A DNA stretch of 64,000 nucleotides. It comes from Anthracocystis setariae. Taxonomy: Eukaryota; Basidiomycota; Ustilaginomycetes; Ustilaginales; Ustilaginaceae. Made by a program: the position numbers and the translations under genes. The notes under the pieces were generated by a model, which was not told the DNA's origin, did no database searches, and worked only from the letters and a program-made list of their open reading frames with translations. The stretch is from NCBI GenBank assembly GCA_928724745.1, contig CAKMXJ010000001.1, positions 372,001 to 436,000 of the forward strand, read 5' to 3'. Of the stretch, positions 1-64,000 are shown piece by piece (positions within the stretch are counted from its first letter, which is position 1; each line of letters starts with the position of its first letter).

Positions 1-3
1 ATG

Positions 4-353
4 TGTTACGAACATCAGCGCCGGAAAGGAATATAGCAGTGTGACAAGCGGGAGGAGGCTTTCCCGATCCAGGTCAGGAATCGGGGTCCAGGGTGGGACT
101 GCGGCAATCTCCGGGAGGGGCTCCCGGAAGTCATACCGAAGATCCCCCCTGCAACTAACTCATGTTCAGACGTCGATTGTATTTTAGCTTACTCACTCTA
201 GTAGGTGGAAATATCAGACCTTCTCCCGATCTCCCGCTCACCCGCTCCGCTATCTTGGCAACGATCCCGGGAGCAACACCCGGTACCACGCCCCTGGCCT
301 CGACACAGACGCACCGCCACGTTCCGAGGTTCTAAGACCCCAGGAGCATAACA
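4..353 (+). repeat. 5' LTR of Gy1
   Basis: 350-bp long terminal repeat, bounded by TG and CA and matching 34376-34725 throughout by eye. It drives gag-pol transcription to the right. I see no convincing TATA box in it. The leader at 354-400 follows directly. Confidence 0.95.
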
Positions 354-400
354 TTACAATCGACCTCCCCGTTGCCATCAACGCGGAGACCCCAGCTACT

Positions 401-2620
401 ATGCAAACCCGTAGCCAGCCTCGTCCCGGTCCCCCGGACTCTGTTACGAGTTCGGGCAGCCCTACCCCCGAAAGTCCCGATTCAGGAGGCGACCCCGTCC
501 AGGGGCTAGTCGCCGCCGTGCAGAGCCTAACCGCCCTGGTCGGAGGATTGGCCGACCAGATCCGGCTGCTCAACGGTGGTCGAGCCCCCGACCCCGCCGT
601 CCCGATCCCGGCAGAACCTAGCCTCCCGCCCATGGGGCATCCGGGAGACCTTTCTCCGGAACGCGAGACCTCGGAAGAACGGTACGCCCGCGCTACCCGC
701 CTTATGGGCGAGCGCGAGGCCAATCCCCAGCCGGTACCCCCAGGAGCTCCCGTCGTAGCTACCAACTGGGACCTTACGGAGGACTACTCCTCCCGGGTCA
801 AGACCCCGGAAGTTAGCGTTGCCGCCCCTTCCTGGGACGGCAAGCGCGACGAGCTGGAGGCTTTCATCGAACAATGCACCCTCCATTTCGATCTTAACCC
901 GGCACGTTTCCCCTCCGACCCCCGCCGGGTCTTATGGGCCCTAGCTCATATTTCGGGTGTACCCCGGGAGCGACTCCGCAACCTGCGCCAGGCCCGCCCG
1001 GAAATCAACCTGTTCCACAAGTGGGATACGTTCTGTGCCGATCTTCGCCGCACCTATGGGGATCCTAACCCGGGACACACCGCCCGGGTCAAGCTCCAGC
1101 GGCTGCGTCAATCGGGAAGCGTTAGCGCTCACGCTGCCGAGTTCTTGGCCCTAGCCACTAAGGCTAACGCTACCGACAATCAGCAACTGCTGACGACCTT
1201 CCAGCTTAGTCTCCGGGAGAGCCTCCGGCAGAAGCTCCTCCACGTGGAGACCTACGACCTGCACGAGTACATTGACACCGCTATCCGAACCGAGCAGCGA
1301 ATGTACGAAATCGGCTTGGTGACCCCGGGTCACTCGGACACCCCGGGTCGCCCGGAACGCCGCCCCGAACTTCGGGGCGGTCGCTCACCCAATTCGACGG
1401 TACCCCGTCGCGAGGCCCCCAACAAGCGGGGTGATCCGCCCCGTCCCGGGCTGGCCAGCCGGGAGCTTCCCGACGAGGTCCGCAAGTACCGTCGGGAAAA
1501 CAACCTCTGCTACGGGTGCGGGGGCCCTCACGCAGTCCGGGACTGCCCCAAGGCCGCCCAGACTCGGCCCCTCCGGGCCAACGTGGCCATCCTGGACCCC
1601 GCCAACGGCGAGCTTCTGGTCCAACCCCTGGTCCCGGACGTCCCGGAGACCCGGTGGTCCGGTGAGGACGAAGCCACCCCTACCAACGGCGAGGACGACC
1701 TACCCGATGACCGCTCCGTCCTTTCCTATGATCCGGAGTGGGACCCCGAGTCCACCGACCACCCTCCGACTCTCCCGGTGAGGGCCAACATCGCCCAACT
1801 TCGCCAGGACCCGGGACTCGTGGATCTCAGGAGCCATGTAGCGGCCCTCATCCCCCCCGCCGAGCCGGTGATCAGCGGGGACACCATCCGGGTACACCGA
1901 CACCCCAGCATCCCGGTGTACGAGTGCTGGGTCACGCTGGCCGGGTGCCGTGCCCGGGCCCTAATCGACGGGGGCGCCACCGCTTCTTTTGTGGACAGGG
2001 CCATGCTGGATCGGGAGGTGGGCGTCCCGGAGGCCCTCCGGGCCCCGGTGAGTACAGCAACCTTCGATTCCCGCTCAGAGGATATCACCCACACTATCCG
2101 GGCATCGGTCAGCCTCGCGGGCGTCCCGGTTACCCCGAGTCATCAATTCTACGTCGCACCCCGCATCTCCGATTATGATATCATCCTAGGAATGGATTGG
2201 ATTGAGAAGACCGAACCGGTACTCAATTATCAAACCCAAACCATGCACTTCCCGCTCCCGGGAGGAGGGGGTTATGCCACCACCCCGGTTCAACCTACCG
2301 GCCCCCCGCTGCTTACCAATGGACAGGATCCCGTCCCGGGGGAGAACTGTTTCGCTATCCACCCCAGCTCCTTGGAGCCATCCCGGGCCCCAGGCCTTCC
2401 GGAAGAGTACCGGGACTTTTCGGACGTGTTCGATGAGGCCAACGCCGACGTGCTTCCGCCTCGCCGGCCCCACGACCACCATATTAACCTCCTCCCCGGA
2501 GCTCAGATCCCGCACGGCGCGCTGTACTCCCTCTCCGGGAGAGAAATGGAGGAACTAAAGACCTATCTGGATAAGATGCTGGAGATAGGGTTCATCCGGC
2601 CGTCCAAGAGCCCGGCAGCC
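401..2620 (+). pseudogene. Gy1 gag-pol, part 1 of 3: gag, zinc knuckle, protease
   Basis: First 740 codons of a single 1628-residue gag-pol frame, starting at the first ATG after the LTR. The N-terminal part is a Pro-rich gypsy Gag. A CCHC knuckle of the form C-x2-C-x3-H-x4-C lies near residue 369. The retropepsin active site reads IDGGAT near residue 521. The segment ends at SKSPAA, just before the reverse transcriptase core, where copia1 inserted. The frame continues exactly at 11045 once copia1 and one CAGCC copy are removed, so the break is insertional and not due to decay. Gag and pol are one frame here, unlike in Gy2. Confidence 0.92.
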
Positions 2621-3335
2621 TGTTGAAATATATGGTCACCTGCTGCGTCAGCTATCGACGTGACACTACAGACGTCGGTATGCCCATAACTAGGGCGGTG
2701 ATATTCCGACATAGTTGCCGACAATACAATTCCTCGGGACTCGGCAGCGGGGAAACTATACGCGTGCCAATGCCAATGCTGGCACTGTGCGTTCCCACGT
2801 GACGTTGACATGGTGCCTCATCATATCTCTGACCGGGATGTTACTCGTCGGGTCATGTTATTGTCAACATCGTTGTTTATGTTGATGATCAACTGTTGTT
2901 TACACTTAGCGTAGAATCTTGTCACTAACGTCGACGCTATGGGGTTCCCTACACCGCTACGGGCAACAACGGTGTAGGGGACTAAGTGTATTTATAGGGC
3001 GTACTTCGAGCGCACAGTTGATGACCCCTTAATCGATTTATTACCAACTTCTCCGTATCATAACGCCTGCTACTTACAGATCCTTACCGACGTCGCTACT
3101 GTTGTATCGACATAGGTCTCTCCCCTTCGTGCCTGCTGCCTAACGTCACCGCCCACTCTTGGTTACGGATCTAACTGGCCTGACATAACAACAGAGCCAG
3201 CTCTATACGCCCATCCACCAGTGTGAGGTCTATAGCGACTTAGCTACTTGTTATAGTATCTTTGGCAGACGATAGACTCATCGTACCTGGCTGCCTACCG
3301 TCAAGGTCGCCCCTTGACGCACTTGACTTCCAATA
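2621..3335 (+). repeat. 5' LTR of copia1
   Basis: 715-bp LTR, the same as 10325-11039 by eye. It starts TGTTGAAATA and ends CCAATA, so the outer dinucleotides are TG and TA, not TG and CA. The same boundary is fixed by the target duplication in both copia copies. Confidence 0.93.
2947..2997 (+). promoter_or_regulatory. copia LTR promoter: 10-bp inverted repeat plus TATA-like box
   Basis: A perfect 10-bp inverted repeat (CCCTACACCG at 2947-2956, CGGTGTAGGG at 2970-2979, 13-nt loop) lies 9 bp upstream of TATTTATAG (2989-2997). The layout suggests a core promoter with an adjacent dimeric factor site; transcription would start about 3020-3030. The same arrangement occurs in all four copia LTRs. 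The TATA assignment is by resemblance only. Confidence 0.5.
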
Positions 3336-3347
3336 GGTTATGAGCCC
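3336..3347 (+). promoter_or_regulatory. Primer binding site: half-tRNA type, initiator Met
   Basis: GGTTATGAGCCC follows the 5' LTR immediately. It is complementary to the anticodon stem-loop of initiator tRNA-Met (GGGCTCATAACC), not to a tRNA 3' end. Drosophila copia and yeast Ty5 are known to prime with an internally cleaved initiator tRNA in this way. The ATG inside the site (3340-3342) is also the first codon of gag. Confidence 0.85.
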
Positions 3348-6300
3348 AACGGCTTCACGACTGGGAGAATACCGACGCTACAACACAAGAAACAATCCAG
3401 TAAGATCTCTTCTTTCGATTCCAGACGTCGGAGACCCAGTACCTCCTCGATCCGCACAATCGCGACGCTCGAGAGACCATACAGTTCGCAATAACGAAAA
3501 CACTGTTCCCGCTGTAGTGACCAGCGAAGCCTCATCTGCAACACAAAACATCGTTTCCGCTGTACAAGACAGCGAAGTTCCTATTCAAGAGCCCCTACCT
3601 TCGTCGGTACGCACGGTATCAACTCCGTTACAACCTTACAGATCTGTCAACATGTCTAAGGTTACTTCCGATTTCGCTACGCAGCTTCTCTCCAACGGGC
3701 AAAAACTCCCCGGACCTTGACGACTCTGTCGACTATTTCAAATGGCGTGCCACCTGCATCACAACTCTAATGCAAAAGGGCCCAGACATCTATGATGCCA
3801 TCATGACAGAAACGCCTATACCTGCTCCCCGGTACTGACGAGTATCGAGACTGGCGTCGTTACAACCTTATCGCTCGCGGTATCCTACTGTCGAGCATGT
3901 CACTCGAAATCGCAACCATGGTAAACCACCATGAAACGGCTAACGGAATATGGAAGCATCTGGAGAAGTCGTTTAGCGCTAAGCTACGATACAAGATTGA
4001 AGAGTTCGAAACACAGCTCAATAGCATTAAGCAAGACAAGACTACTATCTCCGCCTATAACACACGAATCACCAAGCTAGTTGAACAACTTAAGCTTGGA
4101 GGCATTGAAGTCAGCTGGAATAAGCGCTTCACCGTCTTAATGAAGGGTCTCCGATCGGAATACCATACCGTTCGAAGTCAGCTCGAAGAAAGTTACAGAC
4201 GACGTCGGGATGTACAAACCTTCACCTCTATGGACCCTGACGGTACCGTTAGGACGTTCAACTTCCAAGGGACCCCCTTGGACGAGAAGATTGAGTACGA
4301 TAGCTACCTTGACCAACTCAAGGCCGAGGAAATAAGACAGGGGTTACATACCTTTGGTTTAGCTGCCCGACCTCGGCAAAACACTTCCGCGTTCCTGACC
4401 GACACCAAGACGGATGATTCCAGCTCCAAATCTGCCAAGAATCGTAACGGCAAATGGAGACACAAGTCGACATCTTCATCATCTCCAGATAAGCGTCAAC
4501 GCAACAACAGACGCGGCAAGACCAACAAAGGGATCAAACCACGCCGTCCCTTGTCGGAAGTGTCCTGCCATCATTGCCATGAAAAGGGTCATTATAGACC
4601 TGATTGCCCTACCTTGGCTAAGGATAAAGCAGCACAACCCTCCGACAAGAAGTCACAATCCTCCTTCTTCACTGGCCTTGCCATTGCCGACATCGCTTTG
4701 TCCACTACCGACAGCGGTTACGGCATTGAGACGCAATGGATTATCGATTCCGCGTCCACTGTTCACGTTTGTATCAATCGTGATCTCTTTACAGACCTCA
4801 GCCTTGAGGAGTTCCCTCCTCTGCTGAGCGGCAGTCGTGACCACGTAAAGACAGAGGGTAAGGGGACCGTTAAGGTACTTGCCGATCTCGGTAACGGGAA
4901 AACGCATACCCTCATTCTCCACAATGTTTTATACGTACCGACGTATGCCGCCAATCTTATGTCCCTTAACTTGGTCGCCAAGACTGCACAGATCAGCATC
5001 TTTAAGAACACGCTCACAGCTCGCCAAGGTGGTAAAGTCGTCTTCAAAGGAACAACTACGAATGGGATGCTTACGTACCTCGTCCAACCTAAACTCGAAT
5101 TCGCCGGAGTCACAACGACATCTGCAAGCCTATGGCATGATCGTTTAGGTCATCCAGGGGACGCTAGGATGAAAGGAATGGCCCAGCTCATTCCCGAATT
5201 CAGTAAAGGCGTCCCCATTGGTAAATGCAACTCCTGCGAGGTCGCCAAATCCCACAAGCAACCGTTTCCTACTCGAACGACGCGTACAACGGAGCCACTG
5301 GAATTAGTGCACTCTGACGTCGTCGGTAAGCTACCTGACGTTACTCCCGAAGGACACCGATACCTCATCTCCTTCACAGATGACTATACTCAATTCTCCG
5401 TCATCTACTTGATGATACAGAAGTCGGAAGCGCTTTCCCATTTCCAGAACTACAAGACCCTCATGGAAACTCAGACCGGAAAGAAAATAAAACGCTTCCG
5501 CACCGATCATGGTAGCGAGTACTGTAATCGCCTTTTCGGCAAGTTCCTTGCCGACGCAGGTATCATCCACCAGACGTCGTCACCGTACACCCCTGAACAG
5601 AACGGCGTTGCCGAACGTCTGAACCTGACCATTTTTAATCAAGTTCGAGCTATGCTCATCCACAGCTCTGCACCTCGCTATCTATGGGGTGAAGCAGCCC
5701 TCTATGCAGTGTACCTTAACAATCGTCTTCCAAGTAAGGCCATTGGCATGGTCTCACCGTACAAAAGACTCTTCAACCAAGATCCTGACCTCTCCAAGGT
5801 CAAGGTATTTGGATGCAAGGCCTGGGCACACATCCCAGCAGCAAATCGCGATAAACTAAGCGACAGAGCTATTCCCGCAGTCTACATTGGCGTTACCGAA
5901 GGCTCTAAGGCATTCAAGTTGTTTCAGACAAACCACAACACTATAATGTCTGCTCATCATGCTACCTTCGACGAAAAATCCTTCCCCCTCACCGACAGAC
6001 CCATCACTACGGATGCAGTCACTACCGACGTCGGCAACGCGACGTCATCGCCAAACCAAGAGCCACAGGCCATTGTTCACCAGCCTATGGCCACTCGCAC
6101 TTTCGAACCACTAGCAATCACCTCCCCACAAGATGGAACTGCCTCAGATGGCATCGACATCACGTCATCTGTTGACAATGGCCCTTATTACACAGGCTAC
6201 CCTCACCTTACGGACGAGGAGCGTGCTCAGGGTATCTCCACTCCTCCCTTACCTACAGCTGCAGAAATGGCCGGAATGGCTTACGCTACGGTTGCAGAGG

Positions 6301-7979
6301 AGGGGGGGCAGGAATTCACTGAGACAGCCTGTGCAGACAAAGGCATTGCCATACCGACAATTGACGACGAGCCCCTACATATAAAACAGGCTCAACGACG
6401 TCCGGACTGGCCCAAGTGGCAAGAGGCAATCCAAAAGGAGCTCGATTCGCATAAGGAAAACAACACCTGGACCGTAGTCACCCCTCCAAACGACGCCCAT
6501 ATTATTGGCTGTCGTTGGGTGTTCAAAGTCAAACGTAAAGGTGATGGTTCCATCGATAAGTACAAGGCGAGATTGGTAGCACAAGGTTTCACCCAAATTC
6601 ATGGTATCGACTATGAAGAGACCTTTGCCCCTGTCGTTAAGATCGCTACGCTCAGGATGTTAATGATCATTGCCCTCCAGTGCAAGATGCAGATCTACCA
6701 ACTAGACGTCGTCACAGCCTACTTGAATGGTACAGTTGATAAAGATCTCTACATGAGACCTCCCCCTCTTCCAGACAGCATGGCGACGTCGGAAGGCATC
6801 TCACTTGGTCGTGCTTGTCGACTAAATAAGGCCCTATATGGCCTGAAACAGTCAGGAAGAGCATGGTACCAGAAGGCCGACAGTACCTTGATCGATATAG
6901 GTTTCACGAGGAGCAACTACGATACAGCACTATACTACATCGTTAACGACAACGCTCCACCGGTATTGCTTTCCCTATACGTAGATGATGTCCTCATCTT
7001 CTGCAAGGACAAGGGACAAGCAGAACGAATCATTGAAACACTACGCTCCAAGTTCAAGATGACTGGAGGCGACCCGGTGTCATTCATCCTAGGAATCCAA
7101 GTCAAACACGATAACGGCATGATCCACCTGTCCCAAACAGCCAATATCCTCCGATTGATTGACCGATTCGGCCTATCCCAGGCAAACACAGTGCACACTC
7201 CCGCTGACGGTAAGGACCTTACCGGCGGCGATAAGCTCAACGAAGACGATCACTCCACCTACCGAACTATTGTGGGATCAATCCTATATATAGCGACCTG
7301 CACACGGCCCGATATAGCATTTGCAGTAAGCAAGCTAAGCAGACACCTGGCATCCCCCACTAAGGATGCTATGGTTGCAGCCAAGCACTTGCTGCGATAT
7401 CTGAAAGGCACTGCAGATCACGGTCTCACCTTTACCGACAAAGGTATCAAATCTCCCATGTCGGAAGACTGGGGTCCCAAGATTTACACCTTTTCAGATG
7501 CAGATTTCGGTGGTGACACAGTGACTAGGAGATCAACAACAGGGCTAGCTAATACCGTCCTCGGCATGCCTTACAGTTGGTTTTCAAAACGTCAGACACT
7601 CGTTGCAACATCCACTTGCTTCGCAGAATACGTTGCAATGGCTGAAGGGTGCAAGGAAGTTGTGTGGACCAGACGCCTGCTGGCCGAATTGGGCTTCGTC
7701 ATCAAGCTACCGACACCGTTAATGGTTGATAATCAGGCAGCCATATACCTCTCGAAGGACCCAAAGGACCACCAAAGGAACAAGCACATTGACATCAAAT
7801 ATCATTTTGTCAGGGAGCAGCAAACGAAGGGTACAGTCGTCGCTACGTACGTACCGACAGCGGAACAAGCTGCAGACTGCTTTACCAAGGCCCTCGATCG
7901 GTCAAAAGTTCAAACCCACCGACAACTACTCGGTATCGGCAGGATCGATATGCCGACTTCCGAGGCGCGTGCAAACTAA
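3340..7979 (+). pseudogene. copia1 gag-pol polyprotein, broken by two +1 frameshifts
   Basis: Copia-order polyprotein of about 1545 residues if read through. The zinc knuckle CHHCHEKGHYRPDC is near 4565, the protease motif IIDSAST near 4741, the integrase HHCC region at 5130-5260, and the integrase core has FTDDYT, FRTDHGSEY and PEQNGVAE. The RT catalytic motif LYVDDVLIF is near 6976, and the RNase H motif FSDADFGGD is near 7492. Relative to copia2 there is one extra C in each of two C-runs (3708-3711 and 3827-3830). Both lie in a CTCCCGG context; together they stop translation after about 126 codons and restore the third frame only from about 3830. These may be real mutations or homopolymer sequencing errors. 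A Q/R difference near 5390 also separates the copies. Confidence 0.92.
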
Positions 7980-8777
7980 ACGTGCCGAAATTCAAATTGA
8001 CGTGACGCGCAAATTATTCCCGACCTAACAGTAATGGGTAGCGTGAAAATCACTAATTATCACGTCAAAACCCCAATTCGACGTGTCGCGTAAACGCAAC
8101 CGACTTAACAACGTCGTTAGTACATATAGCGTTACTGGAACAACATAACATCGCCGTTAAAACTATTATCGCGCGATAATTCTCGAATTTCCGATTCAGG
8201 TAAATATTCTCCGATTCCGATTTACAGTTCCAGACTTCGGCCGAACTTCCTCGACAGCGGCAAGTAAAATAAAAATAAAATAAAACTGCGGCATCTCATG
8301 CCGATCAAACGAAAAAAATTTTTTTTCGGACTCTAGCGCGAGCTAGCCGACGCAGGGTCTACTCGTTTTCAACAACCGCCGCCACTTTCCTTCCCGTCCC
8401 TCCTCAACCATCCTACAACCGATCCGGCACTACACCTGTAGCTGTCGGTAGCCGTCATCAAGCATCGGCTCTTCCTTTCCCTCTCTCGCGCGTTCAACAA
8501 CGCCAACGCTTATTCGTTGTCATCGTCGCTCAACGCCTCGTGGCCTCAATCCACATCTCCCCTCGGTTGCCAGCCTCCTCGACTAGGAGCTGGTGTCTTC
8601 TTCCTCTCACGGTTCGCCTCTTCGGTTGGATTCACACGACTATCCCTTCTCCCGGTCGCTGCAAGTCATTACCTACGTCGATAATTCCGTCACGGTGCAT
8701 ATACGCACTTACCGTTGCATTCTCAAGATTTCCTCTGCTGTTTTACCTTGTACCGCATCTGTTACTCTTGTCTCACT
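7980..8777 (+). other. Non-coding spacer between copia1 pol and the downstream gene
   Basis: About 800 bp without a credible frame. It holds A/T-rich stretches (AAATAAAATAAAAC near 8270-8286) and an A7T8 run at 8312-8326 (A7T10 in copia2). Because the downstream gene is in sense but far from the LTR promoter, an internal promoter could lie here. I see no unambiguous TATA. Confidence 0.5.
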
Positions 8778-9938
8778 ATGCCTAAACGAGGCCGCGGTCG
8801 CGGCAAAGGAAACAACAACGGCAAGACTAAGTCCAGCACTAATTCCGCTGCCCGCAACTCCGCTCCATCGTCAAGTGCCCCACCGACATCGGTAGCCGCT
8901 TCTAGTTCTCGCGCCGCAAGCACCCGTGCAGGAAAAGCACGTGAGAGCGCTCCGCCTGAAGTGATTGATCTAGCCGACGTCCGAACTCCGTCTCCCCCGC
9001 CCCCTTCACAGCGACGCTTGAGGGGTGGTACTCCGTACACGAGATCTATCGTTCGTGGTGAGCCTATTCCTGCCGAGCCTACAATCCCTGGTCAACCTTC
9101 CACTCCCCCCGTCAATGCATCGTCCTCCAGTCGGCGTCAAGGCCGTACCGCTTCCCCTGAGACTCCCGGCAAACGCAGACGCTTTGCGTTCCCGTTGCCT
9201 GCAGGGACTACCAATCAGCGGGAGACCCTTGCTGACTTCCCTTCCGACGAGCAAGAGGTAATTCGACAAGGATATTGGGTCAAATTGCCTGGATGCGATT
9301 ATTGCATGAAGAAGGGCGTCATCTGCACTACGGGTACCGGGTTCGATATGACTGGCAAGCAGCGTACGGACAGCTGTGATCTGTGCCACAGACACGGCAA
9401 GTCCTGTACCTTGATCGGCGACAACCACCGCAAAACGCGTGGACGGCAGGACCGTGTCGCCATCGCTAATGCGTTGGCTCGACTGCGGATGCATGTGAAC
9501 GGACTTACTCGCCAGCTGGAATTCGATGCAGCTATCGTTGACATCAACTTGCTCTCGTCCCTGCTCAACATTGACATGCCGGACATTCTTACTGGTGGCA
9601 ATGTTGCCGACGCTCTGCTCCCCCATCGCCGTCCTCGTCGTTCTGCTCCACGTCGACCTCGTCCTACCGCTGAAGGTACCGCGTCTGGAGCTGCTCCTTC
9701 CAACAACCGACAACTCGCCGCCGCTCCCACCACTCCCATGTCGCCGTCGCCTGCTCGTCCCTCCGCTAGTTTCCCTCGTCCTCGCCGACCTCGTAACCCA
9801 ACTCCCGTCGCCGATAACGACGAAGAGGAGGAGGCAGAGGAAACGGAAGGCGAAAATAGCTCCGACGAGGATGATGAACACCTCATCCATCTTTATGACG
9901 ATGACGACGACGAGTACGTGGGTAGCTTGTCGCGATAG
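8778..9938 (+). CDS. copia1 accessory protein with Zn2Cys6-like cluster (386 aa)
   Basis: Separate sense gene between pol and the 3' LTR, start chosen at the first ATG (MPKRGRGRGKG); the frame is open further upstream but without an ATG. Order: basic Ser/Ala/Pro-rich N terminus, basic patch GKRRR, then C173-x2-C176-x6-C183-x16-C200-x2-C203-x6-C210. This matches the fungal GAL4-type binuclear zinc cluster except for the longer loop. A basic linker and a Leu-rich helical stretch (ALARLRMHVNGL...) follow, like the linker and coiled coil of GAL4 proteins. The C terminus is strongly acidic (DEEEEAEETEGE, YDDDDDEY). A DNA-binding regulator is the likeliest role, but function is inferred. It is not part of any copia core gene I know. 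The copy in copia2 looks identical. Confidence 0.8.
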   Translation: MPKRGRGRGKGNNNGKTKSSTNSAARNSAPSSSAPPTSVAASSSRAASTRAGKARESAPPEVIDLADVRTPSPPPPSQRRLRGGTPYTRSIVRGEPIPAEPTIPGQPSTPPVNASSSSRRQGRTASPETPGKRRRFAFPLPAGTTNQRETLADFPSDEQEVIRQGYWVKLPGCDYCMKKGVICTTGTGFDMTGKQRTDSCDLCHRHGKSCTLIGDNHRKTRGRQDRVAIANALARLRMHVNGLTRQLEFDAAIVDINLLSSLLNIDMPDILTGGNVADALLPHRRPRRSAPRRPRPTAEGTASGAAPSNNRQLAAAPTTPMSPSPARPSASFPRPRRPRNPTPVADNDEEEEAEETEGENSSDEDDEHLIHLYDDDDDEYVGSLSR

Positions 9939-10324
9939 TCACTGCAGGCAACTGCAGTCTTTTCTTTTCCTTTCCCGATCCGTTTCCCTTGGGCCTTAGG
10001 CCAATGACTCCCTTGTATGTAGTTGTTTCCTCATCGTCGCTGATGACTTTCATGTCGTCGCCGTTCTATTAACGGCCTCCTTCCCTTTCGGCGCAATAGG
10101 TCTCAACTTCATTCAGGTAGTTCTCGATGTCTCGTCCCGGTCCTTCCGCTCACTGTAGTAACTTAGCGCTGGCGCTAGTGTCTATAGTTGTCTCTTCAAG
10201 TTCCCTGATCGCTTGCTCTCTAGCAAATTCAAGTGCGATCACTTAAACACAGCTATGCGTGTGAGGTTTGTATATGTCTCATGTCATGGTCGATAGCCTC
10301 AATGACTTAGCAGATGAAGGGGAC
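9939..10324 (+). other. copia1 3' untranslated region ending in polypurine tract
   Basis: No gene. It ends in the purine run GAAGGGGAC (10316-10324) directly before the 3' LTR, the expected plus-strand priming site. Confidence 0.7.
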
Positions 10325-11039
10325 TGTTGAAATATATGGTCACCTGCTGCGTCAGCTATCGACGTGACACTACAGACGTCGGTATGCCCATAACTAGGGC
10401 GGTGATATTCCGACATAGTTGCCGACAATACAATTCCTCGGGACTCGGCAGCGGGGAAACTATACGCGTGCCAATGCCAATGCTGGCACTGTGCGTTCCC
10501 ACGTGACGTTGACATGGTGCCTCATCATATCTCTGACCGGGATGTTACTCGTCGGGTCATGTTATTGTCAACATCGTTGTTTATGTTGATGATCAACTGT
10601 TGTTTACACTTAGCGTAGAATCTTGTCACTAACGTCGACGCTATGGGGTTCCCTACACCGCTACGGGCAACAACGGTGTAGGGGACTAAGTGTATTTATA
10701 GGGCGTACTTCGAGCGCACAGTTGATGACCCCTTAATCGATTTATTACCAACTTCTCCGTATCATAACGCCTGCTACTTACAGATCCTTACCGACGTCGC
10801 TACTGTTGTATCGACATAGGTCTCTCCCCTTCGTGCCTGCTGCCTAACGTCACCGCCCACTCTTGGTTACGGATCTAACTGGCCTGACATAACAACAGAG
10901 CCAGCTCTATACGCCCATCCACCAGTGTGAGGTCTATAGCGACTTAGCTACTTGTTATAGTATCTTTGGCAGACGATAGACTCATCGTACCTGGCTGCCT
11001 ACCGTCAAGGTCGCCCCTTGACGCACTTGACTTCCAATA
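10325..11039 (+). repeat. 3' LTR of copia1
   Basis: 715 bp, identical by eye to 2621-3335. It is followed by the second CAGCC copy (11040-11044) and then by the Gy1 pol gene. The identity points to recent insertion. Confidence 0.93.
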
Positions 11040-11044
11040 CAGCC

Positions 11045-12039
11045 GCCCCTATCATCTTCGTCCCGAAGAAAGATGGCAAACTCCGCCTTTGCGTCGACTA
11101 CCGGGCCCTCAACAGCATTACCGTCAAAGACAAGTACCCGATTCCCCTGATCTCCGAGCACCTGGACTGCCTCTCCCGGGCTAAGATTTACACGAAATTG
11201 GATCTTAAGGGGGCCTACAATCTTGTCCGCATCGCGGAGGGCGACGAATGGAAAACAGCCTTCCGGACCAGGTACGGGAGCTACGAATACTTAGTTATGC
11301 CCTTTGGGCTATGTAACGCTCCGTCTACCTTCCAGCGTCTTATGAACCACGTTCTCCACGACCTCTTGGATGTCACCGTAATAGTGTATTTGGACGATAT
11401 CCTCATATTTTCCGTCGACCCCGCAGAACACACCTCTCACGTCCGGGAGGTGTTGAGACGCCTCCGAGACCACAAGCTGTACTGTGCCCCGGAAAAATGT
11501 GACTTCAGGACCTCGTCCGTCGAGTTCCTCGGGTACCGGGTCAGTCCCGGGGGGATCAGCATGGACCCCGGTAAAGTGGACGCGGTGACGTCCTGGCCCG
11601 AACCGGTCACCATCCGGGACATCCAGGTCTTCCTAGGATTTGCCAATTTCTATCGCCGCTTCATCCGGCACTACTCCCGGGTGGCGTCCCCGCTCACCGA
11701 TCGGCTCAAGAACAAGGCCTCCGGTAAAATCAACTTGGAGCCCCGTGAGCGGGAAGCCTTCACCCGTCTCAAGGAAGCCTTCACTACCGCTCCAATCCTA
11801 CAACACTTCGACCCCTCCCGGCTCACAGTGATCGAGACAGATGCTAGTGATTACGTCGTGGCTGCCGTACTCTCCCAGTGGCATGCCATCCCGGGAACCG
11901 ACCCCGGGGCCGTACCCCGGCCCTCGACCCACCGGCTTCACCCGGTAGCCTATTGGTCGCGAAAGATGCAGCCCGCCGAGCGCAATTACGAAATACACGA
12001 TAAGGAGCTCCTAGCGATCGTGGACGCGTTGCAGGAATG
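11045..12039 (+). pseudogene. Gy1 gag-pol, part 2 of 3: reverse transcriptase and start of RNase H
   Basis: Continuation of the frame from 2620. RT motifs seen are [27 protein letters not shown] and the catalytic VYLDDILIF near 11386. The RT/RNase H connection [11 protein letters not shown] and the RNase H motifs ETDASD and [11 protein letters not shown] follow. It breaks at 12039, where Gy2 inserted (GAATG at 12035-12039), and resumes at 30171 with the interrupted Trp codon completed exactly. No internal stop or frameshift is seen. Confidence 0.93.
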
Positions 12040-13152
12040 TGTCAGCGGTCGGGCGCCTGGTAAATAGGCCGATCTTGTTTCGAGAGCGGTGCGGTCCTGT
12101 TGGGCTGGGCCGCCGAGTTTAGGTTACGCGCCTGCGCAACTGGGTAGTACGAGGTGGGTTGCGCAGATACGTCGGCGGTCCGATAACGACGACTGGGCCG
12201 CACTCGACTCGACGGCGGTGGAGTGTGGGCCTCTCAACCGCGTTCGACCTATTACCGACTGACGCTGTTGGCGCTCCGTTCAGCGGCAGCACGGCGTACT
12301 CGGTATTACGGTGTGTTAGCTTGGTGTCTCGCGAGCGCTCTTGACGAGACAGGAAGCTGTTTAGATGATTAGGTGAACACTGGGAGTGATCACCAAGCTG
12401 TTACGGTGACGGCTTAGGGCCTGACGTCCCGATGTCAGCTTGTAGGCAGCGTTTACGCGCTGCGGTGTCGATACCGGTACCGACGAGGTCTAGCTGTTCT
12501 CCGACTTGAACGGAGGCACGCGAGGAAGCTGCAATGCTACTTGTATTGCAACTTACTGAACTAGAAACTGAATGATCGTGAAGACGTCGTTAAGAATAGA
12601 TACTGAGCTGAAGACTGGTGTTGTAAGAAGTAGAGTGGATGAGGAGCTCATCCACTACGAGCCAGATGAGGAGGCCTTAAGTATGACAGCTCCAAACCCC
12701 TATGGCAAGGCCGTTCCAGCGCTAGCCTATTGTCTAGCTGCACGGCCTGCGTGTGCGCATGTACTGACCGTGGTACAAGTATCTGCTCACCTCCAAGCCT
12801 CTGAGAGCGCTTGAGATGGTGTCCCTCGACTACTGATCGCCTCGAGATGACGTTGTCGCGATCCGGCGTCTCTGCGCTGTCGAACGGCCGCAATCCGATC
12901 GCTATGGACGAAAACGGCTGAAAGAGACTCATTGAGCCGCATTCACTCCGAGGGCGGCCGAAAAGCGTGTTTTCCACCGCTTCAACTTTGTCGCCCGTGA
13001 GTAGCGCCACTGCTAAACTCGGCGCACTGCTGGCCACGTGCCTCCCCTCGCCCGAATGCGAGGGCGGTTGACCGTAGCCCTCTTAACCGCGCTGGAACCG
13101 AAGGCGGTCGGGAAACCAGTTTTCCGCCGCCTCGGCATCGCTGCCTGTGACA
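12040..13152 (-). repeat. 3' LTR of Gy2
   Basis: 1113 bp, same as 29053-30165 by eye. On the plus strand it runs from TGTCAGCGG to GCCTGTGACA, bounded by TG and CA. It lies upstream of the antisense extra gene and could supply that gene's promoter. I see no clear TATA box on either strand. Confidence 0.95.
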
Positions 13153-13162
13153 TTACCCCCCG
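13153..13162 (-). promoter_or_regulatory. Polypurine tract of Gy2
   Basis: On the minus strand this reads CGGGGGGTAA and touches the 3' LTR. It is very like the Gy1 tract (CCGGGGGGGGGTAA), supporting a related replication machinery in the two chromoviruses. Confidence 0.7.
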
Positions 13163-13299
13163 TCCGAGACCCGAGCTCCTGCGAGGCGAAATGAAATGGG
13201 CTGCGCATCTTCCAACCGTTGTGAGCTCGACGGCGGCTGTGTGATGAGGCTGAAGAACTACCATCATCACCTTCCAGCCCCCTCGTCGTTATCAGTACC

Positions 13300-14938
13300 A
13301 TGGCGCCCAAAAAGAAACCCTCGCCTACTCCTACCGTTCCCTCGCGCCGATCGGCTCGGCTCGCCAAGACGCCAGCCGATGTCGATACCGCCTCCGCCTT
13401 ATCTTCCGGCGTCAGTGATGCCCCGGTGGCGTCTTCCAGTAATCCCACGCCTGCTGTCAGTGTCGCCGCCGCCGCCACTGCTGACGTGACTGACCCCATG
13501 CCTTCGGTTGCTGATGCTATTCCATCTGACGGAGGAACCGAGGTTGCCGCTGTTACCGCGCCGGCTGTCGTGGCCGTAGATACTGTGACTGCCGCTTCCG
13601 ACGCTGTGGCTGATTCTGTTGTTGTTGCTCCGCCTGACGCCATTGCGTCTTCTATCGATATCGCTGCGCCAGCACCCGTGACCCCTCCACCGAACCGGAT
13701 TCCGTCTGTTGGGGTTGGCTCTTTGCTGGTACCATTGTTCCTTGGGCCGTCGCGCTCGCCATCGTCGAGAGGTTCAATCTCGCCTCCTCGCTCGCCGGTC
13801 TACGTACGTTCCTCGCCGGACCTATACGCGCCCCCCACCTCTCCTTCCCGAATTCCTACCTCTCCGGTGAGGTTCACGGCCGAGGAGCTGCGTGTGATGA
13901 CTAGCGCGCAGCTCCATGAGCATGGTCTAACGCCCGCCTCGCCCGTGGGGCCCCGCTCACCCACCTACGGTGCCGAATCGAACGAGCCCGCTGGTCCTGG
14001 GCGCGCTGACACGCCTGTGGGTTCCTGGGAGTCGCCCAGCCGCCAGACGCCTGGTCTTGGCCCGCGCCTGGGATCGCCCGGCCGCCGTACGCCCGAAATC
14101 GGCCCGCCGCCTATTCGTCGAGCCGAAGACGTGGCGCCGCAGCGCACAGGTCCACGCAAACCAGCTCTGGTCGAGATGCTGGAATGGACCGAACAATTTA
14201 CCGCCCCTGCCTTGCTCATTGCGATCATCAACGAGGCCTGGGACCGCGATTGGCAGCTGGACGACGCCGGCAGAGTTTGGTTGCACCGAACGATGGTGCG
14301 ACGCTTGACCGAGGGTAGTTCTCCATGGCCGAACTACAGCTGCCAGCACTGTGCCGACTTGGATGTGCCGTAAGTATCGTTCTCGGCGTAAGTGGTTTGG
14401 ACAACACTAACGATTTTCCTTGTTTCTTGATGATAATAGGTGCTTTCCGGTCACCTATGGTGATCCTACGGGCCCTCGTCCCCGACCCGCAGCCTCGTCA
14501 TGCTGCCATTGCTTGACGAGCAAGAAGAAGTGTGGCGGACGCACGATCTGGCGCGCCACACGTCACGAGTACGTCGGCGATAGCCCGTATACAACGTTGG
14601 GAACACACGAGCGGGCTGTGGTGCGGGCCCACCTATCGTATTCTGGTGGTCTCGGTTTGGGTGCGGTGCGGCGTCGCGACCGCCTGGTGGACTGGTACAA
14701 GGAGCGATCCTTCCACCTCGACGCTCGCGACGCCTTCTCAGCGGAGGGCGCAATCGGGACCCAAGTGCGTGAGACCTTGGCGCGGTACCACCGCGAGAAT
14801 CGCTCCCTGCTCGGCCAATACCTACCGTGCGAAGTCATGGAGGAGGAGCCGAACTTCGAGGGTCTTGGCTGGTTCGTGGAGAGCCGGGGTGACAATGAGG
14901 ATGAGGTGCGATACCACCGCCCTGAAGTCTTCCGCTAG
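13300..14938 (+). CDS. Gy2 antisense accessory protein, Zn2Cys6-like, spliced (522 aa)
   Basis: Gene on the strand opposite to Gy2 gag-pol, between pol and the 3' LTR. Exon 1 is 13300-14369 and exon 2 is 14440-14938. The ATG has a good context (TACCATGG). The N terminus is basic (MAPKKK, RRSARLAK), followed by a long Ala/Val/Pro/Ser-rich segment. The Cys pattern is C348-x2-C351-x6-C358-x19-C378-x2-C381-x6-C388, with SKKKC in the second half, again like a GAL4-type cluster with a long loop. The C-terminal part is charged and probably helical. Unspliced message stops right after the intron starts, before the third Cys. The gene ends 213 bp from the convergent pol stop. Role unknown; DNA binding is inferred. 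Confidence 0.8.
14370..14439 (+). other. Spliceosomal intron in the Gy2 accessory gene
   Basis: 70-nt intron with donor GTAAGT (14370-14375), branch-like CACTAAC (14405-14411) and acceptor ATAG (14436-14439). Removal joins CC to G within a Pro codon and keeps the frame, placing the third Cys of the zinc cluster one codon later. Without splicing a TAA occurs at 14371-14373. Confidence 0.85.
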
Positions 14939-15151
14939 ATGTTGTCCAGCAATTTTAGGTCGTTTCTGCCTACTCGTTGTGCTTGAAAACCTTCTGTATT
15001 GGTCGTGATGTCTTGAAACTTGCGAAAAGAGTGTGCGTGTGTGGCGACGGGTGTCGATAACGGCTAGTTGAATTGCTCACACACCGCAGTCGCGTCACGG
15101 CGGCTGAGTGACCCGCACTGCGCCGCCGATTAATTAAGCGCGGCTGGGCAG

Positions 15152-18100
15152 CTAACTTGCCTGCCGTCTTCCAGCGCTTCGGAGTCGTCCCCCCCGCTTT
15201 TCCTCATACTCCCGGATGAGGTCTGGGCAGGCGAGAAGCTCAACAAACTCCCAAGACGCTTGCTCCTCCGGGTAGCCCTTCCAGAGAACACGGTATTGAA
15301 GCCGGCCGTTGACAGCACGGTGTCCAGTGATAGCTTCGACTTCGTACTCGAGGTCTTTGTCGGGCAACGGCGGTACAGCCGTACGGTCTTCCCGACCAGC
15401 TAGGCCGCTGGATCGCCGCTTTTCAAGCATCGAAACGTGGAAAACGTTGTGTACCCGTATCGACGCTGGTAACTGGAGGCGGTACGCTCTAACGCCGACA
15501 CGCTCGACAATGGGGTACGGCCCGGCGAAACGGGTGTCGAGCTTGGGACTCGGTCGACGAGTCTTCCAATTGCGTCGATTGACGTAGACGAGCTCACCGA
15601 CCTTGAACTCGACGTCGAGCCGCTTCTTATTGTACTGCTCAACCACACGAGTTTGAGCCGATCTAACTTGGTCTTGCAGGTATGCAGTGAGCTCTGCTTC
15701 CGAGCGGGCGAATTCAGCTCGTTGAGGGTCGAGCACGCCTGCACGCTCTGGTACTTCAGGATGCGTTTTCGGATTCCACCCGTAGCAAGCAAAGAATGGT
15801 GAGACGCCGAGACTGCTGTGTACTGCATTGTTGTAGACGAACTCGGCATTGGCTAACAGCGAAGCCCAGTTATCCTGCTCGTAGTTGCAATACATACGAA
15901 GGTACTGCTCGACAACTTGGTTGACTCGCTCCGTCTGTCCGTCGGTCTGGGGGTGGTACGCCGTCGACATCGAGTGCTGGATGGAGTGGAAATCGGTGTA
16001 CCGCTTCCAGACTGCAGAGATAAACTGACGACCGCGGTCTGAGACAATATGCTCGGGTATCCCAAACCGGCGGAACACGTGTTGCTGGAGGAGCTCGGCA
16101 GTGCGAGCCGATGTGATAGTCTTGACCGTCGGCGTGAGTACCGCGAGCTTGGTGAGCCGATCGACGACGACCAGAATCGAGTCGTAGCCGTCGGAGAGTG
16201 GCAGGCCCTCGATAAAGTCCATGGATACCGATCCCCATGGTCTTGAAGGAGTGGCCAGAGGTTTAAGCAGGCCGTACGGCCGATGACGAGGTGCCTTGTA
16301 GCGGGCGCAGACCGGACAGCTCGCTACGTAGTCGGCGATCCAGGCCCGCATTCCTGGCCACCAGTAGTGACGCTGGGTGAGGGCCAGCGTTGCGTCACGA
16401 CCCGGATGTCCGGCGGTGATGCCGTCGTGGCACTGTGTCATCACCATGAAGCGCAGATGCTCCACCGAGAGTGACTGCTCACTGACAATCTTGGCCGAAC
16501 GTGTGTCACGACGGCCCTGCTTCCCGGCCGACGTGACCTTGGGTATGACAAGTCGGCCTTCGCGATACCAAAGACCGTCTTTGACCTCGAAGGGCGTGTG
16601 CTTGTGGAGCTCCTGGAGCTCCGTGTCGAGCGGTTGGAACATTCGAGCTAGTTCCGGCAGGCCACCCCTCACTATTGCCGCCATGGACGACCGCGGCTTA
16701 ATGGCATTCTCTGAGCCGCCGTCGAACCCATTTCGGCTCGGTAACTGATTTTCCGGTAATGCAGTTCCAAAAATGCGGGGGTGGAGGAGCTGCCGAACGT
16801 TATGCTCGCGCTCTTCAGTTGATGGTTCCATATCACTACGTCGTGTCAAGGAGTCGGGCTCGCCAGCCTTGTTTCCTGGTCGGTACTGAACAACAAAGTC
16901 AAAATCGGCCAGTAACACGGCCCAACGAGCCTGTCGACCGCTAATACGACGTTGCACGGTGAAGTACTTGAGCGCTTCGTGATCCGAGAGAACAGCGAAC
17001 TGAGACGGGAGCCCCGCAAGCATATGTCGCCACTGATGGAGGCAGGCAACGATGGCGAGGAGCTCCTTGTCGTGAATCTCGTAGTTCTTCTCGGCAGACG
17101 TCATTTTACGCGAGTAGAAAGCCACGGGATGCCATCTGTTTTCTGTCTCCTGCTTGAGGACGCCGGCGATGGCGAAGTCACTGGCGTCGGTTTCGAGACG
17201 GGTTGGCTTATGATAATCGAAATGTCGCAGTACCCCGGCCGTCGTGAACGCTTCGATGAGCTTGTGGAAAGCCTCAACCGCCTCCTCCGACAGTTGGAAC
17301 TTCTTGAACCGCTCCGTAGGTTTGATGAGCGTTGTGAGGGGCTTCGAGATCCGCGCGAAATGTGAGATAAACCGACGGTAGAAGTTCGCAAACCCAAGAA
17401 AGCGCTGGATATCATGAATCGTCTGAGGCAGCGGCCACTCTTTGATGATTCGTACTTTCTCCTGATCCATTTCGATACCTCCTGGCGTAATGATGTAGCC
17501 AAGGAACTCGACGGTATCAGTGTGGAAGATGCACTTCGACAGTTTGGCGAAAAGTCGGTTCGCTTGCAACCGCCGCAATACCTCGCGAACGTGTTCAACG
17601 TGCTCGGCTTCATTATCGCTGAAGATGAGAAAATCGTCGAGGTACACCACGACGTAGACGCCGATGATGTCACGGAAGATGCCGTTGACGAGAGACTGAA
17701 AGTGTGACGGTGCGTTTGCCAGCCCGAAAGGCATGACAAGGTACTCGTACAGGCCGAGCTGTGTTCCGAACGCCGTCTTCCATTCGTCGCCATCGGCTAT
17801 ACGTACTAGGTTGTACGCTGCTTTGAGATCGAGCTTGCTGAACACCTTAGCATTCCTCAGTAGGAACAGTTGCTCCTCGATGAGCGGTAGTGGCGCTCGG
17901 TTCTTGATAGTGACCTCATTGAGCCCTCGGTAGTCGACACAGAGACGGAGGCCCCCGTCCTTCTTGGGCACAAACAGCACTGGCGAGCGCGCTGGGCTCT
18001 TTGATGGTCGAATGAATCCCTTCGCGAGGTTCTCGTCGAGATACCTGCGAAGTTCTTCCATCTCTTTAGGCCCCTTGAGATAGAGTGGGCCCTGAGGAGG

Positions 18101-18919
18101 TTTGGCTCCGGGCATGAGCTCGATGGGCAAGTCCGTGCTGGTGCGAGGAGGCAGCTTGTCGGCCTCGACTTCACTGAAGACCGCCTCGAGATCCCGGTAT
18201 TGCTCTGGGATCGGCACTGGAGTCGGTGGTTCAGGCTCCACCTCAATCTCGATGCCCTTGTCTTCGCCGGTAGGGACGAAGCCGAAGCTTGGCAGCGAGG
18301 AGGGTGGAGCATCGATTAGCATAATGCCAATCGGTCCGTCCTGATAGGACGCTTGGACGAGCTGTTGGAATGAGACGAACTCGTTGCCGTGGACCGTGAT
18401 AGCCGGCTTGTTAGAGGGTAAGGCGCGGCTGGTGACACTAAATAACGGGCCGAGGTCGTGTTCAACGCGGCCCAGTGGATCCCGCTGCGCCGCGGTGAAT
18501 TTAATTCGGCCCGAAGTCCAGTCGATCCTCGGCTGAAGTGTGCGGAGTTCCTGGTAGCCGATAATGAGATCGAAATCGCTGATGTCCGCGACATAGGCCT
18601 GCAGCGGCGGTAAAGTTTGCTCGCCGATGTTGACCGTCAGCGTCGCATTGTGAGTGATGGCTAGACGATGGCCGCTGACGCCGTGGACTGCAGTGGGCTG
18701 GGGAGTGGTCTTGATGTTAATACAATATGTACGGGCGTAAGCGCTTGAGAGAAGAGACAGTGAAGCTCCGGTGTCGGCCAGTATGCGAGCCGGGCACCCG
18801 TTGATGGTGCCGGTAACTTCGAGGACCGATAGATTGGAGTTGGTTGAGAAACACAACGAACAGTTCCGATATATACAGGGTGATGGCGAGGGCGGTTGTA
18901 GGGCAAGACAAGCCATCAT
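15152..18919 (-). CDS. Gy2 pol: protease, RT, RNase H, integrase, chromodomain (1255 aa)
   Basis: Intact 1255-residue Pol. Protease motif LADTGAS is near residue 48. RT has [24 protein letters not shown] and VYLDDFLIF; RNase H has LETDASDFA. The integrase HHCC zinc region ends CPVCARYK, and the core has SMDFIEGLP, VSDRGRQF and HPQTDGQTERVNQ. The C-terminal chromodomain has YEVEAITGHR and VLWKGYP, as in chromoviruses that target silent chromatin. The ATG overlaps the gag stop codon (ATGA at 18919-18916), so Pol is made either by a -1 shift or by termination-reinitiation. It is the only complete pol in the window, but its upstream gag is cut by copia2. Confidence 0.92.
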   Translation of the reverse strand: MMACLALQPPSPSPCIYRNCSLCFSTNSNLSVLEVTGTINGCPARILADTGASLSLLSSAYARTYCINIKTTPQPTAVHGVSGHRLAITHNATLTVNIGEQTLPPLQAYVADISDFDLIIGYQELRTLQPRIDWTSGRIKFTAAQRDPLGRVEHDLGPLFSVTSRALPSNKPAITVHGNEFVSFQQLVQASYQDGPIGIMLIDAPPSSLPSFGFVPTGEDKGIEIEVEPEPPTPVPIPEQYRDLEAVFSEVEADKLPPRTSTDLPIELMPGAKPPQGPLYLKGPKEMEELRRYLDENLAKGFIRPSKSPARSPVLFVPKKDGGLRLCVDYRGLNEVTIKNRAPLPLIEEQLFLLRNAKVFSKLDLKAAYNLVRIADGDEWKTAFGTQLGLYEYLVMPFGLANAPSHFQSLVNGIFRDIIGVYVVVYLDDFLIFSDNEAEHVEHVREVLRRLQANRLFAKLSKCIFHTDTVEFLGYIITPGGIEMDQEKVRIIKEWPLPQTIHDIQRFLGFANFYRRFISHFARISKPLTTLIKPTERFKKFQLSEEAVEAFHKLIEAFTTAGVLRHFDYHKPTRLETDASDFAIAGVLKQETENRWHPVAFYSRKMTSAEKNYEIHDKELLAIVACLHQWRHMLAGLPSQFAVLSDHEALKYFTVQRRISGRQARWAVLLADFDFVVQYRPGNKAGEPDSLTRRSDMEPSTEEREHNVRQLLHPRIFGTALPENQLPSRNGFDGGSENAIKPRSSMAAIVRGGLPELARMFQPLDTELQELHKHTPFEVKDGLWYREGRLVIPKVTSAGKQGRRDTRSAKIVSEQSLSVEHLRFMVMTQCHDGITAGHPGRDATLALTQRHYWWPGMRAWIADYVASCPVCARYKAPRHRPYGLLKPLATPSRPWGSVSMDFIEGLPLSDGYDSILVVVDRLTKLAVLTPTVKTITSARTAELLQQHVFRRFGIPEHIVSDRGRQFISAVWKRYTDFHSIQHSMSTAYHPQTDGQTERVNQVVEQYLRMYCNYEQDNWASLLANAEFVYNNAVHSSLGVSPFFACYGWNPKTHPEVPERAGVLDPQRAEFARSEAELTAYLQDQVRSAQTRVVEQYNKKRLDVEFKVGELVYVNRRNWKTRRPSPKLDTRFAGPYPIVERVGVRAYRLQLPASIRVHNVFHVSMLEKRRSSGLAGREDRTAVPPLPDKDLEYEVEAITGHRAVNGRLQYRVLWKGYPEEQASWEFVELLACPDLIREYEEKRGGRLRSAGRRQAS

Positions 18920-19440
18920 TCGGTTGTCCCACGCCCGTTTCCCTCATCGTTGTGCTCATCGTCGACCTGGTCGTCGTGAGTGAGGGGTGGGAGATCTTCA
19001 TAATCAAGCACCTCCTCCTCCTCCTCCTGTTCTTCGGCGTCCTCTTGTGCCCCAACGTCCTCTTGTGCTACGTAGGCTCGAGGTCCAGGCCGTCGTGGCG
19101 CTCCAGTGGACGTCTCGCGGGCCGGTTGAGGGCAGTCTCGTACCCAATGGCCCTCCTTACCACATCGTTTGCAAGTGGTGGCACCAAAGGTCGTCGGCGA
19201 GCGATCGTAGACGACGGGCAAGCGCTGGGCCAGGTGAGGTGGTAACGGCCGCGGGCGCGCTGGAGCGGGTGTGGTTGCAGCCGGTCGGGCCTCTGTTGCG
19301 GGCGGTGCTAGTACTCGTCCGGCCGTTTTTGCACCGACAGCGGCCGGAACGTTAGTTCGCCCGGCCGCAGTTAAGAAATCGTACCAAAGTGAGCTTGAAC
19401 TCGGCTGGGCGAGGGTCGCTGCGCCGCCCTGGTACGTCTG
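18916..19440 (-). pseudogene. Gy2 gag, 3' part with zinc knuckle
   Basis: C-terminal 174 residues of Gy2 Gag, separated from its N-terminal part (27864-29015) by copia2. The CCHC knuckle CKRCGKEGHWVRDC is followed by a strongly acidic run of Glu. Joining across the insertion after removing one CTGTG copy is in frame, giving a 558-residue Gag. The stop codon TGA (18918-18916) overlaps the pol ATG. Confidence 0.9.
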
Positions 19441-19445
19441 CTGTG

Positions 19446-20160
19446 TATTGGAAGTCAAGTGCGTCAAGGGGCGACCTTGACGGTAGGCAGCCAGGTACGA
19501 TGAGTCTATCGTCTGCCAAAGATACTATAACAAGTAGCTAAGTCGCTATAGACCTCACACTGGTGGATGGGCGTATAGAGCTGGCTCTGTTGTTATGTCA
19601 GGCCAGTTAGATCCGTAACCAAGAGTGGGCGGTGACGTTAGGCAGCAGGCACGAAGGGGAGAGACCTATGTCGATACAACAGTAGCGACGTCGGTAAGGA
19701 TCTGTAAGTAGCAGGCGTTATGATACGGAGAAGTTGGTAATAAATCGATTAAGGGGTCATCAACTGTGCGCTCGAAGTACGCCCTATAAATACACTTAGT
19801 CCCCTACACCGTTGTTGCCCGTAGCGGTGTAGGGAACCCCATAGCGTCGACGTTAGTGACAAGATTCTACGCTAAGTGTAAACAACAGTTGATCATCAAC
19901 ATAAACAACGATGTTGACAATAACATGACCCGACGAGTAACATCCCGGTCAGAGATATGATGAGGCACCATGTCAACGTCACGTGGGAACGCACAGTGCC
20001 AGCATTGGCATTGGCACGCGTATAGTTTCCCCGCTGCCGAGTCCCGAGGAATTGTATTGTCGGCAACTATGTCGGAATATCACCGCCCTAGTTATGGGCA
20101 TACCGACGTCTGTAGTGTCACGTCGATAGCTGACGCAGCAGGTGACCATATATTTCAACA
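19446..20160 (-). repeat. 3' LTR of copia2
   Basis: 715 bp, reverse complement of the copia1 LTR and identical to 27149-27863 by eye. The polypurine tract (GTCCCCTTC on plus, 20161-20169) touches it. Confidence 0.93.
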
Positions 20161-20546
20161 GTCCCCTTCATCTGCTAAGTCATTGAGGCTATCGACCATG
20201 ACATGAGACATATACAAACCTCACACGCATAGCTGTGTTTAAGTGATCGCACTTGAATTTGCTAGAGAGCAAGCGATCAGGGAACTTGAAGAGACAACTA
20301 TAGACACTAGCGCCAGCGCTAAGTTACTACAGTGAGCGGAAGGACCGGGACGAGACATCGAGAACTACCTGAATGAAGTTGAGACCTATTGCGCCGAAAG
20401 GGAAGGAGGCCGTTAATAGAACGGCGACGACATGAAAGTCATCAGCGACGATGAGGAAACAACTACATACAAGGGAGTCATTGGCCTAAGGCCCAAGGGA
20501 AACGGATCGGGAAAGGAAAAGAAAAGACTGCAGTTGCCTGCAGTGA
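20161..20546 (-). other. copia2 3' untranslated region
   Basis: Counterpart of copia1 9939-10324. No gene seen; it carries the polypurine tract at its left edge. Confidence 0.6.
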
Positions 20547-21707
20547 CTATCGCGACAAGCTACCCACGTACTCGTCGTCGTCATCGTCATAAAGATGGAT
20601 GAGGTGTTCATCATCCTCGTCGGAGCTATTTTCGCCTTCCGTTTCCTCTGCCTCCTCCTCTTCGTCGTTATCGGCGACGGGAGTTGGGTTACGAGGTCGG
20701 CGAGGACGAGGGAAACTAGCGGAGGGACGAGCAGGCGACGGCGACATGGGAGTGGTGGGAGCGGCGGCGAGTTGTCGGTTGTTGGAAGGAGCAGCTCCAG
20801 ACGCGGTACCTTCAGCGGTAGGACGAGGTCGACGTGGAGCAGAACGACGAGGACGGCGATGGGGGAGCAGAGCGTCGGCAACATTGCCACCAGTAAGAAT
20901 GTCCGGCATGTCAATGTTGAGCAGGGACGAGAGCAAGTTGATGTCAACGATAGCTGCATCGAATTCCAGCTGGCGAGTAAGTCCGTTCACATGCATCCGC
21001 AGTCGAGCCAACGCATTAGCGATGGCGACACGGTCCTGCCGTCCACGCGTTTTGCGGTGGTTGTCGCCGATCAAGGTACAGGACTTGCCGTGTCTGTGGC
21101 ACAGATCACAGCTGTCCGTACGCTGCTTGCCAGTCATATCGAACCCGGTACCCGTAGTGCAGATGACGCCCTTCTTCATGCAATAATCGCATCCAGGCAA
21201 TTTGACCCAATATCCTTGTCGAATTACCTCTTGCTCGTCGGAAGGGAAGTCAGCAAGGGTCTCCCGCTGATTGGTAGTCCCTGCAGGCAACGGGAACGCA
21301 AAGCGTCTGCGTTTGCCGGGAGTCTCAGGGGAAGCGGTACGGCCTTGACGCCGACTGGAGGACGATGCATTGACGGGGGGAGTGGAAGGTTGACCAGGGA
21401 TTGTAGGCTCGGCAGGAATAGGCTCACCACGAACGATAGATCTCGTGTACGGAGTACCACCCCTCAAGCGTCGCTGTGAAGGGGGCGGGGGAGACGGAGT
21501 TCGGACGTCGGCTAGATCAATCACTTCAGGCGGAGCGCTCTCACGTGCTTTTCCTGCACGGGTGCTTGCGGCGCGAGAACTAGAAGCGGCTACCGATGTC
21601 GGTGGGGCACTTGACGATGGAGCGGAGTTGCGGGCAGCGGAATTAGTGCTGGACTTAGTCTTGCCGTTGTTGTTTCCTTTGCCGCGACCGCGGCCTCGTT
21701 TAGGCAT
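20547..21707 (-). CDS. copia2 accessory protein with Zn2Cys6-like cluster (386 aa)
   Basis: Second copy of the copia extra gene, apparently identical in protein sequence to 8778-9938: basic N terminus, C173/C176/C183 and C200/C203/C210, Leu-rich helix, acidic tail. The start is the ATG at 21707-21705. The gene is intact although the gag-pol upstream carries a frameshift. Transcription would be in sense with copia2, either from the 5' LTR or from an internal promoter in 21708-22507. Confidence 0.8.
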   Translation of the reverse strand: MPKRGRGRGKGNNNGKTKSSTNSAARNSAPSSSAPPTSVAASSSRAASTRAGKARESAPPEVIDLADVRTPSPPPPSQRRLRGGTPYTRSIVRGEPIPAEPTIPGQPSTPPVNASSSSRRQGRTASPETPGKRRRFAFPLPAGTTNQRETLADFPSDEQEVIRQGYWVKLPGCDYCMKKGVICTTGTGFDMTGKQRTDSCDLCHRHGKSCTLIGDNHRKTRGRQDRVAIANALARLRMHVNGLTRQLEFDAAIVDINLLSSLLNIDMPDILTGGNVADALLPHRRPRRSAPRRPRPTAEGTASGAAPSNNRQLAAAPTTPMSPSPARPSASFPRPRRPRNPTPVADNDEEEEAEETEGENSSDEDDEHLIHLYDDDDDEYVGSLSR

Positions 21708-22507
21708 AGTGAGACAAGAGTAACAGATGCGGTACAAGGTAAAACAGCAGAGGAAATCTTGAGAATGCAACGGTAAGTGCGTATATGCACCGTGACGGAA
21801 TTATCGACGTAGGTAATGACTTGCAGCGACCGGGAGAAGGGATAGTCGTGTGAATCCAACCGAAGAGGCGAACCGTGAGAGGAAGAAGACACCAGCTCCT
21901 AGTCGAGGAGGCTGGCAACCGAGGGGAGATGTGGATTGAGGCCACGAGGCGTTGAGCGACGATGACAACGAATAAGCGTTGGCGTTGTTGAACGCGCGAG
22001 AGAGGGAAAGGAAGAGCCGATGCTTGATGACGGCTACCGACAGCTACAGGTGTAGTGCCGGATCGGTTGTAGGATGGTTGAGGAGGGACGGGAAGGAAAG
22101 TGGCGGCGGTTGTTGAAAACGAGTAGACCCTGCGTCGGCTAGCTCGCGCTAGAGTCCGAAAAAAAAAATTTTTTTCGTTTGATCGGCATGAGATGCCGCA
22201 GTTTTATTTTATTTTTATTTTACTTGCCGCTGTCGAGGAAGTTCGGCCGAAGTCTGGAACTGTAAATCGGAATCGGAGAATATTTACCTGAATCGGAAAT
22301 TCGAGAATTATCGCGCGATAATAGTTTTAACGGCGATGTTATGTTGTTCCAGTAACGCTATATGTACTAACGACGTTGTTAAGTCGGTTGCGTTTACGCG
22401 ACACGTCGAATTGGGGTTTTGACGTGATAATTAGTGATTTTCACGCTACCCATTACTGTTAGGTCGGGAATAATTTGCGCGTCACGTCAATTTGAATTTC
22501 GGCACGT
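21708..22507 (-). other. Non-coding spacer of copia2 between pol and accessory gene
   Basis: Counterpart of copia1 7980-8777. The A/T run differs: two more T on the coding strand than in copia1. No gene seen. Confidence 0.5.
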
Positions 22508-25500
22508 TTAGTTTGCACGCGCCTCGGAAGTCGGCATATCGATCCTGCCGATACCGAGTAGTTGTCGGTGGGTTTGAACTTTTGACCGATCGAGGGCCTT
22601 GGTAAAGCAGTCTGCAGCTTGTTCCGCTGTCGGTACGTACGTAGCGACGACTGTACCCTTCGTTTGCTGCTCCCTGACAAAATGATATTTGATGTCAATG
22701 TGCTTGTTCCTTTGGTGGTCCTTTGGGTCCTTCGAGAGGTATATGGCTGCCTGATTATCAACCATTAACGGTGTCGGTAGCTTGATGACGAAGCCCAATT
22801 CGGCCAGCAGGCGTCTGGTCCACACAACTTCCTTGCACCCTTCAGCCATTGCAACGTATTCTGCGAAGCAAGTGGATGTTGCAACGAGTGTCTGACGTTT
22901 TGAAAACCAACTGTAAGGCATGCCGAGGACGGTATTAGCTAGCCCTGTTGTTGATCTCCTAGTCACTGTGTCACCACCGAAATCTGCATCTGAAAAGGTG
23001 TAAATCTTGGGACCCCAGTCTTCCGACATGGGAGATTTGATACCTTTGTCGGTAAAGGTGAGACCGTGATCTGCAGTGCCTTTCAGATATCGCAGCAAGT
23101 GCTTGGCTGCAACCATAGCATCCTTAGTGGGGGATGCCAGGTGTCTGCTTAGCTTGCTTACTGCAAATGCTATATCGGGCCGTGTGCAGGTCGCTATATA
23201 TAGGATTGATCCCACAATAGTTCGGTAGGTGGAGTGATCGTCTTCGTTGAGCTTATCGCCGCCGGTAAGGTCCTTACCGTCAGCGGGAGTGTGCACTGTG
23301 TTTGCCTGGGATAGGCCGAATCGGTCAATCAATCGGAGGATATTGGCTGTTTGGGACAGGTGGATCATGCCGTTATCGTGTTTGACTTGGATTCCTAGGA
23401 TGAATGACACCGGGTCGCCTCCAGTCATCTTGAACTTGGAGCGTAGTGTTTCAATGATTCGTTCTGCTTGTCCCTTGTCCTTGCAGAAGATGAGGACATC
23501 ATCTACGTATAGGGAAAGCAATACCGGTGGAGCGTTGTCGTTAACGATGTAGTATAGTGCTGTATCGTAGTTGCTCCTCGTGAAACCTATATCGATCAAG
23601 GTACTGTCGGCCTTCTGGTACCATGCTCTTCCTGACTGTTTCAGGCCATATAGGGCCTTATTTAGTCGACAAGCACGACCAAGTGAGATGCCTTCCGACG
23701 TCGCCATGCTGTCTGGAAGAGGGGGAGGTCTCATGTAGAGATCTTTATCAACTGTACCATTCAAGTAGGCTGTGACGACGTCTAGTTGGTAGATCTGCAT
23801 CTTGCACTGGAGGGCAATGATCATTAACATCCTGAGCGTAGCGATCTTAACGACAGGGGCAAAGGTCTCTTCATAGTCGATACCATGAATTTGGGTGAAA
23901 CCTTGTGCTACCAATCTCGCCTTGTACTTATCGATGGAACCATCACCTTTACGTTTGACTTTGAACACCCAACGACAGCCAATAATATGGGCGTCGTTTG
24001 GAGGGGTGACTACGGTCCAGGTGTTGTTTTCCTTATGCGAATCGAGCTCCTTTTGGATTGCCTCTTGCCACTTGGGCCAGTCCGGACGTCGTTGAGCCTG
24101 TTTTATATGTAGGGGCTCGTCGTCAATTGTCGGTATGGCAATGCCTTTGTCTGCACAGGCTGTCTCAGTGAATTCCTGCCCCCCCTCCTCTGCAACCGTA
24201 GCGTAAGCCATTCCGGCCATTTCTGCAGCTGTAGGTAAGGGAGGAGTGGAGATACCCTGAGCACGCTCCTCGTCCGTAAGGTGAGGGTAGCCTGTGTAAT
24301 AAGGGCCATTGTCAACAGATGACGTGATGTCGATGCCATCTGAGGCAGTTCCATCTTGTGGGGAGGTGATTGCTAGTGGTTCGAAAGTGCGAGTGGCCAT
24401 AGGCTGGTGAACAATGGCCTGTGGCTCTTGGTTTGGCGATGACGTCGCGTTGCCGACGTCGGTAGTGACTGCATCCGTAGTGATGGGTCTGTCGGTGAGG
24501 GGGAAGGATTTTTCGTCGAAGGTAGCATGATGAGCAGACATTATAGTGTTGTGGTTTGTCTGAAACAACTTGAATGCCTTAGAGCCTTCGGTAACGCCAA
24601 TGTAGACTGCGGGAATAGCTCTGTCGCTTAGTTTATCGCGATTTGCTGCTGGGATGTGTGCCCAGGCCTTGCATCCAAATACCTTGACCTTGGAGAGGTC
24701 AGGATCTTGGTTGAAGAGTCTTTTGTACGGTGAGACCATGCCAATGGCCTTACTTGGAAGACGATTGTTAAGGTACACTGCATAGAGGGCTGCTTCACCC
24801 CATAGATAGCGAGGTGCAGAGCTGTGGATGAGCATAGCTCGAACTTGATTAAAAATGGTCAGGTTCAGACGTTCGGCAACGCCGTTCTGTTCAGGGGTGT
24901 ACGGTGACGACGTCTGGTGGATGATACCTGCGTCGGCAAGGAACTTGCCGAAAAGGCGATTACAGTACTCGCTACCATGATCGGTGCGGAAGCGTTTTAT
25001 TTTCTTTCCGGTCTGAGTTTCCATGAGGGTCTTGTAGTTCTGGAAATGGGAAAGCGCTTCCGACTTCTGTATCATCAAGTAGATGACGGAGAATCGAGTA
25101 TAGTCATCTGTGAAGGAGATGAGGTATCGGTGTCCTTCGGGAGTAACGTCAGGTAGCTTACCGACGACGTCAGAGTGCACTAATTCCAGTGGCTCCGTTG
25201 TACGCGTCGTTCGAGTAGGAAACGGTTGCTTGTGGGATTTGGCGACCTCGCAGGAGTTGCATTTACCAATGGGGACGCCTTTACTGAATTCGGGAATGAG
25301 CTGGGCCATTCCTTTCATCCTAGCGTCCCCTGGATGACCTAAACGATCATGCCATAGGCTTGCAGATGTCGTTGTGACTCCGGCGACTCGAGTTTAGGTT
25401 GGACGAGGTACGTAAGCATCCCATTCGTAGTTGTTCCTTTGAAGACGACTTTACCACCTTGGCGAGCTGTGAGCGTGTTCTTAAAGATGCTGATCTGTGC

Positions 25501-27144
25501 AGTCTTGGCGACCAAGTTAAGGGACATAAGATTGGCGGCATACGTCGGTACGTATAAAACATTGTGGAGAATGAGGGTATGCGTTTTCCCGTTACCGAGA
25601 TCGGCAAGTACCTTAACGGTCCCCTTACCCTCTGTCTTTACGTGGTCACGACTGCCGCTCAGCAGAGGAGGGAACTCCTCAAGGCTGAGGTCTGTAAAGA
25701 GATCACGATTGATACAAACGTGAACAGTGGACGCGGAATCGATAATCCATTGCGTCTCAATGCCGTAACCGCTGTCGGTAGTGGACAAAGCGATGTCGGC
25801 AATGGCAAGGCCAGTGAAGAAGGAGGATTGTGACTTCTTGTCGGAGGGTTGTGCTGCTTTATCCTTAGCCAAGGTAGGGCAATCAGGTCTATAATGACCC
25901 TTTTCATGGCAATGATGGCAGGACACTTCCGACAAGGGACGGCGTGGTTTGATCCCTTTGTTGGTCTTGCCGCGTCTGTTGTTGCGTTGACGCTTATCTG
26001 GAGATGATGAAGATGTCGACTTGTGTCTCCATTTGCCGTTACGATTCTTGGCAGATTTGGAGCTGGAATCATCCGTCTTGGTGTCGGTCAGGAACGCGGA
26101 AGTGTTTTGCCGAGGTCGGGCAGCTAAACCAAAGGTATGTAACCCCTGTCTTATTTCCTCGGCCTTGAGTTGGTCAAGGTAGCTATCGTACTCAATCTTC
26201 TCGTCCAAGGGGGTCCCTTGGAAGTTGAACGTCCTAACGGTACCGTCAGGGTCCATAGAGGTGAAGGTTTGTACATCCCGACGTCGTCTGTAACTTTCTT
26301 CGAGCTGACTTCGAACGGTATGGTATTCCGATCGGAGACCCTTCATTAAGACGGTGAAGCGCTTATTCCAGCTGACTTCAATGCCTCCAAGCTTAAGTTG
26401 TTCAACTAGCTTGGTGATTCGTGTGTTATAGGCGGAGATAGTAGTCTTGTCTTGCTTAATGCTATTGAGCTGTGTTTCGAACTCTTCAATCTTGTATCGT
26501 AGCTTAGCGCTAAACGACTTCTCCAGATGCTTCCATATTCCGTTAGCCGTTTCATGGTGGTTTACCATGGTTGCGATTTCGAGTGACATGCTCGACAGTA
26601 GGATACCGCGAGCGATAAGGTTGTAACGACGCCAGTCTCGATACTCGTCAGTACCGGGAGCAGGTATAGGCGTTTCTGTCATGATGGCATCATAGATGTC
26701 TGGGCCCTTTTGCATTAGAGTTGTGATGCAGGTGGCACGCCATTTGAAATAGTCGACAGAGTCGTCAAGGTCCGGGAGTTTTTGCCCGTTGGAGAGAAGC
26801 TGCGTAGCGAAATCGGAAGTAACCTTAGACATGTTGACAGATCTGTAAGGTTGTAACGGAGTTGATACCGTGCGTACCGACGAAGGTAGGGGCTCTTGAA
26901 TAGGAACTTCGCTGTCTTGTACAGCGGAAACGATGTTTTGTGTTGCAGATGAGGCTTCGCTGGTCACTACAGCGGGAACAGTGTTTTCGTTATTGCGAAC
27001 TGTATGGTCTCTCGAGCGTCGCGATTGTGCGGATCGAGGAGGTACTGGGTCTCCGACGTCTGGAATCGAAAGAAGAGATCTTACTGGATTGTTTCTTGTG
27101 TTGTAGCGTCGGTATTCTCCCAGTCGTGAAGCCGTTGGGCTCAT
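22508..27144 (-). pseudogene. copia2 gag-pol polyprotein, broken by one frameshift
   Basis: Same polyprotein as in copia1 but with different lesions. The two C-run insertions of copia1 are absent, so gag and protease are open for about 590 residues from the ATG at 27144. Near 25386-25392 a GAGTC replaces the GAATTC of copia1, shifting the frame after PKLE and stopping soon after at 25339. The frame for integrase, RT and RNase H (from about 25386 to 22508) is then open and matches copia1. So each copia copy is intact where the other is broken. Confidence 0.92.
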
Positions 27145-27148
27145 AACC
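27137..27148 (-). promoter_or_regulatory. Primer binding site of copia2 (half-tRNA type)
   Basis: On the minus strand GGTTATGAGCCC follows the 5' LTR and contains the gag ATG, exactly as in copia1. Confidence 0.85.
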
Positions 27149-27863
27149 TATTGGAAGTCAAGTGCGTCAAGGGGCGACCTTGACGGTAGGCAGCCAGGTA
27201 CGATGAGTCTATCGTCTGCCAAAGATACTATAACAAGTAGCTAAGTCGCTATAGACCTCACACTGGTGGATGGGCGTATAGAGCTGGCTCTGTTGTTATG
27301 TCAGGCCAGTTAGATCCGTAACCAAGAGTGGGCGGTGACGTTAGGCAGCAGGCACGAAGGGGAGAGACCTATGTCGATACAACAGTAGCGACGTCGGTAA
27401 GGATCTGTAAGTAGCAGGCGTTATGATACGGAGAAGTTGGTAATAAATCGATTAAGGGGTCATCAACTGTGCGCTCGAAGTACGCCCTATAAATACACTT
27501 AGTCCCCTACACCGTTGTTGCCCGTAGCGGTGTAGGGAACCCCATAGCGTCGACGTTAGTGACAAGATTCTACGCTAAGTGTAAACAACAGTTGATCATC
27601 AACATAAACAACGATGTTGACAATAACATGACCCGACGAGTAACATCCCGGTCAGAGATATGATGAGGCACCATGTCAACGTCACGTGGGAACGCACAGT
27701 GCCAGCATTGGCATTGGCACGCGTATAGTTTCCCCGCTGCCGAGTCCCGAGGAATTGTATTGTCGGCAACTATGTCGGAATATCACCGCCCTAGTTATGG
27801 GCATACCGACGTCTGTAGTGTCACGTCGATAGCTGACGCAGCAGGTGACCATATATTTCAACA
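27149..27863 (-). repeat. 5' LTR of copia2
   Basis: 715 bp, identical by eye to the other copia LTRs. The TATA-like box on the minus strand lies at 27495-27487 beside the 10-bp inverted repeat. Confidence 0.93.
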
Positions 27864-29015
27864 CTGTGCCAGGACCCGATTGCGGTCCAAATCCTCCACC
27901 TCGCGATAGAATTCCCACATCGTCTTCGGCGCCGTGCGTTCGAACTGACGCTGGAGAGCTGTCGTCAAGCCTCGTCGGAAGAGGTGGAGCTTGAGATGCT
28001 CATCGCTCATGCCTGCTCGCTCTTCGAGGGTCCTGAAAGCCTCGACATACTCACTTGCGGCGCCTGGCTTGTCGCTGGCGAGGCGCAGAGCGTAGAGCTT
28101 ATTGAAGGCGTCTAGCTTCTCGTCGTGTACTCCATAGAGCTGCTTGAGTCGGTTAACGAATAGAGCCCAGTCACCGAACAGCGCACCCGACTGTGATGGA
28201 TCGGCTCGTAGCTTTGACCGGTACCAGGTGAGCGCCCGACCCTTGAGATGCGGCCCTAGGAACTGAATCCTCTTGCGGCCGTCGGACATCTCTTGGTATC
28301 GGAACCAAGCCTCGACCTGAATGAGTGACATCTCCAGGTCATCCTCTTGCCAGTCGGGGAAATCGAGCTTCGGGTCGTTCTTGGTAGTGCTGCGCTCGAA
28401 GTTTGATTCCCGTGTCGGCATCGTGGGGTGGTCCCAGGCGGGCCGTCGGCCGGTAGACGTCGAATACAAGTCCTCTTGACTGTATTCGTCATTCCAGCGT
28501 AGGACTGACGTCGCTGGCCGACGGGCTGGGGTGGAACTACCTAGCGGGGCAGAGCGCCGTGGGTCATCGTGCATGCTGTACGATCTCTCCTCTTGCGCTT
28601 CGAGGCCAGGAGCAACGGCGGCGACCTCCGGCTCACCCCCTCGGCGTAGGGCTGGCTTGATCAGCTCCCTGAGGTCTGCGATCTCGGCCTTGAGCGCGAG
28701 GATCTCCTCCTGTTGCGCCGTGAGGGGTCGCGACGACGCTGGGATAGCTGTCAAAGGCGTGGACGACGACTTGAAACCGGTCGCCTGGTCCATGAGTGTG
28801 TAGAGCTTCTCCTGGAAGCGGAGTCGGTCCTGACTCTCTTTCAGCATGGCCTCCTGTCGACTAGCTTCGTAAACCATGCGTTGATTGTGGACCTCCTTCA
28901 TCTGAAGTCGTATGTCCTCAATTAAGCCTTGCAGCAATGGTTCCGGGTTCGTTGCAGGAGGCGACGAAGCCCGACTGCGAGGAGTACTGCCTCGCGGCGC
29001 AGCTGCGTCGGACAT
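27864..29015 (-). pseudogene. Gy2 gag, 5' part (capsid region)
   Basis: First 384 codons of Gy2 Gag, starting at the first ATG 37 nt inside the 5' LTR. The N terminus is Ser/Pro-rich, then a likely coiled coil (EDIRLQMKEVHNQRMVYEAS...), then a retrotransposon gag domain with WFRYQEM and LYALRLASDKPGAASEY. It stops at the copia2 insertion after VLAQ. The short leader holds no recognisable tRNA-complementary PBS, so the priming mode is unknown. Confidence 0.9.
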
Positions 29016-29052
29016 GTCGAGTACGGGGCGCTGCTTGAACGATCCACTCTAA

Positions 29053-30165
29053 TGTCAGCGGTCGGGCGCCTGGTAAATAGGCCGATCTTGTTTCGAGAGC
29101 GGTGCGGTCCTGTTGGGCTGGGCCGCCGAGTTTAGGTTACGCGCCTGCGCAACTGGGTAGTACGAGGTGGGTTGCGCAGATACGTCGGCGGTCCGATAAC
29201 GACGACTGGGCCGCACTCGACTCGACGGCGGTGGAGTGTGGGCCTCTCAACCGCGTTCGACCTATTACCGACTGACGCTGTTGGCGCTCCGTTCAGCGGC
29301 AGCACGGCGTACTCGGTATTACGGTGTGTTAGCTTGGTGTCTCGCGAGCGCTCTTGACGAGACAGGAAGCTGTTTAGATGATTAGGTGAACACTGGGAGT
29401 GATCACCAAGCTGTTACGGTGACGGCTTAGGGCCTGACGTCCCGATGTCAGCTTGTAGGCAGCGTTTACGCGCTGCGGTGTCGATACCGGTACCGACGAG
29501 GTCTAGCTGTTCTCCGACTTGAACGGAGGCACGCGAGGAAGCTGCAATGCTACTTGTATTGCAACTTACTGAACTAGAAACTGAATGATCGTGAAGACGT
29601 CGTTAAGAATAGATACTGAGCTGAAGACTGGTGTTGTAAGAAGTAGAGTGGATGAGGAGCTCATCCACTACGAGCCAGATGAGGAGGCCTTAAGTATGAC
29701 AGCTCCAAACCCCTATGGCAAGGCCGTTCCAGCGCTAGCCTATTGTCTAGCTGCACGGCCTGCGTGTGCGCATGTACTGACCGTGGTACAAGTATCTGCT
29801 CACCTCCAAGCCTCTGAGAGCGCTTGAGATGGTGTCCCTCGACTACTGATCGCCTCGAGATGACGTTGTCGCGATCCGGCGTCTCTGCGCTGTCGAACGG
29901 CCGCAATCCGATCGCTATGGACGAAAACGGCTGAAAGAGACTCATTGAGCCGCATTCACTCCGAGGGCGGCCGAAAAGCGTGTTTTCCACCGCTTCAACT
30001 TTGTCGCCCGTGAGTAGCGCCACTGCTAAACTCGGCGCACTGCTGGCCACGTGCCTCCCCTCGCCCGAATGCGAGGGCGGTTGACCGTAGCCCTCTTAAC
30101 CGCGCTGGAACCGAAGGCGGTCGGGAAACCAGTTTTCCGCCGCCTCGGCATCGCTGCCTGTGACA
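29053..30165 (-). repeat. 5' LTR of Gy2
   Basis: 1113 bp, identical by eye to 12040-13152. The second GAATG target copy follows at 30166-30170, then Gy1 pol resumes. Confidence 0.95.
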
Positions 30166-30170
30166 GAATG

Positions 30171-31842
30171 GAGACATTACCTCCACGGGCTCCAGGAGCC
30201 GTTTGAGGTGCTCACCGACCACCAGGCCCTCCAATATTTCCAAACAAAACGGCAACTTAACAGGCGGCAGGCCCGGTGGAGCATGGCTCTCGGGGAATTC
30301 ACGTTTACCATTACGTACCGACCCGGGACCCAGGCAACCCGCCCGGACGCTCTGTCCCGGCGCTCCGATGGTCATCCCAACACCACCACTACCAACCATC
30401 AGCATGACCCCGCTAACGTCGCGGTCCTCCTACCCCCTCACCTGTTCCAAGATTCCGGGCTGGCGGAACAACGAACCCCGGCCGCGCACCGGATATCTGA
30501 CGTAGCCCCGGACCCCGATCCCCTCCCGACCAGTCCCATGTCCCCCGACGAAGTTAGACAAATCCTAGAACGCTATCACGACCACCCAACGGCGGGACAC
30601 CCGGGAGTGGCCGCGACCCTCAAATTAGTCCGCCGTCACCATTCCTGGTCGACCCTCAAGCAAGATGTCACGGAATACGTCCGAACCTGCGGGGCCTGTA
30701 AGCGCGCTAAGGCACCCCGGCACAAGCCTTACGGACTGCTACTCCCGCTTGAGGCCCCGTCCCGGCCGTTCGGGACCATCACCATGGACCATATCGAAGG
30801 TCTCCCGCCTTCCCAGGCAGGTGGCCTCACATTCGACTCCGTTCTCGTCGTCGTCGATCGCCTCACCAAATACTCGCTTTTCCTCCCGGCTCGCAAGTCC
30901 GATACGGCTAAGGACCTCGCCCACATGCTGTTCTCCCGTGTCTTTGCCTATTTTGGACTCCCGGACACCATCGTCTCGGACCGGGGGCGCACGTTTGTAG
31001 CATCCTTGTGGAAAGACATATTAGCCGCCCTCGGAACCACCCCGGCCCTCTCGACAGCCTATCATCCGCAAACCGACGGCCAAACGGAGCGTATCAACCA
31101 AAACTTAGAAGTTTTCCTCCGATTCTATGTTAACTACCAGCAAGACGACTGGGCTGCATGGCTGCCGTACGCCCAACTTACGCTTAACAATAGGGTGTCA
31201 GCTACTACCGGACTCCCGGCCACCCTACCCCTATTTGGCTTCACTCCGCGAACCCTCCCCGGCTCCCCGGCCCTCTCCCCGGATGGTGCTCCGCCCTCCG
31301 ACTCGTCCTTCCGGAAGCTCCTCGAACACTGCCAAGTCAACATCAACCACGCTGCCGGTATTATGTCACGATATGCGAACCGTTCCAGGATGGACCGGTC
31401 TTTTTCCGGGGGTGATACGGTGCTACTCCGCACCCGGCATCTCCGACAAGATCGACCGTCCCGGAAGTTAGGGAACCCGCTAGCGGGACCGTTTCGTGTC
31501 CTCCAGGCGGTAGGCTCCCGGGCTTACAAGCTGGACCTCCCGCCTGCCTGGAAAATCCACCCGGTCTTTCATGTCAGCCTCCTGGAACCGCACTCCCCAG
31601 ACACCCGGCCGTCCGAGCACGCCCCGACGTCCCGGCGCCTGGAGGACGACCGACAAGATTTTGAAGTGGAAGATATCCTAGCTTCCCGGGAGACACGTCG
31701 AGGGCTACAATACCGGGTGAAGTGGGCGGGGTACACCCAACCTACCTGGGAGCCCGCGATTCACCTGGAAAACAGCCAAGAACTGCTCCAGGAATTCCAT
31801 CAGCGGCGGCCCGGGAGCCAGGTTAACTCCCGGGACTGCTGA
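30171..31842 (+). pseudogene. Gy1 gag-pol, part 3 of 3: RNase H end, integrase, chromodomain
   Basis: Last 557 codons of the Gy1 frame, resuming the split Trp codon. The RNase H end has LTDHQALQYF. The integrase has the HHCC zinc region (CGACKRAKAPRH), then TMDHIEGLP, IVSDRGRTF and YHPQTDGQTERINQ. It ends with a chromodomain (FEVEDILASRE, YRVKWAGYTQPTWEP). The stop TGA is at 31840-31842. No lesion is seen within it; together with parts 1 and 2 it would make an uninterrupted polyprotein if the two insertions were absent. Confidence 0.93.
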
Positions 31843-32160
31843 CTCCCGGTCGCCATCGCGCAGTCCCGGTTGGACAGGCCTGCACGGTGTCGGTTACTAC
31901 CGCGACCCCCCCCCGAGGTAACCCGCGGACGGGGCGCGACTACTCACCTCGACCCGGGACGCGGGGTACTTGTCGGAAACAGCTCATCCCGACAGACGTG
32001 TTGCGTCCAGGGTTATTTCCCGACCCCCCATCCTCAGCCGAAGGACAGAACACTCCTCAACCACACACACACACAGCACTCAGGGTTCGGGGACAAATAC
32101 ATTTTCATTCCCGGGGTCCTAATGACCCCGGACACACTACAAGACCACGCTCCCGGGACC
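31843..32160. other. Spacer between the convergent Gy1 pol and antisense gene
   Basis: 318 bp between two facing stop codons. GC-rich, with several CCCGG sites and a short AC run near 32063-32076. It probably contains both 3' ends. Nothing else is seen. Confidence 0.5.
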
Positions 32161-34092
32161 CTAACGACGCCCCCTACGAGAAGGAGTGCGGGGACGGGAC
32201 TCGTACACATCCGAGTCCACCATCACCACATCCTCGTCGGAGTCCTCCCCGGACTCCCGGCTGCGGCCCTCAGCCCCCGAGGACTCCTCGTCGCGGGAGT
32301 CGTCCCGGGAGCCCTCCCGGGAGCTGCCACGGCGGCGGGGGCGGATGGGAGCCCGCATGTCCCTCACCACCGCCTGAGCGCGGCGACGCTGGGCACGCCT
32401 CTCCGGCTCGGGAGAGGCGGGGCGAAGCCCACTCAACGGGAGGCGCTTCCCCCCGGTCTGAAAGCTCCCCGGGGGGCGCTTTCCTCCCGTCTGGGAGCTC
32501 CCAGGCAAACGCTTCCCCCCGGTTTGGGAACGAGACCCTCCAGCCCGGGGGGGCCTTTCCCGCGTCGGGGTCCCGGGGCGCTGCCTTTTCGCGCGCGCCA
32601 ACTCCGGGGTCGCCGGAGCATAACCCGGGGGAGAGGACCCCCGGGGGCGGGACGGCCCAGCCTCAGCATTGGGGCGGGGAGCAGCCGCCACGCGAGCGGG
32701 AGCGGCGGCGGGGACAGGGGCGGGAGCAGGGGCAGGGGCGGGGACGACCGGGGGCGGGGGAGGCGGCGGGACGCCCAGCTCCTGAGTAATGCCTCCAAAG
32801 GCATGACTCACACCCTCCACGTAACGGAGGATGTTCTCGTCCCGGTACGACCAGGCGAGACGGCGCTCCGCGCCCACGGCAGCGGTCCGGCGCAAGACTT
32901 GCACCAGCGCGGCGATGACGCCCGCTGCGTGCGAGGCGGCCTCCCGGGCCCCGGCCATATGCTGCTCCCCGGGAGCATCGAAAGGGCACATCTGGCGGAG
33001 GGCCAGAGGTGCGTCGTGCACGAGGGTGGTCTGTTTCCACCCCCGCTGGCCCCGGGGAGGCCGGGAGCTCGGGGCACTGCCGCCAGCGCCGGAGGACGCC
33101 CCAGCGGGAGACTCGGGAGCCCGGGGTCTACTCCCCGCCTTGGCTTGCCTCCGAGCCTCATACCGAGCACGCGCTGGGGCGTACTCGGCCGCCAGGTACT
33201 CCGGGAGGTCAGCCGCGGAGAACGAGGTAAAAGGCATCCCGGGGTTAGGACGTTGTCCCCGGGATCGGAGGATAAGGTAAGCCTCCATCAGGAAGCCACC
33301 CTCCTGGCGCCCCGTAATGTCCGGGACGCGACCTTGCCAGTCGCAGGGATACCCCGCGGCATGGCACCTCTCACACGCGGCAGGCTGACCGTCCCGGGGG
33401 TCTCCCGGACCCCCGACGTCCCGGTGAGCAAAACCCAGGGAGCACTGCGGGTGGGGCTTTTTCTTGCTGTTGGCGCAAGACCAACAGTGCCCGTACCCCT
33501 CGGAAGCGGGAGGGGGACCCCGTGCTCGAACCTCCCGGACCAACTCCGCCAGCCTCCCGGGATCCCCAATCGGTACGCCAGCCCCGGGAGTCGGGGCGGC
33601 CACGTTCGAGAATCCGGGGGTGACCCCACTGGGGGGAGCCACCGCGGTGCTGGCATCCTGGCCCGGGAGCCCGGGAGCATGCTGCCCATCTTCCCGGCGC
33701 GGAGATGTGTTCCGCGCCGGGGACTCGTCCACGACCCTGGAAGCCGGGATCAAATCGGCTCCAGCTTCCCCGCCCTCCCGAGCGGGGGACTCGTCCGCAT
33801 ACAGGGAGACCACGTCTCCCTCTTGGGCCACGTATCGGCCCGACTCGTCCACGACCTCCGGGGCACTCACTCCCCGGGACTCGTCCACAACCTCCGGGGC
33901 ACTAACACCCCGGGACTCGTCCACAGCCATTACATTTTCGGGGGCGGGGGCAGAGCCTCCCGCGACCCCAGAGTCGGGACCACCGCGCCGGGTGGAAGAT
34001 CGGGTTGCTGCGTTCAGATGAGAAAGGCAAAGGATGTCAGTGATCAGTCCCTGCCTCGTACCTCGGGTCCCGGAACAGTACTTACTACGCAT
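32161..34092 (-). CDS. Gy1 antisense accessory protein, Cys6 cluster (643 aa)
   Basis: Gene opposite to Gy1 gag-pol, between pol and the 3' LTR, in the same place as the Gy2 extra gene. An N-terminal tandem repeat has units of VDESRGVSAPEV. Cys pattern: C203-x2-C206-x10-C217-x22-C240-x2-C243-x6-C250; the first half-site (ANSKKKPHPQ) is longer than in the other families. A helical segment (VIAALVQVLRRTAAVGAERR) and an Ala/Pro/Arg-rich end follow. A possible in-frame 78-nt intron (GTAAGT at 34085-34080, AG at 34009-34008) would remove residues 3-28 without stopping the frame. A TATA box lies upstream. The opposite strand is also open over this GC-rich stretch but has no such motif and no suitable ATG. 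Role unknown. Confidence 0.68.
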   Translation of the reverse strand: MRSKYCSGTRGTRQGLITDILCLSHLNAATRSSTRRGGPDSGVAGGSAPAPENVMAVDESRGVSAPEVVDESRGVSAPEVVDESGRYVAQEGDVVSLYADESPAREGGEAGADLIPASRVVDESPARNTSPRREDGQHAPGLPGQDASTAVAPPSGVTPGFSNVAAPTPGAGVPIGDPGRLAELVREVRARGPPPASEGYGHCWSCANSKKKPHPQCSLGFAHRDVGGPGDPRDGQPAACERCHAAGYPCDWQGRVPDITGRQEGGFLMEAYLILRSRGQRPNPGMPFTSFSAADLPEYLAAEYAPARARYEARRQAKAGSRPRAPESPAGASSGAGGSAPSSRPPRGQRGWKQTTLVHDAPLALRQMCPFDAPGEQHMAGAREAASHAAGVIAALVQVLRRTAAVGAERRLAWSYRDENILRYVEGVSHAFGGITQELGVPPPPPPPVVPAPAPAPAPVPAAAPARVAAAPRPNAEAGPSRPRGSSPPGYAPATPELARAKRQRPGTPTRERPPRAGGSRSQTGGKRLPGSSQTGGKRPPGSFQTGGKRLPLSGLRPASPEPERRAQRRRAQAVVRDMRAPIRPRRRGSSREGSRDDSRDEESSGAEGRSRESGEDSDEDVVMVDSDVYESRPRTPSRRGRR

Positions 34093-34170
34093 AGTCTTGA
34101 TGTACGTTCCCGAGCGTTAGAACGTAGGATGTGGAAGAAGGGAAAGAACCAGGAACGGGAGCGAGGCGAG

Positions 34171-34179
34171 TTTTATATA
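34171..34179 (-). promoter_or_regulatory. TATA box of the Gy1 antisense gene
   Basis: On the minus strand this reads TATATAAAA, about 80 nt upstream of the antisense ATG at 34092. It lies inside the 3' LTR boundary, so the antisense gene would have its own promoter. Inferred start about 34140-34150. Confidence 0.65.
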
Positions 34180-34362
34180 CAGGGGAGGGGTTAGCGCTCA
34201 GCCCGCTGCGCCACCCCGCTGCGCACGCCCCGCCAGGTACACAAAGCGTCCGTTCCTGACCCCTTTGTTCGCGGAACGGGTTACGCGTGGTGGGGCCGGG
34301 GCCCCCGCGTGGTTCCTAAGATCCGGGAGCGCGCAAGTGGCCACGGGGACGTCGGCCATCCC

Positions 34363-34375
34363 GGGGGGGGGGTAA
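34363..34375 (+). promoter_or_regulatory. Polypurine tract of Gy1
   Basis: A run of G followed by GGTAA directly before the 3' LTR; the plus-strand primer site. Confidence 0.75.
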
Positions 34376-34725
34376 TGTTACGAACATCAGCGCCGGAAAG
34401 GAATATAGCAGTGTGACAAGCGGGAGGAGGCTTTCCCGATCCAGGTCAGGAATCGGGGTCCAGGGTGGGACTGCGGCAATCTCCGGGAGGGGCTCCCGGA
34501 AGTCATACCGAAGATCCCCCCTGCAACTAACTCATGTTCAGACGTCGATTGTATTTTAGCTTACTCACTCTAGTAGGTGGAAATATCAGACCTTCTCCCG
34601 ATCTCCCGCTCACCCGCTCCGCTATCTTGGCAACGATCCCGGGAGCAACACCCGGTACCACGCCCCTGGCCTCGACACAGACGCACCGCCACGTTCCGAG
34701 GTTCTAAGACCCCAGGAGCATAACA
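34376..34725 (+). repeat. 3' LTR of Gy1
   Basis: 350 bp, identical by eye to 4-353, ending ATAACA. It is followed by the target duplication CAATG (34726-34730). Confidence 0.95.
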
Positions 34726-35587
34726 CAATGTTGAACCACGGCGTGTATGGTGGAATGAACTGTATTGTGTGGCCTTCGTTCTCGATACATGACAACACAG
34801 CGCGCGAATGATGAAAGCTAGCATTGTCCATTACGAAGACCTTTGGACCGTTGAGGGTTGGGAAGAGCTCGCGCTGGAGGAAGTCGACGAAGAGCTCCGT
34901 TCTCCAGCCGCCCATAATGATCTCCGACGCTAGCATGCCTTCTGCCGAGACAGCGACCATGAGAGACATGTTCCTGCCTCGGTTTGCTGGCCGTCCTGTC
35001 TGTGTCGCGCGTGCTGATGTCGGTGCTCGTCCAACTCTCCTGATCGTGTGTAAGTTGAAGCCGGACTCGTCGAAGAAGATAGCGTTCTCGATGACGAAGC
35101 CCTCCATGCGTCGACGACGGACCCAGTCTTGACGCTCATCGAGACGCTCGTCGGTGTTGTGTCGGACATTCTGATGGTGTAGGCGCTTGAGCGTGAGGTG
35201 GCAGCGGTCTTTGAGCAGCCTCGACATCGACGTCGTCGACAACCGCGGCCCATCTTGCTCAACGAGGTGATCGACAATCTTGTGGATGACGGCTGCAGGA
35301 TGTTCGGCAACGTAGCGCATCACGATGTCGATATGCTGGTCTGTGACGACGCTGCCGCGCAGTGCTCCTCCTCGCTTCCTCTGCGAATGCATATCCCCGG
35401 TGTGATAGAACTTGTCGAGGACGGAGGCCACCGTCGTGTAAGGGTACTTGAACAGCTTCGACACCTCAGACACACGGTGGCCTCGAGAGACGACCATATC
35501 AATCATCTGCTCTCGAATCGCGTCGGGGACGGCTCGACGTCGGCCTCTTGTTGTCCGAGGCATGATAGAAACGGGAATGGATGGCAT
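34726..35587 (-). pseudogene. Tc1/mariner (IS630-like) transposase, N-terminal part
   Basis: N-terminal ~287 residues of a DDE transposase. The start is the ATG at 35587 or, more likely, MPRTTRGRRR at 35563. There is an N-terminal helix-turn-helix region (VSEVSKLFKYPYTTVASVL), then the DDE_3-type catalytic core with FFDESGFNL (first D) and FVMDNASFHH (second D). The block that leads to the third acidic residue begins (PPYTPWFN) but is cut by Gy1; the remainder lies left of position 1 outside the window. The frame runs on into LTR sequence, which is not part of the gene. Terminal inverted repeats cannot be defined with only one end visible. Confidence 0.88.
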
Positions 35588-36174
35588 TGCAACAAGGAAG
35601 AGCCTACGTACAGGTAAGTATACTTATGGAGCAGAGCGCTTGGAGGAGGGTGAGGCGGAGAAGGACGGCGAGGAGGAGGACAAGGAGGAGACGCTCAACA
35701 GAAATCGCTCGGCACGCTCATGTTTGGAGTTCGTCACAGTCAATGCACAATTACGATAACAATGCTGATCACGATGTCATTGATGTATACATGACGTTAT
35801 GTGCTGGTCGACAACGTTAGCGTAACACTGATGACGTATAGCGAGGTGTTACGAACAGAGCCCGATTACAAACGAATCGGCTGGATATCTATCTGATGCG
35901 GAAAATGGAGTACTCGCTTTGCAAAAACAAATTTTTGGCTGCGCTCTTATATACAACACTACTACTACTACACTACTATTATGCGCCCCTCTTTCCTTGT
36001 TCTTCTTGAGCCTCCATCGCGCGATTCCGGCTAACATAGCAATTCGCCGAAAATTGCCTCAATATGTCTGCACACAATTCCGCGCGAGACAACTGGTGCG
36101 CTTAGGACGTTTCCTACACTACTCATGCTCTTTGACAGCATTCATCGGGTCCACTGTTCAGCATTGTACCGCGT
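35588..36174. other. Junction between the transposon and unique host DNA
   Basis: No gene. It should contain the right end of the mariner-like element, but I cannot place its inverted repeat. TGTTACGAACA at 35847-35857 equals the first 11 bases of the Gy1 LTR; the rest does not match. CGTAACA at 35821-35827 is its inverse. A TATA-like TTATATAC is near 35946. Confidence 0.4.
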
Positions 36175-37929
36175 CTAAGCATCCATCGCCGCACGGTTGA
36201 TCTGCGGCGTAAGCTTGGGATCGATATACTTGACATGTCCCAACCCCAACTTGTCTCCCAGCACCTTCCACCAAGCCACCGTATCCGGCCTATGATGTCC
36301 ATTCTTGAGCCCTGTATATGTAAAGTCGTCCCACTTGGGGAAAGTGCTCCTCAACATATAATTGATCTGCCAATCCGGCTGCATGCTCGTCACCCTCCCA
36401 CTGCGTTCATCGATGTACCAACTCTTGCAACCACTGGTGAACACGAGTTTGCTCATAGCGTATGCGATCCAGTGTTGCTCGTCCAGCTCTGCCTTGAGTT
36501 TCACTTCGAACGTCGCGATCTTGGCACGCACTATGTGGTCGTCGGCTGGTGTGCCGGGAATGTGTGCGATTGCCGCTTTCGGAGGCGTGGCTGCAGCAAG
36601 GATGGGTTTGGCAAGCTCGATAAGCAAGTTGACAGTGCATTCGGATGCAAAGATGAGCGATTGGTTGCCTGTGCCTGTGTTGGCGGCGTTGATCTGGCCC
36701 ATATTCGGGAACCCAGAATTCAGCGACGAGCGGTAGGCGATCATACCGCCCTCGCCGTACTTGTCCCAGTGCTCGTGCAGCGTTCGATGTACCCCGTAGA
36801 TGCTCATCGGAGCACCCGCTCGATGCGGCTCAAACCCGTTGGCCATCACAATCACATCTGCCTTGATGCGCTTTCCGTCTGCGGTGACGACGTGGTTCGG
36901 CTCGATGCGCACCAGCTTGGAAGCCTCCAGCTTGACGTGAGGCTGGCGCAGCGTGGGCAGATAATCATTGTCGATCACGCGACGCTTGCAGCCCACCATC
37001 AGCTCGTTATCCTTAGGCAGTAGGAGAGGCCAGTACTTTTCAGGAGCATTACGCTTGACGTGAGCGATGCACTTTCGTCGCCAGTTCCATCGGAAGAGTC
37101 GACCGAGCGGGTTTTGAAGGATCATGATAAAGTGCGACTCGAGTACGAGCCAAATGAACAAGCGGTGCAGCTTGCGTACAAAGATCGAGCGTTGCAGCAG
37201 CCATTTGAAGCCGGGAATCAGGTCGAATGGATTGTGCGGTCTCGGTGCGATCCAGTGCTTTGAACGAACAAATTGCGTCAACGACTTGGAATGCTCCGCC
37301 ATGTACGGTACGCATTGCGTGGCAGAACAGCCGTTTCCGACCAAGACCACATCCTTGCCGTCGAGCTTGACCGAATGATCCCACTGTGCTGTATGGAAGA
37401 TCGGTCCTTTGAAGCTCTCGTGTCCCTCGATGTCGCAGGCTTTGGGCTGCGAGAGACCTCCTACGGCGGAAACGAAAAACTTGCAAACAAAGTGGTGCTT
37501 GTCCCCTTCCTTTCCCTCCGTCCTCCAATCCGTGCTCCACAGGTGCCACAATCCCGTGTCTTTATCATACCTTGCCTCTTCTACTGTTGTCTGGAAGTGG
37601 AAATTCTTTTGCAAATCATGCTGCGCTGCAACCTCGCTGAAATACTGCTTGAGTTCCCTTTGGCGCGGATAGAACGATGTCCAGTTGCCCTTGGTCGCAA
37701 ACGAAAACGAGTAGACGGGCGCAGGAACGTCACACGCGCACCCGGGATAGGTATTGTTGGTCCAAGTTCCCGCAGGATCGGGTGACTTTTCCAGGATCTT
37801 GATGTCGTGGATGTTCAACTTGTGCTTGAGTTGACAAGCCATAGCAATGCCCGAGATACCGGCTCCAACGATGACGACATCGTGAAATTCCGGTGCCAAG
37901 TCAGGCTGCGTGCATGGTGGGACGCCCAT
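36175..37929 (-). CDS. Flavin-containing / Baeyer-Villiger-type monooxygenase (584 aa)
   Basis: Class B flavoprotein monooxygenase, full length for the family. The FAD Rossmann motif is G22-x-G24-x2-G27 (VGAGISG). The Baeyer-Villiger fingerprint F-x-G-x3-H-x3-W is exact (F173, G175, H179, W183). A second nucleotide-binding motif, VLVGNGCSA, follows for NADPH. Such enzymes insert oxygen next to ketones or oxidise soft nucleophiles; the substrate cannot be read from sequence. No signal peptide or membrane segment is evident, so it is probably cytosolic. It is the first host gene beyond the transposon nest. A perfect ACAAAGGGA lies about 70 bp upstream of the ATG. Confidence 0.9.
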   Translation of the reverse strand: MGVPPCTQPDLAPEFHDVVIVGAGISGIAMACQLKHKLNIHDIKILEKSPDPAGTWTNNTYPGCACDVPAPVYSFSFATKGNWTSFYPRQRELKQYFSEVAAQHDLQKNFHFQTTVEEARYDKDTGLWHLWSTDWRTEGKEGDKHHFVCKFFVSAVGGLSQPKACDIEGHESFKGPIFHTAQWDHSVKLDGKDVVLVGNGCSATQCVPYMAEHSKSLTQFVRSKHWIAPRPHNPFDLIPGFKWLLQRSIFVRKLHRLFIWLVLESHFIMILQNPLGRLFRWNWRRKCIAHVKRNAPEKYWPLLLPKDNELMVGCKRRVIDNDYLPTLRQPHVKLEASKLVRIEPNHVVTADGKRIKADVIVMANGFEPHRAGAPMSIYGVHRTLHEHWDKYGEGGMIAYRSSLNSGFPNMGQINAANTGTGNQSLIFASECTVNLLIELAKPILAAATPPKAAIAHIPGTPADDHIVRAKIATFEVKLKAELDEQHWIAYAMSKLVFTSGCKSWYIDERSGRVTSMQPDWQINYMLRSTFPKWDDFTYTGLKNGHHRPDTVAWWKVLGDKLGLGHVKYIDPKLTPQINRAAMDA

Positions 37930-38763
37930 CTTGACACTATGGGAGGATCGTTTTCAGCGATGAGGCACGGAGAATTTGGAATGCGAGGCAGATGCAAGTA
38001 CAAAGGGAAGTAAGATATACTGGCTTGCGTTAGTACAAGACGCCAGATTAGACGTTCAGACTTTGTCAGGACGAGACTGAGGCAGAACAGTGCGGGGTCA
38101 TGCATGATGGTTACCGCTGTTGGACAGGTGTCCGCCGCATAAGAAATTGCAACCTTTCACACGCGTTGCCTCTCAGCATTTCCTGTCTCGTCCAGAGCGG
38201 CACTTTCCGAGACCATTGTTGAGCCGCTCAACATCGGCGGCGACACTCGGACCTTCGATTCGAATCTCTCCGACGGATAGTTGAGGCTTCAGTACATTGA
38301 AACCAAACGGAGTCCCTTCCGGTTGATTGCAACGGCTCTAAAGCCTATCATCCTTTTGCTCTCCCAGGGGCTCCAAAGGGTCTTGTAGAAAGTACAGCCT
38401 CTGCACGCTCGTGAGGATCTCGCCGCAGGCGGCCTTCAAATCACACCGACGCAAGCAAGCAGCAAAAGAAACGGAAATGACAGTGCTGGATTGACAAAGC
38501 CAAACTAGGCCACAAATTACGAGCGAGTGTTCATCAGTGCTATCGAAACAAGAGACATCAAAGTGGTAGAAAAAGAACGAAAAGACGAGAGACGAGATGA
38601 GGAGAGACTCCTATCTGATCGACCGCTCAACAACGGCGCGAGCGTGCAAAGGTAGATTGTCCATGTATAAGCGAGAAAACAAAGGCAGAGAAGACCCAAA
38701 CTTTTCGCGCGAGAGGCAGCACTGCTTCCTGACGTTTTTCGCAGCCTGCATCTACGCATTGGT
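37930..38763. other. Intergenic: monooxygenase promoter and 3' flank of the next gene
   Basis: 834 bp without a credible gene. It holds ACAAAGGGA at 38000-38008, identical to the U. maydis pheromone response element core bound by Prf1; a single hit may be chance. No TATA box is obvious. Confidence 0.4.
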
Positions 38764-41382
38764 TTAGTTGTGCGAGGTGAGGCTCCACTGGGCCAGGGGA
38801 ACCGAAGCGGGAGTAGCCTGGTCAGCCGAGCTCAGGTCACTCCACTGAGGCTGCCACAGCACCTGAACCGTCTGAGCACCGTTCTGCGTGCCGCCAAGCT
38901 TGATCTGCAGCGCGGTGACGCCAACGTTGGGCTGATCCGACTGCTGAGGAGGTGCACTGTAGACGGCGGTGCCGTAGATTCGAGTAGCAGGAGGGCCATC
39001 AACGGTGAAGACGGCGTTCGACGGGCTCAAGATCTTGACAACCATGGTCTTCTGGCCTCCCAAACCGACGGTGCCAACCACGCCGGCGTTGGGGTCAGTG
39101 ATCTGCGACTGGGTCAAGGTAGCCGTCTTGCCATCCGCCGAGATGGTGACGGTACCATTGGTCTGAACACGCCACTGAACGTCGGTGATGGAGCTCGACT
39201 GGCTGATCTCATCCTGGAGCAGCACCTGGCGTCGACCGTTGAGGAAGCGAATACCTCGCTGAACAGTGCCGGCAGGAAGAGTGTAGGCAGTGCTCATGTC
39301 GGTCTTGAAAAAGGCAGCGTCGGTGGTCGCAGGCTTGAAGTTGAGATCGCCGTTCTGGGTGACATTGGTGCTGCCGAAGCTGTTGACGGGAAGGGCATTT
39401 TCGACATCCTGGTTCTGCATGTTGATGACAAGCGTGTTCTGACCCTGAGTAGCCTTGCGGTAGTACGTCCATCGAGCCGATTGCTGGGTCTCGTTGGAGA
39501 AGTAGTCGGTCGAGAGGTAGTCACCACTGCCGAACTCGCCAGCCCATCGGGTTCCTAGCGCGTCGAGAACAAAGTCACCGACGTCGAGATCGCCGTGCGT
39601 CTGGTGACCGGTGAGGTTCGAGGACTTGATGCCAATGTACATGGCATCGGGGTCCGTCCACGAGCTTCGCATGCTAGCCCAGGAACCGCGGTCGTCGTTA
39701 AAGAACCTGTCGAGCGCGAGACCGTTCCAGAAGGCACCCTTTGCGGTGGGCTCGTACCAGAACATGCTGAGCGGGTCGAACGAGGCGTCAGCACGGTCAC
39801 GCTGGTAGACAGCGGGACGAGGATCACCGGAGAGCTTGGAGTACAGCAGCAGCTGGTTGGCAGTCGTGGCAAACTTGTTTGGACCGTTGTCGCCGTAAGC
39901 AAAGAGACCACCGACACCAGAAACGAACATGTGGAAGTACGAGGTCAGGTACCAGTTGGGGTTCTGAGCCATCAGGCCCTGGTCAGTTCCAGTGGCCGAG
40001 ATGAGGGCAGAAAGAGCACGTCCGTGTGCGTTGGTTCCGAAGTACCAGTAGTTGGCGGTTTCGGTCCAGGTACCGTCATCGTACACACCCCTCATGCAGT
40101 TGGCCTTCATGTTGGTGAGGGCAGAGTTGATGATGCTGTCTGCGATAGCGGTCTGGTTAGCGTCACCGTCACCACGGATGGCGAGAGCACCAGTGAGGAG
40201 GCCTCCGTTGCAGACACAGTTCCAGTTACCGTCACCGTTCGCGGGCAGCTTCCACCAGCCATCAGCGGTTGCGTACTGGTTCTGACCGGGGACAAGACCG
40301 TAGTCGACGATAGCTTCGCGGATCATGGCCTGTTCGGTGGCGTTCCAGTCATTGTAGAGCCAGTCGTAAGCCATGGCGAATGCTGAAGTCATTTCGGCGA
40401 CATCGAGGAAGTGGACAGCATTCCAGCGAGTGCCATTCTGGCCGAATGGAGTGGGGGTGTTGCCAGCAGCAGTGTTGAGCTCAAGGTAGAGGCGATCCTT
40501 CCACTGGGTGTCGTTGGTGAGCTTGTAAGCATAAGCCCAAGCCTTGACACGTTGTTGGATGTTACGGCTGACATCGAGAATACCCGAACCAGCGAACCCA
40601 CCGTCGGCAATGTAAGCAACAGGCGGCTGGGCAGCCCAGGCGGTAGCGTTCTTGAAGATGGTGGAGTTCCAGACAGTGAGGTAGGCATCGTTTTGGATCT
40701 TGGTAGGAAGGCAGCTCCATTCGGCTTGGGTAGTCATGATACGTGGGTGAGGACGAAGGCTGGTGAGACTGTTGGTAGCAGCCCACGAGTCGGCGCAAGA
40801 CTGATTGTGAGCTACACCACCGTAGGAAGCAACCGAGGTGTCGACCTGGCTGGACACATAAGCGGGGTTGCCGTAAGCGTCCGTGCCCTGGTAGAAGAGC
40901 ATGTTGTTACCACCCTGCTTGGCAGCCTGCTGAGCAGCAGAAAGATCAGCACCCTGAACATTGGGTGTACCGCTACCGCTACCGCTGCTGCTGCTGCCGT
41001 TGTTCGACTTCTTGGCAGCGCGGGCGCCGAAGATTCCACCAACGACGGCACCGGCAATGACGAGAATGAGGATGGGGACTCCAATCTTGACCCACTTGGA
41101 GATGCCTTTCTTGGGCTTGGCATACGAGTAAGTGGCAGCAGCCTGAGTAGCAGCGTTGGGCTGCTGGCCGTAGCCAGCACCTCCGGCGGCGGCACCACCG
41201 TAGAGGCCTTCGGAGGACTCCTTGTAGGCCGATTGCTGGTAGCCTGAAGCCTGGTCGGGGTAGTCACGATATCCACCAGGCTGACCGGCACTGTAGCCTT
41301 GGTCATAGCCCTGCTGGTAGCGCTCATCGTACTGAGACGCATTCGAGTGAATGTAAGGATCCTGGGGTCGTTGGTAAGACAT
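38764..41382 (-). CDS. Membrane-anchored heparinase II/III-like protein (872 aa)
   Basis: Start chosen at the ATG of MSYQRPQDPY; the open frame upstream is low in support. The N-terminal ~95 residues are Tyr/Gln/Gly-rich and cytosolic, followed by a basic patch and a single membrane span (about residues 99-121, VKIGVPILILVIAGAVVGGI). A Ser/Gly linker and a large outside domain follow: type II topology. The domain has the (alpha/alpha) alginate-lyase/heparinase style (WNAVHFLDVAEMTSAFAMAYDWLY) and a C-terminal heparinase II/III-like motif HQTHGDLDVGDF near residue 593. Several N-glycosylation sequons occur. It may act on acidic polysaccharide in the wall or in the plant surface; activity is inferred. 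No intron. Confidence 0.8.
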   Translation of the reverse strand: MSYQRPQDPYIHSNASQYDERYQQGYDQGYSAGQPGGYRDYPDQASGYQQSAYKESSEGLYGGAAAGGAGYGQQPNAATQAAATYSYAKPKKGISKWVKIGVPILILVIAGAVVGGIFGARAAKKSNNGSSSSGSGSGTPNVQGADLSAAQQAAKQGGNNMLFYQGTDAYGNPAYVSSQVDTSVASYGGVAHNQSCADSWAATNSLTSLRPHPRIMTTQAEWSCLPTKIQNDAYLTVWNSTIFKNATAWAAQPPVAYIADGGFAGSGILDVSRNIQQRVKAWAYAYKLTNDTQWKDRLYLELNTAAGNTPTPFGQNGTRWNAVHFLDVAEMTSAFAMAYDWLYNDWNATEQAMIREAIVDYGLVPGQNQYATADGWWKLPANGDGNWNCVCNGGLLTGALAIRGDGDANQTAIADSIINSALTNMKANCMRGVYDDGTWTETANYWYFGTNAHGRALSALISATGTDQGLMAQNPNWYLTSYFHMFVSGVGGLFAYGDNGPNKFATTANQLLLYSKLSGDPRPAVYQRDRADASFDPLSMFWYEPTAKGAFWNGLALDRFFNDDRGSWASMRSSWTDPDAMYIGIKSSNLTGHQTHGDLDVGDFVLDALGTRWAGEFGSGDYLSTDYFSNETQQSARWTYYRKATQGQNTLVINMQNQDVENALPVNSFGSTNVTQNGDLNFKPATTDAAFFKTDMSTAYTLPAGTVQRGIRFLNGRRQVLLQDEISQSSSITDVQWRVQTNGTVTISADGKTATLTQSQITDPNAGVVGTVGLGGQKTMVVKILSPSNAVFTVDGPPATRIYGTAVYSAPPQQSDQPNVGVTALQIKLGGTQNGAQTVQVLWQPQWSDLSSADQATPASVPLAQWSLTSHN

Positions 41383-42321
41383 GATGGGCGAAAATGGGGA
41401 CCTGCCTCCTTGAAAACTTCGCTTCCTTACTGGGATGAGCGAACAAGGATATAGATATTTTAAGGGAAGGGTGGGGCGGGGATGATGATGGTGGTGGAGA
41501 GGGGAATAGTTCTGCACTTGAGGGAGCAAGCCGAGTGTGCGTGCACAGAGGACGGCGACGTCGGCAGGCCCGCGACAAGAGCCTGCTGCAGAAGGGCAGC
41601 CAGAGAGCAAGAGACAGGGTGACCCTGTGTGCTTTGGGTGTTGTGTGCGTGCCGGACAGACCGACTGCAGCAACTGATGAGCCACCGAAAAAGCCTTGAC
41701 AGCTGGCTTTCCCGTTGCTGCTTTTTTCGACGGCACACCCAAAAAAAGCGGAAGAAAAAAAGGGGGCAGCAGTTTAGCGGGAAACAAGGGGACTACGCCA
41801 GGGGGATTGCAGGTGTTTTTCTTCTCTTCTCAAGCAAGTTTACTATTTATTTAGTTTTTTAATTTTTTTAATTTTTTTTTTGAGATTTCATCAAGAAGGA
41901 AGGCTTGCTGTCTGGCTTAAGCGCGCACTTTTCTGGTTTGACGGTGCATTTGATCGGCTTGGCAGCGCAGAGGGGCGGGGCCAAAACCATCTATGCGTCA
42001 CGCAACAGAGACTGCTGTATCGCATTACAGCCCAGTGGCCCTTCCTTCCCATTGTGCCAAAGACACGCGCAGATGCGCTTCTCGAGTGGGGCAGGAGTGC
42101 ATCTTGGATTGAGCCGACCGGCTCGTTGGCACCATCGAGATGGAGGTGGAAAAACAGCAGTCGGCAGACCGGCAGATTCGCAAGGGTCCAATTCCCACTT
42201 GCTGACTGTGCTGTTTTGTCTCGGTGCGAAGAAAGTGGCCTCTCGTGATGAGCTGGGCAATTGTGGTGCAGCTCGGCGCGGAGCTGCATACTAGCTGTGT
42301 ACGGATGAGACTCGCGAAAAC

Positions 42322-42353
<32 letters not shown>

Positions 42354-43665
42354 GCTGCATCATGGAGAGCGAAGTGGGATTTCAAAAGAAAGGCTTGAAA
42401 TTTCAAGCGGATGATTACTGTAAATTCGATTTTTGAACCCCTTAAGAGAAGATTACCTCGCGGACAGCAGAATCGCGATTGCGTGGTGCAGCTGTTTTTC
42501 CTTGGCTAAGGTTGTTGCTGGCTGAACGTGATTGCGACATCTTGCCGGTCGGCGGTCCTGACCATCGTTGCTGTTGCTGTCACTCCAGATCTCAGCTAAG
42601 CGCTACCTGAAACACTTCGCACCTCGATTTGGCTTGATAGCGAAGCTGGGCCAGGCTTGAAGTCCACTGTATCCCTTGGCATTGCTACCTCTGATCGTGT
42701 TGTACTGTATCGCACTACAGTATACCGCACACGATCGTCTTCGCTGCTCTTCGCTGGGGGGGGTTTTTTATATATATATATATTTTTAACTTTCGAAAGA
42801 ATGCAGCGAGATGCATGCCGAGTTTGCTTCGGACGGCTGCGAGTTTGGATTCTCGGTCTCGGACTTGCGAAGCTCTGACTGATGCGCGGGAGAGGAGGCA
42901 TTTACAGTACAGTTTAGACTTAGTAATTTAGTTTCGCGTTGTGATGCATGAAATCAAAGTCGTCCGTCGAAAGTGCAATCGCCGAACCTAAGGAAGGTGG
43001 ACGCTTCCTTCTCGATGACAGGGCGGACCCCTTGTGTTATGGGCCTATCGCGTTTCAAGCGCAGCCATCCGATGCAGGACGGTGCAGTCGTTTGGCTCGA
43101 AGAATGCACCGCACCCGAAGATGCCGTTCGCTTGAATCCGTACAGTACCTGACGTCGGCGTAGCTTCTGCCTTGCGATGGCCACGGTTAATCTGACCGGC
43201 TGCACGGCCGATCCATTCCTTGGCTACAGTAGCTCCTCAAATATGGACTTGAATTGAGGGGCTCAAGCCAAGGGCTACAGATCTGCAGGCTAGCTTGCTG
43301 CATTCTTGATCTGTATCGTACAGTTCGCTAGCATGAGCCGAGGGTATGGATCGGGGACGGCTGCCGCACCAAGCACGCAGCCCAAGCCGAGCAGGGCAGC
43401 CTGCCTTTAGCTGCCGAAGCGTGCAGGTATTAGGAACACGTCCACAGTCCTTGTCGACAGCATGTCGTTTGGGAACTGTAACGCCTTTTCTCCAAGGCCT
43501 CAAGCTTTCCCCCTGCTATACTGCACTGCATCTTCATGATGTCAAAAGCTCCATGACCCCTTCACACAAGCTACGGTGTTATAACAAGACGCTCTCGTAC
43601 GTAGTACATTTCGGTATTGGAGATGGTAACAAGTAGAAATCGTAAACAGATACAGTTGATCGGTC
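41383..43665. other. Intergenic 2.3 kb with microsatellites and TACAGTA palindromes
   Basis: No gene supported. It holds a T-rich run (41840-41880), (AC)14 at 42323-42350, (TA)7 near 42769-42782, the inverted repeat TACTGTA/TACAGTA near 42705-42722, and further TACAGTA copies near 42905 and 43141. It should contain the heparinase-like gene's promoter on the left and the GATA gene's 3' end on the right. Confidence 0.5.
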
Positions 43666-46600
43666 TCATCGGCGGCTGGAAGATGCGCGAGCAGTCCCCG
43701 ATAGCATGCTCGGATCGACGGAGGCAGGCATCACATCGTCTTCGGGGATGGGCGAGCGAATGAAAGGGCTTGGGCTTCCCGATCCGCGACTCAGATGCGG
43801 AGAGCCGAAGTCCATCCCGTTCTTGCCCTCCGATGCGAGCGAGAACAGCTGGTCCCCAAACGGTGCTGGCCCGACGACTCCACTCGATGACATGACGGTG
43901 AAGCTACCAGAGTCAACGCTCGTGCTCTGTGGGATCACCAGCGCGTTGCTTCCATGCATAGATGCTTTTGCTTCTTCTTCCTTGCGTGTTTCTTCCTCTT
44001 TCGACTTGTCCTCCTCCGGTTCAATGATCGGAGGTGGAGCGACGTCAGGCACCACCAAGCGTCCTGCCTTCCAACGAGCGCCACATGCGTTGCACAGTTG
44101 CGAAGGGCCCTTGGGTCCCCGACGCCACATGGGTGTCTTTGTCTTGCCGCAGGCACCGCAACTCTTGATCGAGCCGTCGGGATTGTGTGTGGCAACATGC
44201 CGTTTTCGCTTGGGTGGTTTAGGCGGAGCCGCTCCAGGTTCAGTCTTGACGCCGTTGGGCCCAATGACGGTGAGTCCAATGCCTTCGTAGGAAAAGCTAA
44301 CATCATCGTTCGCTCCGGCCTTGCGCTTGACAATGGGACGACCTTGAACGCATTGCGGTCGCACTGCGAACCGGTCTTGCAGATGATCCTCCAAGCCCTG
44401 GGGCAACAGCGCAGGCGCCACGCGCGGAAGAATGAAACGTCGATCGGGCATTTGGCTGTACAGATCTACGAATGTGTCTGTGGTCTCCTTTTGGATCTTA
44501 ATCTCTTCCATGGGCAGGTCAAGCAGATGGTATCGGATCTCGGGGACCAAGAATTCGGCCACATCAGGCTCGAGTTCGATCTCAGGCTCTCGCTTGACCG
44601 GTTGGCAAGTCATGGTGCCTGGCACGCGCCCGAACGCCTCCCACAAACTCTCGGTCACCCCTCCTTTGATAGTCCAAGTCAGAGGGTACACTTCGTGCTT
44701 CTTGCTCTGAGGGTCAGCCGACAGGTTTGTGTCCACGGCTTCCTCCTTGACCGCCTTGCTCCCCTTCTTGCTGTTGGCTGCACCGCTTCCTTTCTTCTTC
44801 TTGCCGGTTGCTGCGCCTTCCTCGCTCTTGTCGGCGGATGAAGCTGCCACCTCGGCTACTGCTGCACCAGTGCTGGCTCCGTTGGCTGACCCATTGCTCT
44901 GAGCTTCGTTCGCAGGGGTGTTCGCAGCTTTCAGCTTGGCCTCTTCGGCCGCTTTGCGCTTAAGCTCTTCCTCGAGCTCACGGAGCCCGCTTCCGTCGGC
45001 AGCGTCTGATCCCAAAGAAGGAGCAAAGAAGCTCAGCTTGAGTTCAGGTTCGATACGCTGGCTCTCTTCGTCGTCCGAGTCGTTGTCGAAGAAGCTACGC
45101 CTTTCTTTCTTGATCTTGGGAATGGACGGGCGCTCGAGACCCTCGGTGCGCTCGACGAGACATTTCCACAGAGGAAGGATGAAACGCATGCTGGGGTTCT
45201 CCCGGAACTCGACGATGATCACTGGGGGCTTGGGAGGACCGTCGGTGGGCCAACCGGGAGGAGGGTGACGCAGCTTGTTCAAAGGTTGTGGCTGTGGATG
45301 TTGCTGATGCAGTTGCTTTTGCGCCATCTGCTGTTTCTCCTTTTGCTGCTTCTGAGCCATCTGCTTGTCGGCCTGAGCCTTTGCTTTGGCCTCGGCTTTC
45401 GCCTTCTTCTTGGCCTCGCGTTCCTCGATCTTGGCTTGCTTCTTGCTAGCTTTAGCAGCCTCGTCCACCTTGTTCTTCTTGGTCTTCTTACCATCGACTG
45501 TAGCATCTGCTGCGTTGGCCCCTCGCGAGCCGGAGCCCCCAGCTGCGTTGTTGGCGGCGGCTGCGTTGCGCGCCTCGTCCTGTCGAAGTTGATTCGTGAT
45601 AGCCTGGATCCACACACCAAGAGCCTTGAGCTGGTTGGGATTCGCTTTGCCCGAAGCTGCGATGTGGAGCAACTCCTGCAATTCCGGATTGAGAGCTGCA
45701 GTAGCGTTGACTCGGGAGACCAATACAGCATCAATTGCTGGCGGAGGCGGGGGACCAGCCGGGCGTGCAGGTGCTTGTGCGGCGTTCGCGGTCGCAGACG
45801 TGGCCGGCTTTGAGGTAGTCGAGGCCGGTGCAGATGCAAAGCTACCAGTTGAAGACGGTGTTGCTGTTACAGCTGGAGCTGGCGCGGCAGGCGTGGCAGA
45901 CGAGGGAGCAACGGAACCAGCAGGAGCGGATGTGCTGCCAGGCTTCGTCGCCGAGTTTGCTGGCTGTACAGGCGGTTTCGGGGGTGCCGAAGCTCCCGCA
46001 GGCGCTGCGCTTCCAGTCGCCGAGGTCGAGGAATGGTTGTTTTGACTGATGCTCGGGGGTCTGGGCAACGATGGCGTGGTCATGGGAGGTCTTGGGAGAG
46101 CCACCGGCAGAGCGATTGGCTTCGGAGCCATTGTGACCGGAGCTGGCACCACGGTGGCTAGTTTGCTCTCAGCAGCAGCACCGGCTGTGCTGGTGGCCAC
46201 GCTTGCAGACGTTGCAGTCGTCGTGCTGCCCGCAGACTTGGCTGTAGCGGTGGCAGGAGCGGCATGAGAAGGAGAAGAAGTGGAGTTGGCCGGTCTAGCG
46301 GTCGAAGACGATGCTGGCAATGCTGACGTAGCCGTCGTCGCTCCAACTGGTGCTGGTGCTGTAGTCGACGGAGCGGCGGATGAAGTCGACACAGGAGGTT
46401 TAGTGGTCACAGGAGGTCGAACACCGGCTGAAGTTGTCACTGGCGTAGCGGGTAATGTCGGAGTTGGCATGGTAGCTGCAGGGCTTGCCGTTGGTGGCCT
46501 AGTTGCGTTTTGTCCTGCTGCTGCGGCTGTCGGAGTGGTGCTCGGGTTGCTGGCTGGTGCACTTGCGGATGCTGGACGAACGACGGCAGGCTTGCTCGTA

Positions 46601-48027
46601 GCCGATGGCGGATGGGCTAGGGCCACCTTGGGCTGAGGCACAGCTGGCATCGACAGCGGGGCGCGTGGTGAGGGCAGCTGAGGCGGTTGAGACTGGGGCA
46701 TTGGCTGCGGAAGCGGCGGGGAAGGACCCATATGCGAATAGGCTGCGGGTGCGCCAAAGGTACCGGTTGCACGCATGCGTGCGACGGGGTTCATGACTGG
46801 GGGCAGCTCGTAGTCTGGACGCACCTCCCAGAATTTGGTCTTCAGGAAGACATGAGGGCCCACGTGAATATCAGCGCGTCCGAGCTGAATCAAAACATGC
46901 GGATCGCGCGGATTGAGACCATGCAGAAGACTGAGAGGGAGAACGTTCGGATAGATCATGCCCGATCGAACGCGCTGGCTGAAGGGCGTCAGAAGCGAGG
47001 AGAGATGAGAGAGACGAGACTGTCGGAGAGACTGCAGAAGAACCAAGCTTTCCTCGATGGTGGCTGGTTCGCGCCTGCGCCTGCGCGCTTCCTTGCGGCT
47101 CTCTTCTGCTTCGCTGTCGAGGTCTGAATTGTCAGACATGACCGAATAGTCATCGCTGTCGCTGCCTGTATCGAGAGAAGACGTTTCCGAAGCACCCATG
47201 GCCATTGCCGCCTTTACGCTTGCGTTGTCGAGCATCGGCATTTCTGGTCGCATGTCGATGTATGGAAGCTGGAACGGTAGCACGAGCTCGGGAAGGGCTT
47301 TACGACCGCCGCCAGCGGCTGTGAGCGTGGCCGGCATGGACGCATCTGGCGCTGCTCCGATCGTTCCGCCAGCAGTGCTAGGACTTGGACGGTAAACAAG
47401 CTCATCCTGAATTCCAGCCTGGTTTGCTTTGCGCTTCTGCTTGGGCTTGGCAGTTCCCGGTGCCTTGGTGGTTTTGGCTTTGGGCGGTTTCTTTGCACTG
47501 CTGTTGGCCTCGGCTTTGTCGTTTGACGTGGCTTTTGATGGCGACGGCTGTGTGGAAGCTGCAGGAGCTGCTGTTTGAGCGGCAGGCTTCTCGGGAGCTA
47601 TCGAAGTCACTGCATCGGATGTGTTTCCATCAGCAGCCTTTTTGGCGGCGGCAGCGGCCTTGGCTGCCGCATCGTGAAGACTGACAGCACTGGCAGGAGG
47701 CGGTGGTCGCGCAGGAGGGGCGGACGCGACCTCAGGCGCAGGTGCGGCTACCTTGGCGGTTGTCGGAGCGTTAGGACTTGCAGATGCCGTGACATTGTGT
47801 GTCTGCGCGGGTGGTGGTGGTTGTTTGTTCTGTGACAGATGTTGTTGCTGCTGTGTCTGCTTCTGCTGTGGAATGGGGGTGGTACTCTGGTGCTGCTCTG
47901 AAGGTGGAGAATTCGGCGTGCGGGTGATGAGTCCGGAAGGATGGGCAGAAGGGCTGGAACCGGCCGTAGCAGGGCCAGGTCGAACCTGGATGCTATTCGA
48001 GCTGGTTTCCTCTGACCCGAGGCTCAT
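43666..48027 (-). CDS. Large GATA-type zinc-finger protein (1453 aa)
   Basis: Start at the ATG of MSLGSEE (48027). The N-terminal ~230 residues are Pro/Ala/Thr/Gln-rich. Then comes an ordered-looking block (residues ~240-420, with VLPLSLLHGLNPRDPHVLIQL), and then ~400 residues of Ala/Pro/Thr/Ser low complexity. A Lys/Glu/Ala/Gln-rich probable coiled coil follows (KASKKQAKIEEREAKKKAK), and then a second conserved-looking block with VIIVEFRENPSMRF. The C-terminal GATA finger is C1290-x2-C1293-x18-C1312-x2-C1315 with MWRRGP and LCNACG, which predicts GATA DNA binding. The 18-residue loop is less usual than 17. I do not recognise the ortholog. Probably a nuclear transcription or chromatin factor. 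Confidence 0.85.
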   Translation of the reverse strand: MSLGSEETSSNSIQVRPGPATAGSSPSAHPSGLITRTPNSPPSEQHQSTTPIPQQKQTQQQQHLSQNKQPPPPAQTHNVTASASPNAPTTAKVAAPAPEVASAPPARPPPPASAVSLHDAAAKAAAAAKKAADGNTSDAVTSIAPEKPAAQTAAPAASTQPSPSKATSNDKAEANSSAKKPPKAKTTKAPGTAKPKQKRKANQAGIQDELVYRPSPSTAGGTIGAAPDASMPATLTAAGGGRKALPELVLPFQLPYIDMRPEMPMLDNASVKAAMAMGASETSSLDTGSDSDDYSVMSDNSDLDSEAEESRKEARRRRREPATIEESLVLLQSLRQSRLSHLSSLLTPFSQRVRSGMIYPNVLPLSLLHGLNPRDPHVLIQLGRADIHVGPHVFLKTKFWEVRPDYELPPVMNPVARMRATGTFGAPAAYSHMGPSPPLPQPMPQSQPPQLPSPRAPLSMPAVPQPKVALAHPPSATSKPAVVRPASASAPASNPSTTPTAAAAGQNATRPPTASPAATMPTPTLPATPVTTSAGVRPPVTTKPPVSTSSAAPSTTAPAPVGATTATSALPASSSTARPANSTSSPSHAAPATATAKSAGSTTTATSASVATSTAGAAAESKLATVVPAPVTMAPKPIALPVALPRPPMTTPSLPRPPSISQNNHSSTSATGSAAPAGASAPPKPPVQPANSATKPGSTSAPAGSVAPSSATPAAPAPAVTATPSSTGSFASAPASTTSKPATSATANAAQAPARPAGPPPPPAIDAVLVSRVNATAALNPELQELLHIAASGKANPNQLKALGVWIQAITNQLRQDEARNAAAANNAAGGSGSRGANAADATVDGKKTKKNKVDEAAKASKKQAKIEEREAKKKAKAEAKAKAQADKQMAQKQQKEKQQMAQKQLHQQHPQPQPLNKLRHPPPGWPTDGPPKPPVIIVEFRENPSMRFILPLWKCLVERTEGLERPSIPKIKKERRSFFDNDSDDEESQRIEPELKLSFFAPSLGSDAADGSGLRELEEELKRKAAEEAKLKAANTPANEAQSNGSANGASTGAAVAEVAASSADKSEEGAATGKKKKGSGAANSKKGSKAVKEEAVDTNLSADPQSKKHEVYPLTWTIKGGVTESLWEAFGRVPGTMTCQPVKREPEIELEPDVAEFLVPEIRYHLLDLPMEEIKIQKETTDTFVDLYSQMPDRRFILPRVAPALLPQGLEDHLQDRFAVRPQCVQGRPIVKRKAGANDDVSFSYEGIGLTVIGPNGVKTEPGAAPPKPPKRKRHVATHNPDGSIKSCGACGKTKTPMWRRGPKGPSQLCNACGARWKAGRLVVPDVAPPPIIEPEEDKSKEEETRKEEEAKASMHGSNALVIPQSTSVDSGSFTVMSSSGVVGPAPFGDQLFSLASEGKNGMDFGSPHLSRGSGSPSPFIRSPIPEDDVMPASVDPSMLSGTARASSSRR

Positions 48028-49563
48028 GGTCTTGCTGAGCAATTTAAGCTCAGCCGTTGTTACAACAGAAGAGCGTTATCGGAGGATGGCAGACATGCAG
48101 AGGTAGGAACGGGTTGGATGCGTCGACAGTGCGAGACGATGCCGAGGGACAATAGACTCGATCCAAGGAGCTGTTGCATCTGTCGATGCACTTGATCTTG
48201 GCCGCTTTGCTAGATGTATGCAGAGGAAACTTTGACGACCTTGGTACGAAAGGATGTCGCTATCACGTATCTACTTCAACGTGATGGTGAGTCTTGCAAT
48301 AGCGTTCGAGCCTGAGCAAACGGATATCGGCGGATTAGAAAGCAACGGAGATGGCTACCCATCCAAACGCAATGCTAGTTGGTGATGGGCGTGGCGGACG
48401 GCGATGTCCTGAAAGGTGAAAGGTGACCGGAGAGGATGAGATGGTGCAAGATCGGGATGATGCCGACCAAGTCGAAGGCAGGGTCGATAGGGTGGAGGAA
48501 AGAAGGGAGAAGGGCTGTGCACGCGGCGGATGAGGTCCGGAAGAAGGAGCAAGGAAGGAAAGGGCACGAACGCACGCACGCACGCAAGGTGAGTTGGGAG
48601 TTGTGACGAGTGCCAAGGAGCAGGGCACGAAAAGAGTGTGAGAAAGAGCGTGCAAAGAGCCAGTCAGTTGCATCGGAAATCGCGAAGATCAAGATGACGA
48701 ACAAGAGCCGGACCAGCTCCAGGAAAGCCACGCTCCCAAAGAAATGCATGCAGTACCCAAAGAGACAAAACAGAGCGCGAGCGCCGATTGAAGAAGAAGA
48801 AGAAAATATAAAACAAAATTAAAACAAAACAAACCAGAGCAGAGCAGAGCAGAGCACAACAGAGCCCAGAGCCCAGAGCCAAGAGAGCAGAGAGCAGAGA
48901 GCAGAGAGCAGATGAGCAGATGAGCAGATGAGCAGATGAGCAGATGAGCTGGAAAGCGGCAGCAGCAGCAGATGGAGCCGACGCTGTTATCGGCGAAGAT
49001 CCAACGACAAGCGACCGACGCATCTTGACAAGATCCTCCGTCCTGTCTTTCTGCTCGGTGCATCTGTGAAAGCGCTCGCTCATACTTGTCTACTCCTCAT
49101 TGACACCGCATCGACCACTCGTCAGTATGATTCTACGGGATCAGGATCAAGACAGATATGAGAAGGTGTCTGCAAGGCGAAAGGAATAGCGGTCTTTGTG
49201 AATCACTAGAATGCAGTGCAGCAAGCCTTCATCCATGCTTGCTTCATAGAGTGCTCAAGTGGATCAGAGAGCAGCCACCGAGCATGCGGCATATCTTTGT
49301 CGAGACGCAATCTGCATTGTGTTGACCTTGTAAGCGAACAAGAGACTGGCTCTGTCTCTTCAGATGGCAGCTTGCATGGGCAGTGCGATGCTCTACTGTA
49401 TCACCTCACCCCACCCAGGCTGCTTAGGCTTTGTTTCACTTTTGCCAGCATCGCCGATCTGACTCGAGGTGACCGCGCTTCTGAGTTACAGTATAGTGTC
49501 TGAAGATCTTTTTCTTCTCCGGGTCTCGCAATGCCCGGCAAAAACAAAAACGTCAAAGCGCTG

Positions 49564-49614
<51 letters not shown>

Positions 49615-50748
49615 CGCTGTGTTGTCCGCGTTTGTTCTTCTCAAAATGCAACCGTGCGCATACGTTTTCGTTTAATGCCTATTTCCGGCCACCTACTCTA
49701 CACAGTGTTGTAGCTGCAAAGCAGACGATGCAGCAGCTGCGCTATGACCCTGGTCACCTGTTTGACGTGGACCACTTTCATCGGATGGCATTTGGCGTAG
49801 CTCGAGCTGATTATTGCTCAAGATACAGTACAAAAAGGGCACATGGCTGGACGGCGCACTTTGACCTTGATAGGCGTTTGCGAGCTTTCAAGCATGGGAC
49901 GTCTGGCGGCAAAGGACTGTAATCAATTTGCAGACATTGTTATGCTCTGCGATGCGCTCCCGTGCAGCAGAGAGCATGTCGAATCCGATCGGCAGGGAAC
50001 GTTTGTAATAGAGAGTGCGGGCGCTGCCGTCGGTGCGGTGACTGCGGCCCTGGTAAGTACAGTACTGTACAGTACAGTGTTGCAAAAAATGGGCATGGCG
50101 GACTTTGAGGGCCGGTGCTTTCAGAAAAGCGCTATCTGCTCGGCTTTCTCTTTCCGGTTGGTCAATCGCTTCACGGCTGCGTACCGCGTTCTTCTTCAAT
50201 GTCGAAGACGCCAACTCGTCGTTGCCAGCTTGGCGCGGAGATGGGTTGCAACACTTCTGCGCATGATACCGAGGGTCTCTCTCTCCCCATCACCGTCTGT
50301 GAGCTGTGCTCCGATTGGATTCAAACGGTGAGAGAGAAGAAATCCCATTATCCCTGAATGGAACAGAGAGCATACTGTAGTGATTCTGGCAGCAAGCACA
50401 ATCTCATGTTGAAAATATCGAAGAAAAGTAAGCCATGAAATCCAGACAAAATCGGGACGAAATCACCGATGCTCGAGGCAATGTTGATAGCTTCTTCCGA
50501 TACCCGAGACCGAACGCAAGGTAGCCGTGTGCACGTTCTTCTCGTTAGCTAGTATTGAGATTCACTGCCTTCGCCGCGAAATCGAGAAGCTCCAACCCTT
50601 TTCAACACTTCTCACACACATCCCTGGCGGCCGTCGCCTCACCACAGCGCACTCGTTCTCTGTCAGCTGCAACTCTGCAACTCGGCTGCTCGAACTAGGC
50701 ATAATGGACACCCGGCATTCATCGTCGTTGCCAACCTAAGCAGCGAAA
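48028..50748. other. Intergenic 2.7 kb between divergent genes, repeat-rich
   Basis: Shared upstream region of the GATA gene (left) and the PPR gene (right). Tandem AGAGAGC and AGATGAGC units lie at about 48886-48947, (AG)20 at 49569-49608, and TACAGTA/TACTGTA copies near 49392, 49489, 49823 and 50371. A dense cluster (TACAGTACTGTACAGTACAG) lies at about 50060-50080. No convincing gene or tRNA. Confidence 0.5.
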
Positions 50749-53652
50749 ATGCCGTCCTTCCTCTTGCAGCCGGCCTCGGCAGCACGGCTTTCCTCCTTGC
50801 TAGCCAAAAGGCTCCGAAATTCAGCGGCTAAACCAGATCCTATCGTATTGCGACGCACATCGACCGCCATCGAACATGCTCACCGAACACGGCGAAGCAA
50901 GCAAGGAACCGAAGACGCTCAAGACCAATCCATGCCATCATTCCGACCTGGCGAAGATGCCGCCTTCTCACACTTCTTCGACAAGCGTACACCACTCACG
51001 GCAACAGCGTCTCGATCAGGCAGAGTCAAATCATTAGAACAGGTTGCCTTGGATTTCCTTTGTGTTTTCAACACTCAGTTTCCCACCTCCAACGAAGTCA
51101 TCGAGGCATACCGTATTTTCGCTCGAGCTTATGAACGACATGTCACAGACGTCATGGGCTCAATCTCTCGCCCTGTGAAGCCTACTGATATCGGTCTCCC
51201 TGTACGCAAGCGCCATATTCAGAAAGCGGTTCAATGCCTCATAGGTCGTGCTAATCAAAAAGGGGCCATGGATCGAGAAAGCGTCGAAGCAAGTCAACAA
51301 ATGTTCCAAGACGTGACGGATCTATTCGGCTTCGGCATCGATGCAAGTGATCTACGTCGTCAGCTGCAGATCCACTGTCTGGCCAGGGACGAGAATCACG
51401 ATCCTCGCCGAGTGTTCAGGGAGCTGCGTGCAAGCTACCCTGACTGTGAGATAATCTTCGTCCACTGGAACTTGTTGATAACGTTCTATGCTGAGCGTCG
51501 AGAGTATCGTACAGCCTTAGAGATCTGGTACGAGATGCTCCAAGCAGGCGTGCAACCCGATGCTGCGCTTCGAAACACCATGATCCCAGTGCTTCTGAAG
51601 TTCAATGACATCGCCGTAGCCGAACTCGAGTTACGAAATCTAGCAAAGGCAAGCGACCATGTCGGCATCGACATGCTCACAGTCACCTTGGAAGCATTAT
51701 GCGGGCTCGTCACTGCAAGAGGTAAGGATGACCAGAAACTCATGGCGATGCTGTGCGCTTACGCCGGTGACCTTCGCAAGGCTGTGGACTCATGCCCACA
51801 TGGTGCAGGGAATACGGAAGCTTGGCATGCCCTTTTGCGCTACGAAGCGATCGCGGCTGGTCCCGCACACGCACTCGAGATGGCTAGATCTGTTCGAGAT
51901 TTGGTCCAGTTTGATCGAAATACTTTTTCTCTGCTTCTGCGTCTCCATGCCGACGAGCTCAACGACCTGCAAACCAGCGACGAAGCGCTCGAGCTTTTGG
52001 ATCGCATCGGTCCTGCCATCAGCTCCAAGTGTGCCATCCAGCCCCATGTCGAGTGCTACGACATACTCATGCTCAGCCTTCTGTATCAGGGCCTGGATAC
52101 ACCCTCAACACCACTCAAGTCGCAAGACTCTGCCTTACTCGAAAGCAACACCGAAACCTGGGCCGACATATCTGGCGACAACAAGCATTGGTCGCGTCCG
52201 CTGCCGACGCCCAATCAAATCCACGAGGCGCAATTGCTATATGATCACCTTCGGTCCATCGGCATTGCTCCGAGGTCGTCACTGTTGCAATCACTGCTCA
52301 CAGCCTACTGCGAAGCTTTCTTGCCCTCACTTCCTTCAGCCATGAAGCTGGTACAAGACTATCTGGACTATTACGGTCCAGCCGGTCGGTCCGCTCGCCA
52401 AAAAGCAAGCTCGACGAATGACAAAGCTCCTGCCATTCGCATTGACGCGATCGAGTGGGATGTGATTCGCCCTGTCCTAGACGCATGTGTCAAGCTTAAG
52501 GATATCTCATGTGCACGCAAGCTGCTTTCTCGTGTGCACGACACCGGCATGGCGATCTCTGCCGTCGACAAAGCCCGTCTGATGCGTCAACTCATCGGCA
52601 TCACCACCTCGTGGCCTGAGGTTTTCCAAATCTACTACAGCCTCGCTCGCTTTCCTTCGCCGCCGTCTTCGACCGGCTCGCAAAGCTGCGCAGGCGGCCT
52701 GGACTCAAGTGCATACATCGAACTGCTTGAAAGCATCAGCAAGCTTTCGTTTCAGGACCCGGATGCCAGAGGCGATGCAATTGTCCTTCAACCCGCCCCA
52801 CCCGAGGACTTGCTCAGCATCGTTGAGGACATGCGAGCGGCTGGTCATCGTCCCTCGTGCGGTGTCTACACGTCGCTGCTCGACTACTATGCCAAGTTCC
52901 CAACACCATGCTACGCGGGTGTCACGGCGACGCACGAGATGCTCAAGCGCGATGAAGAACTCGAGCCTGACTTGGAACTGATCAACACGCTGATGAATGC
53001 GTACAATTTCATCAATGAGCCAGCGATGGTGCTTGCCATGTGGGGCAGTTTGATTGCGCATCGGCAGGAGATCGACGGAGTGACGCTGTCGGTGCTCTTT
53101 GACACGGCGGGTCAACACGGATGGCTGTCGGCGGCTAGGAAGGCCCTGACGATGATCCGCAGGATCGAGGCTGAAGCCAGTAGCAACGGCATCCGTCGTA
53201 GATCGGCTATGACGAAAGGCGCTTGGGACTCTTGGCTGGAATGTCTTGCTCGTTGTGGTCGGCTGGAAGAAGCGATCGAGATTGCGTTCGGAGACATGAG
53301 AAAGACGCTGCTGCGCGAAGCTCTCGAAGCGGGAGAAGTTGATGTCAGTCAAGGTGCTTCAGTGGCGGAGCTGGTGTTTCGGTCCACTCAAGCGCCGATC
53401 AAGGACAAGGACGGCAAGGTGGTCGGTCCAGATGCTAAAACGATGGCGACTCTGCTAAAGTTTGCGGTCAAGGAACGATTCCGTCGACAGAGGCAAGCAG
53501 TGCCCTCGTTCATCTTCTCGTCGTCGGTGCCGTCGAAGACTGTGGAGGAAGGCATGTCGAACTGGCACCGGTTGCGAGCGCGGATTAGGGAGGAGTTTAG
53601 TTGGTTATATCCGTTTGTCAAGGCGATCGGTGAGGATCGGGATCAGGCGTAA
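50749..53652 (+). CDS. Mitochondrial PPR-like protein (967 aa)
   Basis: Intronless gene, start at the ATG in CGAAAATGCCG. The N terminus is Arg/Ser/Ala-rich without acidic residues (LSSLLAKRLRNSAAK), typical of a mitochondrial presequence. The body has degenerate pentatricopeptide-type helical pairs, clearest around residues 235-290 (NLLITFYAERREYRTALEIWYEML) and in the C-terminal third (TLMNAYNFINEPAMVLAMWGSL). PPR proteins bind mitochondrial RNA to act in processing, stability or translation; the target RNA is unknown. Its 3' end converges with the thioesterase gene, the stop codons being 36 bp apart. Confidence 0.8.
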   Translation: MPSFLLQPASAARLSSLLAKRLRNSAAKPDPIVLRRTSTAIEHAHRTRRSKQGTEDAQDQSMPSFRPGEDAAFSHFFDKRTPLTATASRSGRVKSLEQVALDFLCVFNTQFPTSNEVIEAYRIFARAYERHVTDVMGSISRPVKPTDIGLPVRKRHIQKAVQCLIGRANQKGAMDRESVEASQQMFQDVTDLFGFGIDASDLRRQLQIHCLARDENHDPRRVFRELRASYPDCEIIFVHWNLLITFYAERREYRTALEIWYEMLQAGVQPDAALRNTMIPVLLKFNDIAVAELELRNLAKASDHVGIDMLTVTLEALCGLVTARGKDDQKLMAMLCAYAGDLRKAVDSCPHGAGNTEAWHALLRYEAIAAGPAHALEMARSVRDLVQFDRNTFSLLLRLHADELNDLQTSDEALELLDRIGPAISSKCAIQPHVECYDILMLSLLYQGLDTPSTPLKSQDSALLESNTETWADISGDNKHWSRPLPTPNQIHEAQLLYDHLRSIGIAPRSSLLQSLLTAYCEAFLPSLPSAMKLVQDYLDYYGPAGRSARQKASSTNDKAPAIRIDAIEWDVIRPVLDACVKLKDISCARKLLSRVHDTGMAISAVDKARLMRQLIGITTSWPEVFQIYYSLARFPSPPSSTGSQSCAGGLDSSAYIELLESISKLSFQDPDARGDAIVLQPAPPEDLLSIVEDMRAAGHRPSCGVYTSLLDYYAKFPTPCYAGVTATHEMLKRDEELEPDLELINTLMNAYNFINEPAMVLAMWGSLIAHRQEIDGVTLSVLFDTAGQHGWLSAARKALTMIRRIEAEASSNGIRRRSAMTKGAWDSWLECLARCGRLEEAIEIAFGDMRKTLLREALEAGEVDVSQGASVAELVFRSTQAPIKDKDGKVVGPDAKTMATLLKFAVKERFRRQRQAVPSFIFSSSVPSKTVEEGMSNWHRLRARIREEFSWLYPFVKAIGEDRDQA

Positions 53653-53688
53653 CTGGTCGTGATGAATGAAATATAAGAACGTGTAGCA

Positions 53689-54412
53689 TTACAACTTTTG
53701 GTCAAAGTGACTGGCTCTGGCTTCTAGTGATTTCTTGATGTCGTCTGGGATGTCGCACTTTTTGAGCTTCGAGTAGTCGTAGGTGACGCAGTCCTGGGCG
53801 GAGACTGCTACGATGGCTTTCTGGGCGAGCGAGTATGCTGCGCCTCGAAGGATGAATCGGTCCTTTCCAAGGGGTAGTTGGCAGGCTTGACCGATGAGGA
53901 TCTATTTCAATGTCACAGGGTAGGAATGGGTGTAGTGGGTTAGTTTGCATCGGCTTTACTGTGGTTTTGATTGGGACGGTGGTCGGACTTACGGTGTCGG
54001 GGTAGACAACGGGTCTTCTGTATCTGACGTTGATTCCAGCGAGGATGAAGGATTGACCGGTACCTCTGAGAACCTCTTGTTTCCTCTGTTGTGAGAAGTG
54101 GTCATCCTTGGTGAGGGATTCGGCGAAGAACATCCTTGAGCTTTCGAACCACCTAACGTAATGGACATTGTTGACGTGTTGAAACTGATCATGGTCTCCC
54201 CAAACGACGCGTTGTTCCCACACCGTATCCGCATCATACCCAGCTGCCTTCAACGCCGCGATACCATCCACCACTTGCTGTTGTGTAAAGATCTTGGACG
54301 AAGCAGGTCGAACATCATCAACACCCGACCACCGAACAGTGGTCGAACTAAACGTCCGAAATCCAACCCATCCAACCGAACCTGCGCATAACGATCTTGT
54401 CAAAACAAACAT
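53689..54412 (-). CDS. Hotdog-fold thioesterase family protein, one intron (210 aa)
   Basis: Two exons: 54412-53993 and 53901-53689. The 91-nt intron (donor GTAAGT at 53992, acceptor ATAG ending at 53902) is in phase 0. Splicing continues the protein with ILIGQACQLPLGKDRF and ends at HFDQKL. Without splicing the frame reads into an unrelated Pro/Arg/Ser-rich tail. The 4HBT-type motif WGDHDQFQHVNN is at residues 71-82, with D73/D75/H79 in the catalytic helix. The Arg/Ser-rich N terminus may be a mitochondrial presequence. It probably hydrolyses an acyl-CoA thioester; the substrate is unknown. Confidence 0.85.
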
Positions 54413-55142
54413 GCTGAAACCGCACCACCCAACCCAACGATGCTAGCAACCAAGGTAAGCAAGGGAACAAGTGGTGGCAGGTGTCTTCGGCAAATACGGC
54501 TATAGGCAAGCGGAGAAAGCCGTCCGCAGATTCCCAACCAACCAATTCTCAGCGCACGGGGCAAAACCGTCGTCCAATTTCCCCGATTCAACCGCAAACC
54601 CGCCGCTTAAGAAAACTCCCCGAATCGCTCCTCTCTTTCTTCCCCCCCCCCTCTCAAATCACAGTCATTCAACTTCACACTTGGCACTCACCAGAACCAC
54701 GCTTCATGCGCTATACTCACATAGAGACTGTGTTGACTGATCGAAGAAGGCACAAGAGAAAAAGACATGACAAGACAAATAGAAGCCACCAAGCCAAGAT
54801 GAGTTAAAGAAGAACTCCACAGCCTGGACTGCAATCAGCTCTGACTGCGCTGGTGGTGGAAAGAACAGCGATACGCTAGGAGAGAGTGTGAGAAGGATGG
54901 GAAATGCGCAGAGAGAGAGGCTTGAAAGAATGCAGAATGATTGGAAAAAATGTGAAAGGCGTCTCTTCTCGTGCTTTCTGTTGCAGCTGCAACATGGAAC
55001 GGTCGAAGCTTGCGAAGCGTATCGCCATGTGAAGTAGGAAGGGTATAGACCAGTCCGGGGTTGTGCCGGAGGCGACTGGTGAGCGCAGGCTCCTTTTGGG
55101 GACGTTTCTAGCTGATAAGGGTGAGATCTTCCAAGTCGATGC
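54413..55142. other. Intergenic between thioesterase and G-beta gene
   Basis: 730 bp without a supported gene. It holds the thioesterase promoter and the 3' flank of the G-beta gene, with C- and T-rich runs near 54640-54660. Nothing else is seen. Confidence 0.4.
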
Positions 55143-56192
55143 TCAAGCCCAGATAAGCAAGCGCGAGTCCCAACTACCGGTGCAAAGCGCCATGCCGTCG
55201 GCGCTGACACCAAGACACGAGACGCGGTTCTCGTGCGCGGCAAGCACACCGACCCGTTCGCCCTTGAGAGTGTCCCAAACGTTGCAAGTGTAGTCATCGT
55301 AGCCGGCAAAGAGGATACGGCCCGAGACCGAGAAGCCAACCGAGGTGATACCGCATAGAATGTTGTCGTGCGTGTATGTACTGAGTTCGCGATCAGCCCT
55401 GAGATCAAACAGTCGGCACGAGGCGTCATCGGAACCAGTGGCAAAGGCATCACCGTTAGGGAAGAACTGGACGGCGTTGATGTCGCTCTCGTGACCAGCA
55501 AACGTCTGAACAGCCTTGCCGGATCGGATGTCCCAAACCTTGGCCATGGCATCACAGGCACCGGAAACGAAGACGTTGGGGTTGGGGCTGAGTGAAATGC
55601 TCATCACATCGCCAGTGTGGTCGTTGAACTCGGTGATGCGTGTGCCAGAGTCAATATCCCAGAGGATACAGGTCATGTCACCGGAAGAAGTGAGGATCTG
55701 CTGGTCATTGAGGAAACGACAGCAACTGAGGTAACCGGTATGGGCGGAAAGCTCCCTGCCCACCTTGATGTTGTTTGGGTCGCGGCCGCGAAGCGAGTAG
55801 ATGCTGCAAATGTTGTCGAGACCTCCGCAAGCGACCGAGTTAGCTGAAGGAGCGTAGGCACAGGTCATGACCCACGACGAACGGAGTGGGATGGCGTGGA
55901 CCTTGTTTGTGGTGTAAGCATCCCAGACGATGAGCTTGCCGTCTTGGGAAGCCGAGACGAGATGGCGCTTGTCGTTGGCCCAGTGCATGGCATAGATCTT
56001 GGCGAGATGGCCCTTGAGGGTCCTGCGCGGCTTCATGACAATCCTTGGAAGCGGCTCGATATCGTTGGCCATGGCCCGAAGGCTGGTATCCGCCATTTGA
56101 TCCTTCTTGGCCCGGATCTTTTCTTTGAGACCGTCAGCCTCACGACGGGCTGCGGCGATGCGCTCCTGCAGGTCGGCTCCTGGTGCAGACAT
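55143..56192 (-). CDS. bpp1: Heterotrimeric G-protein beta subunit (349 aa)
   Basis: Classic G-beta: an N-terminal helix for G-gamma binding ([23 protein letters not shown]), then seven WD40 blades from [14 protein letters not shown] to the closing [10 protein letters not shown]. Blade signatures such as [26 protein letters not shown] and CNVWDTLKG are visible. Length is typical of the family. In U. maydis the single G-beta, Bpp1, works with the Gpa3 alpha subunit in cAMP signalling that controls pheromone response and dimorphism; I assign the symbol on that resemblance. It faces the 1683-aa gene across a repeat-rich 1.9-kb region. No intron in the coding sequence. Confidence 0.93.
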
Positions 56193-58109
56193 GTTGAGAA
56201 CTTGCTATGCGGCGTTTGCAGAGAAAGAGGTGGAAGCAAAGGATGCAGGAGGAGAAGAGGAGAGAAAGGATGGATGCGGAGGATGGCCGGGTGGTCTAGG
56301 ATGATGGATGACAGGCGGGCAACAGGCGAATTAAGATGATGGTACGCTCGTATTGCGTTGTTGGCTTTGGTTTGCGGAGGCTGGCGGACGGACACGGAGA
56401 TGCGAAGTGAAGATTGACGTGGTGGGTGATCAAATTGAAATCGGTGATCGAAAGAGCGGAATGAAAGAAAGCGGAGGCGGGAACGAGAGATGGATATGGA
56501 ACGCAGCTAGAGTGAGCAACCGAGCTCGGACTGATCTCGGCGGTTCCGGATGAGGAGGACGACGGAAGGGCAAGAGTCGGAAAGGGAAAGGATCACGTCG
56601 ACCACTGGCCGATGCGATGCGGATGGGAGGATTGGTGGTAGACGGAAGGGACCCGAGTCGAGATGATGGGGTAACAACAAGGTTTGATGAAGAGCGATGC
56701 GATAGCAAAGGGGACGCGGAGCAACGAGCAGCAAAAAGCGGCAGCAGCAGTCGGAGCAGGAAGCAGGAGCAGGAGCAGTGCCAGTGCGGATGAGGCAGGA
56801 ATGTGGGCCGACTCTAAGAGTGAGCGAGCGGGTGCGGGCGTCAAGTCGAATTGAGTCGGGAGAGCCCAAGATGGGTAGACCATAAAAAAAAAAAAAAAAA
56901 AAAAAAAAAGAAAAAGAAAAAAGAAGGCGCAGTAAAAGGGAGGGCGCCAAGCTGAGTGAGGCAGCAGACAAGGGAGGCCTGAGCCGAAATTGGCTGCAGC
57001 ATGGGCCAACAACGCCTAGGCTCCACAGGGCAGGTGTGCGTGTGTGTGTGTGTGTGCGCGCGCACGCACTCACTGCTGTTGGCCGACGCTGCCCATTTGC
57101 GAAGGATTCGTCGAGGGGCGGTCTGCTGCTGCTGCTGCTGCTGCTGCTGCCGTCTGGCCCATTTTGCATCTCAGCGCCAAATTATGACTTTTTTTTAGAG
57201 CTGCACACGCCGCGGCACCGCAATGCACAGAACTGCACGTTGCATCCTGCTCTTGCCCCAACCCCAGTACAGTTAGCACAATACAGCACAGCACAGCACA
57301 GAACAGAACAGAACAGAACAGAACAGTGTCCACAGAGCATACGGAAACTTAACTAACAATGACCCTGCTTGTGTAGCTCTTTCAAGAAATTGGGCTGCAC
57401 TGTACTTTACTGTACTGTACAGTACAGTACAGTATCGACAGGGGTGCATGGCTTGTGCGGTGGAGGCACAGTTCGTTCCCCTTTTGCCTCGGAAGCACCC
57501 GCTGTATTGAAAGAGGAGCATTTGTAGTCGAATGAATTTCCAAAAGCGAAGAAAAGAAGGGCAACCGCATTTTTCTTCAGCTGGAATCCCAGCGATCTCA
57601 ACGCCAATAGCCAATCGCAAATCGGGAGGTTGTGCGCATTGTTGTTAAGACGATCGTCCGATTTGCAATGCTTTCTGGTCAAGTGTGTGCCAAGTCGAGT
57701 GTGGAGTTGGCTGAGGCGCAATGCAACAATTCCGGCATAGTCCATCAAACATCGCGCTCGACTATCCTCCTCCATCTCCATCTCCATCTCCATCTCCATC
57801 TCCATCTCCATCTCCATCTCCATCTCCATCTCCATCTCCTCCTCTCCCCATTCCCATGCAGTCATTTGCCCTCATTCCATTGAGCGGGTGACGTCCTATC
57901 AGTACAGCTTCGAAGCTCAGCTCATCTTAAGTTGTCGCAAGACACCCTCAGCAATCTTCTTCGTTCAACAACCATGAACTGAGATCCGCGCGTCGACATT
58001 GTAGCGCTCGCAATAACGTCCGTCGTCTAGTCGCCAGATCGATCAAGAGCCACGTGCAACGCGCTCCGAGTCGCCTCAAACACAACCGTCAGTGATTGCA
58101 CAAGGCGCT
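56193..58109. other. Intergenic 1.9 kb: divergent promoters packed with simple repeats
   Basis: Shared upstream region of bpp1 and the 1683-aa gene. Simple repeats in order: A26 (56884-56909), (TG)n near 57034-57056, (CTG)9 (57123-57149), ACAGA units near 57298-57327, a GTACAGTACAGTAC cluster near 57405-57434, and CCATCT hexamers at 57772-57838. The hexamers end about 270 bp before the ATG and may be transcribed. No gene supported. Confidence 0.55.
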
Positions 58110-61100
58110 ATGGTTCCTCCCACTGGCCCGTACGGCCACTCTCCGAGCCTTCATCAACGTCCACAGTACGTACCGTCTTCGGCAGTCGACGACGCTGCTG
58201 TCAGGACTACCTCCATTACGTCTCGCTCAAAGCAGTCTCAAAATGCTCGTACTCCTTCAGCATCATCGCTGCTGAGCACCCCGCTCTCGGCAAAGGCTCA
58301 AGCAAAGCATGCTACCATCGGCACGGCTGCATCTCGACTCTCACACACCTCTCCATCAGCTTATGACCGCTTCGATGAGGTGTCTTGGATCGTCGACCTC
58401 AGCTCACGTATCGGCAACGCACTGCAATCTCCGGCATACGATACCACACAAAGAGAGCTGCTTAGCACCTCAGCAACACCATCTCGTTCTTCATCTACAT
58501 CGCAAGCCCACCTCCGAGCTCGCACCCGTGTTCGCTTACCAAGACCCAGTAGAGAGTTCAGAGAACTTCAGCAGAAACTACAGCTCCAGCATGGCTCTCC
58601 ATCGGTATCATCAGCTGCTGATGTCAGCGCTGATTTCACTGTATCAACCCAGGCTCACGGTGACCACTCGGCTATACAATGGGCACAAAACGCTCAGGAC
58701 GATTTCGAGCGTCGGCGTGCAGAGTTGCAGCAATCCCGTCAAGCAGCTGTAAACCACCTCGGCGCCGATCGACAAGCTGTCCACAACAGCGCTGACGACA
58801 TGGCTGCTAATCCAGCAGTCGAACGAAGCTTGCTTGCCGCCAAGTCTCTCCAAGAGCTTATGCGTAGCGGTGGCATCCAACCTGAGATCGGCGACCAAGA
58901 GCCTGGCTTTGATGATCTCCTGGCTAATGCCGAGCCGCTACCTGGTGCAAGTGCGCACTTGGGTCCGTCATCGCTCTTTGAAGCCAACCGAGCCGCCGAT
59001 GGCTCCCTCGACATCGAATCTATTCTCAAACAGCGGGCGCAAATGGCGGCAGTAGAGGATGAGCAGCCGGCTGGTCCTTCAGGTTCGAAACAAAACATGT
59101 TGGACATCTCTCAGCCTACTGCCAAGCCTGCCAAGAGACCTGTTATCGAGGTTCTGGGCGCAGGCGATGACGAAACGGTCCCGACAACCTTCAGGTCTTC
59201 CGTCGATGACGAATACGAAATCCAGGCTACACGAGCTCCAGACAAGGACACTGATACGTCTCGAGAAAGTTCATCGGCATCCTCCAGCAGCGAACCAGAA
59301 GAATCGAGCGAAGCAGACTCAGCTTCTGACTCTGACATCGACGCAGACTCGGATCGGGAACAGCGCACTGTGCCCCAACCAATGGACCAGATCGCCATCG
59401 TCGATGGGGCATTCAGAATCATTCCAGCTTACACTGCTGCAAATCTGCAGCAACATCATCAGCAAAACGAGAGCTTTGAAGAGGACTCGGAGGAGGATGC
59501 AGGCGAAGAAGAAGACGAAGATGAGCTCAGCTTGTCCCACGATGAGGAAGACGAGCACATGGAAACCGGCGCCGATCCGAACGACCATCAAAAGCGCCAC
59601 CATAGTCATTCCCTGGGTGCTAGCACTCGCGACCTCGATGGTCCAACTGGTGACGCCGATGAACCTATCGTCCTTTCCGATTCTGACGAGGATGAATCGG
59701 CGGCGCAGCAGGAGCGCACAAGCGATGAAGATGAAGACGATGAGGATGGAGAAGATAAAGAGGATGACGAGGACGATGAAGATGAAGAGAATGACGAAAT
59801 GGATCTAGAAGTTCAAGGTGGGCTGGCTGACAATTCTGAGGACGAAAGCGACAATGTCGAGCGCAGGCAGGAAGCCGTCGACGCCGACGAGCAGGAGCCA
59901 CCTCAAATGCCTGCGGCAGCCCAGCAGATCCAGCCTCTCTTGCACGTCGCAGACCAGGTGCAATTTAACGTCTTTCAAGGTGAAAGCGAAGGCGATGGAG
60001 TCCCTGACAGTGAGGTAGAGCCGGAAGAGCTGGACGAAGACCTGCGTTGGTCAGACATCGAAACCGCTCAAGCCGCTGATGAAGACTCCCATTCTTCTTC
60101 ACAAGAATTAGCACCTAGCGATGCCGCCTTCCGCGCAATGCATGGCTCCCAGTCCATGCCCGGTTTCGTGGCAGCATCTCAACTGCTTGCCAATATCCAG
60201 GCTGCTGCAGTCAATGCAAGTGCCTCAGCAGCTGATCAAGTCAATAGTGAGACCGAAGAAAGTGTCCAGCCAATCGACCCACGATTGCTGGCAAGCGTAA
60301 TTGACGTTGACCCAAACCTCGATCAATCGGGTGCACCGGGCGCGGCATCTACTTCGGCGGATGATCTGCAGCTACCTGAGCCTGAACTGTCAGCCTCTCA
60401 GCAAGAGTTCGACATTTTTGACGCTTACACTCGACAGGAAGGCACAGGAAGCCAAGGTGAGGAGAACACATCATTGCAAGCCAGAGCAGAAGAAGATATA
60501 GGATCTCAGGTCAACGGCAGCGGCGCAGCTGTGCGCAGCACGATTGTCGACAATAATCAAGACTCGCCAAAGCGTGACGAGCTCGAGAACGAGACCCTCG
60601 ATCAGGAAGTCACCCGCACAGTATCTCCCGGGGCAGACCAGGCAATTGTTGTGATCGAAAGTTCACAGGACAAAGGCGGAACTCAAGGCGGCGACGACGA
60701 AGACAACGACGACGAATACGCGCAGACAGAGTCCATCAAGCCCGTCTTGGTGCGCATCGAGAGCACTGATGTCCTAGAAGCCGATGTCGAAGACAACAGC
60801 GAGGATGATGCTGCAAACGAGAAGTTGGTCGCTGAATCAGTCAACGTCCCATCAGCCCCTGTCAGTCCCTCCCCTTCTTTCGCCAAGCCGGAAGAGGTTA
60901 CAGTTGGAGTTGACAACGACAAGGACGATGCCGAAGCTGCTGGCGAGCAGCCTGCTGCCGATCACGCTGCGCAGCCAAATGCGATCGCCCCTGCGGTCGA
61001 GGATGAAGGGGTCTTGAGCAGGGATCTTGCTGATCGAGATACCTCCGTCGAGCCTCAAGATATGTCTCTGAAATCACAGCCTTCAGACAAGGACTCAGGA

Positions 61101-63161
61101 AGTCGAGCATTTGTAATGGCCACTAAACTTACTGAGCAAGAAGGCGAATCCGGCAAGGAGACGGCACCAGAAGACATAGCCAAACAAGAAGCGCAGAAGG
61201 AAGTGGACGAGCTGCTACCCACTCAAGATGCCCAGCACGTTTCACCAGCCGAGCCTCTACAGGTTAAAGACAACGAGCAACAAGAGGCAGGCAAGGACCT
61301 TGCCCTTGTACAGATCGACACTGCACTCCCCAACGTCACGGTGCCCGTTGATCAACGCGAGGGCGCTGACCAACCCTTGTCAGCCGGCCTCAGCAGTGCC
61401 TCATCGCATCGCGTGCCACCGTCCCCCGCGTCTTCAGACCGCAGATCGATTTCCAGCTTCACCCCCTCAGCGAATCGTCAAGGTCATCGTCATCTTCACG
61501 GTGCTACCAAACGCAACCTCTTCACCCAGATGACCGAAGCTGCTTCCAATTTCGCAAGCAACTTTACGGCGCCCCTCCGCAATCTGCCTTCTTTGCTGCC
61601 TATCCGCGAGAATCAGGCGCAGGAGAAAAGGGAAGAGGACGAGCATACAGCAGACACCTCGGCTGCTCCGCGCGATGCAGATGTGGAGAATGCAAGTCAG
61701 AAGCCAGCCGAGTCCAAGGCAACGCAAAAGCCGGACATCAAGTTCACCATGAACACTCGGTCTCATTGCCTCTATCGACACCTGGAGTTGACGAACGTTC
61801 CGGGATCTCCAGTCTTCATCGTTCCAGGCTGCTCAATTGATCACATCACAGCTAGGAACGAGAAGGCTCTTGATTTAGGGGCAACGTCAGAACAAAATTC
61901 CGATAACTGGATCGATGTAGACCCTGACTTGCTGCCGACGGACATCCATCATATCCTCAGCCGTATCGTTGGCCTTCAGATCTTGCAGGAGGGTATCTTT
62001 GCAGAGCCCAATTCGGCCGCCGCTCAGTTGCTTCTCACGCTGGACGACCTCGGCATGGAAGCTTCTCAGCCAGCCGACGAGGAGCACCGAAGAGCAGAAT
62101 GGGTGCAATCAGCCATAGAGCGCCAAGTACAAACCAACGAGGCTGACGATGTCCACGTCAATTATTCATTGACGCCGTCTCGGGTGATCAGACAGAGCTC
62201 GCGTCATCGCCGCACCAGCAGCGCAACATCCGCCTCGTCACAGCATCGCTCTCCTCGACACCCGGATCCTTCGAGCGCTAACGCGGATTATCTTCCTGAA
62301 GACGAGAGAAAGGTACTACGACGGGATAGGCATCCGACGGTGGAGGCTACAGGCGATTTATCGATCGCGTCCCTCGAAGAGTTCAAAGATGAGAGGGTCG
62401 GCGATGATGATGATGATCTAAAGGCTGACGGTTCGGAAGCGTTTTCTGCTTCTGCCTCGCCTTCAACCAAAAAGAAGCGTCGCAGGACCCGAAAGAGTGC
62501 GGCTGATGACACCGCGTATGAGCCCTCCATTACCGACGACGAACAAGCTGGGCAGGACGCGGCCAAAGAGCCTGAGCAAGGGCAAAACAAAACCGTACGT
62601 GGTCGCAAGCGAGCAGCCCCATCCGAGGAACCGTGTGCTGAAGCTCGAACGGAGGATGCTAAGGAGGGTCAGGAATCTGCTGTAGTCGAGCATGCCACAG
62701 AGATCATCGCATCTCCGCCCAAGAGAGCGCGCCGGGGACGCAAGTCGAAGGGCGCAGCCGCTTTGGACGCCGACGAGCATCAGCGGGGTAAAGACGAAGG
62801 CGAAGACGGTCCATTGCCTGGTAGCCTTGTTCGTGATCAACCCAGTCGAGGGGTCGACGGCGATTCGTCGCAGCAAAACGACTGGGAGCCTGCAGATGAG
62901 GGCTTGCTAGAGCCGGGAGAAGAAACCAAGGTGAAGGAAAGTGCAAAGCATGACAGAAAACGCAAGGCTGCTGGCGATGCAGCCTCCAGCACTGCACAGG
63001 GCTCGTCAGTCGGAAGTGCTTCAATCAAGGAGGTAGTGCAAGGCGAAAAGCCGCCGCGGCGCAGCCGCCGGTCTCTCGGAGGAGCCAAGGTGCAGAGCAA
63101 CAGCCCTAGCAGGACAAGTTCGCGCAAAACACCTAAGCGCAAAGTTCTCAAGCTCAATTAG
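58110..63161 (+). CDS. Acidic, basic-tailed nuclear-looking protein (1683 aa), unknown
   Basis: Intronless. The ATG at 58110 (MVPPTGPYG) is used; the frame is open a few codons upstream but without ATG. The middle is highly acidic and largely disordered (EEDSEEDAGEEEDEDE, DDEDDEDEENDEMD). A compact conserved-looking block lies near residues 1210-1320 (NTRSHCLYRHLELT, PVFIVPGCSIDHI). The C terminus has repeated AT-hook-like or nuclear-signal basic patches (KKKRRRTRKS, VRGRKRAA, RARRGRKSKG, PRRSRRS, RKTPKRKVLK). Such a mix of acid and basic segments fits a chromatin or nuclear scaffold factor, but I do not recognise the family. Confidence 0.8.
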   Translation: MVPPTGPYGHSPSLHQRPQYVPSSAVDDAAVRTTSITSRSKQSQNARTPSASSLLSTPLSAKAQAKHATIGTAASRLSHTSPSAYDRFDEVSWIVDLSSRIGNALQSPAYDTTQRELLSTSATPSRSSSTSQAHLRARTRVRLPRPSREFRELQQKLQLQHGSPSVSSAADVSADFTVSTQAHGDHSAIQWAQNAQDDFERRRAELQQSRQAAVNHLGADRQAVHNSADDMAANPAVERSLLAAKSLQELMRSGGIQPEIGDQEPGFDDLLANAEPLPGASAHLGPSSLFEANRAADGSLDIESILKQRAQMAAVEDEQPAGPSGSKQNMLDISQPTAKPAKRPVIEVLGAGDDETVPTTFRSSVDDEYEIQATRAPDKDTDTSRESSSASSSSEPEESSEADSASDSDIDADSDREQRTVPQPMDQIAIVDGAFRIIPAYTAANLQQHHQQNESFEEDSEEDAGEEEDEDELSLSHDEEDEHMETGADPNDHQKRHHSHSLGASTRDLDGPTGDADEPIVLSDSDEDESAAQQERTSDEDEDDEDGEDKEDDEDDEDEENDEMDLEVQGGLADNSEDESDNVERRQEAVDADEQEPPQMPAAAQQIQPLLHVADQVQFNVFQGESEGDGVPDSEVEPEELDEDLRWSDIETAQAADEDSHSSSQELAPSDAAFRAMHGSQSMPGFVAASQLLANIQAAAVNASASAADQVNSETEESVQPIDPRLLASVIDVDPNLDQSGAPGAASTSADDLQLPEPELSASQQEFDIFDAYTRQEGTGSQGEENTSLQARAEEDIGSQVNGSGAAVRSTIVDNNQDSPKRDELENETLDQEVTRTVSPGADQAIVVIESSQDKGGTQGGDDEDNDDEYAQTESIKPVLVRIESTDVLEADVEDNSEDDAANEKLVAESVNVPSAPVSPSPSFAKPEEVTVGVDNDKDDAEAAGEQPAADHAAQPNAIAPAVEDEGVLSRDLADRDTSVEPQDMSLKSQPSDKDSGSRAFVMATKLTEQEGESGKETAPEDIAKQEAQKEVDELLPTQDAQHVSPAEPLQVKDNEQQEAGKDLALVQIDTALPNVTVPVDQREGADQPLSAGLSSASSHRVPPSPASSDRRSISSFTPSANRQGHRHLHGATKRNLFTQMTEAASNFASNFTAPLRNLPSLLPIRENQAQEKREEDEHTADTSAAPRDADVENASQKPAESKATQKPDIKFTMNTRSHCLYRHLELTNVPGSPVFIVPGCSIDHITARNEKALDLGATSEQNSDNWIDVDPDLLPTDIHHILSRIVGLQILQEGIFAEPNSAAAQLLLTLDDLGMEASQPADEEHRRAEWVQSAIERQVQTNEADDVHVNYSLTPSRVIRQSSRHRRTSSATSASSQHRSPRHPDPSSANADYLPEDERKVLRRDRHPTVEATGDLSIASLEEFKDERVGDDDDDLKADGSEAFSASASPSTKKKRRRTRKSAADDTAYEPSITDDEQAGQDAAKEPEQGQNKTVRGRKRAAPSEEPCAEARTEDAKEGQESAVVEHATEIIASPPKRARRGRKSKGAAALDADEHQRGKDEGEDGPLPGSLVRDQPSRGVDGDSSQQNDWEPADEGLLEPGEETKVKESAKHDRKRKAAGDAASSTAQGSSVGSASIKEVVQGEKPPRRSRRSLGGAKVQSNSPSRTSSRKTPKRKVLKLN

Positions 63162-64000
63162 CCGCACCGAAGTAGCCGCCCACCGCGCGAGCAGCGCTGC
63201 TACTTTTCGATTACAGTAATTTCTCTGATCATCTTTGCCGTAACAAAGCGAAGCGACCTCCAGCGACACTGCCCTGTGCAGTCTCAAATTTGCCCTTCTA
63301 TGCAAGGTATGGACCGAAGCAGACTGTGGCCAATTTAGTGAGCCAGGATCCGCAATGAATCTTCTTTGGCGGCTTCGATCGGAATGTGGGAGACGAAGAT
63401 CGACACGCATCGTTGGATGAACCGCTAAGCTCGGCCAACGAACACCAATGGCCATCGTTGGTCTTTGAAGAAAGATGTAGATTCCTCGGCGTCGGTAGCT
63501 GCACCGGTGCTCGGACAAGCGGAGACTACGTTATAGACCGTCCATCAGATGCCTTTTGCAGGAAATCAGACGCCTCTTTCTGCTTGCGGCGCAGCAAGGA
63601 GAGGGCTAGGCGCTACGTCATTTGCCGCCTGCGAATGTGATGATCCGGAGGAGAAGAGGTTCGGAAAAACAGTGGCGATGCCAAGGAAGCGGTAAAGCAA
63701 GCGACTTGGTAAGAATGGTCGAATGGTGAAATGTCTTACGCCCATCACGGAGGTTCATACCCTGAGATCACATTGTCATGTGCTCTTGACGCCTATGGCT
63801 ACAAAATCGGGAAACATGGCCATCGACGCTGCCTTGCATCACAACGCCTCTGCTAGGGCCCAGAATGGACGGCTGATGCTATGATCGAATTCCCCCAATT
63901 TCCAATACAAGATGGAAATCTCGCCCTAGACTGTAGCCAGGGATGTTCGAGGACGAGGGCGTAATGTGGCGAAGGACTTGGGGTTGGTCAAGGGTCGTTG
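63162..64000. other. Right-edge intergenic region
   Basis: 839 bp after the last gene. I see no supported coding region, RNA gene or strong repeat in it. Confidence 0.45.

Follow-up and report, generated by a model that had tools for sequence, protein, structure and literature searches.

Accessory Genes in the Nested Elements

The window analyzed here is a 64,000-nt stretch of Anthracocystis setariae DNA (GCA_928724745.1, contig CAKMXJ010000001.1, positions 372,001-436,000) in which LTR retrotransposons are nested in one another (Table 1). The chromodomain gypsy element Gy1 holds copia element 1 and a second chromodomain gypsy element, Gy2, which has the target duplication GAATG and contains copia element 2 (target duplication CTGTG). 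Each of these elements carries, between pol and the 3′ LTR, an accessory gene whose product is mostly low-complexity protein with one Cys domain. The gene lies in sense to gag-pol in copia, where all 16 full-length copies in the genome are open, and antisense to gag-pol in Gy1 and Gy2.

The Cys domain is built from two half-sites, spaced C-x2-C-x6-C-x16-C-x2-C-x6-C in copia, C-x2-C-x10-C-x22-C-x2-C-x6-C in Gy1 and, only once a 70-bp intron is removed, C-x2-C-x6-C-x19-C-x2-C-x6-C in Gy2. The donor and a YAG acceptor of this intron are retained in all six copies read, and its body has diverged. The original prediction placed such a gene between pol and the 3′ LTR of all three families, with half-site spacers of 16, 19 and 22 residues (copia, Gy2 and Gy1) and five of the six half-sites as C-x2-C-x6-C, the first in Gy1 being C-x2-C-x10-C; coordinates, reading frames and spacings are all borne out, for Gy2 after splicing. 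The strand of the gene relative to gag-pol, opposite in Gy1 and Gy2 and the same in copia, is an addition to that prediction. A long frame opposite the Gy1 gene (31870..34194, + strand) was considered as a gene and rejected as a shadow frame; its pN/pS is 1.37, and its variable columns mirror those of the accessory frame.

Table 1. Retrotransposons of the window and their genes
Feature	Position	Strand	Details
Gy1 chromodomain gypsy element	4..34725	+	LTRs 4-353 / 34376-34725, 350 bp, identical
Gy1 pol part, integrase + chromodomain	30160..31842	+	Pfam
Gy1 accessory gene, 643 aa	32161..34092	- (antisense to Gy1 pol)	Cys domain about 33343-33486
copia element 1	2621..11039	+	LTRs 2621-3335 / 10325-11039, 715 bp, identical; host element Gy1
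copia pol copy 1 (integrase, RT)	3897..7979	+	Pfam RVT_2, rve
copia accessory gene copy 1, 386 aa	8778..9938	+ (sense)	Cys domain about 9294-9407
Gy2 chromodomain gypsy element	12040..30165	-	LTRs 12040-13152 / 29053-30165, 1113 bp, identical
Gy2 accessory exon 1	13300..14369	+ (antisense to Gy2 pol)	first half-site from about 14341
Gy2 accessory intron, 70 bp	14370..14439	+	GT-AG, GTAAGT...TAG; from sequence
Gy2 accessory exon 2	14440..14938	+	second half-site ends about 14533
Gy2 pol, integrase + chromodomain	15152..18919	-	Pfam
copia element 2	19446..27863	-	LTRs 19446-20160 / 27149-27863, 715 bp, identical
copia accessory gene copy 2, identical protein	20547..21707	-	Cys domain about 21078-21191

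The layout is rare by chance. Of the 76 stop-free frames of at least 150 aa in the window, 3 match a loose two-half-site pattern, and these are the three single-exon accessory genes; none of the 38 such frames in the host part does. First-order Markov windows (200 windows, 23 frames each) gave 0.01 pattern frames per window, or ∼0.03 for 76 frames, and residue shuffling restored the pattern in 0 of 2000 trials for each protein.

Occurrence across the Genome

The phenomenon is larger than first noted. Elsewhere in this 21.5-Mb genome, such a gene occurs in another seven copia and gypsy groups, which makes ten in all: copia A-F, with the window family as copia A, and Gy1-Gy4. We compiled 158 accessory loci, one entry per locus with fragments merged by eye; some fragments remain (e.g., in copia E), and the compilation omits four short separate Gy1 fragments (C10:779654, C5:123908, C10:808472, C20:440334) and two short rows (C6:370906, C8:3026). 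For copia A, 16 full rows were taken, and 35 weaker rows are represented through a separate listing with no double count. A copia pol family with 44% identity (C5:879504, C5:121645, C8:350151) was left out of the sampling.

Clustering of such genes between pol and the LTR, proposed earlier as a check, is what we observe in this genome: 143 of the 158 loci have a listed pol match of their own superfamily within 4 kb and are in every case downstream of it, and the other 15 have no listed pol nearby. Among the pol-linked loci, orientation is sense in copia (69/69) and antisense in gypsy (74/74). Of 93 Zn_clus (PF00172) matches in the genome, none is found within 4 kb of a listed pol match. LTR sequence was found beyond the accessory gene in 15 of 16 copia A copies and, with matches of 185-351 bp, in the expected orientation in 17 of 18 Gy1 copies and reversed in one, these 18 belonging to the 24 Gy1 copies used for selection. 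All six Cys are retained at each of the 30 copia-type and 30 Gy1 loci fetched. The copia E, copia F and Gy4 groups were chosen by pol alone, and the gene is present in each; downstream of a distant gypsy pol (L062, 989-3970), no such gene was found in the 988 bp available.

Purifying Selection

The accessory gene is under purifying selection, clearly so in all six of the ten groups where this could be measured. The pN/pS ratio is 0.091 in copia A (16 copies), 0.33 in copia B, 0.41 in copia C (from a single pair), 0.292 in Gy1 (24 of the 30 fetched copies, after removal of any that had stops or lacked an end), 0.29 in Gy2 (6 of 24 copies, with the accessory frame open in all six) and 0.23 in Gy3. 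The gene is thus conserved as a protein across copies, as is required of additional ORFs (aORF-3S / aORF-3R). Two of the three grounds on which the original prediction was to be given up, absence of the ORF from other copies and lack of purifying selection (dN/dS about 1), fall away because the gene is found in further copies of the families and pN/pS is 0.09-0.33 in five groups.

In copia A, Gy1 and Gy2, the ratio is lowest at the stretch with the Cys domain (0.02-0.10). The N-terminus stands at 0.5-0.7 in Gy1 and Gy2, which would fit an arms race in which the protein, bound to element chromatin or to the small-RNA machinery, frees its own family from host silencing. Such counter-defence shares the data of the regulator that we propose below, and ten diverged forms in a single genome fit family-specific action. 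However, nothing points to a silencing partner, fast evolution is expected of disordered tails even where there is no conflict, and in copia A the N-terminus evolves slowly by comparison (0.14); we consider this role unlikely.

The Cys Domain and the Zn2Cys6 Cluster

The GAL4-type cluster has the form C-x2-C-x6-C-x(5-12)-C-x2-C-x6-C. Across the ten groups, the accessory domain takes the more general form of two half-sites of the type C-x2-C-x5 to x11-C with 10 to 38 residues between them. Both half-sites are C-x2-C-x6-C in six groups (copia A-E and Gy2), one of the two is in Gy1, copia F and Gy4, and neither is exactly so in Gy3. The linker spans 15-22 residues in eight groups and 33 or 38 in Gy3, depending on the Cys counted; only copia F (10) falls within 5-12, and the other nine are longer. 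Among the scores listed in Pfam searches of the accessory proteins, no family reaches its cut-off. The family matched weakly by most copia-type members (13 of 16) is Zn_clus (PF00172), with a best E of 0.016, below the gathering cut-off of 21 bits; it gave no match for 12 Gy1/Gy3 members or for the Gy2, Gy4, copia E and copia F domains. Likewise, sequence comparison with Zn2Cys6 structures gave no match for the accessory domains. At the sequence level, the domain appears to recall Zn2Cys6 only weakly, and in the copia type only. A true GAL4-type two-zinc cluster finds no clear support in the sequences: nearly all linkers exceed 5-12 residues, and the tested proteins all score below the Zn_clus cut-off.

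AlphaFold2 models of copia B and Gy1 are of middling confidence (pLDDT 65.3 and 59.5). In the copia B model, both CxxC motifs coincide with a short helix, and the domain is followed by a helix of 28 residues. Among the structural matches listed, this model was covered over its helices only; the Gy1 model gave nothing. Paired CGG triplets are the usual Zn2Cys6 sites, and the three window LTRs show no significant enrichment of such pairs (lowest p 0.074, Gy1). A transmembrane segment, as in env-like ORF3s, was found in none of the ten frames, whose top 19-residue Kyte-Doolittle means are 0.46-1.57 against a usual threshold of about 1.6. Acidic stretches are present, and nine of the ten frames have basic clusters. 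These basic clusters and the nested insertions of the window would suit a protein that accompanies the pre-integration complex and targets it, either to the nucleus or to particular sites. Gy1 and Gy2, however, each encode a chromodomain integrase already, and we think this role very unlikely.

The genome holds 85 Zn_clus matches over the cut-off, from which the accessory genes could be captured host transcription-factor genes, passively kept. This origin is already disfavored, at least for the 143 pol-linked loci, and we judge it highly improbable: selection acts in every group where it was measurable (copia C resting on its one pair), and no Zn_clus match coincides with an accessory locus.

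Copia and Gypsy Genes Compared

Within each superfamily, the accessory gene follows pol. The Mantel correlation between the two is r 0.91 for the 12 copia loci from groups A, B and C that hold both parts, and Gy1-Gy3 and Gy2-Gy4 pair by pol as well as by accessory gene. Between superfamilies, hhalign aligned the Cys domains of copia B (P 8e-5) and copia C (P 5e-6) with that of Gy2 over 43-47 columns, and none of 100 Cys-kept shuffles, which were run on 11 of the 45 pairs, reached the copia B-Gy2 or copia C-Gy2 score. The majority of the 24 copia-gypsy profile pairs do not stand out. The profiles indicate that the likeness of copia B and C to Gy2 goes beyond Cys spacing. The suggestion that gypsy and copia acquired or exchanged a regulator therefore draws support from copia B and C and little from most other pairs.

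The evidence is finely balanced on whether the likeness is due to convergence, the Cys-rich genes taken up by gypsy and by copia being unrelated. The mostly nonsignificant cross-family comparisons, the orientation that differs without exception among linked loci and the variable half-site spacing all speak for separate uptake, while the copia B and C matches to Gy2, together with a common position and similar layout across ten groups, speak against it. It seems rather doubtful that one zinc-cluster-like module has passed between copia and gypsy in fungal genomes, settling in opposite orientations in the two, as a near-universal third gene that supplies each with its own DNA-binding regulators and possibly allows cross-regulation.

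Proposed Function

The best explanation as a whole, to which we give an even chance, is that the accessory product is an element-encoded nuclear nucleic-acid-binding regulator. The copia gene is read in sense and the gypsy gene in antisense, the latter starting about 150-800 bp inside from the 3′ LTR and converging tail-to-tail on pol. Its Cys domain would bind zinc and, in the nucleus, nucleic acid; the protein would re-enter the nucleus, bind element DNA (LTR or internal sequence) and regulate transcription of its own family, like Tat/Tax or the antisense HBZ of retroviruses. The Gy2 intron suggests that antisense placement permits intron retention in the gypsy gene, because splicing of an antisense mRNA would leave the reverse-transcribed RNA untouched.

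Cys domains can also bind RNA, and the protein might instead act after transcription, aiding nuclear export or packaging of element RNA like CERV/Rev. We regard this as quite unlikely, since the weak Pfam similarity points to a DNA-binding cluster and the Gy2 intron, being antisense, does not hamper export of the sense RNA. It does have a precedent in CERV, the nuclear accessory protein of Cer1, described in the accessible text as needed for genomic RNA export (PMC10309623).

That copia and gypsy elements, which separated long ago, both keep an extra gene with two Cys clusters under selection suggests that these genomic parasites encode DNA- or RNA-binding regulators of their own. To our knowledge, the functions of LTR retrotransposon accessory genes are largely unknown. 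Here, within one genome, a gene of similar two-cluster Cys layout occupies the same place in 10 of the 11 copia and gypsy groups examined, with superfamily-specific orientation at every linked locus and with clear selection wherever it is measurable. Small domains and defined LTR targets make accessory-gene function testable, the distribution raises the question of whether transposons exchange regulators, and the antisense, intron-bearing Gy2 gene suggests how an element keeps an intron through rounds of reverse transcription.

Comparison with Known Systems

We draw here on the accessible portions of the cited papers. Plant gypsy elements and Boty of Botrytis have also been described as having additional genes, some of them antisense, in the interval from pol to the 3′ LTR (PMC7264820, PMC8365987). 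The earlier view that no standard gene of this kind is known must be narrowed to the domain: none of these genes was found to have it, and we found no published description of this domain in both copia and gypsy. Grande gene23, RIRE2 and the Retand ORF of plants are like the gypsy genes here in position, antisense orientation and conservation across copies, and the Grande antisense protein is nuclear, with a promoter of its own driving its transcription (PMC7264820); Retand TRP28 has predicted DNA binding (PMC11963269). These aORFs differ in their plant hosts and, for Retand, in a non-chromovirus lineage. The accessible text mentions no Cys cluster for them, and "zinc finger" is absent from that of PMC11963269. 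TRP28 (PF04195) has no Pfam match in the accessory proteins at E up to 10 (up to 1 in one search).

The antisense gene brtn of Boty is reportedly treated, to go by the title, by Zhao et al. 2011; its host differs in being an ascomycete. By description, brtn of Botrytis cinerea is a fungal gypsy antisense gene in the same place (PMC7264820; PMC8365987). Bdelloid rotifers likewise have one extra ORF type across unrelated retroelement lineages of one host, but these shared ORF3s encode enzymes (GDSL esterase, DEDDy exonuclease) rather than Cys domains (PMC5408684).

PF00172 proteins share with the accessory domains the two C-x2-C-x6-C half-sites of the six groups named above and, to judge from the copia B model, the helices at both CxxC motifs together with the long one that follows the domain. 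They differ in that the accessory linkers are longer in nine of ten groups, the spacing is changed in four (Gy1, Gy3, Gy4 and copia F), and the domains fall below the Pfam cut-off and are encoded by mobile elements. CERV of Cer1 and HBZ of HTLV-1 have domains other than the accessory Cys domain. Both are nuclear accessory proteins of LTR elements (PMC10309623; PMC11963269), and HBZ is, like the gypsy genes described here, antisense (PMC11963269).

Nested elements in the window

In the genome searched (21.5 Mb in 36 contigs), the window (G000:C1:372001-436000) holds four nested LTR retrotransposons, all of which look young because both LTRs are identical in each. Pfam places an integrase and a chromodomain in the pol of Gy1 and Gy2, the gypsy families of the window, and RVT_2 in the copia pol; a domain search also finds a GATA factor encoded in the window. 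The DDE_3 ORF (Pfam E 6.7e-24), which we take to be a Tc1/mariner-like transposase, is overlapped at its end by the Gy1 3' LTR, so Gy1 appears to have inserted inside a DNA transposon gene. A nest like that of the window appears to occur on contig C20, where a Gy1 accessory gene is apparently split by a nested element of copia A, the window's copia family.

Coordinates of the elements and other features discussed
Feature	Location	Arrangement	LTR pair
Gy1 element	window 4-34725	encloses copia element 1 and Gy2	identical, 350 bp
Copia element 1	window 2621-11039	nested in Gy1	identical, 715 bp
Gy2 element	window 12040-30165	nested in Gy1, encloses copia element 2	identical, 1113 bp
Copia element 2	window 19446-27863	nested in Gy2	identical, 715 bp
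Gy1 open pol-strand frame	window 31843-34194	opposite accessory gene	
DDE_3 ORF	window 34622-35587	end overlapped by Gy1 3' LTR (to 34725)	
Apparently split Gy1 accessory gene	G000:C20:440334-450684	nested copia A element	
Lone copia-type match	G000:C20:160084-160422		
Inverted repeat	L063:4773-5897	just past the end of the Gy3 open pol-strand frame	
Distant gypsy pol	L062:989-3970		

Accessory genes and selection

The Cys half-sites of the three accessory products, their coordinates, and their linkers of 16 (copia), 19 (Gy2), and 22 (Gy1) residues agree with the original prediction, from which orientation was absent: in Gy1 and Gy2 the gene runs antisense to gag-pol, in copia it is sense. The pattern is no chance result of composition, and a Pfam search of the proteins gave nothing above cut-off. 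In Gy2 it is readable only once a 70-bp intron is removed; across six copies, all with an open spliced frame, the GTAAGT donor and a YAG acceptor are kept against a diverged intron body. Gy4, a further gypsy group (locus L071), reads through where Gy2 has this intron inside the first half-site of its Cys domain (window 14341-14533), a difference that means an intron was either gained or lost by an element's antisense gene.

The ORF predicted to persist in other copies does so: it is open in 16/16 copia A copies, 25 of 30 fetched Gy1 copies are stop-free inside the match, and Gy2 exon 2 is open in the first 24 matches listed. All six Cys are retained in 30/30 fetched copia-type and 30/30 fetched Gy1 loci. 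Purifying selection, not neutral evolution (dN/dS about 1), is evident from the copies, with pN/pS at 0.091 in copia A (16 copies, 15 distinct), 0.292 in Gy1 (24 copies), 0.288 overall in Gy2 (6 copies), 0.33 in copia B (7 copies), and 0.41 in copia C (one pair). Along copia A and Gy1, sliding windows are lowest over the Cys domain (0.02 and 0.10, respectively), and in Gy2 the segment with this domain gives 0.08 and the N-terminus 0.62. Variable columns in the copia A gene are distributed 39/17/135 over the codon positions; variable columns make up 17% of the gene, 7% of the pol tail, 27% of the pol-to-gene spacer, 49% of the gene-to-LTR stretch, and 53% of the LTR.

Opposite the antisense gene, the Gy1 pol frame stays open for >770 codons past its stop, and three Gy3 loci behave likewise. 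Its pN/pS is 1.37 in Gy1, against 0.292 for the accessory frame, and 1.68 in Gy3, against 0.23 (3 copies). Because its variable columns in Gy1 mirror those of the accessory frame, we regard it as a shadow, and as a trap for annotation. Just past the end of one Gy3 frame lies an imperfect inverted repeat of 1.1 kb that is 83% self-complementary.

Spread and linkage to pol

Searches with the three window proteins and then with their relatives, together with mapping of pol, yielded 158 loci with the accessory gene: copia A 16, B-D 43, E 13, F 6, Gy1 38, Gy3 15, Gy2 24, and Gy4 3. The expected clustering between pol and LTR is borne out in this genome, with 143/158 lying ≤4 kb from a listed pol match of the same superfamily, every one downstream, sense in 69/69 copia and antisense in 74/74 gypsy loci. 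Pol maps scored the best candidates only (e.g., the best 78 of 194 in one search), and the remaining 15 may be fragments or copies with pol left unscored. LTR sequence follows the gene in 15/16 copia A copies. Of 18 Gy1 copies tested, 17 have it in the expected orientation (185-351 bp aligned) and the other has it reversed. A lone copia-type match on C20 (34-35%, 191-aa open frame) has no listed copia pol ≤4 kb away and is possibly a remnant or a host-kept copy.

Families E, F, and Gy4 were chosen by pol alone, and each has a two-Cys-cluster frame: CHTCRVGRHRC-x15-CFWCYKKKRPC in copia E, CTRCKRLNNKGHVVLC-x10-CDNCQVTSRSC in copia F, and CERCWRLGVPC-x18-CTNCHVAGMGKC in Gy4. Counting against universality, no two-half-site frame occurs within 988 bp downstream of a distant gypsy pol (L062; RT, RNase H, H2C2, and SH3 domains, no chromodomain at E 0.001), possibly a lineage devoid of the gene, and the copia groups sampled are those apart from one family (three loci, 44%).

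One origin or several

Accessory distances track pol distances across copia A, B, and C (Mantel r 0.91, 12 loci; 0/5000 permutations as high), and the accessory proteins are recognizably common within Gy1 and Gy3 (70% shared over the integrase part) and within Gy2 and Gy4 (71%). Most profile comparisons are not significant, whether of one gypsy pair with the other or of gypsy with copia. Copia B and copia C vs Gy2 are exceptions (P 8e-5 and 5e-6; 43-47 columns), whose scores are reached by 0/100 Cys-preserving shuffles each; copia A vs Gy1 exceeds 100/100, narrowly (23.5 vs a shuffle maximum of 23.1). Some pairs speak against a single origin: copia D, the nearest relative of B and C, is unremarkable vs Gy2 (18/100 shuffles reach its score), as are copia A vs Gy2 (7/100) and copia B vs Gy1 (5/100). 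Scores are also weak within superfamilies (copia A vs E 5/100, copia C vs F 3/100, Gy1 vs Gy4 1/100). The predicted acquisition or exchange between gypsy and copia gains from the copia B and C matches to Gy2 and loses from most other cross-superfamily pairs; over the 24 copia-gypsy pairs tried, sequence similarity provides moderate evidence, not proof, that the domain had one origin.

Cys domain and proposed function

The likeness to a GAL4-type cluster, as originally proposed, is weak where it occurs: 13/16 copia-type members show a weak Zn2Cys6 match (best E 0.016, cut-off not reached), and the gypsy types, copia E, and copia F show no such likeness in the Pfam search. The genome contains 85 Zn_clus (PF00172) matches over cut-off, which, like the GATA factor of the window, is consistent with a fungus; 0/93 Zn_clus matches lie ≤4 kb from a listed pol match or ≤1.5 kb from an accessory match. 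In an AlphaFold2 model of the copia B protein, short helices sit at both CxxC motifs and a helix of 28 residues comes after the domain, an arrangement that would fit a zinc cluster with a coiled coil behind it; at pLDDT 65 the model is suggestive only. Basic clusters occur in 9/10 accessory frames, acidic stretches are also seen, and none of the ten has a strong hydrophobic segment; outside the window's groups, these features were read from stop-to-stop frames rather than exact genes. Given the weak Zn2Cys6 likeness, the helix layout, and the charged stretches, the product is most likely a nuclear nucleic-acid-binding regulator. We consider it an even bet that it would control transcription from its own family's LTR; counter-silencing ranks after this, followed by RNA export and then integration.

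Comparison with known systems

Passages of the fungal surveys PMC3248453 and PMC2864245 do not contain the terms "zinc" or "additional ORF". Accessory products elsewhere include that of Grande, described as nuclear (PMC7264820), and Retand TRP28, predicted to bind DNA (PMC11963269); rotifer retroelements of different classes have ORF3s in common (PMC5408684), and CERV of Cer1 shows that genomic RNA export can depend on an LTR element's accessory protein (PMC10309623). Plant gypsy elements (PMC7264820, PMC11963269, PMC8365987) and Boty of Botrytis (PMC7264820, PMC8365987) carry antisense genes of unknown function between pol and the 3' LTR, the same position and habit as the gypsy genes here. 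The original view that no standard gene of this kind is known is therefore too strong for position and antisense habit, both already described. As far as the literature searched extends, the Cys domain itself is new, and so are its occurrence in copia and gypsy alike and the strictness of its orientation.
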